Origin: Gonatopus flavifemur
Lineage: Eukaryota > Arthropoda > Insecta > Hymenoptera > Dryinidae
Assembly (NCBI GenBank): GCA_018340375.1
Contig: JAFFJZ010000006.1
Coordinates: 13,472,001-13,536,000 of the forward strand
Reading direction: 5' to 3'
DNA: 64,000 nt
Part shown: positions 1 through 64,000 of the stretch, piece after piece
How positions within the stretch are numbered: position 1 is the stretch's first letter
Layout of the letters: every line of letters begins with the position of its first letter
Position numbers and translations under genes: made by a program
The notes under the pieces: generated by a model
What the model was told of the DNA's origin: nothing
Seen by the model: only the letters and a program-made list of their open reading frames with translations
Database searches by the model: none

Positions 1-1
1 C

Positions 2-133
2 AATATTCTCCTCATTGCCAGAGTATTCGAGGAGTTTGATGCGAATCTTGGTAGAATTTATAACAGAAATCTTGTTGTCCATACAGGGACCGGAACACTT
101 ATAATTTTTACAAGAACTTTTTTCCCCGTGTAA
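2..133 (+). CDS. possible 3' end of a coding region, product unknown
   Basis: The plus strand is open from the window edge for 43 codons to a TAA. It reads NILLIARVFEEFDANLGR and onward, with a protein-like residue mix. An AATAAA lies about 290 bases after the stop (425-430), as in a short 3' UTR. Against this, the opposite strand is also open over the same bases (from an ATG at 166 down to base 1), and a frame this short is not rare by chance here. I recognise no family. It would be either a terminal exon cut by the window edge or noise. Confidence 0.18.
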   Translation, partial: NILLIARVFEEFDANLGRIYNRNLVVHTGTGTLIIFTRTFFPV

Positions 134-2875
134 TCCGACTACGCAACTTAAGCCGAGGGATTTCATTTTTCATCATTCCTCGTATTAAACTCGAAGAAAA
201 TCCGTTTCCTGCTGAAAATACAATTTTAATGAAAGTGAAGACAGAATGCCAGTTTTCTGATAATTGTGACGAAACTGGTAAAGGAGAATCAACTGGAAAT
301 CCTTTAACACGCGTCGAGATAGTGAAAACATATTTCCATATAATCAATACCGATACCAATCTCAAGTGGATCTCCGTTAACAGGCTTTTCCCCGACCACC
401 TCGCGTAGAAGGGTGCAAAAACAAAATAAAAAAATAAGGGACTAGATGGAAAAATCGTTTCCCCTACTTCCTCTGCATATGCAAAAAAAAGATTTCTCGC
501 GTTTTGCCACTCTATGCCTCTATCATTCGCTCCTTCCGGCACTCTCTCTCTCTCTCTTCCCTCTTTCCTCTCTCATTTCTTTCCTTCCTTCGTTCTTTAT
601 GTCTGATTTTTTTCTACCACCAACTGCACGACCTTAGTCGCTCGTTAAAGTTTGCACGGGCTCTCATCTACCGGGAGCTTAACGATTCCCTTAATAGTAG
701 TAGGGTAGGAACTCTCTTCATTTTCTTCTTTTTCTAGTGACTCGTTGGCTGAAAAAGGAGTCATCTCCCCCCCCCCTGCTCAGCCCTCTTTCTTTCACTC
801 GTTTCGTCTCCTCCGTAGCCATGGAGAGAAGTCGAAAGGAGAGGGGTACGTATGGTGAATTTAACCGCAAGAGTCGTGAGTGGCATCAAAAGATCTTCAC
901 GTGCCAGACTGTTAGCCAATTGTGTACGCCATTTTATATCTAGAGAAATATGTTTCAACGCCATCAAGAGGGAAGAGAAATATCTTCGCGTCAATCTGGA
1001 TAAAACGGAGAAACGTGGGAGGGTGTGGGTAGGGAAATTCTTCTTCAATAAGATGAAAATTGGTGAAAGATATTCTGGGAAGCATACTAATGAACATGGA
1101 AGTTCTTTGATGTACGATCTGACCTCAAGTCATCGTGCTAGATGAATATCGTTTGGAAGTAACGTCTTGCTTTATAATCTTGAGAAAAAATATAGGAAGG
1201 ACTCCGGGGTCAATTATTCCTCTTTATGAATATTCTTGTGTTTACGTATCGACAACTCTTTGATATTAAATGCTTCTCCGCCGGAACTGGGAATGAGTTC
1301 GGAAAAATGACTTTTTGGAAATTGGAAAGCTTAATGACAACAATCGAGCGATAGGGTTTTATCGACTCGAGTGAAGGAGGGTCAGATGCCATATTCTCTC
1401 ACTTCGCTATACAGCCTGGAATAATACATAAAACCTCGTTCGCTTAAAGAACTTATAAAAATTTAATTGAAATCTTGAGATTTTTCCTCGAGTGAACGAG
1501 GTTTCATGTAATATTTCGTGCTGTGAAAGACCGAGAGAGTGCGTCATTTCACCCCACTCTACTCCAAAGTATTGGAAATTGATTATCCACTAAAAATTCC
1601 AGTGAAATTTGATAAACATATTTGTAAACAAATTCCAAAATATGTATACATTAATTTTCATGTGCGTTAAATTCGTGGAAGAAGCTTCAATTACCCGCAT
1701 GAAAGTTTCTAACAGCGTAGAGTTCAAAATACTCACGCTATCCCACGAATAAATTCGTATCCCCGTAACAGAGAGGTGTAAAATTGCATCGAGGCACATG
1801 AATTCTTGAAGAAGTCATTTAAGCTATTCTACACATTACATAAATCGCAAGGAATAAATCATAGCTTCGATTTTATACGTTGAAAGAAATATATATCTAC
1901 AATGATCGAATTGGTGTAAAAATCGAAAAAATATATCAAAAGTCAATGTCTGAATACTCTTGAAAATATCCGTGGTACAAAATAGGGAACGAATATAAGA
2001 CCTATATTTGAATAGAACTTCAACGACACACCTTTTGGAACAAAACTGCCATAAGAGTGGAATTTCTTTCACCGAACCCGCAGAACTATCGTGGTTTTCA
2101 CTTCAGTAAACATAAAAGAATGGAAGTTCCACACAGCTTGATGTCTGAATGCATTTTCCTCTGTATGCGCCGTGGGAGACGTGTGAGAAGACCCGCTCAA
2201 GCTTCTTTCTTCAACATTTCATTCTGTTTGCGGAGTTTCGTTTTCCATATGACGATGTTTCAATGCATTTTGATGAATTATTAACTACTCGTTTGAAAAC
2301 AATATCAGCCACACTCCATTCGGAAATAATAATTTTAGATTTGAAGCTTTTGATTAATTCATCAACGCTTGAGTATCCTTTGTATTCAATCGAACGGGAA
2401 GAAAATTCTAGAGGTAGAGAATATCTCCCTTGAATATTCCAGTAGCTGAACCATTCGGACAAACAATGTACTCAAATACAAATTTATTAATGAGCGGATT
2501 CATCTCATATAGGGGGAAATTTATTTCATTGAATTCAAATATAGATATAATGATGTATTTTATAAGAATAAATGCTTTTGAGTATGGGAGTCGAAGAGTC
2601 GCACATTTTTTGGGACAAAGTTGTTGCATCGTGAATCAAATTCCACCAATTTTGACGATGTAAACGGTACCTATTTATGTAAAAATTGATAGGTTCCGCC
2701 AAAGCTGACTGTAGAATATAGGTTGGCACAATGTTGACAGGTAAGGCTTGGCAATCTACATGTAATGTTGAACGAATTTCGGAATTGGCGCTTGCTAGGC
2801 TCACCTTTGATCCAACATTGACCGAACGATAGATTCGTTTGAAAGTGAGGATCATTTGAAACGTGGTTGAATATT
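134..2875. other. unique AT-rich DNA, no gene recognised
   Basis: Nothing here is assignable to a known gene or to the element families found elsewhere. A pyrimidine-rich stretch (about 540-600, CT repeats) and a C-tract near 770 precede a slightly GC-richer patch around 780-850. Several 60-144 codon frames exist on both strands, but they overlap each other in antisense and have no recognisable motifs. Confidence 0.5.
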
Positions 2876-3691
2876 CCCATGCAGGTATTGATAGGACTGG
2901 AAAAAAACCCAAGCTTGTCCCAGGATTGGCACGTGTATCAGGAACAAACCTCCGTTAAAAATAATTGGACCCATGATGATTGATTCCATGATTGTCCCGC
3001 TGTTTCCAATTGATGGTTAGTCATTGGACATTTGTTCGTATCTTTGGAATGGCCAAAAACTGCACTTGGTACAAGCTTGGCACAAGCGTGTAAATCAAGC
3101 TGAGGTTAAGATGATTATTTAAGCCGATGTTGTCCACATAAGTGGCACAGTGTTTTCAATTGATTCACAGTGGGTAAAGACTTGTGCATGACTATCGGGC
3201 AAAGACCAGTCCAATCTCCTCCTCATGATTGGCCCCACACTCCAGTTTCACACACTAAGATAGATATATTTGATCTAAATAAGAATAAAACTCGACTCAA
3301 TGGTAATAGAACTCTCTACAGGATTTCAAGATGTCTTTCCCATGCAGGGATTAACAAGACTGGGGAAGACCCAAGCTCGTCCCAGTCAAGACTGCCAAGG
3401 CACATTTAATCTATCGTTTTAAGATGATTCAGGTACGGTATCCCGAGGGAGAACTTTGAGCTGAAATATGGATCAAATTACTCTTTTCATCGATATCTGT
3501 GATGAAAGAAACATCGATCGATGCTTGGCGAATCATTTGGACTAGGCTGGAACGAACCATTGGCCCAAGCTTGTCCTGATCTTATCATTTCCAAGCCTGG
3601 GCCGAGTTTATTGAATTGTTCAAGACAAATCTCGGCAGGCCTTGTGCCACGCTTGGTCCATGATTGGACCATTGTTCCATACACACATGGG
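2876..3691 (-). mobile_element. CCC-type inverted-end element, CCAAGCTTGG-word family, copy 1
   Basis: The element is 816 bp with CCCATGCAGG at one end and a CATGGG end at the other, flanked by TT on both sides as a 2-bp duplication. The same sequence in opposite orientation occurs at 41682-42545 and 58242-59091. The interior is full of the words CCAAGCTTG, TTGGCC and TGGGCC in both orientations. Short frames inside it recur in the other copies only because the DNA does. No transposase is present, so it is non-autonomous. Confidence 0.75.
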
Positions 3692-5153
3692 TTGCCACAA
3701 ACTTTGGTCTAGTCTGGATGAAAATTAGTTTTTAATGTTGCGCTGATCATTGGTAATAGCATGGCTCGATATTGGCATGCTCCTTAATTTGAACTTTTGA
3801 TGGTTAAATTGCTAGCTAAATTACCGATCAAGTGTTCTCGCGAGTAGTGAGAGATTTATACAAGGAATATATAAGACTCACATAATTCTCTGGAAGAACA
3901 GTCAATCGTTCTTTGTTAGAGGTTACCCCAGAGATCTCCTACCGTTGATCCATATCGTGTATACTTCACTGAGAGGAAGTATTAGTTGCTGTGATCTAAA
4001 AAAATTAGTAAAATAACGTCTCAACTATGTTTTTTTAGTACTACTTACTAATTTTTATAATACTATATAACCTAAGATCAGGTTTGGAATCGCTTGATTT
4101 ATAATAAACAAAACCATTTTCCACCACTCATTTTGAACACTAAGCTACGCTATAATATTATAATCTGTAAAACTATTAGAATTGAATCATTTACTGTATC
4201 GTTTGGTTCTCATTCATAACCTATAATATCAAGACCTGTTACCAAGTTTCTGCATATAAAAGTATATGCTCTTGAAAGAATCGCACTGACATTGTAGAGA
4301 AAAGTAAGCATTCATGAACATTCTATAGTCTTCAGACCACCCGCGATTCAATTCATACAATTTCAAGCAGCAATGCATCCACCTTTTACAAGTTTGATCG
4401 ACTTACGCGTCTTCATGTGTAAAAAAAAGGGGACGTGTGCAAGAACAATTGAATACGAGAACAAGCGTCATTACGTCAACTATATTTTCTTAGTAGAATC
4501 AATTAAATTTTTAGTACCTCTCACTAAGCATATTTAGTCGGGACGTTTTGGTCAAAGCAACTGTGAGGATTTCTCTGAGTGTTCTCATGGCAAACTCTAG
4601 CGACAAAAAAGCACCAAGTTGTCCACAGATAAATGAAGAAAACACAATAAGATTCCAAATAACATATATTGTGAAATGCGCATAGTTTTTATATATTTAT
4701 TTACAGTTTTATCATTGGTGCAACATTGATAAACAAATTTTCCTATTGTTCCCCAATGATGGTCCATTTAATTGCCATTCCTGTACCAATGATGAAACTC
4801 CATTGGAAAAACACATTGATAAATCATGAAATGGTGAATTTCCGTATGGAATCTGGTATCAGAAATCGGAAGGAGATTCAACAATAAATTCCTGTCAAGA
4901 ATTGAAAAACAACCAGATCCAAAAAACAAACTTCCAATCAGGATTTAATATTCCTAAAATCAAAAGTGGTGTATATAAATCCTGGGAGCTCTCCATTCGT
5001 ATTTCCGTAACTTCGAAAAGCTCCAATACGTTGAGCGAAACACCGGTAAGCGGATAAAATTTTTAATCCATTCGTTAAAATATACGATCCAACTTTCCTA
5101 ACATTTGTTTGGAGATTCCATTAAATGTCGTGTAGACATTGTAATTAACTTAC
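3692..5153. other. unique AT-rich DNA with a TATA-like site
   Basis: There is no gene call. A TATATAAAT at 4972-4980 is followed about 70 bases later by ACCG|GTAAGC, a good splice-donor shape, so a short plus-strand leader exon is conceivable but unproven. Two weakly similar stretches near 4010-4060 and 4470-4515 share AACTATnTTTTTTAGTA-like sequence. Confidence 0.35.
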
Positions 5154-5256
5154 CTCACAAAATGTTCCTGCCTTTTCATCTTGTTTCAAGCGGAGAGGAA
5201 ACTCATGAAATGTAGCAGCAATAATTGTGTTTTGTTTCATAGTCTCACATGCAAGT
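5154..5256 (-). CDS. internal coding exon of an unidentified gene (ionotropic-receptor-like?)
   Basis: On the minus strand a pyrimidine-rich acceptor (CTCTTTTTTCAG) and a strong donor (GAG|GTAAGTTAAT) bound 103 nt. One frame is fully open, with one leading base and then 34 codons. The peptide includes NTIIAATFHEFPLRLKQDE and then AGTFCE. A beta-strand-like TIIAAT stretch, a proline and then a Gly-rich turn resembles the start of the ligand-binding S1 lobe of ionotropic receptors and glutamate receptors. That family link is only a resemblance. The exon would take two bases of its first codon from an upstream exon at higher coordinates and ends on a complete codon. No partner exon was found with certainty, which is expected if the introns are long and filled with transposons. 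Confidence 0.45.
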
Positions 5257-5665
5257 CTGAAAAAAGAGAGAAAAAAATGTTCTTGATTAATCTATGTCCG
5301 TGTAAAGTAATTAGATTGTCATACATTTCATAATCATAGAAAATTTATTTCAGCCCGTAGAATTGCCTCGAGTACATGAAGAACTTCCGGGTTCGTAAAC
5401 ACCACGTATAAAATTTCCCTACGTTCGTACGTTCGTTCGAGCTATCCTTTTCGAAACAAAGACGATTTTTCTGCTTCCTCTACTTCAAGTCGTGAATAAA
5501 TACTGGATATATGAGGATTCTTGGTAATTCGAATTCAAAGGATGATTCCTAGATTCGTCTTGAATTCAAAATTCGTATGGTTCTCAAGTTTATGGTATCA
5601 AATTTCGAAAATACTGTTATTTTATCGGGAAAAATTGTAGAATCAATTTTCAAATACACTAACTA
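5257..5665. other. intron-like AT-rich spacer
   Basis: Unique sequence follows the acceptor of the 5154-5256 exon on its 5' side. No open frame, repeat or RNA gene is visible. Confidence 0.35.
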
Positions 5666-5670
5666 AAAGG

Positions 5671-6304
5671 TTTAGTTTGTCACAGCAACGTAACGGCGAC
5701 AAACAGTTTTGCTACTGGTGATGTAACCTGTTTGTTACAGGCAATTTCCTGGTTGGTAGTAATTTCCCACTCAACGAATATAACCAGGATGTAACCACCA
5801 CATCGTAGATGGGACGTCGTTATATCTCTGCGACGCTGGTGTTACGTAACATGTAATAATCTTGCAAACATAATTTGGTTAGCGCCATGATGCCCTTTCC
5901 GTGTTGGACGACGAGATTCATATTCGCCAATAACATTGAATAATGAATTGATGAAATATTTCACAAAATTTTTCTATGAGAACTTTAATTTTCCCTTACA
6001 TATGTTTTCTCAACTATTATAAAAAACAATTATTCGTATTTATATTCGTAAATTTTGTATGAAATTCGAATGTTACAAACTTTATTACTGGGATGTTGCA
6101 GTGATTTTAGAAAATCACGTGTTACGTAACACCAACATCGTAGAGATATAACAATGTTTCATCTGTGTTGTGGGGGTTACATCTTGGTTACATTCTTTGA
6201 GCGGGAAATTACTACTAACCAGGACATTGCCTGCAAGAAACAGGTTACATTACCAGTAACAAAACTGTTTATCGCTGTTACGTCGCTGTGACAAACTGTG
6301 TTGG
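5671..6304. mobile_element. long inverted repeat, GTTAC-word element
   Basis: Arms of about 180 bp (5675-5860 and 6115-6304) are reverse complements. The outer end reads GTTTGTCACAGCRACGTAAC on both sides, and the right end finishes GTTGGG, so this is a CCC-type terminus with a decayed left end. Words built on GTTAC/GTAAC recur in both orientations. The centre is plain AT-rich DNA. No 2-bp duplication could be confirmed. Confidence 0.6.
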
Positions 6305-6323
6305 GTGGGGAACAACTTATTCA

Positions 6324-6766
6324 CCCTGGTAGAAATTTGTCTCGGCGTTCCATTTACCATCCACGTACTAGATGGGACCCACGTGGGGGCAACTGGATAA
6401 CACAGTTCAGCCAATTTGACTCTAGTGCCCAAACATTTAGTTGGTTTACTATGTAGATTTTTCATGCGTCAACTGATTATTGATAGTCCATCAACGTTTC
6501 AATTTGTCACTCGGGATTATTTCACGGGAATGAATTCAAAAGCAACGTTCTTGACCGAAGTTTACGTGTCAAAATACATTGTTATGTCATTCATAAGTGT
6601 GATTTTACAGAAAACACATGATTTCACATTTCTCATTACCAATTTGAACAACATCTTAGCAATTCCCTGGGACATCTGGATGGGCACAGGGTAGAAAGTG
6701 CATTACAAAACTAGCTAGAAACCAACCTAACATCTGGGGCCCATCTAATCATAATTTCTACTAGGG
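6324..6766. mobile_element. CCC-type element with CCCTGGTAGAAATT ends
   Basis: The left end is CCCTGGTAGAAATTTG and the right end is AATTTCTACTAGGG, flanked by CA on both sides (6322-6323 and 6767-6768). The interior has GGGACCCACGTGGG-like words near the left end and GGGGCCC near the right. Related end motifs occur at 9545, 19554, 21434 and 26703. Confidence 0.65.
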
Positions 6767-6993
6767 CAAGACTAATAAAAAATGTGGTGACTGCTCCGTT
6801 TGTCCAATACCAAAATACCCAATTGCAAAAATGTCCAATGGCAAAAAAGACCAAGGATAAAAATATCCTGTGGCTGTGCATCCAGTAAGTTGGATGAGTG
6901 TTTCGGGTGTTATGATGTTTTCAAGTCACGGTTATAGTAAATCGTATGAAAATGTTGTGGTATATCGTTCTGATAGTGATGTTTTGAAAATCA

Positions 6994-7359
6994 CCTTAAT
7001 GGGCGAATGGACAAGCTTGGGACATCCAAACTTTGTCTGAAAAGAGTCTATGATGTCCAAATATGTCTGAATATTGTCCAAAATATGTCCACGATGTCTG
7101 TTTATGTCCATTCATTCAAAATTCTAGACAAAGTCGAATTCAATGTCTATCGTTTGTCCCAAACGCGTCTGAACCTTCTTATCTGTATGTCCGAAAAGTG
7201 TCCATGATTTGTCTAGCGTGTCCTGGCATGTCTGAAACGCATCCAAAACTGTCTCGCAATGTCCAATCGTTGTCCAGTTGTTGTCCAACCGATGTCCACC
7301 TGCTTAAAATTTCGGACATTCATCCAATGTCCACCATTTGTCTCAGTAGCCCATCAGGG
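6994..7359. mobile_element. CCC-type element, TGTCC-word family
   Basis: The ends are CCTTAATGGGC and GCCCATCAGGG (9 of 11 bases match as an inverted pair), flanked by CA on both sides. Inside, TGTCCA, TGTCTG and ATGTCC recur every 10-20 bases almost throughout. This is the clearest word-only interior in the first 10 kb. The plus-strand frames here are artefacts of the repeated word. Confidence 0.6.
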
Positions 7360-7371
7360 CATTTACATGTA

Positions 7372-7959
7372 CACGGAGAGAATTAAATAGTAATGATTCC
7401 GATGTGGAATTTTGCAAGAAGAATACATCGTAACGGTTCCGATGTTTCGTAGTGTTGACTACCTCGAAAACAAATGACGTCTACGTTTTATGCAGGGGGG
7501 TGCAACTCGATAAAAACTATACGTAACGTTTTGTCACCATTCGATATTTCCCAAACTGTCCGCAAGAGACGCTGATTGTACTATCAGAAGAAGTCACGTG
7601 ATACGATAATTTTTCGGCGCCTAATTTTGCATTTGAAATCGCTTGACAAATCATATCAATAATGGTGTTGATATATACATACAATTCTTGAATATGTCAC
7701 ATAACCAAATATGCTAATGACGATACTGACACTCGTATCACGTACGTAGTGTACAAAAGAACATCACGTGATTCTGACTTAGCTACAGACAGCGCCGTTC
7801 ACGGACTTCAAGTGAAGTTTACTGTGGTGACAAAACGTTTCGCGAAACATTTGAAGGTGATTAGGTGAATTGCACCCCCCTGGTTTTATGCGATTTTTCG
7901 TGGTAGCAACTCAATCAGCGGCATGTTCACATCGCAATGTTTATTATTTAATTCTCTCC
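7372..7959. mobile_element. CACGGAG-type inverted-end element, split by a hAT MITE
   Basis: The left end is TA|CACGGAGAGAATTAAATA. The right arm (7920-7959) is its reverse complement but stops at TTAATTCTCTCC, lacking the final GTG and TA. A 390-bp hAT-type element (7493-7882) has inserted inside, leaving about 198 bp of original element. Confidence 0.65.
7493..7882. mobile_element. hAT-type MITE with exact 8-bp duplication
   Basis: The ends are CAGGGGGGTGCAA and TTGCACCCCCCTG, matching the usual hAT end (CAG near the tip, inner CAA). They are flanked by an exact 8-bp direct duplication GTTTTATG at 7485-7492 and 7883-7890. It carries no coding capacity. It sits inside the 7372-7959 element and is therefore younger than it. 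Confidence 0.85.
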
Positions 7960-8236
7960 CCAGAAAACAAAACGAACGAGTCCACGATCGCTCAATTTGA
8001 TGGACATAATGATGCATGAACAATTGACCAATGGTTGTACTATCAGAATGGCTAATGCGTGAATACTATCAATTATCGTACAATCATTGATGCACAACAG
8101 TTGCAGTAGTCTTCAATGCATGCATCATTGGTCAATAATGTGTTAACTTATCATATAGTTAATTGTAAAATCGTGAACGACTTCAAAGTGTCCATGATTG
8201 TACAATCATTGAACCACTTTGTTTTCTGGGTCCGTG
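7960..8236. mobile_element. CACGGAC-type element, left tip missing
   Basis: The right end reads CCAGAAAACAAAG...-type sequence reversed: TTTGTTTTCTGGGTCCGTG followed by TA. The left end begins at CCCAGAAAACAAA, without the expected TACACGGA. The interior repeats ATGCATCATTGATGCA-like and CAATCATTG words. It abuts the preceding element with no spacer. Confidence 0.55.
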
Positions 8237-8260
8237 TAGAGGTAAGAACGACGCTATGGA

Positions 8261-8763
8261 CCCGAAGGGAACATGAAGCTCCGACAAATGTTCAGAATAG
8301 ATCATGATAGATCAGACTGAAGCTCTGTTGGAGCTCAAGTTTAGATTCGTAAACGTTCGACGAAGGTCCGATGAACGTTGAAATGTCCACTTGAAAATAG
8401 TTTGAATGAACGTTCATAAAACGTTCATCGAACGTTTACTAAAGTTTCGTTCGAGTTGCAATTTTTCGATCAAAGTTTTTTTCAAAGTATATTTTTCCAC
8501 GAAAAAATGAAAGATTGAGGCATTTCTAACTATAATTGTAATTCCGTCTGAAACATAAAAAACTGAAGGTTGAATGAATCTTCGTAGAATCTTTAATAAA
8601 CGTTCTATGAACCTTCATTCAAGCTATTTTCAAGCGGACATTTCAACGTTCATCGGACCTTCGTCGAACGTTTCCGAATCTAAACTTGAGCTCCAACGGA
8701 GCTTCAGTCTGATCTATCATGATCTATTCTGAACGTTTGTCGGAGCTTCATGTTCCCTTCGGG
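8261..8763. mobile_element. CCC-type long inverted repeat, AACGTTC-word element
   Basis: Nearly perfect arms of about 180 bp start CCCGAAGGGAACATGAAG and end CATGTTCCCTTCGGG, flanked by GA on both sides. AACGTTC and GAACGTT words recur in the arms. The centre (about 8440-8590) is AT-rich filler. Confidence 0.75.
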
Positions 8764-9088
8764 GATGATTGAATGTTGTGGTTATGGGGAATGTTTACAA
8801 CTATATTAGGATATGTAGTACTGTTTGAATGTAAATCATTGTTCGAGGGCAGTCGTGAACGTATTCATAATCATCCGTTTAGTGGCAGCAACGAGTCGTG
8901 TGTGACTGACTGAGTGGAATTTATGACTCATTAGAAATTGACCTGTCTTTTTTAAATGTTCAACTGAGGTCTATTTGGATCATCAGTAGAATTTCTTCTG
9001 TCGGGGGAGTTTCAAAAAATTTCATGAAAATTAAATTGAATGTTAGAATATAGCTTAGATGAGGTCGTGATTAGGAATTCCGCTACCA

Positions 9089-9545
9089 CCCTGATCAGAT
9101 CCTGATTGGGAAACCCTGGTGCAAGGGAAGCGTGTCATAAAGAGTAGCGGAAGCGTAAGCATGTTTCAGATTACTTTCCTAATACTTCTCATATGCTTCC
9201 TATCCACTCTTGGATTACGCTTCCATGCGTAAAGCCCGGTTTCTATGAAATTGGGGTTTCTTCGGATACGCTTCACACACTTCAAATATACGTTCGAACC
9301 ACTCTTAATGTTCCACTTGACGCTTAAATCCACGTTCCAAATACTTTCCAACTACGTTCCTGACACTTTTTATTACACGCTTCCCTTTCACCAGGGAACG
9401 TTTGGTTTTCCTGATCAGGACCTTGTCTTTTCCCTGCGTTACATTTTTGTCAGGGCCTTATCAGATACTCAAGTCAGGCCCTGAACGGAAATCAAGCATG
9501 CCTGATCTGGACCTGATGTTTTCCATATCAAAATTTCTACTAGGG
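9089..9545. repeat. CCTGATCAGG-word region bounded by CCC/GGG
   Basis: It starts CCCTGATCAGATCC and ends AAATTTCTACTAGGG. CCTGATCAGG-like words recur on both flanks of a nested element (9114-9396). The two ends do not match each other beyond CCCT and no clean duplication is seen, so this may be a recombinant of two elements. Confidence 0.4.
9114..9396. mobile_element. CCC-type element, CACGCTTCC-word family
   Basis: The ends CCCTGGTGCAAGGGAAGCGT and ACGCTTCCCTTTCACCAGGG are an inverted pair, flanked by AA on both sides. CGCTTCC and ACGCTT words recur inside, many in one orientation. Nested within the CCTGATCAGG-word region. Confidence 0.7.
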
Positions 9546-9609
9546 AAGGCCTGGTAACAGTCTCAGTTTCAACCCACATGCACGTTTCAAACGGTCCACG
9601 TTCAAAATT

Positions 9610-9680
9610 TGTGTTAAATATTGCCACAAAAGGGTGTGAGAATTCAACACAAAAGTGTTAAATTTCACAGTGTACCAAAA
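9610..9680. mobile_element. solo right end of a CACTGTGAAATT element
   Basis: The stretch ends in TTAAATTTCACAGTG followed by TA, with the word AACACAAAAGTGTT just inside. No partner left end is visible nearby, so it is a truncated copy. Confidence 0.35.
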
Positions 9681-9908
9681 CCACGTATAATCATTCAGTT
9701 CTTAATGAGCTTTCAATGGGTGTCATCAATTTGCGAATAATGCCTTCTGTGGTGCAACGATGCGGCTACCTTCATTAACATAATGTCAAATTGTAGATCT
9801 CAAAATTGAAGTAAAATAATAAATTCCAGCTAAAAAGAAGCTTGAATTTTGATATAGTTCTCTGAAGGATAATTTTTCGATAATCTCATTCTAAAGTTAC
9901 AGTACATC

Positions 9909-10265
9909 ATGCAAAAGTATGGAAAGTACCAATTTTACACGCCGCGGATTTCACTTGTAAAATGTAAAGCTCCTGAATCCCACATAATTCACATCTCTTC
10001 TACCGGACCAACCTGGCGAAGCATATTCATAGATTACATAAACTACGGTGAAGCTCATATTAAAATAGTATTACATAATATTTCTCCCATCCCCTACTAC
10101 AGTAGTATGCAGGATTTAAAGATTCGAAAATGCCGTGACAGGAATTGTTTATCTAACAAATGGTTCAGTGGAGTTCATTGGATTAGTCTTCCAAAAGATT
10201 CCAAAACTCCTAAATTGAGAATGAATTTGGATACAGATTTTGGGCGCGGTACTTTCTTTTCTTGA
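9909..10265 (+). CDS. 118-codon open frame, unidentified, possibly an exon
   Basis: The frame opens at an ATG seven bases after an AG that could be a splice acceptor (preceded by CTCATTCTAAAGTTAC). The residue mix is varied: HIISSTGPTWRSIF-like and KWFSGVHWISLPKDS stretches. It ends at a TGA, and an AATAAA lies about 440 bases downstream. No family is recognised, and at this base composition one or two frames of this length are expected by chance in 64 kb. It lies in otherwise unique DNA. Confidence 0.22.
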   Translation: MQKYGKYQFYTPRISLVKCKAPESHIIHISSTGPTWRSIFIDYINYGEAHIKIVLHNISPIPYYSSMQDLKIRKCRDRNCLSNKWFSGVHWISLPKDSKTPKLRMNLDTDFGRGTFFS

Positions 10266-11784
10266 AATTGTTGTATAAAAGTGTACAACATTTAGTATAT
10301 ATTCTTCATAGATCCGTGCAAAATGAGACGTAGGAATTGTGAATATAATTGTATGTGTGTCAAGCATTGAAGAAGATGAAATCGTGTATTCATGGAGTGG
10401 GTGAATCAGAAAAAAGCGAATAAAAGCGCAAGATAAATACATTCAAGAAACTGTGAGCTATAGAAATTGAGAGAAATGAGTTGAAACCGAAATATATATA
10501 ATGATGTATGGTAGAGCATATGCACGAGCAGATCAAGTTTTCAATGTGGAAGGAAGATCATTAGGCAAGAACGTTTCGTGACGTTTCAAAACCCAAGGCG
10601 TCAGTCAAGTGTGGAAATCGGGTAATCATTCCTTCATCGAAAGTCATCTCCCGCGATTCAATTATCACGCTTTTTATATAATATCTGAACACACATATAT
10701 ATATATCCTAATAAAATGTAAAATCTCCCTTTGATGCCTTCTACATCCTTTATTTCGATTGAGGATTTTCGTGAGGAAACCTCAACCATAAATTCGTTTC
10801 ACAGAAATCCCATTCACGCTCCAACGCAAACGAAACTCTAAATGTTTCAGCGATAAGGAGAGTAATTTGAGCGTCCATAATCCATGAAGGCCCAAGAGCC
10901 ACGTAACAATTAATAGCATATATATTCCATATGATAAATGATCCTATACTTAAGATAAACCTGTCTTTTTCGTTCCACCCCTTGAATTTTGGTTATTCGC
11001 TCATCGCACGAGTAACGCGATCGAGCCGATAATTGATACCGAATCATAGGTTAAATCGATCTTTCGGATTATCAGCCCTTTAATCGGCACCACTACCATA
11101 GACTGCACTGCAATTTCGTAACTATGCTGTCGGAGAACGCGAGAGTTGAGTGCCATCCGTACGAGAGGGAACTTAATTACACTGTACCGTAGTACGGTAA
11201 TGTATGTGTCTTCTGCTGGTACTCATAAACTCGTGTATACACGTATATATAGACGTATGTGTGCAAACCATCCAGTATAGATGAGATCCGACCAAGCTAT
11301 GACCTAGCGAGCACGAACTTACATAAAATACGCACATGCGCGAAGTGTATTCATATTACGTTCCTCTCCTATGGAAATTATTAACGCTCCTGTTTATTTT
11401 AATATACACTTCGGTATATGAAATATTTATAGAACGCTTATGGTAAACACTATGTCACCGAACGAAATTAATTTCATAATCAACCACGCGGAACCACACA
11501 AGCTTTTTAGTAAGTAGTTGGAAAAATTCTGTGCCAACCGGATTCGCTCTTGACAAGGGGATTCCAAGACGAGAGAACGACGAGAGTAAAAGTGGACATT
11601 TTTAAAGAGATATCGGACTCTCGATCGGCGTGTCGAATTTATATCGCGTGATGAATTCAATTCTTTTTTCAAATATGGGAAAGGGATGGAAGAATGATTT
11701 ATGGTCTATCGATGGTTCGGAATACACGGAGAAAAATGCAGGTCAAAAATATAGTAATCTTCAATGAAACTTGGAGAATTTTTC
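10266..11784. other. unique AT-rich DNA with a lone CACGGAG end
   Basis: No gene call. TA|CACGGAGAAAAATGCAGG at 11725 is a left end of the CAC group with no matching right end. A plus-strand stretch at 11433-11509, bounded by an AG and by GTAAGTAG, is open (MSPNEINFIINHAEPHKLF) and could be a small exon, but its acceptor lacks a pyrimidine tract. Confidence 0.35.
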
Positions 11785-13706
11785 TTAACCCATTAAGTCC
11801 GGGAAATGCAGGATTTCAACTGTAATTTTAAACGTTGCAAATGATATATAAATCATTAAAAACTCATGGCAAAAATACCTTACCTACTATTTTCGAGGTT
11901 GCTCTTTCGGTTGCTGAGGTCAAAATTACCTTCGGATGGCGCTGGAATACCGATATGGCCGATTTAAAATAAAAAGTCGACAAGAAATTGGAGGATATTT
12001 GCACTTGTGATTTTTTCACGGGTTGAAAATGCACTCAAAATTATTCAAAACATCAACCAAGGGTGCACGAAATATCTCAACTTTACGATAGAATTTTTTC
12101 CCAGGCTTGAAGGAGATCAAATTGCTATCTGGGTATGCTTAGGTTTTTGAGGTTCCTGATTACGACTCCATTATCAGATTTTCAAAATTCAAGATGGCGG
12201 ACCTAAGATGGTGGATGAGAAGGCAAAAAAAGCCTCGCAGATGGATTGAAATCGATCCACCGAGATTTTTGAGGTCGCTGATTACGAATTCAGCATTAGA
12301 TTTCCAGAATTCGAGATGGTGGACCCAAGATGGTGGACGAAAATTCGAGAAAACTCTCGAAGATGGATGAAAATCGGTATACTGGGGTTTTTGAGGTCAC
12401 TGAGAACGAATCCAGCATCAGATGTTCAAAATTCAAGATGGCGGATTCAATATGGCATACCGAAATTCATGACATCACTCAAAATCATGCAATAATATTT
12501 ATACGTGAAGTTTCCGCAAGAAAATTGGTTGTTTCCGGCCGTTAATTATTCCATGTGCACGTTTCCCAAGTCAAACTACGTAGCAAGTTTATATTCTTGT
12601 ATGTTCCACAATAACTCAGTTTTTCATGCGATAAATTTCGTCTTTATTTTCTCCGATTCACTTGATGATAATGTCAAATTCAATTACCCTAATAATGAAT
12701 GATATTCACTTCTAATATTTTCATCACGTGTCACCAGTCTAATTACACAGCGACCCCAAAAATCTCCTCGTATACACATTTTCTCGTGATTTAGGAGCAT
12801 TTTATGAATTTCAGTATGCCATATTGAATCCGCCATCTTAGATTTTGGAAATCTGATGCTGGATTCGTTGTCAGTGACTTCAAGAACCCCAGTATACCGA
12901 TTTTCATCCATCTTCGAGAGTTTTCTCGAATTTTCGTCCACCATCTTGGGTCCGCCATCTTGAATTCTGCAAATCTAATGCTGAATTCGTAATCAGCGAC
13001 CTCAAAAATCTCGGTGGATCGATTTCAATCCATCTCCGAGGCTTTTTTTGACTTTTCATCCACCATCTTAGGTCCGCCAGCTTGAATTTTGAAAATCTGA
13101 TAATGGATTCGTAATCAAGAACCTCAAAAACCTAAGCATACCGATTTTCATCCATTTTCGAGGGTTTTTCTGACTTTTCGTCCACCATCTTGGATCCGTG
13201 ATTTTGAATTTTGAAAATCTGATGTTCGATTCGTAGTCAGCGACCTCAAAAACCTCCGGGTACTTCTCTTGAAGAATACTGAACGAATAAAATTATATGT
13301 TCTGTCAATTTTCTCTAGATTCTCAGAATTGCGAGTTATTTTGGTGAATATATGATAAATTGAGAGAGGTTAGGTTTCCTTCAAGTCTGGGAAAAAATTC
13401 TATCGTAAAGTTGAGATATTTTGTGCACCCTTGGTTGATGTTTTGAATAATTTTGAGTGCATTTTCAACCCGTGAAAAAATCACAAGTGCAAATATCCTC
13501 CAATTTTTTGTCGACTTTTTATTTTAAATCGGCCATATCGGTATTCCAGCGCCATCCGAAGGTAATTTTGACCTCAGCAACCGAAAGAGCAACCTCGAAA
13601 ATAGTAGGTATGGTATTTTTGCCATGAGTCTTTAATGATTTATATATCATTTGCAACGTTTAAAATTACAGTTGAAATCCTGCATTTCCCGGACTTAATG
13701 GGTTAA
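11785..13706. mobile_element. TTAA-flanked long inverted-arm element (piggyBac-like ends)
   Basis: TTAA lies at both edges, with ends CCCATTAAGTCCGGGAAATG and its reverse complement. CCC tips and a TTAA target are typical of piggyBac-type elements. Arms of several hundred bp match almost base for base. Inside each arm lies a tandem array of a unit of about 100-120 bp carrying AAGATGGCGGA, AAGATGGTGGACG and GATTACGAATCCAGC. Open frames at 12330-12545 (+) and 12684-12944 (-) give nearly the same peptide only because they are the two arms. No transposase is present. Confidence 0.75.
12130..13270. repeat. tandem unit of about 100-120 bp (AAGATGGCGGA minisatellite)
   Basis: Units containing GGTCCGCCATCTTG, a stretch like GAATTTTGAAAATCTGAT, CGTAATCAGCGACCTC and ACCGATTTTCATCCATC repeat in plus orientation up to about 12440 and in minus orientation from about 12820. 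The same unit occurs at 57140-57520 outside this element family, so it moves or is captured independently. Confidence 0.65.
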
Positions 13707-13721
13707 ATGTATAATAAAGAT

Positions 13722-15748
13722 TCCTGGTTGAAAAATCCTATAGGATCTGATAAAAACCGATCCAAAATTGATCGGAATGAATGGGATCATTTGGAAAACC
13801 TCAAATACCGATTCAGAATGAATAGGACTCAATTGGAACCATTGTTGTTGGAGTGTGAATCGTTTGAAAAAACGAAACGAAAATCTCGAAACTCACGAAA
13901 TCTGATGAATTATCGTTATTTATCTTCTCGAATTCACTCCTTGGAACTGGAAACATCGCTTAAACGATGCATCAAAAGATTCTCAGAGTTTTCAAAAACT
14001 GAGTATCTCTATATCTGATCACTAATTCGGTGCAATAAACGATTCAAACTTCGAAAATATATTGGAACTTGTCATCTGTAGGATCGAATCGAGGATTTAC
14101 CCATTGAAAAATTGTGGAAAAATATTGGAATGTTCATCTCATTTTCATTGGGAGTTTCTTCGATCTATTGGAACTGAAGGGGAAATCTTTGGAATTGAAT
14201 CGGTAATGGATTTGTATGGATTTTATTCATCCATGGGTTTCAATTGGTTCATTTCAATATTTGAATTTATTCGAGATAATAGGATTTTCAAATATCTGAA
14301 TATCCAATTCAGTTTGGAAATTTCTGCTATTTCATTAGAAAAATTGGTTTTCATCGGAATTTTCGGTAATCTCAATCTATTGGAATTCATAAGAAAGTTG
14401 ATGCAATTGTAGATTTTGTGGGTTTCTATAAGAAATATCTAATTCACTTTAAGAATTTTTTTATTCCATTAGACAATCGGTTTTTATCGGAATGTCCTGT
14501 AATCTTCTTGATCTATCGGAGCTAATGTGATAGTTGATAAAATTGAGGATTCATTATATAGGTTCCATTTTAGAATATGTAGACTTTATTGGTGATTCGA
14601 TAGAATCCAGTCGAGAGGAATAGAAGGTGATTCAAATTCAATCGAATTGAATGGGGGTAATCGGAGTGCCTCAACTGTTCATTGAAGATTAGTGAGAATG
14701 AATCAAAATCAATCATCCGTGGAGTTGAATCCTGAATTCACCCCTATATATAAACATGTATCAATTTGATTGAAGAAGATTTTTTATTTCATTAAACAAT
14801 CGGAGTGGTGCCGTTTGTAGATTCGAATATTTAACAAATCTGTATGGCAAATACGCAATTCGATTTTGGAATTGATGTTTTGGAATCCAATTCTGCAGGA
14901 AATGATAAGCAATATCTTAAATCTAAATTTCCCATCCGTTTGTGTATAAAATATTCAATCCAAATTATTTTCTATTGGAATGTTTTATGATGTCCATTTA
15001 CAGAGACGAATGATAATACAGTCTGTGGATTTAAAATTTGATGGTTTGTATGAGAAATACTTGATGCACTTTTCAAATTATTCTATTTTCATCTGAAAAT
15101 GCGCATGCTCAATGAAATCTGAAGCTTCTTTGATGAGTCACGAGACGGCCTTTTTGCACGATTAAAACATGAAGATAAAAACAATTGATCGATGGATTAT
15201 AAAGGGCTCCGGATCAAGGTTTGATCGGATTTCCAGATGAGTTCATACCGTAATAGCATCCAACGGAAGTTGAACCAATTCAATTTTTGTTGCAGGGGCA
15301 GCGTAATCATTGTGTTACCCTGCACGAGATCCTTCTGATGAGGATACACACACCGATCGAATCCTATTACCGCAAAAAAAACTCAATTTTTGGAAACAAG
15401 ATTTCATAGGTATTGGTTTTCAACGTTATTCTAAGAATATACTCAAGCTGATTAGAAGAATTCGAATCGGAAGCAATGAGACATTACCGATACAGAAACT
15501 CAGTTCATCCCGATAGAACCTTTTTCCATCAGATTCAATGAAAATATTAATTGCTGAAACTTAATTCTTTCCAATAGAATTTTCTTTATCGGATTCAATT
15601 GGAATTTTCATCATTGATAACAAACTGATTCAATCCAATTAACAAAACTGCAGTTATTGGTATCAACTGGAAATTTCCGATACAAAAAACTCAATTCATT
15701 CCGATAGAATTCTTCTTTATCGGATTCAATCGGATTTTTTAACCAGGG
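13722..15748. mobile_element. CCC-type 2-kb element, GGATTCAATCGG-word family
   Basis: The left end TCCTGGTTGAAAAATCC and right end GGATTTTTTAACCAGGG pair as inverted ends (the first base of the left end is changed), flanked by AT on both sides. Words such as GAATCGG, CGGATTC, CGGAATT and TTGGAAT occur across the whole length, in both orientations. No transposase frame is recognisable; the 13707-14018 and 14062-14412 frames are word repeats. It begins 15 bp after the TTAA element. Confidence 0.6.
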
Positions 15749-16226
15749 ATAGAATGGTCCACTTTTTTGTGGAATTGTAAGGTAACTGTGGGTTGTATCA
15801 ACCTCGTTGGTTTCACATCGGCCACTATTTTCATATATTTTTCTTGAATACTATGAACTTCACATAACGAACTACATAACGCAGGATAACTCTTTCGATG
15901 TTTCAAGAACATAAAAGTAAACGTTATATAAATGGCTTGTATTCCTGCTTAAATAGAAAATTGTTTTTGTCAAGAAGGTTCCTTGCATCCTTAAACATGA
16001 AAATTTGTCACAGCACAAGCGGTCTTAATCTCGAAGACTGGAAAGTAAGTACGTTTGAATAAGATATTATGATCACTTTTGGCAAGTTTTCAGGCCGTTT
16101 AACATAATGCATTCCGCAAATCATTTTTTGTCATTGGCGAAATGAAAGTTTCACATAAATGAAAAAATGTTTGAGTTCGCAAAACCGACAGACCCGTTGA
16201 GTGTATCATGAGTGAGGTGTTAATTT
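15749..16226. other. unique spacer
   Basis: AT-rich, with no gene, no element ends and no RNA gene seen. Confidence 0.4.
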
Positions 16227-16508
16227 CCCATACAGCACAAAAGTCCCCGCAAAGAGCTCCCGTTATGACAGTAAACATGAATTCATTATGAATAGTTTGA
16301 ATTCAAAATGAACTCTTGATGAATAACTCAATCTTCAGAAAGAATTCATATCACGAATTCATAAAGAACTATTCAGGCATTCAACATGTATACATTTTGA
16401 ATTAATTGAGTTCATATTGAATTCATTTTTACTGTCATAACGGGGACTGTTCAAGAAGTTCTTTCAGAAGTTTTTGTGAATTCAAAACCATCATTTGTGC
16501 TGTCTGGG
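16227..16508. mobile_element. CCC-type element with CCCAnACAGCACAAA ends, GAATTC-word
   Basis: CCCATACAGCACAAA and TTTGTGCTGTCTGGG form an inverted pair (14 of 15), flanked by TT on both sides. A second inverted pair lies inside (CCCGTTATGACAGTAAA... and its complement), and the core is dense in GAATTCAT and ATGAATTC. Relatives with the same tip class lie at 28826, 30177 and 30880, and the inner CCCGTTATG pair recurs at 31537-31722. Confidence 0.75.
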
Positions 16509-16595
16509 TTTACATTTTCAACTTTGAAACGTATGTTTTTTTTGGCAATTAATAAAAATCGAAGCGGATAATCAAACATGTATGTTTTGAAGGAA

Positions 16596-16736
16596 ATGGC
16601 GTCTAGAAGATTACAATATTCTATGGACGATTTGAAAAAAGTTATTGCTGCTGTACAAAATGAATTATCCATACGACAAGCGAGTAAATCATTCAATGTT
16701 CCACGATCGACCCTACAAGATCAAAAATTTCAATGA
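16596..16736 (+). pseudogene. truncated pogo-type transposase N-terminus (psq helix-turn-helix)
   Basis: An ATG-initiated 46-codon frame contains a helix-turn-helix of the pipsqueak/CENP-B type: MDDLKKVIAAVQNELSIRQA followed by SKSFNVPRSTLQD. Pogo/Tigger transposases and related host proteins begin with this pattern (xxDLxxAIxxVxxGxxSxRxAAxxFxVPxSTL). It stops immediately after the helix-turn-helix, so the DDE catalytic domain is absent. It is most likely a transposon relic, although short psq-only proteins exist. No other piece of such an element is visible downstream. It lies 88 bp right of the GAATTC-word element. Confidence 0.75.
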
Positions 16737-17108
16737 AATTGATTGATTTTATTATGATTGAAAAAAATTAAAATGCTAATAAAAAATGGAATTAAACAGC
16801 CAAATAATTCATCCTGGATCAATAAATTTCATTATATTCCAATAAGAAATGTATTTATCAATTGCCGGCTGAAAACCCCCATCTCATGGTGGTTGGAATG
16901 ATCAGCAACCAGCCGATATTTGCATCATCAAATTCACCTTTCTGTTGTCATAATGTATAAGAAATCAAACTATAATCTTAAATGATTGAAATCTTCAACT
17001 GAGTATTCAAAATTCTTGATGGACAAGGAAGTGTCCTTGAGGAGATACTAGCGCCGGGACATTAGCCAAATTTTTCGTGTCAAATTTCTCCAAAATATTT
17101 GAGCATTG

Positions 17109-17336
17109 CACAGAAAGAATAATTTAGCTGGCGCAGCGAAGTGGCTAGCACGGACACGGACAGCCATTAAATCAGCTCCTGCAGCTAAATTTTAGCTGTT
17201 ACAGCAAATAAACTAGCTACGAGGGCAAATTTTTGACAGGCTGTCATAATTAAAATTTAACTGCAGGAGCTGATTTAATGGCTGTCCGTGTTCGTGCTAG
17301 CCACTTCGCTGCTCCAGCTGAATTATTTTTTCCGTG
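17109..17336. mobile_element. CAC-type element, AGCTG-word
   Basis: The ends CACAGAAAGAATAATTTAGC and its partner ending ATTATTTTTTCCGTG are flanked by TG on both sides. The arms are nearly perfect over about 60 bp, then AGCTGCAG-type words (CAGCTCCTGCAGCT) repeat. Confidence 0.75.
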
Positions 17337-17408
17337 TGTGAAGAAATCTTACACGGAAGACAATGAGAAATCATCAACACTTAATAAAGAATAAAGAAAC
17401 ATATAAAC

Positions 17409-17738
17409 CAGGCTCCTCCGACTCAAGCTTCTACGTGTTCACATAATGTTCAAAAAGTTGTAGATGGCTCCACACAACAGTTGGCCGACACTTGAATCCA
17501 ATTTAAGTTGTACGTAGCCAAATAATTCGCGAAATGAATGAAAATCAGTTTATTGGAAAATTTATGTATAAATTGACGAAAATCACAACACCAGCTTGTC
17601 TTGACTATTCGCGGAATGAGAATTTTAGGTTATGTTTATCAGTTGTTTCGGACCACTAGATCGTATTGCCATCTGGATTTTGATGGACATTATGTGAGAA
17701 TGAAAAGTATTGAAAAATGTGTGAGTCGGAGGGGCCTG
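17409..17738. mobile_element. hAT-type MITE with exact 8-bp duplication
   Basis: The ends CAGGCTCCTCCGACTCA and TGAGTCGGAGGGGCCTG are flanked by an exact ATATAAAC direct duplication (17401-17408 and 17739-17746). There is no coding capacity. The interior is not word-like, unlike the CAC and CCC groups. Confidence 0.8.
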
Positions 17739-17745
17739 ATATAAA

Positions 17746-17843
17746 CTTTCCAAAAGTCGCATACGAAATTTTACAAAGTGAATAGCAGGATATTGAAATT
17801 TTGTTACTACTTTTGTAAAATTTCATGCGCGACTTTTGGAAAA
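17746..17843. repeat. perfect-arm hairpin of about 98 bp
   Basis: TTTCCAAAAGTCGC with its following bases is mirrored by GCGACTTTTGGAAAA at the other side. The loop is small and AT-rich. It is contiguous with the hAT duplication on its left. Confidence 0.55.
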
Positions 17844-17865
17844 TTCATATGTTTTTGTATTCCTT

Positions 17866-18526
17866 CCCAATAAACACACATACGTCTAAAAAACGTGAAA
17901 AACGCCCAATGACCACACGTTGACATTTAGTAATATTCTTCCGTTGATTCGACGTAAAAATGTCGCGGCAGATCACGTGTTTTTCAACTATAAAATAACG
18001 TCACAACAACGGTCCAAAAGTCGTTTATAAGACGTCAAATAATGACGTGTTATAATGATGGTTCCAAAATGAGAATCAAACCAGACATATTATTTGAAAA
18101 GTTTTCTATTAATGCGAAAAGAAGGGATTTTTGATAACACAAAAATTTAAGAAGAAAAATATTCATAAATGAAGTCACGCTATTCATTATTTCACTTCTC
18201 GTTTAGATTTTTGTTCAACGTTGCTGTGTTTTGTTCGACATTCTCAACACGATATCTTCGATTGATGTTCGAGCATTGAAAATGTCATAAACAATACGTC
18301 CTCAACGCGTGATTGAAGTACATTTCAAAAACGTTTTTTGAAGACGTTTTTTAATGGTCATTTTTTACTATTAGTTTCAGTAATACGTTATCGAAACCTC
18401 ATTTCTGGACGTCTATTCCCTCGTCAGACGTTAACCAAAAATGAACGTTATGAATTCGACGAATAACGTCCGTTCGATAATGCAACGTTTTTTCAACGTT
18501 GAAATAACGTGCATGTGTTTATTGGG
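17866..18526 (+). mobile_element. AACGT-word CCC element, copy 1
   Basis: The ends CCCAATAAACACAC and GTGTTTATTGGG are flanked by TT on both sides. AACGT/ACGTT occurs every 15-30 bases. Two more full copies lie at 26849-27490 (inverted) and 38542-39166. The three copies align along most of their length, including ATGTCGCGGCAGATCACGTG near one end. Confidence 0.85.
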
Positions 18527-19300
18527 TTATCAAGTATTGATAATTTTTCATTGTTTTTGGAATAAAATTCCACAAAAAGTGGACGGTTTTATCTTCATCA
18601 TGCATTTAAGAAAAACTTGGGGAAACATTCTCGAACGGAAGCTCTAATTTCCTATGTATTTCTTTGGAAACTAACTGCCGTGGGTGATTCATTTTCAATT
18701 GATGCGAATTGGACAAGGATGAGGTTCAGAGATGAAATTGGAGCACGTCGAACGCGGGCCAATAAAAATCTCGTTGATATTACCGCAATCAAATAGACCG
18801 CATACCTATACAGTGCATATAATTCATATGTACCCAAATGGAAAACTAGGGAAATGATTGATATGAATATGAATATGAAATTCATAAACCTGCGACACAC
18901 GTTACAAGCTCCGTTTCATTCCTGGGGAATGTACTTCAATTTCGACACATTTAATCTCGATTACTGAAAAGGGTACGTACATTGTACGCCTGAATGAATG
19001 TACGTCAATGATCATAATGATTGACACAAAGGGACTGTATCCTACGGTATTTCCACTTTCCGTCCATTCAAAACGAGAGTCAGGATTCGAAACTAAAGCG
19101 TTATAGTATACAGTCCCGGGTAAAAATGATTCTTTTCAGGCTCTGAACAGAACTAGCGAATACCACGGATCATTTCTACATTGTAACAAAATCGGTAAAT
19201 TTACCGAGAAATTTCTCGGTAATTAGACAGCAATTAAGGTGATACCAGCGATTCCTGAAGATGCAACCTCTTCCAATCAATAAAGATGGTCTGTATACAG
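18527..19300. other. unique DNA with a fragment of a palindromic repeat
   Basis: No gene is recognised; an 80-codon open stretch on plus (18560-18800) lacks a start and resembles nothing known. At 19203-19240 the palindrome GAGAAATTTCTCG with TTAGACAGCAATTAA recurs at 40700-40737, marking a dispersed repeat. Confidence 0.35.
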
Positions 19301-19470
19301 CGATATTTTGATTTTATTGCTTTATTTTTTAATAATTTGCCCGAAAAGATTTGTCTCGTTTTTCGATTTGGTGTTTCCTAAAACCGAAAAAAAAACTCGG
19401 GAAAAATATAGTAAATATCCCGATTATCCGGTAATTCTACAGAAAAATGCGTTAAATTTGCGAGGTATCG
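19301..19470. repeat. dispersed repeat shared with 23235-23418/23747-23790
   Basis: Similar order of blocks in both places: CAGCGATATTTT / GAGCGATATTTTTG, then TTTGCCCGAAAAGATTTG-like, then ATATCCCGATTATCCGG-like, ending GTTAAATTTGCGAGGTAT. The copy at 23.2 kb is interrupted by a word element, so this copy serves as its approximate empty site. Confidence 0.55.
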
Positions 19471-19553
19471 TGTGGAAATGGAAACACGGGCCGCTACTGG
19501 CTCACTACTGTTGTCAGTTGGATTGCCAGTACTGACGAAGGAGTTGAAATGAC

Positions 19554-21434
19554 CCCACGTAGAAATTGACGGATGGTCCAGTACCGGTTCGATACAGGCT
19601 GCCAGGGTGCAACCGTCGACGGTCAAATGATAACGCCAAATAACTCTGATCCGGTATCGGTTACCAACATCAATTCAGTACTGGAAATCAGTGTAGTTCC
19701 GACATTGAGAACTAATACTACCAGTATTGATTGGTATTCAAGTACCAACGACTGTTACTCAACCGTTATTTGCGCTGTTGTAACTTTGGAAGGTTTTGAA
19801 TGCATTATCAAAATTTCTGCACTAGGGGGAATTTAGAGTGAAATTTACTATTGGATCATAGGATGACCGCCAACGGTTGCAAACTAGCAGCCTGTATCAA
19901 GCCGGTATTGGACCATTTGTCAATTTCTACGTGCACTGAAAAAAAAGCTGGTAACAGTTATCAAATGATATTTTTGAATATGACCAATCAAATATTCGAT
20001 AACATTAATCGAATATTCAATGATGTTTATAAATTATGTTTATAATTATCGAATATTTAATAGATATTATTGATATTTAATTAATGTTATCGAATATTTG
20101 ATTGGTCATATTCAAGAATATCATTTGATAACTGTGACCTGCCTTTTCTTCAGTGTGGCCAATCAAGTATAAGAGGTATTTATTCACATTGGTTCGGTGC
20201 CGAATCAACGTTGGAGGCCAAGGCTTGCGTATTAAAATTGTGCCATTGTTAATCCAATACTGGTGGGAAAGTGGTCAATAACGGTTCCCAGGTAAAAATT
20301 GACCATGGGCGCTAGGTTGCCGCAAGGCTCACCAAGATGGGCCGAGCCTAGGCTACCAGGCATGGCGCAACTCTGAAATGATAACATCAGCCCATTTGTT
20401 TCCACAATCAAGACCCAACACTGGAAACAGGGTTGTGATAGCATATGCCGTCAATGGCAGACCATACAAAAATTTGTTCGCCAAGGATGAGCCAACGCTG
20501 TAGCAATCTTGCGGCAGGGTTGCGCCCATCTCATGCCAATGGTCACTTTTATTTTTTATTGTAATTGAAAATAAAATAAAAAATCCATTCTATCATTTCG
20601 ATTGAACGAAATGAATGTCGGAGAATTTCAACATGTAATTTTTCTGATTAGTTTAAACTAATGAATGACGTAAATCCGGTGGTCCTGGCGTAGAAGTAGG
20701 CGGGTCTAGAAACAGATGAAGAATTATTTCTGTCATGGAATCTTCAAAGGAGACTTATATATTGATTGAATGCTTGGTTCGCCACTCGCAGAAAACAAGC
20801 ATCACTCTGGTGAGAGTTATTGTAATTTGCTGTTTGAGAAGGAAGTTTCACTCTTAGCCAAGCTATTACTCAAGTCGAGTCAAGCTAACGCCTAAACTGA
20901 GCGAGGCCATCGCCCAAGCTAAGCCAAGCTATTGCCCAAGCTGGACCAAGCTACGACCCATGCTTGGTGCAACATGAGAATCCATTGTCATTCAGAGTTG
21001 CCTAATGCTTGGAGCAGTGTCCCGCCAAGCCCTAGAGAGCCTCTGTTGAAAGCATGCGTTTTCCTTCAAGCAATATTGGTTGAAGGATGGGCCAAGCGTG
21101 GCGCAGCCAATGATCAATGATGGATCAACGAAGTCGATTTATGACTTCCCATATTGGTACAATGTTTAGACCATTGTCAACCATCCTTGTCCCTACATAG
21201 ATTGCCCAGCTTTGGCTGGCAGCCTTGCGTCTAGCTATATTCCGTCGTCAGCATTGGCGGAGCCTGAAGATTTTTATATGGGTTGGTTCAAATATCGAAC
21301 CCGTACCGATACGAACTTCAAATAGAGTCGGTTAAGTACCGATCCGCAATCGGTAGACAACCGTTGGTGGCCCATACCTTTGCAGTACCGATCCGTTCGT
21401 CACCATCGGCTCAGTACCGGAATTTCTACGTGGA
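19554..21434. mobile_element. CCC-type composite element with CCCACGTAGAAATT ends
   Basis: The left end is CCCACGTAGAAATTGACGG and the right end CCGGAATTTCTACGTGGA (last base changed), with AC flanking both sides. Inside are an inverted fragment of the left end (19862-19930), another AGAAATT/AATTTCT pair ending near 19828, a nested CACTGAAA element, and long stretches of CCAAGCTT, TTGGCC and ACCGATCCG/GGTACCGG words. The boundaries of sub-elements are uncertain. Confidence 0.45.
19934..20155. mobile_element. CACTGAAA-type near-perfect palindrome, TCGAATATT-word
   Basis: It is 222 bp, flanked by TG on both sides, with ends CACTGAAAAAAAAGC and GCCTTTTCTTCAGTG. The arms match over about 100 bp each, leaving a tiny loop. 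The words GAATATTCGAT and ATCGAATATT repeat. It inserted into the ATTTCTACGTGG end of the surrounding element. Confidence 0.85.
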
Positions 21435-21743
21435 ACAACACCGTTTTACATATAAGGGCCAGCATAACATTTACCACCACGGCGGTAGCAATATTTGACG
21501 TGAGTCTGCTATAGTGAAACTCTGGCATTGCAACAGGATCAGTTGTTTTGCTAGAGCTGGATGAGAAATGACAAGGAGTCGAAATGATGACATCCTATGT
21601 AGAAATTCAAACCTGACCAAGCACTGGCACAGTAGGGTGGTCCGAAATAAATGAAAGTTTGAAAAATTTCAGCTCAATCTGATAATATTGGACCCTGCCG
21701 AATCGTGATTGAAGTCGAAAAACACAATTCTTCCTACTAGTTA
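21435..21743. other. spacer with a lone CTATGTAGAAATT motif
   Basis: CTATGTAGAAATTCAAACC at about 21591 resembles the CCCACGTAGAAATT element end, with no partner. Otherwise nothing is recognised. Confidence 0.3.
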
Positions 21744-21958
21744 CACGGAGAAAAATAATACAATAAAAATTACAACATTTTCTGGTGAACTAATACTATT
21801 AGGTCTCATCTCCTACAAAGTACTCTTCAAATGTGAAATAAAACATCACAACTGCAACAATTTTTACTACATTCTGTAAGAAAACCTTTGAGACCGTCAG
21901 GTACTTCTGACGACATTTGACAGAATAGTATCATTTTACTACATTATTTTTCTCTGTG
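21744..21958. mobile_element. CACGGAG-type element
   Basis: The ends CACGGAGAAAAATAATACA and its partner ending ATTATTTTTCTCTGTG are flanked by TA on both sides. It is 215 bp. TGTAGTAAAA and GTACTTCTGACG-like short words recur, less tightly than in other members. Confidence 0.75.
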
Positions 21959-22198
21959 TACCCATCTTTGTAGGATTTAGACTCAGCGCACAAGTAGAAT
22001 GGATTCAAGGAAAGTATTGAAGTACATAAAAAATGCGGTTAATGGTCTATCAAGAGTGTTTTATTGACATCATCATAATCATTCTACAGGCCAAAAATTT
22101 GATAAAACCTATACTAAAAACTGAAGATTCTTCATATTTGAACTGCACAAGTCACTTTGTCATTTGACGTTTTGCATAAGAAACTGATGATGCTTTGA

Positions 22199-22985
22199 TG
22201 TCGTATTAGAACCATCAACCTCCGTGAGGATTACCGTGAGTTACTTAAGCTTTGTTTAATTTTCTTAGGCGGAGAAGTACTTGGTCGTAGTGAATACATT
22301 TTCAAGAAGCCAGGCTCTATCAGTGAAACTCGATGGATGGCAAAAGCACGTTATTCTGTTAAGATTTGGCTGTTAGGAGGCAACTTCAGCTCCCAACTGC
22401 CTTGAGCAGCAAATTTTCCGAAGTATTTTCATTTGTTGCCTCTACTCATGCATCTCACCCACATCAAGAAACTGGCAAGAAACTTGCAAAGAAGCACACG
22501 TTTACACTGAGAAAAATTTTCTTGTACAATTTCCCATCATTGCTGGTAAATTTAGGATATAACCTGAAAACTACAAAATGTACTGTGAAACACGGTAAAT
22601 TGAACTGTTATTAACATCTGCGACCAAAGCGAGTGAAGATAGCTGGAATGATTTCAAAGTTCACACATAATCGACAGCGTGTTTCGTCATTTTCAGAGTA
22701 TATCCCAAATATACCAGCAATGATGGGAAATTGTACAAGGAAATTTTTCTCAGTGTAGAAGGCGTTTAAAAAGTTCACCAACTATCTATGGTATCTATCA
22801 GAGTCTCTGATATGCTTTCTTTGTTCAATGACCATGTCTCTGTAGAGGACAAAAGAACACTTGTACAATCTATTAAATTAAAAGAGGGAACAAAGGATGA
22901 TATTCTTCTCCGGGCGCTTCTACCACCTAACCATCCTATAAAGTCGCTTGTTTTGTCGGATTTCGCGTCTAAAAAAAATCCCTGA
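22199..22985 (+). pseudogene. broken copy of a multicopy insect/cnidarian protein family, split by a MITE
   Basis: Three in-frame blocks can be read with frame changes between them. Block 1 (22199-22405): REDYRELLKLCLIFLGGEV, then a KKPGSISETRWMAKARYSVK core. Block 2 (about 22440-22500): HLTHIKKLARNLQRS. Block 3 (22759-22985): KFTNYLWYLSESLI, then LFNDHVSVEDKRTLVQSIK and ending in LSDFASKKN. From memory these match the conserved C-terminal half (GAxxxARWMxKxIYxxKI ... LWYLSE ... LFDD) of large uncharacterised proteins present in many copies in insects and Hydra, probably transposon-associated; I know no assigned function. A 251-bp CACTGAG MITE sits between blocks 2 and 3. Stops and shifts make it non-functional. 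Confidence 0.6.
22505..22755. mobile_element. CACTGAG-type MITE inside the broken gene
   Basis: TA|CACTGAGAAAAATTTTC opens it and GAAATTTTTCTCAGTG|TA closes it; the inverted arms match over about 46 bp (CCCATCATTGCTGGTA inside). TA flanks both sides. No coding capacity. Confidence 0.85.
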
Positions 22986-23234
22986 AATTTTTTGAGATTA
23001 CAGGAATGACCTGTAGGTTTTTAGAAAGAGATCCAGATAACTTACATGGCCGAAAAATTCTCATTGTGCTGAAGAGACAGAGACAATACAGTACCTCTTG
23101 TACAGTATTAATTCGATACTGGCTCAAGACCGTCTGACCACGTAAGCTAGTACCCTCTGAAATTCGGCGAACAGGAATGATTCTGAATGGGCACAGTTGT
23201 TTCTGCTGCATTTGTCAACTCTGGCTCTTTCCAC

Positions 23235-23790
23235 ATGGGTGGTCCTATATAGAGCGATATTTTTGAATAATTTGTCAGAAAAGATTCGGCTCGGGTTGGA
23301 TGGTCAGGGAGCGCTGGTATCCCCTTGAACCGAAGAACAACTTGCAAAAAATACCGACAGTTTGATAATTACGCCAAAAGAAAATATGCTAAATGTCCCG
23401 ATTTTGCGGTGATTCTATCACAACCAGAAATTTACAACAGGCGCAGTACTGAACCAGTACTAGCCAAGACTGGCCGGGTACTGGCATTTGTCTGGAATAA
23501 TAACGCTTTTCAGTACTGGGGATTGAGTACTAATACCATTATTCGTAATCAGTGCAGGGCCAGGACTGGGTTAGTACCTGGCCGGTATTAAGTTCTCAGT
23601 ACTGGTTTATCAGTACATGCATAGTACTGTATTTTTATGTATCCAGTACTGATCCCGTCCATGTTGACCAAGTTTTGGAGACCCAATACTGGCACTGTAC
23701 TGCACCTGTTGTCAACATTGGCATATTTCGGATTTTTCTGATTGAGATACAGAAAAACGCGATAAATTTGCGAGGTATTGCTGAATTTCA
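23235..23790. repeat. dispersed repeat, second copy, interrupted
   Basis: The flanks (23235-23418 and 23747-23790) match the copy at 19301-19470, with the AGTACTGG-word element inserted between the CGGTGATTCT and ACAGAAAAACG blocks. Confidence 0.5.
23419..23746. mobile_element. AGTACTGG-word element, copy 1
   Basis: The ends CACAACCAGAAATTTAC and GGATTTTTCTGATTGAG are degenerate forms of CCCAATCAGAAA, flanked by AT on both sides (or TA, judged against the uninterrupted paralogue at about 19437). CAGTACTGG and CCAGTACT recur through most of its 328 bp. It shares GGTACTGGCATTTG and AACGCTTTTC with 40181-40569. Confidence 0.7.
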
Positions 23791-23859
23791 TGATTTTTGT
23801 TGATGATTTCAACGGATTTTACAAATTTAGTCCATTCTCTTTTATTTCCCCAAAGTTTT

Positions 23860-23911
23860 TCACCGTACCTTTCTTTTTAAAAATTCACAAATATTTTTTA
23901 TAGTATACATG
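23860..23911. mobile_element. truncated right end of the TTTGG-word CACTGTAAAAA element
   Basis: AGTTTTTCACCGTAC, AAATTC and a final ATTTTTTATAGT match the right end of the complete element at 63332-63581. The left portion is not found. Confidence 0.5.
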
Positions 23912-24002
23912 ATTGAAATTCATCTCGCAAAATGAGTAGTTGAAAATATTATTGCACATCGAATTTGTCAAATATTTGTGTTTGAAGTTCCATCGTTCTT
24001 AC

Positions 24003-24030
24003 ATACACACACACACACACACACACACAG
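24003..24030 (+). repeat. (AC)n microsatellite
   Basis: About 13 AC units in unique DNA. Confidence 0.9.
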
Positions 24031-25686
24031 AGATAATAATTATGGTATAGTTTCAGCGATAGACGAAGACTGATACCATCTGTCTTGAAGAAAGATGAAA
24101 GGCACGACAAGTGCCCGAAAGCCGCTCAAGCTCAGCATCTCGGAATTCCATCACTCGTTGAAATTTCTCACATTTCGTCGACTTTGAGACAAGATGTCTT
24201 TGAGACAAGTATCGTTGTTGCTCAAAGACAACTTGTACTCCGAACCAATGATATTTCCATTGGATCTTTGTACTTTCATCATAAAAAATGATATCCTCAT
24301 TTTATGAAACTTATAAAAGGGTTCCAATATCGAATACTCGAATAATATTCTGATAAAATGATATTTATTCTGATTCATCGAAATGCAAATGAATGCATTT
24401 TACTTGATTACAAATGCGTAATTGAATTCTTCATAAATGTTTTTATGAGCTTTTGCTAGTTTCGAAACCCATTACGAATCAACGTACATCGTAAATAAGT
24501 TGTCATGAATTTCGATCAGAAATCTCACATGGATATTTGTTTATGTTCGCAAATAATTATTAACGTCAATGTGAATAGATTGCATATGAGTTATTTCAAA
24601 GGGTATTTCTCTACGCGCATGTTTTTTCATTAACCTCGATGATGACCGAATTCACAGTCTTTTATGAATGGACGAGTTTATTCGTAGGGACCTTTCGACT
24701 GGGCGACAGCTTTCAACAGAATAGATTTACATAAAGTTTGAACGACAAGTGCACTTATGTTCGAGTATTTATTGGCAGGAGAAGATTCAACGTGTAAACA
24801 GTTGGAGTAATCATCTATTTGTCCTCTTCTTCTCTTCGATTATACAAATATTCAGCATGCGTTGGAATCATATTTGATTCAATTACACGAGATACTACTT
24901 TGCGAAGAGAGCAAGAACAAGAGCGGTTATCGTCGATCTCTGTGATAAATGAATCGAGAACGTATAACCGTTATCTATATAATATCTTTGATTTATCTCT
25001 CCTCTTCGGAGAGAAGTTTTTACCGATCGTTGAGACAGGAAAATTTAAATTCGTCATAGCCACGAATTCGGAGTACCGAAGATTCGGAATATCGAAGAGA
25101 GTTTATATATAAAAATCATTCAGAGAAAGAGTTCGGGGATGTTGAAATCAGAGCTGTTCTTAATAGGCGAGATTTACGAATCTCGCGTGAGAAAATGTCG
25201 CGAAAAATCCAAGAAGAAAAAGATTATTCTCACGCGAAAGTAGTCTCAAACTTTTATTACGAAAAGATCATTCAGCGGCGTTGTAACAGCAACGGGATGG
25301 AAAAAGAGTGAAGAGGGAGAACCCTGGAATCATCAAAAATCCGAGAAGTTTCTTTGAAGTGCCCTCTCACCGCTCCTCTTCTCTCACTCAAAAGCCGCAT
25401 CACTTTTATCGAGAAAATCTAAAACGTGAAAAGGTAAAAGAAGAGAAGCACCTCGTTTGTGTTTCAACACTTCAAGGTGTAAATATTTCATAGTACACAT
25501 TTATTCGAATTACTCATTACCGTACACCACCCTAAACGTTCTTTGATCACAGTTTTTAATATCTTTGCAGACCCATCCCGTGGTTGCGTATTTTCGCAGT
25601 CAAAGTCTTTCTAACTTCTTCTTTATGCATTATTATTATTTGTAAATAATCCAAAAAAAGAATAGAAACAGATTTCTTATACATAT

Positions 25687-25722
<36 letters not shown>

Positions 25723-26702
25723 AATTTCCGGGACAAGGGTTTTTTTAATCCCTCCAACGAAGTAATTAGATTCACCGCTGTAATAACTGAAATCCATCCA
25801 CAGCAGGTGAATTTTGTAACTCTCCGTATTAGAGTTCATTTCTATCCAAGAAGTAACCAAAGTTGAATTTTTTCCCCTCGACCAATCATTTTGTAAATCT
25901 CATTCTTATGGTAATATACTTTTATAATTAACAGATTTCATCAGAGCAATTTACACACTTAAATGTAAATTGAAAAATGTAAAATGGTCGGAAGAAAATG
26001 AGTAATATCGTTAAAAAGTTTCTCACCTTCTGCCGCGGTTTAATGACGAACCCGATCCAGATTGAACGATGGATCATCAAGAAGGATGAAACGATACCAA
26101 TATCTATTATATCTCTAAAATACTAGATTTGTAATTAAAATTCTCCTAAGCAATAATTATTGTTGTATGCGGAGCGTCGTACGACACTTTTATCTCCATT
26201 CTCGTTTGAGACGACAATAATGATGAGTTTCAGGGGAGAAAAGATGTATGCGTGTACCATATATACGCGTAGAAAGGGTAGAAAGAAGTGAGGGAAGAAA
26301 GAATTCCCGAGTCGAAGTAAATTGCTACTTGCCATTAACTTTTACTCAACTTCGAGGCAAAGCAATTAGTAACTCTAATCAAACTATGCAACGAGTAATA
26401 ACACTGAGGCTGTCTGTAACGGTCAATTACTTCAGCGTGAACGAGAGGAAGATCATAATCCTTTGTGAGGGACGAGACCCAGCGCATATTCAAATAGATA
26501 TTTTCCGATATATTGAAGGCCGTCGATGGGTACGTGCGTGTCCGATGAATATTATATACTCTCAAATATGGAGCGAATCCAACTGAATTTCTGTAATATC
26601 CTGGAAGAGGAATTTATTTCATTTCAAACATGGATTCGAATAATTCAAAAATTTCGAAAGAGTCTGTAGATTTCTTCACTTATAGAAATCATATACTGAA
26701 TT
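24031..26702. other. unique AT-rich DNA
   Basis: No gene is recognised. It contains a (TC)n run at 25690-25721. Open frames of 97 and 112 codons (24819-25112 and 26248-26586, both plus) are of unremarkable length for this composition and match nothing I know. A minus-strand donor-like CAGAAG|GTGAGAAAC at about 26032 lacks a convincing acceptor upstream. Confidence 0.45.
25690..25721 (+). repeat. (TC)n microsatellite
   Basis: Uninterrupted TC run of about 16 units. It produces an artefactual EREREREY frame on the minus strand. Confidence 0.9.
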
Positions 26703-26840
26703 CCCTAGTAAAAATTTGAATTTCGAGTTAACCAAACAGGACTGGTGCAGGCGTGTTGCATTTTTCTGCGGTACTGTTGCGGACGTGATGTACCCGCACA
26801 AAAATGCAACACGTACGTCTGCACCTGTCCGTTTCACTCA
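26703..26840. mobile_element. CCC end plus a strong hairpin
   Basis: CCCTAGTAAAAATTTG at 26703 is a CCC-group end. Immediately after it, GGTGCAGGCGTGTTGCAT pairs with ATGCAACACGTACGTCTGCACC across a short loop (26741-26828). No right end was found; the AACGT-word element begins a few bases later. Confidence 0.4.
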
Positions 26841-26848
26841 GATCTTTT

Positions 26849-27490
26849 GCCAATAAACACACACACACACACACACACACGTTATTTCAACGTTGAAAGA
26901 ACGTTAAACTGTCAAGCGGATATTAATCGTTGATTTTTAGTTGAGATTTGATAGGGAAATAGACGACTAGGAATTACGTTTTGATGACGTGTAATTTAAA
27001 CTAATATTCAAAAATGAGCATCTAACGACGTCCTCAAAAAACGTGTTTTGAACGGGTTTGAATCACGCGTTTAAAATGTGTTTATAACACCTTGTGTTTG
27101 AACTTCGATTGAAGATATTCTGCTGAAAATGTCGAACGAAACCGAACAATGGTTAAGATTTCAACAAAGAGCAAGATAGTAAATAGTGTGGCATACTTTC
27201 CAAATTCTGTCATACTCAGAAATACTATTGTTCTCGATATTGAATGAAAAGTTTTCAAAGAAAAATTTGTTGGATTCAATTCACGTTTTAGAACCATCAT
27301 TAGAACACGTGAATATTTGACGTCTTTTAAACGATGTTCAAACCGTTGATATGAGGTTATTTTATGGTTGAAAAAACACGTGATCTGCCGCGACATTTTT
27401 ACGTTGAATCAACCCAAGAATATTACTAATTCACAACGTGTGGGTATTGACTGTTTTTGACGGTTTTAAAACATGCGTGTGTTTACTAGG
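26849..27490 (-). mobile_element. AACGT-word CCC element, copy 2 (inverted)
   Basis: Same family as 17866-18526 but reverse oriented. The ends GCCAATAAACACAC and GTGTTTACTAGG each carry a changed base; TT flanks both sides. The left terminal CACAC stretch has grown into an (AC)n run (26856-26880). It abuts a TTAA-flanked element on its right. Confidence 0.8.
26855..26880 (+). repeat. (AC)n microsatellite inside a terminal inverted repeat
   Basis: About 13 AC units occupy the place where sister copies have only CACACGCACG or similar. Confidence 0.9.
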
Positions 27491-27927
27491 TTAATGCCGT
27501 TGATCGCACCTTTCCGTGACCAACTTGGCACGAGCGCTCAATGTCCCTAGACATCGATCAACGACGAGTACATACATTGAATACAAGGAATTCAATATGT
27601 TTTCAATATAAATCAATTTTACCTCGATTAAGGATATTCGAGCGTTGATAATAATTCTTGTTTTTCATAAAATTCCTAAAATAAATGGTAAAAATCACCA
27701 CTGATTTTATGTAAAAATCGTCAACATATGGAATTAATTGATGATCCTCGAATTTTTAAAACCACAATTTTAATCATAAGACTTTAATCTTATCGAACTC
27801 AGAAGATCGCGCCATATGCACTTTTCCCTAATTCCCAGGACATCACTGATCGATGTCCAGTACATCGTTGATCGATATCTAGGGACATTGAGCGCTCGTG
27901 TCAAGTTGGGCACGGAAACGGCATTAA
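27491..27927. mobile_element. TTAA-flanked inverted-arm element, CATCGATCAACG-word
   Basis: TTAATGCCG and CGGCATTAA edges; arms with TTCCGTG, CAACTTGGCACGAGCGCTCA and CTAGACATCGATCAACG are mirrored at 27840-27923. The TTAA duplication suggests piggyBac-type or Kolobok-type ends, although the tip TGCCG is not the usual CCC. The TT target of the neighbouring AACGT element overlaps its left TTAA. Confidence 0.6.
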
Positions 27928-28284
27928 AAGATGACTTCACCAAATGGAGTCTTGTACACGAATGAATGCACTATTGTCATTCATCTCTAGTACATCGTCT
28001 CCTAATGATTTGCAAATTAACAGGTGATGTGAGTGAGAGTGGCTAGTGATTTTTTCACTTTTATGATTCCATGGACATCGAGGGTTGATGTCAAAATGTT
28101 AGCATTTGATGAATTTTATTTCCAGTGTACGATAAATTTTAATTACTTCGTGACAAACCAATAACTTTGTCTTTGAAATCGAAACCAAAAGAAAACTTGA
28201 TTTCTCTCATATAAAATCATGTTGAAGAGATTTTCACCCGACATGAGATTTTGAAATTCCATACGGTTGGTAAACAGGGTGCCA

Positions 28285-28345
28285 GCGGGACTAGAAAACC
28301 TGGAAAAGACAGGGAATTTGATTTCGTATGGAAAAGTGAGGAAAT
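28285..28345. repeat. dispersed repeat (GAAAACCTGGAAAAG phrase)
   Basis: The phrase GAAAACCTGGAAAAG(A/T)CAGGGAATTT recurs at about 33601-33630. The element boundaries cannot be set from two short copies. Confidence 0.4.
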
Positions 28346-28421
28346 AATTCGAATTTTCTGGAATTTCAATTTGTGATTGAAAAAAAAATTTTTTGATCTC
28401 AGAATTTTCAAATCTAAGCCA

Positions 28422-28660
28422 TGTAGCACAAAATGTTGTGAGAATATTCTCACAACATCCGTATAATGTACTTGATCGAATATTCTCACAAAGAGCGTAG
28501 GAGATTCGTAAATATCCTTAGAAGATTCTTAGAACATTTGAATGAGACTGTTTTGAATATTCTAAGAACGTTCGTACAACATGCGTACAAAGTTTGTAGG
28601 GAGATTGATGAACAGCGCATGCGCAAGTATCGTGATGACATGAATTCATAATTGGCGGAT
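28422..28660. mobile_element. partial element with CCATGTAGCACA tip, GAATATTC-word
   Basis: CCATGTAGCACAAAATG followed by a perfect GTTGTGAGAATATTC / GAATATTCTCACAAC hairpin; further ATTCTTAGAA and CGTTC words. The words match those near 30500-30672. The right end is not found. Confidence 0.4.
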
Positions 28661-28825
28661 AACGTTGTTGACAGGCTACAGACCCTTGTACAATATATTA
28701 TTTTAATTTGTGTTTTGGGAATAATAAATCTATGAAATTTGAATATCGCAAATGTTCTCTGAGAGTGCCATGCGTGGAAAATAATCCTAAGAAGTGTAAT
28801 AAAATATTGAGGAATACGGTATATA

Positions 28826-30167
28826 CCCACACAGCAAAAAGAGTTCTGAAAGAATTCTTTAAGAATCCCACATGAATTCTTGAAGAACTCCATAACTCGT
28901 CCGAAAGAATTCAAAAAGAATTCTCAAAGAATCCCCGGAATGTGAGTTCAGAATGAATCACTGGGGGAATTCTTTTTCTCGTCCAAAAGAATTCTTAGAG
29001 AATCCCAAAACAGTTCGCAAAGAGGTCTTGAAGAATTCATAAAGAATTCTACAAGAGTTCATGAAGAATTCTCCAAAAGTTCATTAAGAATTCTATATGT
29101 GCTTTTCAAACAATTTGAATAATTCATTGAAACACTCCAAAAACTCTTCAAACCGTTCACCCGAGCATCCCGGGATATTGTAGAAGAGTTGAAAGAATTC
29201 GTTACAAATTCATTGAAAAGTTCAAAGTGAGTAATTCTCATCGAACTGTAAAAGATTCAACACAAATCCATAACAATATCGAAGGATGTTATGGAACAGA
29301 CATTCGGATACTGGTGTATGTATATTTAGTCACTCTTCGACCTTACAGTGAGGTGTCTCCATGTATGTGCAAGATTTCATTGCTTGATCTCAGTTAACAG
29401 AAAGAAAACAGCGTCACAGACTCAGCGAAGGAATTGCAGAAATGTTTTCAAGGGCCATATTTTGATTTTACCAGACTATTTCTAAATACATTGAAATGTG
29501 ATCAACCATTAGCAGTGTAAAGGACATGTAAAAAAATTGAGAGTATTTTTATCGGGTAATGTGAAGCATTAAATGTATTTTATAACTTGACGCAAGGTAC
29601 ATTTAGAATTGATTTCATACAAAACTATTTGCTAATAAATTCTGAAATTCTTTATACAATAAAACATTCCATTATAAATCGCTGTAACATTTCAATCAAG
29701 TCAAGTTTCAGCAAGTTGATGGAAATGAATTTGAAAAATTAGGAAACTTATAAACAGAGATGGGCATCCTCAATCACTTTTTGTACTCAAGGTACTTTTT
29801 TCCTGTCAAGTACTTTTATATTTCTATGAAATAAATAGAAATTTTCAACATTAACTGGAAAAGTATTTGATAAGACTTCTTTTTGAATTCTTCACAGAGC
29901 TCTTTAGGAGTTCTTTTGGACGAGAAAAAGAACTTCCCCAGCGATTCATTCTGAATTGACATTCCGGGGATTCTTTGAGAATACCTTGCGAATCATTATG
30001 AATACTTCATGAACTCTTTTCTGAGCTCTTTAAGAACTCATTTAGAATTCTTTACGATCTGATTGAATTCTTTATGAATTCTTTAAGAACTCTTATTAAA
30101 GAATTCATATTGAATTCTTTTTATGGAGTTCTTTGCGAATCCATATGGAACTGTGGTGCTGTGTGGG
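28826..30167. mobile_element. CCC-type element, AAGAATTCTT-word, CCCACACAGC ends
   Basis: Ends CCCACACAGCAAAAAGAG and GCTGTGTGGG. Arms (28826-29100 and about 29880-30167) are a dense alternation of AAGAATTC, GAATTCTT and AGAACTC, including GGAATTCTTTTTCTCGTCC. The middle 600 bp is ordinary AT-rich DNA and could be a later insertion. The bases flanking the ends are TA and AT, so no clean duplication is shown. Confidence 0.55.
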
Positions 30168-30176
30168 ATATTATGA

Positions 30177-30672
30177 CCCAGACAGCACAGAAAGTTCTTT
30201 GAACGTTTTGAAAACGTGCTCTTGGTTTTGCGTGTTTTGGTCCCACTGAAGCAAGTTTTACAAACGTTTAGAGTACCTTCCCATTTGATATCCTTGAATA
30301 CGTTCTAAGCACGTTCTTTTGATCTACTAACAGACGTTCTCATCATGTCTCCTAAACGTACTTTCATGAAAAGTAACCTTGAAAAACCACAAAGTCACAC
30401 GTCTAATGATAAACAAAATTGATTGTGAAGTAGTTTTCGGTGACATGCAGAAGTTTATATTGACGGGAATTCTTATTGTAACAGCATTTTTTTCCAATAT
30501 TCCCACAATATCCGTGGCATCATATTCTGAGAATATTTTAAACAATCTCAATTGAACATTCTGAGAATGTGCGTAGAATATATTCGCACTTGATAAGAAT
30601 CTTCATAGAATATTCGGATATCCTCAACGTATATTCTTAGAACATTCTTAGAACGTGCGTGTGCTACCTGGG
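30177..30672. mobile_element. CCC-type element, AACGTTCT/GAATATTC-word
   Basis: CCCAGACAGCACAGAAAG and CGTGTGCTACCTGGG share CCCAGnnAGCACA as an inverted pair. Words ACGTTCT, AACGTTT and AGAATATTC recur. The flanks are GA and AA (one difference). It starts nine bases after the previous element ends. Confidence 0.5.
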
Positions 30673-30879
30673 AAGGGGCATTACTGGTCTGCAAGAGAAA
30701 AAAATGAGGCGATTGTCAGAAATTTTTCTAAAGAAAACTATTCCATCGAGTGTTTTAAAATTCAAGACATCTTTTAGATCTGAGACATTTTAAAGATATC
30801 TTTTAGATGAGTTTAAGACAGTTTAATGAGGTTAGGATATGTCTTAAATTTGTCTAAACGTATTGCATAAAACATCTCC

Positions 30880-30918
30880 CAGCCAGCACAATTGATCAAT
30901 TTGAATCCATAAAGACTT
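30880..30918. other. CCAGCCAGCACAATTG tip, partner unknown
   Basis: CCCAGCCAGCACA resembles the ends at 16227 and 30177. It lies directly left of the 30919 element, which may have inserted into it. Confidence 0.3.
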
Positions 30919-31512
30919 CCCGTATGGGAATATTTCGCTGAAAAATGTCTGTAAAACTATGAAAAATTTCTGAAAAAAAATGAAAAAATTCTGAGAAACT
31001 CTGACAAACTCTGAGAATCTTTGAAATTTTGATGAGAAATCTAATATTTTTGGGACATTCTTTACAGACTTTTTTCAGACTTTTTTCAGAGTTTCTCAGA
31101 GTTTTTTGATTCTTTTTCAGAGAAATAGTAACGAAATTGCACTCTGAAAAAACTCTGACAAAACTCTGATAGATTGCTAACATCTTTCTGACTTTTAGAA
31201 AAAAATTAAAAAATTTTCAAACACTTTCTCACACATGATATTTGAATACGGCATATGAATGTATTTATTGCATTTCAGGAGTTTTCAATAATCAGAAAAA
31301 TGTCAACAATTTATTAGAGTTTTGTCAGAGTTTTTTCAGAGTGCAATTTCGTTACTATTTCTCTGAAAAAGTATGAAAAAACTCTGAGAAACTCTGAAAA
31401 AAGTCTGAAAAAAGTCTGTAAAGAACGTCCCAAAAATATTAGATTTCTCATCAAAATTTCAGAGATTCTCAGAGTTTGTCAGACATTTTTCAGCGAAATA
31501 TTTCCATCCGGG
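30919..31512. mobile_element. CCC-type element, CTCTGAAAAA-word
   Basis: CCCGTATGGGAATATTTCGC and GCGAAATATTTCCATCCGGG pair, flanked by TT on both sides. The arms (about 30925-31195 and 31310-31512) consist almost entirely of CTCTGA, TCTGAAAAA and TTTTTCAGAG repeats. The minus frame at 30896-31183 is a translation of these words. Confidence 0.8.
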
Positions 31513-31536
31513 TTCCCAAAGACCTCTTGAATAGGC

Positions 31537-31722
31537 CCCGTTATGCGACTTACAATGAATTCCATATGAATTCAATGGATTCCAAATGAAGACATATTGA
31601 ATGCCCGAAGAATTCATCATGGAGTTCCGATATGAGTTCTTTCTGAACGTTGAGTTGTGCATTGAGAATTCATTTTGAATTCAAAATAGTCATAATGAAT
31701 ACATATTGATCAGCATAACGGG
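31537..31722. mobile_element. CCCGTTATG inverted pair, GAATTC-word
   Basis: CCCGTTATGCG and GCATAACGGG bound a GAATTCATATG-rich core like that of 16259-16444. The outer CAAAGAGCTCCCGTTATG phrase is shared by one end of each copy. No duplication is visible. Confidence 0.5.
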
Positions 31723-31732
31723 AGCTCTTTGT

Positions 31733-32345
31733 TTGTTCCGGCATTCGATTTGTTATAAAACAGTAAATAAACAATTACATCTATCGAAGTCTACTCCTGT
31801 CCGTAGCCAAACCAATGGTTTGAACGATCATTGTTCAAATTGTTAGTTTAAGAGAACATAATACGAGAAACATTAAGAGCACCATTCGATTCTACGAAAA
31901 AAACTACACGGAGAAAAATTGCAGGAGTTTGGAAGTTTGTTTCAGCACGCGAGTTGTCATAAAACAAATAAATAAACAATCGATAGGGTTCAGTAGATGT
32001 CATTGTTTGTGTTCTTGTATTTGTTCCTGTAGGATCCAATAGTGCTCTTAGTTTTCTCGTGTCATGCTCTTTCCAAACTAACCTTTTTGAACGATGATTG
32101 TTCAAGCAATTGGAAAACCTAATTTTTTTTTTTTCATGAAAAATCATCTTTCTCAACCTAATTCTCATTCCCGTATTTACTTCTCCACAATTTCCGCTGA
32201 TTTGGCTGTGGACAAGAGTAAGGGTCGATAGATGTAATTGTTTATTCATTTTTTTATGACAAATCAAATGCTGGAACAAACTATCAAACTGTCATTTCCC
32301 GTGTGATTTTTCCTGTAAAATCGATTAGTGCTCTTAGTTTTCATG
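31733..32345. repeat. nested inverted repeats around a CACGGAG element
   Basis: TTTGTTCCGGCATTCGATTT at 31735 is mirrored near 32263-32285, and TAAGAGCAC...TCGATT at 31878 is mirrored at 32316-32337. A tandem piece (TAGTGCTCTTAGTTTTC) occurs at about 32038 and 32327. At least two rounds of insertion or duplication are needed. Confidence 0.45.
31907..32303. mobile_element. CACGGAG-type element
   Basis: Left CACGGAGAAAAATTGCAGG; right ends ACTGTCATTTCCCGTG. The sub-terminal GTTTGTTTCAGC / GCTGGAACAAAC pair supports the arms. Flanks are TA and TG, one base apart. Confidence 0.5.
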
Positions 32346-32575
32346 CATTATGCCTTTTTCAACGGTCGATATATCGTACACAGAGCACGAATTTCGAATG
32401 ACGAAGACAAAATTTGTCTCTTCGTCAGTAAAAGAGAATTTTTGTTCGAAATTTGAAATTCTGGCTCCGCACCGCAATAGATGAAGTACCAAAGATTGTT
32501 CCCTGAAAATTTCAGACTGTTTCCTCCATTCAGTTCTGAGCAATTTTGCAAACAAAATATTTACTCGAATGATAC

Positions 32576-32870
32576 ACTGAGAACCCAATTTCTCAGATTT
32601 AAAGAAAACTTTCTTTGCCCTCATTCTAATAAATCTTTTTTCTCTAATGGACGAAAATTCAGTCCAACGGAGGAAAGTTTCTTCAAACTAAAACCAAGAA
32701 TTCTCAAATTGAAACAAAAATATATTCTTTCCTAAATTCGAAGAATATGATTTCAATTCAAAGGAAAATTTTACCAGATTTTAATGAACAATTTTTTTCA
32801 TTGAAAACAAGATTTATCAGAATAAGGGCAAAGAAATTTTCTTTGAATCTAAGAAATTTTGTCCTCAGTG
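32576..32870. mobile_element. CACTGAG-type element, AAGAAATTT-word
   Basis: CACTGAGAACCCAATTTCTC and its mirrored end AGAAATTTTGTCCTCAGTG; arms also share TTTCTTTGCCCT and ATAAATCTT. The right flank (CA) differs from the left (TA). Confidence 0.6.
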
Positions 32871-32914
32871 CACGCTGGTGACCCCTCAATCTACTTAAAT
32901 ACATTAATCGGTTT

Positions 32915-33040
32915 GCTCATTTCATGGCTGAATCTATGATGCAAACAAATTAAGCCGAAAAAACAATCGCCGACACAATGGGGAAAAGCATTGTCTGAAA
33001 AATTAAGATGCAAACAGATTAAGACTTCCTTTTTACTGTG
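32915..33040 (+). mobile_element. truncated copy of the GATTAAG-word mini-element
   Basis: About 126 bp in direct repeat with 33361-33491 (GATGCAAACAAATTAAGCC, GCATTGTCTGAAA). It ends CTTTTTACTGTG but lacks the left CACTGTAAAAAG tip. Confidence 0.6.
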
Positions 33041-33332
33041 TACATTCCGTAAAGAATCCAATTGGCGTGTGATGGATTCAATATAAATTCTCAAGAATGG
33101 TTTTTGCATTTCTCTGCTGTTAAGGTCGAAAAAAATTTCAACTCAATGTGCATTCATATTCATTGAAAAAACCTCAAGCTTTGAAGAGATTTATTCAATG
33201 ATATTTTAAAAAAATGAAAGTGATGGAAAATGCTACCAAAGAAGCATCTTTGATCGAAGGAGGAATAGTGACCTTAAAAAAATCATAAAAATAAATAATT
33301 TATAGTGCTAAGATCTGTTGTGTAGAATTTAT

Positions 33333-33491
33333 CCCTGTAAAAAGAAAGTCTTAGATTGAGCTCATTCCATGGCTGAATCTACGATGCAAACAAATTAAGC
33401 CGAAAAAACAATCGCCGATGGAAATCAAACAATGGAAAAAGCATTGTCTGAAATTAAGATGCAAACAGATTAAGACTTTCTTTTTACAGTG
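33333..33491 (+). mobile_element. 159-bp CACTGTAAAAAG element
   Basis: Left CCCTGTAAAAAGAAAGTC (second base changed), right GACTTTCTTTTTACAGTG, flanked by AT on both sides. The interior is TGCAAACAAATTAAG and AAACAGATTAAGAC. It is the smallest complete member in the window. Confidence 0.7.
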
Positions 33492-36400
33492 ATGTTTATG
33501 ATGATTCTATTCAAAATAATATAACAAAGCATTGAAACATAGAAAAATGAAGATTATGGGAATCATTTTTGAGGTATGGAAAAATTTAGTTTTTTTTTTC
33601 TGGAAAACCTGGAAAAGTCAGGGAATTTCTGTAAAGAAGCATTTAAATGACTCATTTTTATTGGATAAAAAGTCACAACATCTCAAGTTTTCGATGAAGA
33701 GATGTCACAATGTCGTCACGTCCTCTCGATTTTAATTAATCTTCCGCGCATAATGCGGATACCTCGGTTCAGATTTTCCAACTGATTGCATTCGCTCATG
33801 TTGAACGGTTATTGCTCATAAATACGCGCATGGAATTACCGATACGAAAATATCAGGGAACATTAATTATAAAAATCTTATTATCCAATTTGTGAATCGA
33901 TCACCAAGGCGTATTAATTGAAAATATTTATCATCGGGTGGCCTGCAGGTTTCCTCCTCCATGTTGTTTCACGACAAACCTCCCGCTGTAATAATATTCA
34001 CGCCGAACCGTTGTATATTAGATCAATTATATGAGCTCACCAAGTTATTCGCAGTTGGAAAAAAACCTTCCTGTAATCGTTTCAGAGAATATTCGGATCG
34101 TATTTCTCTTATTTTACTTTTCAAACGAATAAATCGAGAATAGAGTTGATTAACAATCCACCTGTTGAAAAACAAATTCGCGTTATTTGTAATCCAGATA
34201 ACTATAATGATATTTTCTCCCGAATCTCGTAAAAAAAAGAAAAAAGCATCCGTTAATGCGTTTATCGTGAAGAGGCGAGAACATATTATCCGCGTTATTG
34301 AAATAATGTTTTTTACAAATTCTCCTGGAGGGCGATTTGTAAGAAAAAAGTGTCGGATATATTTATAATCCTGAGACAAAGAATACTTCCTGAGAATCTT
34401 GCTATCTCAGTGAATAATAGGGGAATTCATTTAGATCGCTGTCTGCAGTTACGAGGGAGAAATCCTCTACGTACATTTCCACGCTTTTATTGCATTTAAT
34501 TTAAGAGTTTTTCTCACCGTTCTATCCCCCACACAACATTAATCATCATTTCAATCCATCTATCTTGCATGTGAATAGAAATAATCATCATTTGAGGCGA
34601 CAAAATGTTCCCGATGGGCATGTTATTATTTAATCGCGTGAAAGTACACACACAGTGCATTACTCCATTGTTAACTGCATTTTCCGTAATTCTCGTATTA
34701 CATTCATTCGTACAATACAGAACAAAGGCAATTCCTGTCGGGGGTGGAGATATAGATCGAAAGTCTTATAAAGAATGCTTTTATAATCCGATGGCATTTA
34801 TGTAGAACTCACCCCATGGTGATCATCGATCGGGATAAAACATTTCCTATATATACAAAAGAACATTTTTACCATTATTTTTAAAAAATGATCATGTGAT
34901 TTAATACTCGTGAAAAGAAGTATATACCGCGTATAATATTACTCGGGATGAAGTAACTTTGTTGAAAACAAGCAAAAAAAAAGAAGGCAAGGATGTGAAA
35001 TGCGAGCTTTTTCCGCGTGTAACCTGGTCACTTTTTTTATACTCTTAATAAAGAAATGAAATATTTTTGTATTCAAAGTTATGATACTTTGATAACTATT
35101 CGACCTCAACACATCTCCCAACGTCCAACATGGATAACAAAGTTTTGATCAGACCCTTTACCCCTGAGACACGAATAAGGCTGGCTCGTAAGAAACAAAC
35201 TTTTTCATGTTTATAAGTTATCGAGTTACGTGATTTTCTTGATACGTTAAACCTCATATTATCGATTCACCGCATAGAATTTTTATTGAAACTACGAAAC
35301 TACGAGGCTGAGATGATTATCAAGATGGAATCAATTAAGATTCACCATATATTTTCCACCGACTAGCTGCACCCATGAAATCTTATCTCACGACCCACGT
35401 AATAAATATTTCCATGCACTCATCCCAAGGAAATCAATAATGATCAAATGTCCTCGATTCCTTTGAAACGGGGGTTCATATACAGGCAGGTTGCGTGCAT
35501 GTATATGTATATAAATTCTATCTTCTCAAGATTGAAACCAGAAATAAATTGAATTTCAACTTGTTCCATAAATATGGATGATAGTTGTAATATCGAAGTT
35601 GCGGATTCTGAAATACATATTGTTCTTCGCGATGCTTTTTATCCCTTAAGCCGGTGAATAAAGATTATTTGTTTATTTCGAAACACGAATCCAATAAAAA
35701 CTTCCTCGGAGGAACTTGGAATGCTTTCTGAAATGAAAAAGTAAAAAAAAAATAAGGTAGTAGTAGCATCCCTTCGACGACATTCGAAGCTTTCAATTTA
35801 AAATCATCCGAATCGTATGGCAGCTCTTCTTGAATTTTCAGAATATTACTCATTTGGAATAACGTGGGAGGATTCATGAATTATGAATTTTCTATCGCAA
35901 TTCGAATGAATGATATTGTTCTGTGTGGTACATGAAATTTCGCTATGACGAAATTCCTTGATTCTTCGATAAATTTCATCACTCGGGAACCGAAGATGTG
36001 CGAGTACGAGCTCAGCGAGGCGGCATTACCCACCGAGTGGTTCGAAATTAATGCCTCTTATTGAACAGATACAAAATTTCCACTCGGCGATGGAAACTGA
36101 CCAACTAACACTTGAATGCATCCATTTCCAAACGTTATCCACATGTTATACTGTTACGAGTTTGTTGGATCATGCTATCGATTTATTCCAGGACTAAATA
36201 TTACCGTCTAAGTTTGCGATACGCTACATCGTTGTGAATTCCATTAGAATTTGTTCATCAATGTGTTTCTGTGTATTCATTTCACTCGTTAGTTACGTTT
36301 TGTACAATCGAAGTGAGTTTTTCGGGTAGAATATCCTCTCTCATCGAATCAAATGTAATTTGACAAGATTCGGTAATTTTTCGAATGAAATACACCAACT

Positions 36401-37327
36401 AACTTGAATTGGAAATTTTCAAAATTGTGTAGATATTTTCTAAAACCTTCTTCATCTCTCATTTGGAAAATTACTCGCACCCAAAGGGGTAGTTCAAGGA
36501 GGAATTGAATGAGGGAAAAAATTCATACGGAATAGAAAACTTTGGATTAATTAAGTGCAAATATAAACGAGTCAACCGAGGATCTCTTCTCCTCCAGTTT
36601 TGAGAACCTCGCAATCGTTGAATCCATCAATAAGATTCCAGGGTTGTTCAATTTAATTGCCAATGGCCCTATCTCCTCGTCGCTTCTGTACAAAATTTAC
36701 GAATGAGAAACATGAATTTTGGGATTCCACACCCCATTAGTCCATGAATATTCAATAATCCAGCGAAAGAGCTTTTCTCGAACTTAACAGTCTATTAAAG
36801 TATGCCAACGATTCATCTATCTTTTCTGCCCACAACGTTCTAGTAAATCCGTCGATAATCGACTACAAATCTCAAATATTTCTACCCCTTCCCTCCCTCG
36901 AATTTTATTACCGAATAACTATTATGAATATCGATCTTATCATCAGTATTTCTCCACTCGTATCTTCACGATACTTTCTCAAAGTTTCAGGAATTAATCG
37001 AACACGTAATATAGTGTATGCATCATGCACGTTATTGTGGTATGATTTTCGGCATTGTAATAATAATAATAATAGAACACATACGTGGAATAACAAACAG
37101 CGTGTACAGCTTTGAATTACGATTATCCTGCAAGTTATTTCCCTTATCAATTCGAATCAGAGATGTGAATAACTGCATGTCAGTTCCAATATTTCTCCAT
37201 CTTCGGGTTTTCACGAATCAAATTTTTATTCATTCACTACGAAATTATGCGCTGGTTTTGAATATTCAACTGAGAGTTGAGTTCCCTGGGTGTCCCGATG
37301 CGGCTTTTGATTGGGTTTGTTTGTTTG
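33492..37327. other. unique AT-rich DNA
   Basis: No gene, RNA gene or element ends are recognised, apart from the GAAAACCTGGAAAAGTCAGG phrase at about 33605. Several overlapping frames of 60-123 codons on both strands show no motif. A short (AAT)n run lies near 37058. Confidence 0.45.
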
Positions 37328-37875
37328 CACTGTTGAAAAAAAAACTGGAACTCTCCGGTACCCAAGAACTGGAAGATCTCTGCTCATGACGAATTCTTCA
37401 GTTTGCGTACAAGAAAATCCCTGTGGTACCGAAATTTTTCCGTACTTTGTACTGAAATTTCATGTATTTTACTTCAATTTTTCAGTATAAACGCAAGAAT
37501 TTTCATGATTTCAATGTAATTTTTCAGTACAAATGTACACGGAGAAAAAAGATTTCGTTATTTTAACGAATCCGTCTTCGTTGAACGGATTGAATAACCA
37601 AACGATGACATTTCACTGTGTTAATGAGCTAATTCGCTGTATTTACTAACTGATTCGTTATAATTATCAGTCCTTCGCTAATTTTACGAAGCTTGATTCG
37701 CTGAAACAACGAATCGCCATTCACTTCAGCGGACTTGCTTGCTGTCCATATAATAACAAGCGAGTTTCGTTAAGACAGCGAAATTCTTGCTATTCCAACG
37801 AATTTTTTTTCTCCGTGTACAGGTTAATTGCTTTCAATACGGTACTGGAAGTTTTCTGATGTTTTTTTTACAGTG
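37328..37875. mobile_element. CACTGT-type element, ACTGGAA-word, with a nested element
   Basis: Left CACTGTTGAAAAAAAAACTGG, right ATGTTTTTTTTACAGTG (tip CACTGTaAAAAAA), TG on both sides. Words ACTGAAATTT and TTTCAGTA are those of 54677-55779, with which it also shares GTACAGGTTAAT near the right end. Split by the CACGGAG element at 37538-37817. Confidence 0.75.
37538..37817. mobile_element. CACGGAG-type element, TTCGTT/AACGAA-word
   Basis: Left CACGGAGAAAAAAGATTTCG, right CGAATTTTTTTTCTCCGTG, TA on both sides. Words TTCGTT, TTCGCTG and AACGAA recur, many as short palindromes. Confidence 0.85.
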
Positions 37876-37941
37876 TGATTTATTCGCTAGAATTCGCTTT
37901 TTGTCAATCATTTTTATATAAAAATGAATAAACGAGTTTAA

Positions 37942-39991
37942 CCCTTTTTCTCCCAAATAACACTGATTTTTGTCAAATTTTCCACCTTATATCTTTCAAT
38001 GAAGAAATCATAAATAAAAATTGTATGAAACATCGCTTTTTACAGCTTTTGACCTCCTGTTCCGAATGGCGTTGAGGAAATTTTCCTAAATCGTAAGTCG
38101 GAAAAGTTATAGGCCGTTTTTCCGAAAAATTAACGAATTTTTCACGTTTGTTTTCGAAAGAAAGTTTAGTTTGAAATGGAAGAAAATTTTCACAGACATT
38201 TCTACCACTGTGAACGGTGTTATATATGTCCAATCTATAAAATCTCGTTGGTTTCTTTTCGAAATTCCAAATGGCGTCTAAAAGGGAAAAATTGTTTTTC
38301 CAACTTTGCGAATTTTTTTCCTCAAAAAGTATTCAGTTTGATGAAAAATTCTCAGGGAATGAAAAGGTCTTAAAATCATTCAAAGAACACCTCAAAATTT
38401 GTTCAGCATTATTCTACAACATTTTTGAAAATTTTTTTTTCCGCCCCTCCAGAAAAACTAAAAGTTATCTTTAAACATTGTGAGAAAATTCAAGAGTTCA
38501 AAAAAGAGAACAAATCAACTGTTCAAGATTTTGCAATGGATCCTAATAAACACACGCACGTTTTAAAAACGTCAAAAACAGTCAATAACCACACGTTGTG
38601 AATTAGTAATATTCTTGCGTTGATTCAACGTAAAAATGTCGCGGCAGATCACGTGTTTTTCAACCATAAAATAACGTCATATCAACGGTTTGAACATCGT
38701 TTAAAAGACGTCAAATATTGACGTGTCCTAATGATGGTTCTAAAACGTGAATTGAATCCAACAAATTATTTTGAAAACTCTTCATTCAATATCGAGAACA
38801 ATAGTATTTCTGAGTATGACAAAATTTGGAAAGTATGCCACACTATTTACTATCTTGCTCTTTGTTGAAATTCTAACCATTGTTCGGTTTCGTTCGATAT
38901 TTTTAGCAGAATTTATCTTCAATTGAAGTTCAAACACATTTTAAACCCGTGATTCAAACCCGTTCAAAACACGTTTTTTGAGGATGTCGTTTGATGGTTG
39001 GTTTAGAATATTAGTTTAAATTACACGTCATCAAAACGTAATTTCTGGTCGTCTATGTCCCTATCAATTTTCAACTAAAAATCAACGTTATGAAATCAAC
39101 GACTGACGTTCGTTTGACGGTCTAACGTTCTTTCAACGTTGAAATAACGTGTGCGTGTTTATTGGGATATTGCACAAAATTATTCATCGAAATCAAAATG
39201 AGGAAATCATAATTATCATAAAACTGATATGTTATACGATTGTGGCGAACGTAGTTTCTGGTATTGCAATGAATGCAATAAATACATCTTTTAAACATGC
39301 TGGAGTGAATTTCATGCTGTATCATAACATTTTCAATTTTGAGAGCATTTTATTACAATCGTATAATACAGAAAAAATCTCATAAATTTGAATAAATCTA
39401 AAAAAATTTGAAAAATTACAAAAAAAATATTAAAAAAAAATAAAAAAGACTCTTCAATTCATGTTTACCTCCACGCGGCAAGGGTCCGGCAACGATGAGA
39501 ACATTTTGTTGGGAAAAGGCGTGTTATCCATGATGTAAAACGAAAAACAAATTTTTCAAAAATGTTGTAACATCATGCTGAACAAATTTTCAGGTAATCT
39601 TTGACTAATTCTAAGACATTTTAATTTCCTGAGAATTTTTCACCAAACTAAATACTTTTTGAAGAAAAAAATTCGCAAAGTTGAAGAAAAAATTTTTCCC
39701 TTCTGGACGCCATTTGGAATTTCGAAAAGAAACCAAAGAGATTTTATAGATTGGACATCTATAACACCGTTTACAGTGGTAGAAATGTCTTTGAAAATTT
39801 TTCCCCATTCAAAACAACCTTTCTTTCGAGAAAAAACGTGAAAAATTCGTTAATTTTTCGGAAAAACGGCCTATAAATTTTCCGGCTTACGATTTAGGAA
39901 AATGTTTCATACTTTTTTTACATGATTTTTTCTTCGAGAGATATAAGGCGGAAAGTTCGACAAAAATTAGTGTTATTTGGGAGGAAAAGGG
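37942..39991. mobile_element. TTAA-type long inverted-arm element with a nested AACGT element
   Basis: TTAA|CCCTTTTTCTCCCAAATAAC on the left and GTTATTTGGGAGGAAAAGGG|TCAA on the right (one base off TTAA). Arms of roughly 500 bp match. Twin frames of 65 codons (38176-38373 plus, 39611-39808 minus) are the two arms. They differ at many residues with no sign of purifying selection, so I do not call them genes. No transposase. Confidence 0.65.
38542..39166 (+). mobile_element. AACGT-word CCC element, copy 3
   Basis: Ends CCTAATAAACACACGCACG and GTGCGTGTTTATTGGG, AT on both sides; same orientation as 17866-18526. Nested in the TTAA-type element. Confidence 0.85.
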
Positions 39992-40180
39992 TCAATGTTG
40001 AAAACATTAATTTTCTGACGCAGAAAAATGATTGGTGATTTTGATGATCTATCAACTGGGAAACTATTAAAAGAAAATCATAATAATAGATAATCATAGG
40101 GAGAGACTTGCATTTATTTTTCATATTTTTCACCACTTTCGAGCGCTTGTCATTGGTTCTTTCGATAGAACTCCCCAACA

Positions 40181-40569
40181 CCCAATCAGAATTTAACTAC
40201 TGCGCCAGTACCGGCTAACACTGGCGGGGTACTGGCGGTCTGCACTGCAGCAGTACTGGCATTTGTGCGAAATGATAACGCTTTTCCGTACTGGGTACTT
40301 GGTACTGGCACAGTACTGGTAATCGGTAATGGTCTTCAGTACCGGCGCAATACGCCCAATCAGAATTTCACAACTAGCGATGTACTGCGCCAGTACCGGC
40401 TAAGACTGGCGAGGTACTGGTGGTCTACACTGCAGCAGTACTGGCATTTGTCCGAAATGATAACGCTTTTCCATACTGGGTACGTGCTAGCCGACTCTTG
40501 GGGGCCCAACACTGGCACTGTACTCCGCCTGTTGTCAACATTGGCATACTTCGGTTTTTTCTGATTGGG
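40181..40569. mobile_element. AGTACTGG-word element, copy 2, with a duplicated half
   Basis: Ends CCCAATCAGAATTT and GGTTTTTTCTGATTGGG, CA on both sides. A block of about 150 bp beginning CCCAATCAGAATTT (40181) is repeated from 40360, including CTGCGCCAGTACCGGCTAA and AATGATAACGCTTTTCC. CAGTACTGG recurs throughout. Confidence 0.8.
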
Positions 40570-41074
40570 CAGGACTGTTTTTGAAGTATCCTACAGGATT
40601 GCGAAAACAGCCTTGAAATATTTCCTGTCTTTGTAGGCGGAAAGCCACGTTTTTGGTGGCAAATTTGAGCTATATAATATATGAAAGTTCATTGAATTAC
40701 ACGAGAAATTTCTCGATAATTAGACAGCAATTAATCCAAATAAAAACTCGAAAAAATCACCGAGAGTTTAGTAATCATGCCAAAATATATGGTATTATTC
40801 ACTTCGATATTTTCGTGAGAAGAAAAATATCCCCAATTTCATTACCACCGAGAAACGCTACGAATTCTCATGCTAAATCGATATTTCATCCTCATTGGAA
40901 ACATCTCTTCCCATATTGATTACTTCAATTATCGCTAGAAATCTGAATCAGAAGAATCCTATCGATGATCATTGAAGAGTTATCGTATTTTCATGTATCC
41001 TCTTAAACCATCTCCATTCTAATTATTATATCTTCTGAACCATGTTTATCGAATCATTGAACATCCAATCCCAA

Positions 41075-41107
<33 letters not shown>

Positions 41108-41681
41108 GCAATTCTGGACATTTATTCCCGTGACCCGAATAATGAAGATTTCATATTTGAAAAATAATAACTCTACTCAACTTCACTTCCATTCCATCAA
41201 CTCAAAATACGCACACGTGGATGCATTTTTTTTCTCTTCATATAATTCAACTTATTCGTGTTAATTAATATTTCTGTTTTTATACCTCTCGAAATGAAAT
41301 GCGTGAAAATTCTTGTTAGTCTAGTCTCGCTACTAACTCTTATACATTTATATGCAGATACGAAATGAGAAGGAATAATTGTTCGTAACTTTTGCAAGAA
41401 AAGTTTTAATGGAACGAAGAATCACATTCGTGACATTTTTTAAAAAAACAAAAATTATACGTATATATATATATAAAAGACATCGTTACGTTGGATGAAT
41501 AAATTATTACAGAATTATTATGCGTTCGTTGATATATAGGGTCTCCTGTCTCGAAAAAAAAAAACAAGAAGTATTTGATGAAAGTTTACCAAGGAGTTTC
41601 AATCATTTTAGCAAATCATGTGCGCTAGAATATTGAATAGTATGAAAAGAGTGACTAACTCTTGTGTGAAACGTTAAGAGA
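40570..41681. other. unique AT-rich DNA with a microsatellite and a possible leader ORF
   Basis: The GAGAAATTTCTCG repeat lies at 40700-40737. At about 41294 a 24-codon frame starts MKCVKILVSLVSLLTLIHL and looks like a signal peptide, but it stops at once and no donor site rescues it. Otherwise nothing is recognised. Confidence 0.35.
41075..41105 (+). repeat. (GTC)n microsatellite
   Basis: About ten GTC/CGT units. Confidence 0.9.
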
Positions 41682-42545
41682 CCCATGTGTTGTATGGAAG
41701 AATGGTCCAATCATGGATCAAGCCTGGCACAAGACTTGCCGAGACTTGTCTTGAATAATTCAATAAACTTGGCCCAGGCTTGGGAATGATGAGATCAGGA
41801 CAAGCTTGGGCCAATGGTTCGGTCCAGCCTAGTTCAAATGATTCGCCAAGCATCAATCAATGCTTCTTTCATCACAGATACTGATGAGAAGAGTAATTTG
41901 ATCCATATTTCAGCTCAAAGTTCTTCCTCGGAATACCGTAAATGAATCGTCTTAAAACGATAGATTAAATGTGCCAAGACTGGGACGAGCTTGGGGTTCT
42001 CCCGATCTTGTTAATCCCTGCATGGGAAAGACATCTTGAAATCCTGTAGAGAGTTCTTCAAGATCAGTTGATTTCCGTGTATGATCACATTTAAAAGTAG
42101 CCTATTACCATTGAGTCAAGTTTTATTCTTATTTAAATCAAATATATCTATCTTAGTGTGTGAAACTGGAGTGTGGGGCCAATCATGGGGAGGAGATTGG
42201 ACTGGTTTTGGCCCGATAGTTTAGCACAAGTCTTTATCCATTGTGAACTCGGAATTCGGTCACTAATTGAAAACACTGTGCCACTTATGTGCACAACATC
42301 GACTTAAATAATCATCTCCACCTTAGCTTGATTTACACGCTTGTGCCAAGCTTGTACCAAGTGCAGTTTTTGGCCATTCTAAAGATACGAACAAATGTCC
42401 AATGACTTCCATTGGAAACAGCGGGACAATCATGGAATCAATCATCATGGGTCCAATTATTTTTAACGGAGGTTTGTTCCTGATACACGTGCCAATCCTG
42501 GGACAAGCTTGGTTTTTTTTCCAGTCCTGTCAACACCTGCATGGG
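41682..42545 (+). mobile_element. CCAAGCTTGG-word CCC element, copy 2
   Basis: Ends CCCATGTGTTGTATGG and ACCTGCATGGG, GA on both sides. Aligns end to end with 2876-3691 (inverted) and with most of 58242-59091. An insertion relative to copy 1 (about 42050-42110, TTCAAGATCAGTTGATTTCC) is shared with copy 3. Confidence 0.8.
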
Positions 42546-44960
42546 GAATAATACGATTGCTCGATTACTTCATCGGCGTTGACTCTCTCCTGGTTTAAAA
42601 AATCCATAGAATCTGATGGCATACACGGAGAAAAAAGTATAACAAGCAGGCCTACAAAAAAAGAATTAGCTGAAAGAGCAAGAAAAATGATTGACACAAC
42701 TACACTTTTGTGCTGACATTGACAAGAAATTTGTTAACAGAACGAACGTCTTAGCTGACGAAGTGAATATCTTTGCAAGAACAACAAATGTCTTTGTAGG
42801 CAAAATTTAATGAGATTTGGTCAGAACATTGTACAAGTTTCAATGAGATTTGACGAGAATTAGCGATTAGAGATAGCAAATCACATAAATTTCAGACTGA
42901 GACTCATCATCACTTTCACTAATGCCCTCACGAATAACAATTTTCCAACTTATGAAACAAATTAATAAGCAATAAACGAGTAAATAAATAAGATTCGAAT
43001 CTCTCCTCGTACACTTTCCTCTTATTATTCCCATCTCGTCGATATGTAAATTCCTGTTTTATTTTTTTTGAAATCATAAAAATTCATGAATACCGCTTGA
43101 TATGCAAGACGTGCGCGAATGGAATTCTCCGAAATAATTTAGCGTTGGAATACATCCTTTGTCCCGGACGACAATTTGATCTAGATTTGAGTATTTATCG
43201 TAAATATCAAAGTTCTTATGAAAATACTCATCCTCGGGAACTTAAAAAACAATGATGCTTGAACTTTGTGCAGAAAACTTTTCGAACTATGGAAATTTCA
43301 ACTTCAACTTTGGAGCAAAGAAATCCTTTCATTCTGAGAAAAGGCATTGAGAGATATACCCCTGTTACATTGTAATTCACATCGGGAGCGAGGATTCCAT
43401 GTAAATTTAGATTTAGCTCGAATCTCCCTCATGACAGTGAAGATATATTTTACTCAGAAACAAGGTTGTGCACCGAAAAATCAATATTTCACCTTGTTCG
43501 CGTATACAAGCGTTCGGGGGAGATTAGCAAAAGTTAATTGTTCATTGATTTCAAATCATTCGTTATTCTTTTGTCGGGGAAAATGACGTAGCGCTGAAAA
43601 ACGAGACTCGACTCGCCTCGCCTCATGGTTGGACTTATATATATTGAATTCTATGACAAGTAATATACCTACCGGGGAGTATATACCAGGGAGTATTAGC
43701 GAGAATAAGTTGAAAGAAATTAAGAAAGTTGTAAGTTGAACGTTGAAACGAATTAAAGTGTCAAATCAAATCTCCCTGGAGTCATTACTTGTGAAGTGAA
43801 CTCAAATCTCTTTTCTCATTTCTTAACTAACTCGGGGAAATAAGATTCGAAAATTCTGTGTTCTATCTTCTTGGGTCTGTAAAATTCTAGGGAATGACAT
43901 CCTATGCATGCAAATATCCGCTAGAAAAATCAGGAGAAAAAATATCTCTCGGTGCAGGTAATATTCTCAAACATTTACATTTGTGTACTCTCGCGTGTTA
44001 GTGAGTTTAAAATGATGATTCGTGTCGGAGTGTACGTGGAAATATTTCCATAAGCGTGGCAATTCGCGAGCTTTGAGCACAGTAGATGGATTAAATATTT
44101 AGATCATTTCGTGAATGTGAGATTTGATTTCTTTAATATTCGAGCTTCCGCTAACGCTCACGATAGCGTAAGTCCGCTTCTATTCGTCAATTCACGATTG
44201 GATGAGCAATAGTTCACCCCTCAACCCCTCATGAATTGGGTAGAATAACAAGATTAGCGTTGCGTTGAGCCGATGTGAATGCGAGCTTTTTTCTTGTTTT
44301 TTTCTTTGTTTTTTTTTGATAATTTCTCCAACTATATGGAATCCAGTCAAACTCAATGTGTAATTTATTCCATCGTCATCCAAGTTGACCCAAAATTCGC
44401 AGAGATATCCTCTCATGGCAATTCTAATTCAATTCGAACGAATTTATATTCTCACTCAGGTCATTCGAATCCAATCTTTATCAAGTCGTCCTTCAGAGGT
44501 ACGTCCCAGATTCTGGTGAAATTTGTCAGGTCCTCGTGGAATATCGGGTCAACTTGATGATAATTCCTTGTCGCGTCTCGATGCTCTCTCACAGGATTCC
44601 CAACTTTGAACATTGTCAATCCTTTTTCGAGTGGCAGAAACCCTGATGTACCTACTCTACACCACTCAGAGCTAAAAATAAACAATTTCTTCAATCATCG
44701 TATTATTGCAAACAATAACATGACATGATAGTTAGTTGGGTATCACTCATTTCTGGTGATAATAACCCTTTCTGACATGGCTTAACTCTGATAATGATGA
44801 AATTTTTAGTAGCGTAGATTAAAAATCACTGATATGTCCATTCCAATGGATTATTGCATGCAAATATGCACGAAAAAAGAACAAAATATGTACCAAACAT
44901 GCACTAATGAAAAACTCACGAAAATTTGATTTGAAATCAACATTTTATTGCTCAAATATT
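42546..44960. other. unique DNA with one lone CACGGAG end
   Basis: TA|CACGGAGAAAAAAGTATAAC at 42624 opens a stretch with TAGCTGA and CAAGAACAACAAATG words, but no right end follows. The rest shows no gene; frames of 70-90 codons near 44200-44690 overlap in antisense. Confidence 0.4.
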
Positions 44961-45890
44961 AGATAGATAGATAGTTTATTGCTTTCAAGGTTAGAACCCT
45001 TCTTGCCAGGGGGTACAATGTACAAGAGTTTAGTTCAAGTAAAAGTAAATATCCTTATAGATTCTTAATCACTACTTAAATTGTTCAGAAAGTATAAATG
45101 ATCTGAGTTTGAGAGCATCTCTGACAACCCTGAAAATATCTCCTAGCTCATAAGAAGAGCATCTCTCCAACAGTGCGACCTAACTGAGCACAAAGTTATC
45201 AAGTAACAAAAATTGCCTGAGTTTCGTTTTGAGTGGTTGATACACTGGGCACACGGTCAACAGACGTTCCACGGTTTCTAATTCTTGGCGATTACAGAGG
45301 AGACATAAGTCTGATGATTTTACGCCATAGGTTATGTTGTTAATTCTGATCTTGAGTTCGTAGTTGTTGGCTAGTCGGAGGTTCGCCATTCAAGTGGGCA
45401 ACGGAAGTTCAAGTACCAAGCTGGAGATGTGCCTAGCATAGACTCAAAAATATTCTGACAGAAGGTGGAGTTGGAATATTTCCGAGTATCCTCCTCTCTT
45501 AGGAGTGATGCATAATCGTTAAAGAAGTTAGTTCTCTTACTTTTGAGAATCGATGCACTGAGATTGGTCCAGATGCTTGCATGACCAACCTGGGCCAGGA
45601 AATCTTTAAATTGTAAAGCCCAATTGAAGATCGCGTCACAGCCAGGTTGATTTGCAAGTTCGTACAACCTATTAAAACAAATTCTGGAAAGGCGGTCATG
45701 TGACATTTCCAGAATGTTGGTTAGAAACCCCCAGACCAATCTCATTGCACTACGTGACAGAGGCAGTAGCCCAAACTCAAGTCTCAGGGCGTATCCTGGG
45801 GAATTGTTCAAATATTGAATCTGAGCTTCATAAATCAAATAAATCTCCGCAAATCGCACAATATACTTCAGAAAATAAAAATTCAACCAT
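44961..45890 (-). mobile_element. 5'-truncated non-LTR retrotransposon, 3' end
   Basis: On the minus strand the C-terminal part of a reverse-transcriptase ORF is readable: 45886-45371 (LRLEFGLLPLSRSAMRLVWG ... ISWPRL-free frame), then a shift to 45389-45180. The second part has CLLCNRQELETVERLLTVCP, a C-x2-C-x9-R-x4-C zinc knuckle in which the usual His is Arg. This knuckle follows the RT domain in many I/R1/CR1-type elements lacking RNase H; I cannot assign the clade. A short 3' tail then ends in AATAAACTATCTATCTATCT (44961-44980 on plus), a tandem-repeat tail typical of such elements. The RT core and 5' part are absent. Inactive. Confidence 0.75.
45180..45886 (-). pseudogene. reverse transcriptase C-terminal fragment (frameshifted)
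   Basis: A 171-codon frame ending at 45371 and a 69-codon frame starting at 45389 overlap by 19 bases and join across one frameshift near the PLEWR/ANLRLANNY junction. Residues downstream of the RT thumb (YLNNSPGYALRLEFGLLPL) followed by the zinc knuckle are family features. The first frame is the longest in the window. Confidence 0.7.
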
Positions 45891-45951
45891 ACAATTGTTT
45901 CCAGAGCTTCAATCTCAAATTATGAATTATAATTCATATAAAAATATACTA

Positions 45952-46167
45952 CTATATATCTTTCCAAATTTTCTGTCTGAAATTTGTGACGCTTGTCGTT
46001 AAGTATATCAATTTATGAGCCAAAAATGAGCGTTCTACATCTACCGATGTCATCAGACAGAATTGAAAATATGGTGCCATTTTTATAGAAATCATTTCAA
46101 GCAGAATTTGATTTGTCTCGTTAATATAAGAATTCACTCGTTCGAGCACTTTGAAACTTGGATTCAT
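45952..46167 (-). pseudogene. hAT transposase C-terminal (dimerisation) remnant
   Basis: A 71-codon minus frame contains QFCLMTSVDVERSFLAHK. The string xxPxTSxDVERSFSxxKxIL is the start of the hAT C-terminal dimerisation region in many insect and vertebrate hAT-like proteins. Here the lead-in (ISIKMAPYFQF) and the core are kept, but the following helices are lost. It sits immediately upstream of the truncated retrotransposon, in the same orientation. No hAT ends or 8-bp duplication were found around it. Confidence 0.5.
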
Positions 46168-49100
46168 GAATGTGCGCGTATCAATTGTGCAACTTCTTCT
46201 ATTATTTTCATTACGATAATTCAGTTAAAGACCCTGCTGTATCGAAACCTTGGGGTCTGACAGTGAAGTTTCCAGTGTTGAAAATTCCGTTTTTGAGTTC
46301 AAATCCACTATTCATTTCTCCAATTTCGGGAACTCTTGACATTTTATACGATTATTGTACATACGCAAATGCATATAATCCGATGTCTATTGATGATATC
46401 ATGGGTTTCAAACTGCTCTGATTGGTGAAACGATTTTGATAATTTGCTAAATTCTATGTCCATTGGAATAGACATTGTTTCTTTATTGAATCATATGTTT
46501 CTTCAGTGTTTCAATTACCATAGAATAATCAAAATTTCTTCGACGAAACACGACTTTTTATCGAATTCAATATCTCTTAATGATTACGGTACTGTTTTTT
46601 TTTGGTCTCGTACCATCATAAAAACATGGAAACCAAGTGGAGGCACTTGATCTCTCGAGATCAAATCTTCTCCGTAAGTGGGAATCGAGTATCCTCATTA
46701 TCCCTTCAATTGGATTCCAACGGTAGTCTTCTACGGGTTCTTTAACGTCTTATTATTAATTATATGAAAGTGTATCATTAACTATATTCCCGTCCATCAA
46801 AATTCAAAATTTGAATTGTGTCTTTCAGCGCAAGAGAGGAGATCTTTACGAGAACAACAATGCATCGCATGAAATAAAAATGTACAGATATTTATTATTC
46901 CACGTCACTCGGAAGGTAAATCGATACAGCATAAATAAAATAAACTTTGCTGTCCTGATTTTCATAATTGAAACATAAATTATTTAACATGAGTTAATTC
47001 ACAACATGTGATTAGAATTTTGATCCAAAACTTTACGTGCGGTTTGATGTAGATGATAGTGTGTTTTTTCGTATCCCTTGAAACAATTTGTCCTAATGAC
47101 TTCACTATAGTTCGTATATAATGCTGCGCGTGATGAGTATTCTTTAGAGTAAAAACCTTTGTACTCTGAAAATGTAATGACGTCACGTAGAAAAAGCAAT
47201 CAAATCAAGTTCCGTTTTCCGTGGAGAACAACGTTTTTTTTTTTCCCTCATAACAGATTTTTCATTCTTTATATCGAACTACTACTGTTTCACTACCATC
47301 AATTTTCTCGTTAAAACTCATCCGATACGATATATATCCTCTATGCGAGGAGTTACAAACATCTTTACGAAAAATCCATAATCCATGCGGCGGCACGAGA
47401 TGATACTCCTCATAGTTCGATAATGAAATTTGTATTCCTAATTCTTCTCTTTGCTTCTTCTAAGACGACTGACTGTCCACGAATCGAATACTAGTCATAA
47501 AATAGATTTGATAATATTCACTCGACAGATTCACTCGAAAAATTGCGAAGAGAGAGGGGAAAAAAAAGTCCTCGCTATTGTTCACTTTTCTTTTTTGTTT
47601 TTTTCAAGAAAAACTTTTTTTACGTGAGTATCTCTCCGTGTCTGTATTCAACGGAAGTAACTAAATCCAAACAGAATTTCGAAAAACTTGTGATATTTCC
47701 ATAATATCAACTTTTGAAGCGAGGAAACAATTTTTTATGAGTAGTTCTTTTCACGAGAACCAAGTTCTTCTGCAGAGTGAAACAATCGCATGAAATGTAC
47801 ATTTTCGAGCGTTAACTTTCAGAATATTCTGTTTCATCTGTTTTAAATGATGATGAGTATGACGTGGAAATGCGTATGAAACTGTATCGTGTATTATGAA
47901 AAATATTGAAAAAGTTGAGAGCTGAGTCGATATGGGGGTGCTATAAAATTTTCATGAGAGGTTTGTGATGACTTTTCTCAATAATTCCGCAGGCAAAAGC
48001 TGTGCGGGGAAACGCAATTCATCGTGATCGTATCAATTAACGAACACAATCACAGCACCCTTCGCTATGTAATTACTTAGTAATTTATGCTTTAACAACA
48101 GAAATTAGTTGTTGATACTCCTTTTTAGTTGCGGTCGATAATTTTGTTCTCTGGTGGAAAGCGAAATTAAAGTGGAAAGTTCAGCTCGATAATGTGTGCG
48201 ACGTACGTGGGTGAGGATATTTTTCTAGAAGTTGTTATCGGCGAGTGTTATGAATTCTCCAATTTTCAGGATTGCGAATTAAGGGGTTTCGAATGAAACC
48301 GTGAGTTTGTAATTACGTGAATTTATTCTCGTTCCCTGCAGGAAAGATGTCAGTTTGTGTGAATTGGCTTGATAAAATGTATTATACGCGCATCAGGAGG
48401 ATACGGGGTTACCGATTGACCCTTTGGAAGAATCATTTCGTTGAGTTGAGTAATGAAATCTAGAAATCTAAGAATTTCGATTTTTTAAATTCTCTAGTTC
48501 ACTGTTTTCCTCGATACTTTACTACTCTTGGAACATGGAATTCGAATGAAAGAGCAGAGACTCTTCGAATGAGCAGTTAAATGCCCTGAACTTGCCTAGA
48601 TATTTCCAACATCGCTCCTGAATAAATGAATTGAGAAAGAAATTTCAATTCCCATCGTGATTTTTCAATTTGAAAATGAACAAATTCCGAATATTCTTGT
48701 GTGTCGAAAATCCTCTTTGGGACACAAAATGTTAAATGTATTCGCACGACCTCTGATATTACATTCTGCGCATTCTGTCGCAGCAAGAATCCCCCGCCGG
48801 AAGCTTCTTATGAAACCACGTGAAAAAATCGTATGAATTTTAATGGGTTTTAAATCATGTTCAATATGTGCATCTGGACAGATTCATGGATATCGTGGGA
48901 TTAAATCGTGTATTCGAAGTAAAAGATCAAAACCACTCGAGAGATTCATTGCTATTTTTGTTCCTCCCGTATCATCGTGTTTATGAAACATTGAATATAT
49001 TCGGGGTTTTCATATAAATTCATTAGAATTTCATTATATTTCGAGTATTTTGTGAGAAAGCTTCAAGTTTTCGGAAAAAAATCCTTCGGCGATCTCTTAT

Positions 49101-51359
49101 TTTGCACAGAAATCGACACATCTGGTAACATTCTGATATCTTTATGACAACACATTGTCCACTGGGAATCAAAAATCGACAATTTTGAGTGCCAAAACAT
49201 GGAGAAAGCAAAGACAAAATGAAGGAAATCACACGAATGTCAGCAAAATAGTTCATATAATAAGTAGATAAAGACGAACATGGTCAGACGCATAAATTTC
49301 TCTATTCATATCATTGAAATTTGTAGGAAAAAGAAAACAAATGTGTGTTTGTTGGTAATTCAGAGTGGAGGTTGTTATTTGATCTCAAATGAGACACATG
49401 CCATGTTGTCCCTGGTATCAAGTAGCTCCGTGAGACATAGTTTGAAACAATACATGTTTTTCCGTTCATAATAGGGCGGCGATGAATCTTGGAGGAAGAG
49501 ATTTTAAAACATCAGGAACTCGATCCCGACATCCGCAGAGCGAAAATGATAAACGTGAGTAATACAATATACTTTGTCATAATACGAACATTATCCTCGA
49601 AAAATCCCGGACCGACAGAGTTTAATGAGCTCACTTATCATTTCTGTTTGGAAAAAGGGAACGAAAAAGACACAATATTGTTTATTTGTTAACTCTACGT
49701 GACTTCGTATCTGAATCTCATGGTTGCTGTTACAAAAAAAAATCACCAGTGGAATAAAATGTTTGAACGAGCGAAAATGCATTGTTCTCTCTAGGTGCAG
49801 TTCCCAAAACGTCGTCGCAAATTACGTTAAGTAAGAATTTATTTCCTCTTCTAAATTTTTTCCTTTCCTTTTATTCAGAATCCGTTGTATCGATTGAAAA
49901 AAAAAAAGAAAAAAGAAATTGCAATCTCCGAAAGCGTATCAAAAGAATCTGAAATTAAATCGTTACCCCACTTTATTAAAAATATTTAGGTCCGTGAATT
50001 ATACACGTTTCTTTTTTTTCCTTTTGTTTGTTCGTTTGTTTCATATTTTGACGCTTTTGCATGAAATTCTTCCATACATGCTAATTGTTTGAGCGCACGA
50101 AGTGTGGTTAAACGTTTTTTCATGACAAAAAATATCATTCGCGAACTAAATTATTGTTCTTCCTTGTTTCTTTTGTATTTTTGCTTTGAATTTGGAGCAA
50201 TTTGGACGAAAATGAAAAAAGAACATCGTTGATACCGTGAATTGTTTCAGGGGAGAAGTATTCTTCTTTCCCTCAACGCATTAGCAAGGGATGAAAATTC
50301 ACCCATGTACTCTCATCGAGGTACTCGAAGGAATATCATTTTCATATAGTCTCGATACACTCCTCTTGAGGGAAATAATATCCTCTTCATCACACCACTC
50401 AACTCCACGCGATTTTAACATAAAATATCGTTATCGTTATTATCATTCACCACGTATTACACGTTGAATTCATTCAAACGATCGATCGATCGATCGATTG
50501 ATCCATCACTCAAAGTATTCGAAATCACGTTCACATGTGTTCTCACATATGGAATGATTTTTGAATATTATTATAAAATCAAAAACCCGAAGATAATTTA
50601 TGCAAAAACAGTAATTCTCGTTTGCTCGTTCGAGTTCACTTTTCTAAACAAATCCGTTTGAATTTTCTTTCAACTTTTCTCAACAAAGTTAGATAAGAGT
50701 GTATTAAGAACTCAAATTCGATGGAAAGAATCTTGGAAATGTTCTTAAAAGAAGAAATCGTTCGCTGCAAGCAAATGAAGTCTTCGGTTCAACTACTTTT
50801 TCGAATCATTTCGATACAGGGATTCCGAAGAGGAAAGTAACATTCTTTACTTTGTAAACGTATGCAACGAAGGATACTTTTTTTTTCCATGCTTACAAAC
50901 GATACTCCAAGCTACATTAAGAGAATTAAGATCCATCGCAAGATTCATTCGATCAAATTGAATGTTGAATGTGTTTTTTGTGATAATATATTTCTATGGA
51001 TTCCTGGATTAAAACAAAAAATCCTGCATCACGTGTTCTTTTGTTTTTGTGAATCATACGTAGAACGTGTATTACACTCGAGATAAATCCCTGAATAATT
51101 TCCACCGTGATTCGAGGGATTAATAATCTATGAAAAGAAACAAACGTGATCAATTTCGTTGGAATTTTACCTTTGTAAAATTGTGTCGAAGTTGAAAAAC
51201 ACTATCCGGTATTCTATGTATTTTCCTCTTGAATGAAAAAAGGGGGAAAAAAATGTTCAAAAGGAAGGAAACGATAAGCACATAAAACATTAATCCATGA
51301 GGTATCAATCGAGGAAAAATACGCGCGCTCTTGAAAAAGAGGATAGTGAAAAAAGTGAA
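46168..51359. other. unique AT-rich DNA, no gene recognised
   Basis: No element ends, RNA genes or clear exons. A short plus stretch ending AAAATGATAAAC|GTGAGTAAT at 49556 is open (EEEILKHQELDPDIRRAKM) and could be an exon end, but two frames are open and the acceptor is weak. A 23-codon frame at 47423-47494 starts MKFVFLILLFASSK, signal-peptide-like but tiny. (ATCG)n lies at 50478-50499. Confidence 0.4.
50478..50499 (+). repeat. short (ATCG)n run
   Basis: Five units of GATC/ATCG. Confidence 0.8.
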
Positions 51360-51810
51360 GTCACTCGCGTAGATTCGACGCGGATCTCGTCATGAATTGC
51401 ACTGGCCGGTTCAGCCCTTTACACCGCAGCACAACGACGACGTCGACGTCGACGTCGGTTGGCTCGCACGGTGTCGACAAAACAGAGAGAATGAGAGAGG
51501 AATATCAGAAGGGAAGAGAACGAGAGAATAAGTGGGAGCAAGGGAGAGGAAGAGGGGATAAAATAGGAGAAAGAGGGAGAACCTTGCACACCCTCGCACA
51601 CCCTCGCACATCGGATCTCTCTGGCAACATCCAGCGGCGCTTTGCGCTGAAAACACTACCTATAGAGAGTGATGTTCCATTCCTGGTCTACCATGGGGTT
51701 ACCGAGCTTGCCGAGCCGAAAAAAGAGGTGTCACGCGATGAGACGAATGGGGAAGAGAAAAAAAAAACACAAATAAGAGAGGAGAGGAGGAACATCCACA
51801 GCATCTGAGA
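51360..51810. promoter_or_regulatory. GC-richer, purine-rich patch, possible promoter or 5' exon region
   Basis: Against a very AT-rich background this stretch has clustered CpG (repeated GACGTCGACGTCGACGTC near 51437-51460), GA-rich tracts (51480-51570) and a CACACCCTCG repeat (51586-51610). A 138-codon plus frame (51392-51808) runs through it, but its residues are low-complexity (TTTTSTSTS, REREN, EEKKK) and look like translated simple sequence. Such patches often mark transcription starts in insects. No TATA box or definite initiator is seen, so the direction is unknown. Confidence 0.35.
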
Positions 51811-53009
51811 AAAATAAACACCCCACCTAAAATAATCGTCGTATAATAATTCAAATCGAAAACAAACAACAGAATTTCAAACTTATCCCGATTTGTTGGA
51901 ATTATATATAGTATTCGAACGCGAGTTTGTTACCGTTCAACGCTTTTTTTGCATTCAATTAATCGAAGGTATGTCATGACGACGCGATGCTTTATTTGTT
52001 TTTTTGTTCCTCTATAGTTTTCAAACGAATTGAAAGAAGCAGTTGTCGAAACTCAAATTGCTCTCAAACGTGGGTATACGAATCGACATTTGTAGGAACG
52101 AGATTTTATTTGTTCGACTGTAATATAAGTTTGAAACACCCTTTTACGTTCTTTTTTTATCGATTTCGCATCTAGACCAAACCTCAGAGGTAAAATTATC
52201 TAATTCGATCCTATTGGATACGAACCGGGGTATATAATGTTTGCGAAATGCTGTGGAGGACATCGAACGTGAATTTTGAGGAGCTTAAATAAATTCTTAC
52301 CTATCTAGATATTCGGGATAAATTCTGAAGATTATTTATCCGATTCTCTTATCTTTGTGAAATCCTGAAATAGAATTCCGGTGTGTTATATCGAACTGAT
52401 GATCCGCCTTCCAACAGATTTACAAGTGGACGAGAATCGATGTATCGGAAGTCACGGGTCTGCTAATAGGCTTATATTAGGATCGCTCGAGCGTCGCTTT
52501 GAATTCGAATCGAAACCAACCTCAACCTTCGTTACCGATTTCAATCCATCTAATCGATACATTTTTTCCCACGTGATTCCTCTAATTAAAACGTTTAATT
52601 CAACGTTTGTCATCTGTATTAATCATTGTCGGGGTATAAACTGTACATCAAATGTTTCGAGTTTTGCTCTGATCCTGAGAGATGTAAATCCTCGTAGAGC
52701 TGAAGAACAGGCGCTTGAGACGTAATAAACTTGCCCGTTAAATGTGAGAGTGCGGGTTTCAGAGAAAAACAAAGTGGTGCGACTGTGTCGCGAGAATTAT
52801 ATACAAACCCAGCTTTATTTCGAACTAGTGATGGGACTTTTGAAAAGAATCGAATCGATTTTGTGCGAAAAATCGGTCAAAAATATCAAATTTTATTTTA
52901 AGGGGTCTTTCTGGTTTAGATTTTCTAGAAAAATTGTTTTTTGGAACATTTTTTCTCAGAGAAAACATTGAGATATCATTTTGAAAGTATGTGAAAGGTA
53001 TGTTTATTA
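51811..53009. other. unique DNA leading into the inverted-repeat nest
   Basis: No gene is recognised. From about 52820 the sequence (TTTTAAGGGGTCTTTCTGG and following bases) is mirrored near 57640-57790, so it forms the outermost arm of the nest. Confidence 0.4.
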
Positions 53010-54676
53010 GGGTGTTTCAAAAAAAAAAAATTGTTTTCGAGTGAAGGGTCTTAAACTCTTGATTCCGACCCCAAACTGAACCTCCTGCAACCTGGGGTCC
53101 CTAGCTTTAGATTTAGAGGTCGCTCAATCGAGTTTTATATTGCGATTTTGATGCCAGTCTGAAAAACCACTTAAAGTGGGGAATTCAGGAATTTTGAGTT
53201 CATAATCTACTACAGGTCGTAATTCTTGACCGATTTTGATGATTTTTTCTTTAAATGCTCAGAATTAAATTCTTAAGAGAACTGTCGTTCCACATTTTTC
53301 AGTCCTTCCCTAATTTTTTCAATAAATAAACAAATAGTGTGGAAAAATCTTCAATTTCAGGTATTTGAGCTTGTATCTTCCGAAAAAGTCTTGGGATAAA
53401 GTTACTATACAGCAAGATTATTACAGGTGTGCTCATTAAACATGAATAATTCGAATAATTACGAATTCAATAATTATAAACAATTTTATAAACAATTTTC
53501 ATTGAAACATCAGTAATTGGGATAATCTTCGATGTAAATATGAAGTTCTTATTTTTAGGTTCTTGGAATTATCCTAGAAAAAATTGTGAGTGAAAGAACA
53601 AAGATAAAAGCTGATATCCATATCATTGTTGTAAATAATTTTATAAACAAATTCTCAACTCAGAGGTGTATTCAGCGGGAAACATATTTTGTTTCTGTTT
53701 TTATATAGAGTTCCCATTAGTTACAATCTGCAATTATATTTTAGTAAAATTCAACATAAACTATTGTTGTTAACAGTTTTGTAAACAAACAAATTCTCAA
53801 TTGGAAAATTTTTGGATGGGAAAAGAAATAAGTTTAGGGTTGTAAATGCAAAATGTGGATTTCCATTGACTACCTATCATCACATGGCAATAATTTCCAA
53901 TAGACACCGCAGGAATAATATGTTTTTCTTCCATCAAAAAATTCTCTCAAAGAAAAGTTTGGTTCTAATTCCTACAGGAATTTTAATACAAACTGTGAAT
54001 TTTAGTATGATACGCACTAAATACATAAAACAACAATGTTTCCCCCTTCTGAACATGTCAAGTTTTCAGAGTTTATTAGATATTTACAGAAAAGCTCAGT
54101 AATTTTCGGAAGAATATTCTAATTTTAAGAGATTCCTAGAGGAAATTCTTGATATATGTTTCCATCCGAAAGGTTCTCAGTTCAAAATTTGTTTATAAAA
54201 TTGTTTATAACAATCATGAATATCAATTCCATTTGAAAACTATTCACTACTTGTGACTATTCATGATGATTCCCAATAAATATCACGAAACAAAAATTTC
54301 TCTGCCATTCAAAAATTTCCCAATCGAAAATTATTCCAAATACTGATTTTTTAATTAAATTGTTTATGATTATTGAATTCGTAATTATTCGAATTATTCA
54401 TGTTTAATGAGCACACCTGTAATAATCTTGCTGTATAGTAACTTTATCCCAAGACTTTTTCGGAAGATACAAGCTCAAATACCTGAAATTGAAGATTTTT
54501 CCACACTATTTGTTCATTTATTGAAAAAATTAGGGAGGGACTGAAAAATGTGGAACAACAGTTCTCTCAAGAATTTAATTCTGAGCATTTTAAAAAAAAC
54601 ATCATCAAAATCGGTCAAGAATTACAACCTGTAGTAGATTATGAACACAAAATTCCTGAATTCCCCACTTTAAGTG

Positions 54677-55779
54677 CACTGTAAAAAAAAACTGGAAATT
54701 TACTGTGCAACTGGACTGGAAATTTCCAGTGCTAGTACTGGAATATGGATATTCCAGTACATGTACAGAGATTTTGTTGTTACGTTACTGAAAATTTACC
54801 AAGCATAACTGAAAATTTAGTCATTGTACTGGAATTTTCAAGTTTGAGATGATGTACTGAAATTTTGCCATGATTTCGCGAAAATTTTACCGGCTCGTAC
54901 TACAATTTTATAGTTCTTGTGCACCAAAAAAAAATATTCCCTCAAAAAGGACTTGAGAAAAAATTTGGAATTTAGAAAAAAAAACCTAATCGTTGGTATA
55001 CTGGAATTATACAGGTTTTTAACTGCAATTCTCAGGTTTTGTGATGGAATTTTCCAGTTACTATGCAATTGAATTATACAGGTTTTGAACTGCAATTTTC
55101 AGGTCGTGTGATGGAATTTTCCAGTTGCTATGCAACGGAATTTAATCACTGTTGCACTGAAATTTTCCACTTCTATTGGACTTCGTCATTTCTGGCAGGA
55201 AAAATTTCAAGTCTTTATATTAAAAATTTCCTGATTGAGATTTTGAATAATAATTGTAATTGTAGCCAATGAAATTGATATATGAGGTTTTTCCAAGACT
55301 TATCCTCTTGTGTTCTAGATATGAAGCATATGTAGTAACCCAAGCTGGCCTTCCAACATGTCGCGCTATAGCTCATCGGTTAGGTCTTAAGTTTCAGTTG
55401 GTAGGCAGGTAGAAAAGTGTGGGTTCAAATCCTGTTAGGTAGACATGAGTTTCTGTCCATCCAAATGAACGATCAAAAGTTTCTCAATCATCTTGGAACA
55501 CAAGGACCCTGCAAAATCACTTTGCGTGAGCAATTTTTTTTCAATTTTCATGGATATTTTCAGCATTAATTTTCCAGTACATGTCCTGGAAAAGTCCAGC
55601 TCGTGTACTGAAAAATTCCAGTACCGAGGCTCAGAAAATTTCCAGTTTTGATGCGGAAATTCCATAACGTTTGCACTGAATTTTTGCAGTACAAATGTGC
55701 TGAAATTTTCCGGTACATGTACAGGTTAATGACTTCCAGTACATGTACTGGAATTTTCCGGTGAAATTTTTTTACAGTG
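54677..55779. mobile_element. CACTGTAAAA element, CTGGAATTTTCCAG-word, with a tRNA-like module
   Basis: CACTGTAAAAAAAAACTGG and AATTTTTTTACAGTG, flanked by TG on both sides. The intact mirror arm of the host element (CTTTAAGTGGTTTTTCAG in reverse) is the empty site with a single TG. Words ACTGGAATTTTCCAGT, TTTCCAGTAC and ACTGAAAATT fill both flanks. The middle (about 55270-55560) is non-word sequence with a polymerase III-like promoter. Confidence 0.85.
55350..55445 (+). ncRNA. tRNA-derived, SINE-like module (A and B boxes)
   Basis: TAGCTCATCGG (55369-55379) fits the A-box TRGYNNANNGG, and GGTTCAAATCC (55422-55432) fits the B-box GGTTCRANNCC, 42 bases apart. A T8 run near 55535 could terminate transcription. 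The stems do not fold as a functional tRNA. A second copy lies at 62000-62095 inside a related element, with matching sequence on both sides. Confidence 0.55.
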
Positions 55780-56252
55780 TGGTTTTTCAGACTGGCATCA
55801 AAATCGCAACATAAAACTCGATTGAGTGACCTCTAAATCTAAAGCTAGGGACCCCAAGTTGCAGGAGGTTCAGTTTGGGGTCGGAATCAAGAGTTTAAGA
55901 CCCTTCACTCGAAAACAATTGTTTTTTGAAACACCCTAATGTTTATCCAACATTGAATATTACACACAAATTTTTAAAAGTCACCAAAAACCGGATGATT
56001 TGAGAAAATTTTTAAAAATGGCAAATCATTCCTTGTTGAAGTGCCTATCGCATGGAGTGGGATATTTTTGTTTCATGAAAAAATAACAAACCGGTGGCCA
56101 TTTTTCGAAAAAATCGATTTTTGAAATTCGAAAATCGGATGCCAAACGGACAGTTTTTGAACAATCAAAAATATCCTAAGTTCACGCGATGAACACTTGG
56201 ACAAGGACTAATTTGCCATCTTTTTTGTGTTTTTTTTTCGATCATTCGGTTA

Positions 56253-57551
56253 CACGGTGGGGCCAAATGCCAAAAAGCTGGCCAAAACCCCCAAAAAAAA
56301 GTTTCAATTTGGGTATTTTCGATTCATAAATCCGGAAAATAAACATCTTCATTCTATCGGAATTCGTCTACAGAAACGATGTATTGTGTACACCGGAGTC
56401 GATAACCCGGTACAAAAACACGCTTTTTTGTGTGCACCCGAAATAGTGAAACTTGAGTTATTTTTCAAATTGATGTAACTTTTGATCCCTAACAGATATT
56501 CCAACAAAACAAAACGCGAAGAGATGTTGGAGGCATGTAAAATAATTGCTACTAGTTACATGTTATGAATTTTGTATGAAAACATATTTTAAACAACAAT
56601 GTTTGCATGACAAATGACCATGACCAACAACGTTGATTCAGTTAAAAAGTCAAAGAAAAAGTTATGTATTTAATCGCATTGAGCTAAATCTCTTGTTCCT
56701 CGTTGAAGTACACACTATCCATTGTCATTTTCACAAAGAAATTGTTGCGCAAAGCTGCGCCATTTTTTATAAACCAAGGACACAGAACATGAGTTATCAT
56801 TTTGATTTCAGCGTAATTTGTAAGTGTTCAGTAAAATTTGAAAAACAATTGCATTGTGTCTCACTGTCGTTATGGGAACAATATATTACTGAAGTCGAAG
56901 CTCATATTTGAGTGTAAAGGTTGCCTTATTCCGTCATTTATGATATATATACCGATAATAGTAAAATTAGAGTTGTTTTTCAAGGTATTTAGATCAACCA
57001 AAATGCAGAAAAATGTTGCAGGTTAATTATTACATCATTATTCACAAGAAATTGTTATCTGTAGTTGTTCTTTTTTTCCAACCCCACGAATGCAAAACAT
57101 GATTCATCATGTGAATTGAATTCTACATGCATTCTGATTATTTTTGAAGGAATTTTCTGCAATATTGGATCCCCCATTTTGAATTTCGAAATCTTGACAA
57201 TGGATTCGTAATCAGCGACCTCAAAAACTCCTCAGTATCAAATTTTGAGGCTGTAATCTATTGAATTTTTGGATTTTTGTCCACCATTTTGGATCCACCA
57301 TTTTGGATTTCGGGATTTTTACAACGGGTTCGTACTCAGTAACATCAAGGACTCCTGGGTACCGAATTCGGAAGAAATCCGTTGCATCTAGGAATTTATG
57401 TCCGCCATATTGGATCCGCCATTTTGAATTTCAGAATTTAGACAACGGATTCGTAATCAGCGACCTCAAAAACCCCTGAGTACCAAGTTCCAAGCAGATT
57501 CTAGAACTCCTCATAGTTTTGTCCAACTTTTTGGCATTTGGCCTCACTGTG
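56253..57551. mobile_element. CAC-type inverted-end element carrying the AAGATGGCGGA repeat
   Basis: CACGGTGGGGCCAAATGCCA at the left and TGGCATTTGGCCTCACTGTG at the right pair closely. Flanks are TA and GG. The right third is the same tandem unit as in 12130-13270. The remainder is AT-rich, with TTGAGTTATTTTTCAAATTG-like short repeats (56450, 56970). Confidence 0.55.
57140..57520 (+). repeat. AAGATGGCGGA minisatellite, second locus
   Basis: About three units with CCATTTTGGATCCACCATTT, CGTAATCAGCGACCTCAAAA and a CTCCTGGGTACC variant. Confidence 0.65.
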
Positions 57552-57819
57552 GGTCGTCCCAAATCACTCCCACCGTCATTTTTTAGTGTTTTTTGTTGTT
57601 TAAATTAGTATAACGGAAAAGAAATATCTTTAAATCTGAAAAAATTTTTTTTGTAATATCTAAGGTCCAATGAACATATCTACAAATTTTCAAAACGATA
57701 TGTTCATTTTTTCTATGAAAAAAAAAATCTTGGCGAAAGAAATTTTTTCTTCAAAATCTTAACCAGAAAATCCCCTTGAAGAAGGATTGATTCTTTTTCT
57801 TCTGATGGGAAAAAGCGTA

Positions 57820-58072
57820 CACGGAAAAAAGAAAACAGCAATGGTTACTGTGTGAATCGCAGTAATTTATTGAAAAAAAATGAAAAATCAAATTCACGCC
57901 GTTCATTACTGCGTCTCCCAGTAACCGTTAATGTCCGAGCATCATTGACGAATTTCACTGCAGTACACATTACTGTGATCGCGCTAACCTCTATCATCCA
58001 AGCGTGTTTTCATTTGTTTTTCAACTGATTGCTGTTATGAACAGTAACCAGTGCTGTTTTCTTCTTTCCGTG
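57820..58072. mobile_element. CACGGAAAAAAG element, CAGTAAC-word
   Basis: CACGGAAAAAAGAAAACAGC and GCTGTTTTCTTCTTTCCGTG, TA on both sides. GTTACTG/CAGTAAC and AGTAACC recur. Confidence 0.85.
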
Positions 58073-58241
58073 TAGGACGTGAATTCACCGAATAGACGTA
58101 ATTTGACAATCGTTACACTGGGAGAAACTTTTTTGGATAAATTACTAGTTTTATTCGTGAGCCAACTATGAATACTCTCGATTCTCAATCATTTTTACCA
58201 TTAATGATAGTAAAAGCTACTGGATGTTGGTAATGTCTCGA

Positions 58242-59091
58242 TCCATGTGTGTATGGAACAATGGTCCAATCATGGACCAAGTCTGGCACAAGACCCGCCG
58301 AGACTTGTCTTGAACAATTCAATAAACTTGGCCCAGGCTTGGGAATGATAAGATCAGGACAAGCTTGCGCCAATGGTTCGTTCCAGCCTAGTTCAAATGA
58401 TTCGCCAAGCATCAATCAATGCTTCTTCCACCACAGATATCGATGAGAAGAATAATTCAATCCACATTTCAGCTCAAAGTTTTTCCTCGGAATACCGTAC
58501 ATGAATCGTCTTAAAACGATAGATTAAATGTGCCAAGACTGGGACGAGCTTGGGGTTTTCCCAGTCTTGTTAATCCCTGCATGGGAAAGACATCTTGAAA
58601 TCCTGTAGAGAGTTCTTCAAGATCAGTTGATTTCCGTGTATGATCACATTTAAAAGTAGCCTATGACCATTTAGTCAAGTTTTATTCTTATTCAGATCAA
58701 ATATATCTATCTTAGTGCGTGAAACTGGAGTGTGGGGCCAATCATGGGGAGGAGATTGGACTGATCTTGGCCCGATAGTTAAGCACAAATCTTTATCCAT
58801 TGTGAACTCGGAATTCGGTCACTAATTGAAAACACTGTGCCACTCATGTGGACAACATCGACTTAAATAATCATCTTAACCTTAGCTTGATTTACACGCT
58901 TGTGCCAAGCTTGTACCAAGTGCAGTTTTTGGCCATTCCAAAGATACGAACAAATGTCCAATGACTAACTATCCATTGGAAACAGCGGGACAATCATGGA
59001 GCAATCATCATGGCTCCAATTATTTTCAACGGAGGTTTGTTCCTGATACACGTGCCAATCCTGGGACAAGCTTGGGTTTTTTTCTCCAGTC
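58242..59091 (+). mobile_element. CCAAGCTTGG-word CCC element, copy 3, right end lost
   Basis: Starts TCCATGTGTGTATGG (first C changed) and aligns with 41682-42545 until TTTCTCCAGTC at 59091, where the ACCTGCATGGG end is missing and unrelated sequence begins. The left flank is GA. Confidence 0.75.
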
Positions 59092-61329
59092 GCTCCGACA
59101 TAACCGAGACATTTGTAATATTGCAGTAATAGTTCGAAATATTACTGAGACATTTCGTGCTATATGATTCGCCAGTAATCGCTAAAAATCACTAGCGATC
59201 GTCAAATTAAGTCTATTTTAGGTCAATTTGGGTTCCTCACGGACCAAATTCACCGAATTACCATAGAGCAATCGATTTTCTTGTCACCCAGTTTCAAAAA
59301 CAATCGACTCCTCGATTATTCGTGAGCAAAAGAATCAGGAAATTCTAAAAGAATCGAATCAGAATCGCGCACCACTATTTGGAACCAAAAATTACGCGAT
59401 CAGAGATGAATTCATTACCCAGAGTGTATGAATTTTGGCCCAATATAGGCAGGATGGGGCCCACACAGAGAAAAATGATTAGCTGTCAACCACAAAACCT
59501 GTGTAGTTACAGCTAAGATTGGCATGGAAAAAAGGTTGCTATAAAAAGGTGAGTAGCTGCCACAGATATTTCATTGTTTTGCATTCATGCTGGAGGCATG
59601 GATTATTTTAATCGAATGAGATAAAATAAACAACATATTGAAGATGATTCATTTAATTATAAATGGTTCAATATATATATGTAGAAGCGAAAATCAATTT
59701 AGTGACCGAACAAAAAAGTAACGTTCCCGTTTAAATTCGAAATGCGTGCGTGAACGGGTTAATTTACGTCAAACCAGAGACTATGTTCCATCCATTTATC
59801 TCTCACGGTATATTTCACGGTTTGCTATTATTGAACGATCGCGCATATTCCAGATAGTAGTATAATAAATGGAAGGAAATAACCATAAGAGATGAAAATA
59901 TTCCACTCTCAAATGATTAGCGACTCCACAGCAGCCTTGACACAATTATTCCCAAGAAAGAAATACCCTTCAGAATTTTTTCCCAACCCTTTTCCTGAAA
60001 AACTCACATCACATCATTCACACTCGAACTCGATACACGAAATTTCTTTACTCGGCAAGTTAATTCGTTGATTTTCCGATTACACTTTCCCTTTTTCCTT
60101 TCATATTCTCAAAGATCCTGCAGTTTCAATTTACGAACAATAATAATAAGGTGAGTCCAGCTGTTCGTTGGCATAATTTTTTTCTCATCAACGTCGACTG
60201 ATAATTAAGTCGATCGGGGTTCGTTGTGCAGGTTGAAAATTGAGAATTTCGAATCGCGGACTTATTTTTATTCATTAAAACCTTGCTTCTCTTCTCTGTT
60301 CCTTTCTCCCTTCGTCGTCGTTTCCAAATTATCATGGAAAGAGAGGTAAATATTTGAGAGGGTTGCAAAAAATAACGAGAAGAAGAAGGACTCGATTCAG
60401 CGGTAACCGTAGGCGGGAATCTCTTACTTCTCTTCTGAAGAATCCCTCTTCCTTTTTCATAATCATAAAAATTGACCGTGCACAGCGAGGAACGGCGTAC
60501 ACGTATTCTTGTATGAATATTACACGCGAGTCAAGCAACGAACTTGTGTCTCGCTTTCTCGCCGTACTGTTGTTCAGTGGGGGGGAAAATTCCTAAAAGA
60601 AAAAATGTGTGCACGGAAATCAACGGGTGAGTAGTGGTAAACAAGTAGGAAAAGACTGAAGAACGGGCAGTGGGAGAGAAGGGATGGGAAAAAGGAGCAT
60701 AGAAAAAAAAAGAGAATAAACAAAAATGGAAAAAAATATCGCTATTCAGAGTTCACGGTGACGATAATATCTCTACTTTCTTTTCCTTTCGGCTTTTCTC
60801 TTCCTCCCCTGCTCATGGTATGTTTCAAGCTGCTCGCAGACTATTACGCATCAATTCTCTCTCAGTCCGCTTGATCCACACAAAACATGAATGTGACGTG
60901 GTATACTGCGTGGTCTGTTTCAAAAGTATCTTACGCTTCAAATAAATTCCATACGCTCTAATTTTTCTTGGGTTTTTCAAAAATTCAAATCCCTGACCAG
61001 AAATTATAACCCTAGTTTTTAGTTTCGTTTTTTAAACCAAGGCGACTTCCCCTCATTTTCCCCTTTCGTGGCATCAGAGGCCATCCATTAATCAACTTAC
61101 GGAGCGATTCATTGTAACACCATTGATTTTTCCAGACAGTACCCGGATAAACTCGGATTGTCAAAACTCAATCCCCATGATTTTCCTACATGGGACAAAT
61201 TTTAGGATTGAATCAATACAACTGTCTGTACTGAGAAAATTCAAATGGAATTTAAACAGTCACGGTGCAACTATTTGACTTGACTCGGTTGAAAAATTAT
61301 TGTCACACGATGCGGGCCATTAAATCCAA
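59092..61329. other. unique DNA with a GC-richer patch
   Basis: CACACAGAGAAAAATGATTAG at 59464 is a lone CAC-type end. At 60107-60148 a pyrimidine tract, an open 12-codon stretch and AAG|GTGAGT look like a micro-exon. At 60610-60627, AAAAATGTGTGCACGG...ACGG|GTGAGT looks like a start codon plus donor. Both are suggestive only. The 60300-60630 patch is GC-richer and may contain a transcription start. Confidence 0.35.
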
Positions 61330-62519
61330 CACTGTAAAAAAAATCGGTGAATTTACCGAACTTTCCTTCGGGAATCGTCCAAAACTGGTTCGGTAAAGGG
61401 TTTTACCGAAGATAGTTCGGTAAAACTCGGATACCATGATTTTACCGATGTTGTTCGGGAAAATTTTTGTCCATGATATGTGGAGTTAGAAAAAATTTCG
61501 AGGTGAAAAAAAACTACTCGTAATGACAGGTTCTTCAATCATTTCAGAAGATTTGGAATCAAATGGATCATACGAGGAAAACATTTTTTTCATGTTTCGC
61601 TTTATCTTAAACCAGGACTTCTTGAAAAAAAACGTACTGTTAGAAACAAGTTTCTTATCCGATTCAACAGATTTGGAATCGAATGGTCCATATGGGAAAA
61701 ACCATTTATTTTTCACTTCTCCCTTTATTTCGAATCAGGACTTGGAAAAAATTTCCAGGTGGATTTTCTTCAAACAACTTCGGTAAATTTACCGAAGTTT
61801 GTGGGAAAAGTTTTTGTAATCTATGAGATTTCCACGGATTTGGAAAAAATTTCGAGTTTTGAAAAAAAAACGTACTGGCGGGGACAATTTTGTTACCACG
61901 GTCCTGAAAATTTACCAAAAGTAACTGAAAATTCACACCTCGTCTATCTTTTTGTGTATTCTAAATATGAAACATATGTGGACTTCCAAGGTAGCTATCC
62001 AGCATGTCGCGCCATAGCTCAGCGGTTAGGTCTTAGGTTTCAGTCGGTGGGTAGGTAGGAATGTAGGTTCGAACCCCGCTAGGTAGGTATGATTTTCTCT
62101 TCATCTAGATGGAGTGATCAAGTTCCTCAGTGATCTTGAAACACAAGGAATATGCGAAATCAGTTCGCGTAATAAAATTTTTTTCAATTTTTATGAATAT
62201 TTCGAGCAATAATTTTCCAGTACATGTAAATTATGATACAAAACTGCAGAAAATTCACGAATTTCGGTAATTTCACCATACTATTTCGGCAATTTTGAGC
62301 CATTCGATTCCATATTTTTCCCGAGGATAAGCCGTAAAATTACCATCCTATTTCGGTAATTTCAAGTTACTCGAGTTAATATCATTCCCGAAAGTAATCG
62401 GTAAAATCATCGGATACATTTAAAATTATTCCCGATACCAATTGGCAATTTTACCGAAAGTTCGGGTTAATTGCTTCCCGAATAATTTCGGTAAATTTAC
62501 CGAAATTCTTTTTACATTG
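61330..62519. mobile_element. CACTGTAAAA element, TTCGGTAAATTTACCGAA-word, with a tRNA-like module
   Basis: CACTGTAAAAAAAATCGGTG at the left, AATTCTTTTTACATTG at the right, AA on both sides. TTTACCGAA and TTCGGTAAA recur in the outer 600 bp. The core (about 61890-62230) resembles the core of 54677-55779, including CTGAAAATTTACCA, the tRNA-like module and TTTTCCAGTACATG. Confidence 0.8.
62000..62095 (+). ncRNA. tRNA-derived, SINE-like module, copy 2
   Basis: A-box TAGCTCAGCGG at 62015-62025 and B-box GGTTCGAACCC at 62066-62076, both perfect matches to the consensus; a T7 run at about 62177. Not a functional tRNA by stem pairing. Confidence 0.6.
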
Positions 62520-62529
62520 AATAGTTTGG

Positions 62530-62700
62530 CCTCGATAAAAAAAAACGTCAAGGGATGCCTCATAGGAACCCTCGATGGTTCACATAAGGGTTCCCCTAGG
62601 AATTTGGCACAATAATTATGAGCAAAACCCATCTGGGAACCCTTATGGGATTCCCCCTGGGACATGGGAGCTCATGTAAGATCCTACGTAAAGTGTTTTT
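62530..62700. repeat. GGGAACCC/CCCAT-word stretch
   Basis: AGGAACCC, GGGTTCCC, GGGAACCC, CATGGG and CCTGGGACATGGG recur. Probably a further CCC-type element, but its limits are unclear. Confidence 0.35.
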
Positions 62701-62969
62701 GAACCGTTTCATTCTAAATACTCATATCAAATCTCCCCCAATAAGAACTTAGATGACTGAAAAGATGATTTTTTAAAATTCTAAGACTCTCGTCTTAAAT
62801 TAAAAAATGATCTATATTTATCGTTCTAAAAATTTGAGACATAAGAATTTTGAACGGAATGAAGCTTCTACCTAAGATGTAACAAGACCACATGGAATTC
62901 CCATTCCATCGCAGAGGATAACGAAGACATTCTCTCAGTCTCGAAACTAATCTCGATATCGGTCTCGGT

Positions 62970-63942
62970 CCCATACAGGAAACCTCGATGATGTAAACAC
63001 ATGTATGGCTACCATTAAATGGCCAACAATGGATTCACATCATTGGCACAAGTGCGGCCCACCACTGGATGATAAGGAAGGCCAGCAATGAAAACAGCCG
63101 ATAATCAGCCGATGTACAGCTATGGTAAACGGCCAACAATAATTGATTCCCCGTTACTGGCTGAAATATGGTCTATTACTAAGTGAGATGGATTTCAAAG
63201 TTGAATGTATTGTATTCGTAATCACCCGTGAAAAAAGTTTGGTCTGGCCTTATTTCTATTATGCTGAATAAATAATTCACATCCATCAAATACGTTTTAC
63301 ATGATCCAAATGAATTCTTATTTATATCCTACACTGTAAAAACACTTCCAAAAAAGAGGTTTGGAAGTTTTTTACCAAACATTTTTTGGTGAGTTCACAA
63401 ACATAGTGGGTGCAATTACAAACAATTTTTGTCAACTGACAAATCTTTTCTGGGGAATCGCAAAAATTGTTTGGAAATTTACAGAAAATTTGTGAGTTCC
63501 CAAACAATTTGGAAATTAACCAATCTGTAAGTTTTTCACCGTACTTTTCTGCTTGGAAATTCTCGAATATTTTTTACAGTGTAGATGATCAATTACTTTC
63601 TCATGTAAATAACAAAAAATTTGAAGGAATAAGCAACTGAATTCAACTGATTTATCGAGAGTGCTTTTGACTCGTATCATTTTACAGTCATATCACCATT
63701 GGATATCATTATTATTATACCCCAGTAATCTGCCATTGATGGTTGACATTTAAACATTATCCCGAAATTTCTGGCCCTAAATCGGGATCATTTAGCCCCA
63801 TTACTGGGCCAATTAATGATTCTATACATTGCCCATTATTTATTGCCATTATTGGACCCACTAGCGCCATTAACGGGCGAATAACGCCGTTTGTGGTCCA
63901 GTAACGTGCCATTATTGGGCCAATTGATGAACCCTGTATGGG
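62970..63942. mobile_element. CCC-type element, CCATTATTGGCC-word
   Basis: CCCATACAGGAAACC and AACCCTGTATGGG, GT on both sides. GGCCAACAATGG, CCATTATTGG and GGGCCAAT recur on both flanks of a nested CACTGTAAAAA element (63332-63581). The minus frame 63757-63960 is a translation of the words. Confidence 0.75.
63332..63581. mobile_element. CACTGTAAAAAC element, TTTGGAA-word, nested
   Basis: CACTGTAAAAACACTTCC and GAATATTTTTTACAGTG, TA on both sides. GTTTGGAAA, TTCCAAAC and TTGTTTGG recur. A right-end fragment of the same family lies at 23860-23911. Confidence 0.85.
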
Positions 63943-64000
63943 GTCGATGTCTCGTTGCATATTTCGAAATATATCTCCGCTAATTTTGTTCGAATGATCA

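Follow-up and report, generated by a model that had tools for sequence, protein, structure and literature searches.

The window analysed here, a stretch of 64,000 nucleotides from the genome of Gonatopus flavifemur, carries two classes of short non-coding mobile elements, with CAC or CCC tips, many of them with family-specific words that recur at steps of about one or two helical turns. We consider it likely, with moderate confidence, that a CACTA-type transposase, or a partner DNA-binding protein, docks at these words. In the CCC class the words recur mainly at 11 bp, in the CAC class at 21-22 bp, in the window as well as in a main hold-out set comprising families from 200 kb of other sequence in the same genome, delimited by their ends alone. 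This class-specific spacing, referred to here as the ruler, is a new observation; a ruler of such kind is not named in the titles or abstract openings listed by searches of open-licence papers, some of which were directed at helical, phased or periodicity topics.

The inverted ends and 2-bp duplications proposed in the initial annotation are borne out. For each of the 24 listed starts in the window a right end has been identified whose tip matches in inverted orientation and whose 2-bp flank is identical. Since right ends were picked among equal flanks, the tip score is the fair test of the ends. A score of at least 13.5 is reached by 20 of the 24 elements and by 1 of 300 control tips (a sample from 487), and a score of at least 12 by 23 of the 24 and by 10 of the 300, which rules out chance ends. 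The 24 elements, 11 with CAC tips and 13 with CCC tips, take up 20.3% of the window. Nine of the 11 have CAC...GTG at both ends, one tip being altered in each of the others (left in 33333, right in 61330). The 13 end in CCC/GGG or near variants and lack the 5'-CAC terminus. GGC tips have equal 2-bp flanks in 12 of 30 cases, a rate above that of CCC, nine of those 12 lying in a palindrome at 11.8-13.6 kb. In the hold-out, CAC tip pairs have equal 2-bp flanks in 28 of 64 cases as against 0 of 11 in one shuffle, and the CCC elements include false members, as shuffled sequence yielded equal flanks in 6 of 35 pairs.

Consistency of ends and duplications over genome copies, put forward as a check on the initial annotation, has been found for the family of 37538-37817, for which a first look gave 1450 candidates genome-wide. 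Thirty copies were compared, the one in the window plus the 29 genome matches ranking next (at least 97.8% identical). Equal 2-bp flanks are present in 30/30 and equal 3-bp flanks in 0/30, and 26 of the 30 have retained both the CAC and the GTG terminus. The duplication is TA in 16 copies and TG, TT, CA, AA or CG in the remainder. Several unoccupied sites have been identified. An unoccupied copy of the 54677-55779 site is present at 53108-53227 (120 columns, 96.7% identical, a single TG), and another empty-site case lies between loci L019 and L015 (93.3%). A CCC-tip element beyond the 24 listed (20287..21282, duplication TT) has a 97.6% identical copy at L003:2229-3237 with a different duplication, CA.

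The elements are listed without strand. CCC-class members flanked by TT are 2876..3691 (borderline word CCAAGC/AAGCTTGG), 16227..16508 (word ATGAATTC, spacing 11 bp), 17866..18526 and 30919..31512, which has the word CTCTGAAAA at 10-11 bp and is inserted in a relative of the 16227 family. Those flanked by CA are 6324..6766, with no clear word, 6994..7359 (CCT at the left tip; TGTCC/TGTCT at about 11-bp steps) and 40181..40569 (TACTGG/CCAGTA). The element 8261..8763 (GA) carries AACGTTC each 11 bp and has long inverted arms, and 9114..9396 (AA) carries AAGCGT/ACGCTT. Two are flanked by AT, namely 13722..15748 (TCC at the left tip, 2027 bp), in which lag 11 is outside the top eight lags, and 38542..39166 (CCT at the left tip), of the same family as 17866. 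The element 41682..42545 (GA) belongs to the 2876 family; its right end was placed at 42545 by homology, as the element mirrors 2876-3691, and the best-scoring right partner, 43385, is probably a chance match. The last, 62970..63942 (GT), hosts the nested element 63332. Long inverted arms are observed in several elements.

In the CAC class the duplication is TG for 17109..17336 (borderline word signal), 19934..20155 (AATATTCG across the whole element, weak per half), 37328..37875, whose right end is akin to the 54677 family and which hosts 37538, and 54677..55779 (ACTGGAA on 8/14/22 spacing). It is TA for 21744..21958, with no clear word, 22505..22755, with none in either half, 37538..37817 (AACGAA, weak per half), 57820..58072 (CAGTAA on 9/13/22 spacing, from small counts) and the nested 63332..63581. 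The family member 33333..33491 (CCC at the left tip) is flanked by AT, and 61330..62519 (CAA at the right tip; word TTCGGTAA on 8/14/22 spacing) by AA.

Words were assessed as repeated 6-mers per element half relative to dinucleotide shuffles, a z above 4 being taken as clear. A clear excess in at least one half has been found in 11 of the 24 window elements, two more are borderline (z 3.9-4.2) and 11 are without it, and the non-random interiors claimed earlier are confirmed in part. The elements 37328 and 62970 were rescored without their nested elements, and five borderline cases were rescored as well; the signal of 62970 survives and that of 37328 does not, neither half of the latter retaining a clear word. 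Windows of 250 bp with z above 4 make up 28.6% of 70 within elements and 6.6% of 362 outside. Several of those outside are undelimited arrays. The description of the elements as almost nothing but arrays suits 6994, 9114 and 40181 and not the long elements, and the words said to be usually palindromic are so in some cases and not as a general rule. A private word for each family was too strong a claim, as a CAGTAC/TACTGG-like word is common to 40181, relatives at 23376-23750 and 54677. A comparison of the tRNA-like core with Rfam gave no match to a tRNA. Word arrays are real in roughly half of the window's elements, and their regular spacing favours binding sites.

The ruler differs between the tip classes. 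Pooled over the 13 CCC elements of the window, observed over expected recurrence is 4.56 at lag 11, and this lag is among the top eight in 12 of them; over the 11 CAC elements it is 3.63 at lag 21, which is among the top eight in seven. In the hold-out the lag of highest median z is 11 over 20 CCC families and 21 over 18 CAC families, and the contrast of one turn with two turns between the classes has p=4.1e-6 (7.8e-6 minus two CCC entries; p=0.0043 in the window). The hold-out rows L033:3856, nested in another match and dropped before clustering, and L040:5355 were left out, and L046:4653, a member of the 62970 family, was left out of later tests. The pooled CCC hold-out is dominated by lag 10 (5.46) through one element with a 10-bp tandem period (L040:5355-7761), lag 11 having 2.76. 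In a small second hold-out of nine new families, lag 11 is in the top three for 2 of 5 CCC and lag 21 for 0 of 4 CAC families. In a control set of 150 random non-element segments, the median z is 0.23 for lag 11 and 0.00 for lag 21. Among the top three lags of random hold-out segments, lag 11 occurs in 36 of 150, where 19.6 are expected, and lags 21 and 22 occur in 29 and 30, and in the window outside the listed elements lag 11 still has 2.12; this residual signal is ascribed to putative undelimited arrays. When only GC-containing 4-mers are counted, the CCC class still has 6.8 at lag 11 and the CAC class 2.8 at lag 21, which rules out A-tract phasing as the source. Inverted 4-mer spacing over the families has no strong ruler.

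Two further regularities, alternating word orientation throughout the CAC class and a fixed register relative to the tip, are confined to the window and not reproduced in the hold-out. Opposite to same orientation in the CAC class is 20:1 in the window and 14:13 in the hold-out. Fixed word-to-tip distance is 40:3 and 28:4 in the window, and 23:18 (CCC) and 8:1 (CAC families) in the hold-out, where permutation gives p=.11 and.35; these counts exclude families without interior words (window 1/11 CCC and 5/11 CAC, hold-out 5/23 and 6/22). A looser word choice gives 41:9, 27:6, 27:31 and 11:7. The register words were hand-picked for six CAC elements in one run and taken from element interiors in the permutation run.

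The assignment to CACTA/CMC made in the initial annotation is retained for the CAC class, with its CAC...GTG tips and 2-bp duplication (PMC6004678) and the abundance of Transposase_21 (PF02992) in the genome, and is not supported for the CCC class. Matches to this transposase number 90 in the 636-Mb genome, none tied to a particular element. D180, D268, C287 and C290 are invariant across 25 aligned CACTA transposase proteins, and the best solved-structure matches of the transposase model are RAG1 and a RAG-like transposase, a resemblance expected for the CMC lineage from the account in PMC12730594. For L050 no transposon protein was found inside a CAC or CCC element, and neither CACTA transposases nor the 33333-family tip were found in viral contigs. 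Sub-terminal repeats of the CMC kind are present in the CAC class, plain in 54677 and 61330 and not clear in every member. The class fits the CACTA (CMC) miniature elements known from wasps. CMC-NA_1 and CMC-NA_2 of parasitoid-wasp polydnaviruses and their hosts likewise are non-coding, have CAC...GTG tips, a 2-bp duplication and wasp hosts, and have no autonomous partner found; they differ in that word arrays or helical spacing are not described for them in the portion of that report consulted (PMC6004678).

The duplication of Tc1/mariner elements is TA only, and TA in only 16 of the 30 copies rules them out. Chapaev elements, of the CMC lineage and with CAC...GTG tips, have a duplication of 3-4 bp (PMC4079192), and are ruled out by the absence of equal 3-bp flanks in the 30 CAC-class copies. 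The piggyBac-type CMITEs of corals have CC[C/T]T-type tips resembling part of the CCC class and differ in their TTAA duplication (PMC2872659); the duplications of the CCC class, 2 bp long and mixed in sequence, rule out piggyBac. The CCC class is assigned to no superfamily and to no transposase, with the 2-bp duplication common to it and the CAC class. We give a little under an even chance to two unrelated enzyme systems, CACTA for the CAC class and, for the CCC class, another superfamily that likewise makes 2-bp duplications and evolved an 11-bp array of its own. The CCC tips without the CAC terminus and the different rulers point to such a division, whereas mixed-sequence 2-bp duplications and near-helical arrays are common to both classes; the division is compatible with docking arrays.

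It is rather unlikely that the arrays are by-products of copying, by slippage, unequal exchange or hairpin repair, with words read by no protein. Local tandem units do exist, of 67 bp at 55003-55142 and with the 10-bp period in L040:5355-7761, and the long inverted arms of several elements are in keeping with copying. Identity between spacers of words 11 bp apart is.32-.43, and the value of.39 against an assumed chance level of.27 indicates that some duplication occurs, high identity at the word positions being partly built in as words were selected for matching. The spacers are nevertheless near random, and stretches that match at the ruler lag are mostly no larger than a word, of 4-8 bases with a few longer, which disfavours the hairpin copying suggested at first; moreover, independent families show the ruler split by tip class. 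The elements 54677 and 61330 also argue against it, as their words differ on one spacing. They have a 288-bp core in common and identical 8/14/22 spacing, and remnants of the 54677 word are present in 61330. The pair is likely an exchange of one word for another with the spacing kept.

A role of the word phasing in nucleosome placement, silencing or insulation, through chromatin or a host DNA-binding protein and in place of transposition, is improbable, for although nucleosome-facing sequence signals likewise follow a ruler near 10.5 bp, the ruler differs between the two tip classes, the median z of random segments is close to zero at either lag, the signal is carried by GC-containing words, and word differences from family to family are not explained by a single host protein.

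In the preferred reading of the words as docking sites, the conserved tip would be cut by the catalytic domain, and the phased words would seat a row of protein subunits on a single face of the helix and aid the pairing of both ends. More sites may secure a larger share of a limited enzyme, so that miniature elements would fill with words. Should the reader protein shift its preference, words may be replaced with the spacing kept, as the 54677/61330 pair suggests. The tie between array and transposase is indirect; the sequence read at the transposase genes covers 1,400 bases within one of them. The proposal of the initial annotation that each array is tuned to a transposase specificity of its own is likewise an inference.

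Plant CACTA elements (En/Spm, Tgm, Tgmt*) with TNPA-like readers likewise have repeated sub-terminal motifs that are family-specific within one species, and differ in their 3-base duplication (Tgmt*), motifs of 12 to 17-20 bp and large size, a one- or two-turn ruler not being described in the part of the report seen (PMC2613891). From a few plant elements the same source suggests that CACTA sub-terminal repeats diversify with their reader proteins (PMC2613891). RAG signals and ProtoRAG ends similarly combine a CAC tip for the catalytic protein with a second inner element (RAG spacer 12 or 23 bp), but have one nonamer in place of an array and a 5-bp duplication (PMC8289069). A RAG-type signal of heptamer, 12/23 spacer and one nonamer is ruled out here by the word arrays and the 2-bp duplication.

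More tentatively, a general address code of the CMC lineage is possible, in which the tip class would set the ruler and the family the word, and families would escape or switch enzymes by rewriting every word on a kept ruler. Such a code may allow dozens of parallel, mutually insulated transposition systems per genome and would stand beside the RAG heptamer-spacer-nonamer signal as a related, array-based form. The occurrence of different words on a common spacing within one genome, with one likely replacement, makes both a reading rule of fixed spacing and free letters and the escape of miniature elements between enzymes directly testable. The signature of word and ruler is offered as a way to assign orphan miniature elements to the enzymes that move them.

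Right ends were searched in the window (64 kb out of a 636-Mb genome of 402 contigs) by inverted tip and equal 2-bp flank for each of the 24 element starts listed in the initial annotation. All 24 can indeed be delimited at both ends, with an inverted-tip right end and a matching 2-bp flank (24/24). Since flank equality is part of this search, the tip score was used as control, and scores of at least 13.5 are reached by 20/24 listed elements versus 1/300 control tips, which were drawn from the 487 remaining tips of CCC or CACNG type in the window. Equal 2-bp flanks are commoner at CCC tips (11/47) and CAC tips (16/91) than for all inverted ends (1308/14102). The GGC tip, with 12/30, stands above both, and 9 of these 12 lie inside one palindrome at 11.8-13.6 kb. 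An additional element has been identified at 20287-21282, a 97.6% identical copy of which carries a different duplication. In the hold-out, twenty 10-kb stretches placed at even intervals along two contigs, 13.9% of the sequence belongs to elements called from tips and flanks.

The consistent 2-bp duplication expected among genome copies is seen for the element at 37538-37817. A first look gave 1450 genome candidates, 40 of which were scored and are all at least 97% identical. Thirty copies, the one in the window included, were retrieved and 30/30 have equal 2-bp flanks (TA 16, TG 7, TT 3, CA 2, AA 1, CG 1), while equal 3-bp flanks occur in 0/30. Empty sites, looked for by aligning joined flanks across the join, were found as unoccupied copies for 23/102 insertions, many of the alignments being imperfect; a 24th match was left out as it is the insertion's own locus. 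The clearest is that of the 54677-55779 insertion, with an unoccupied copy at 53108-53227 (120 columns, 96.7%), and similar cases pair the genome stretches L019 with L015 (93.3%) and L015 with another stretch of L015 (91.6%). A large inverted repeat with 252-bp and 88-bp arms (95-96% identical) is present at 53168-54676; its left end and adjoining sequence make up the empty site of 54677-55779.

The proposal that every interior is built of a repeated word holds for only part of the elements. Repeated 6-mers were scored per element half, so that inverted arms are not counted twice. The signal is clear in 11/24 (starts 6994, 8261, 9114, 13722, 16227, 30919, 40181, 54677, 61330, 62970 and 63332), and borderline in 2/24 (2876 and 17109; z 4.2 or, when rechecked, 3.9). 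The remaining 11/24 (6324, 17866, 19934, 21744, 22505, 33333, 37328, 37538, 38542, 41682 and 57820) have no clear signal by halves, and some of them do have one over the whole element. High-scoring intervals outside the element list include further arrays at 20751-21125, 23376-23750, 28751-30375 and 31501-31750, as well as 121-122-bp tandem repeats. At 28842-30060 AAGAATTC words form an undelimited array that has inverted arms of 160 bp (73%) and for which no clean tips were found. A 1.9-kb palindrome at 11785-13706 (outer 337-bp arms, 98%) contains 122-bp tandem units, and a 121-bp tandem at 57148-57506 has stretches similar to it.

The words recur at a preferred lag, or ruler, of about 11 bp in the CCC class and 21-22 bp in the CAC class. 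Direct 4-mer matches were counted by lag against shuffles. When the 13 window CCC elements are pooled, lag 11 reaches an observed/expected ratio of 4.56, and it ranks among the eight highest lags in 12/13. For the 11 CAC elements the ratios are 3.63 at lag 21 (among the eight highest in 7/11), 3.55 at lag 67, 2.48 at lag 22 and 1.24 at lag 11. Window sequence outside these elements scores 2.12 and 1.38 at lags 11 and 21. In the hold-out, elements were called from tips, inverted ends and 2-bp flanks alone, yielding 145 tip pairs (81 CCC, 64 CAC), 53 with equal flanks and 49 once overlaps were removed. Pooled CCC elements score 2.76 at lag 11; their value of 5.46 at lag 10 is dominated by one 10-bp tandem element, a CCC-tipped candidate of 2.4 kb at L040:5355-7761 in a hold-out stretch. 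Pooled CAC elements score 2.76 at lag 21, against 1.66 at lag 11.

Grouping of 48 hold-out elements (one nested hit dropped) with the 24 window elements resulted in 60 families. The lag of highest median z is 11 for CCC families of both window (11 families) and hold-out (20), and 21 for CAC families of both (11 and 18). Of 23 lags tested in the hold-out families, lag 11 ranks among the top three in 10/20 of the CCC class (p=7.5e-5); in the CAC class lag 21 does so in 8/18 families and lag 22 in 9/18. The classes differ in a one-turn minus two-turn contrast (p=4.1e-6; 7.8e-6 without two CCC entries). Among 150 random segments lying outside elements, the median z for lags 11 and 21 is 0.23 and 0.00, and lags 11, 21 and 22 are in the top three in 36, 29 and 30 segments (expected 19.6), a surplus that we tentatively ascribe to undelimited arrays. 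In a small second hold-out, the flanks of L002-L030 with only 9 new families, the top median lag for CCC is 10; lag 11 ranks among the first three in 2/5 CCC families and lag 21 in 0/4 CAC families.

These arrays are probably docking sites for a transposase or partner protein arranged on a helical ruler, an explanation held with moderate confidence. A-tract phasing is rejected, as GC-containing 4-mers give the stronger signal (6.8 at lag 11). A rather unlikely alternative is that the arrays are a by-product of copying through slippage, unequal exchange or hairpin repair. Spacer identity in 84 CCC-class word pairs exactly 11 bp apart is.32-.43 (mean.39; chance assumed.27). The unit is therefore no plain tandem copy of 11 bp, even if some duplication has probably taken place locally. 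Word-position identity is.74-.90, partly by construction, the words having been chosen to match. The partly built-in contrast and the limited number of elements with a clear word slightly lower the likelihood of docking and raise that of copying.

Neighbouring CCC words tend to point the same way (36 same to 16 opposite in the window, 20:10 in the hold-out, 32:35 in the second set). CAC words alternate in the window (1:20) but do not in the hold-out (13:14) or second set (3:4). Alternation is seen in four window CAC families, two of them with small counts, spaced 8/14/22 (CTGGAA and CGGTAA), 9/13/22 (CAGTAA) and 12/11/23 (AACGAA). Window words of both classes, picked from element interiors, lie about 17, 28 and 40 bp from the tip (p=.0035 and.0005); the hold-out gives p=.35 (CAC, 6 ends) and p=.11 (CCC, 19 ends). 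Words in phase outnumber those out of phase by 40:3 (CCC) and 28:4 (CAC) in the window; the corresponding hold-out ratios are 23:18 and 8:1. In view of the hold-out results, a fixed register from the tip is taken as a window-only feature.

A single pair among the elements compared, 54677-55779 and 61330-62519, shows a probable word replacement. They have closely similar tips and a common 288-bp core (79% identity), and their outer arrays differ in word, ACTGGAA versus TTCGGTAA. The 54677-type word persists in two stretches inside 61330, at the right core edge and over 47 bp that align with the 54677 left array (83%). We infer that 61330 descended from an element with the 54677-type word and then gained new outer arrays; alternatively, 61330 may be a chimera that arose when ends were exchanged. 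The spacing is kept under either origin. Core stretches 55357-55476 and 62003-62122 appear tRNA-like by eye, with box A-like and box B-like motifs, and have no Rfam tRNA match.

Some coding or open-frame stretches have also been identified. L050, a further genome stretch, has two copies of a transposon-like protein (355-1176 and 3292-3990; 99.5% over 1089 bp), the first with a weak helix-turn-helix match; neither was found within a CAC or CCC element. A CAC-tipped candidate at L037:4108-6221 holds a mariner-type protein fragment (HTH_48), and an open frame of 182 codons at 45374-45919 has no Pfam match. The nearest named relatives of one transposase piece from this genome include proteins of the parasitoid wasps Leptopilina, Microplitis, Trichogramma and Cotesia (41-53% identity), which makes a hymenopteran host likely.

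Wasps are already described as carrying CAC-tipped miniature elements with 2-bp duplications (PMC6004678), and plant CACTA elements as having family-specific sub-terminal motifs (PMC2613891). RAG signals, as outlined in PMC8289069, have a CAC tip followed, beyond a spacer of 12 or 23 bp, by a second element; the resemblance is of layout and not of membership. In the open-licence literature searched, in part with helical or periodicity terms, neither a class-specific ruler across families nor word replacement on a constant ruler was matched. In the proposed mechanism the tip would be the site of cutting, and words about once per helical turn would show the same DNA face to a row of subunits of transposase or TNPA-like partner, which may hold the ends and bring them together. 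A miniature element collecting more sites would compete better, and an altered reader protein would select for rewritten words, the ruler being held by the geometry of the complex.
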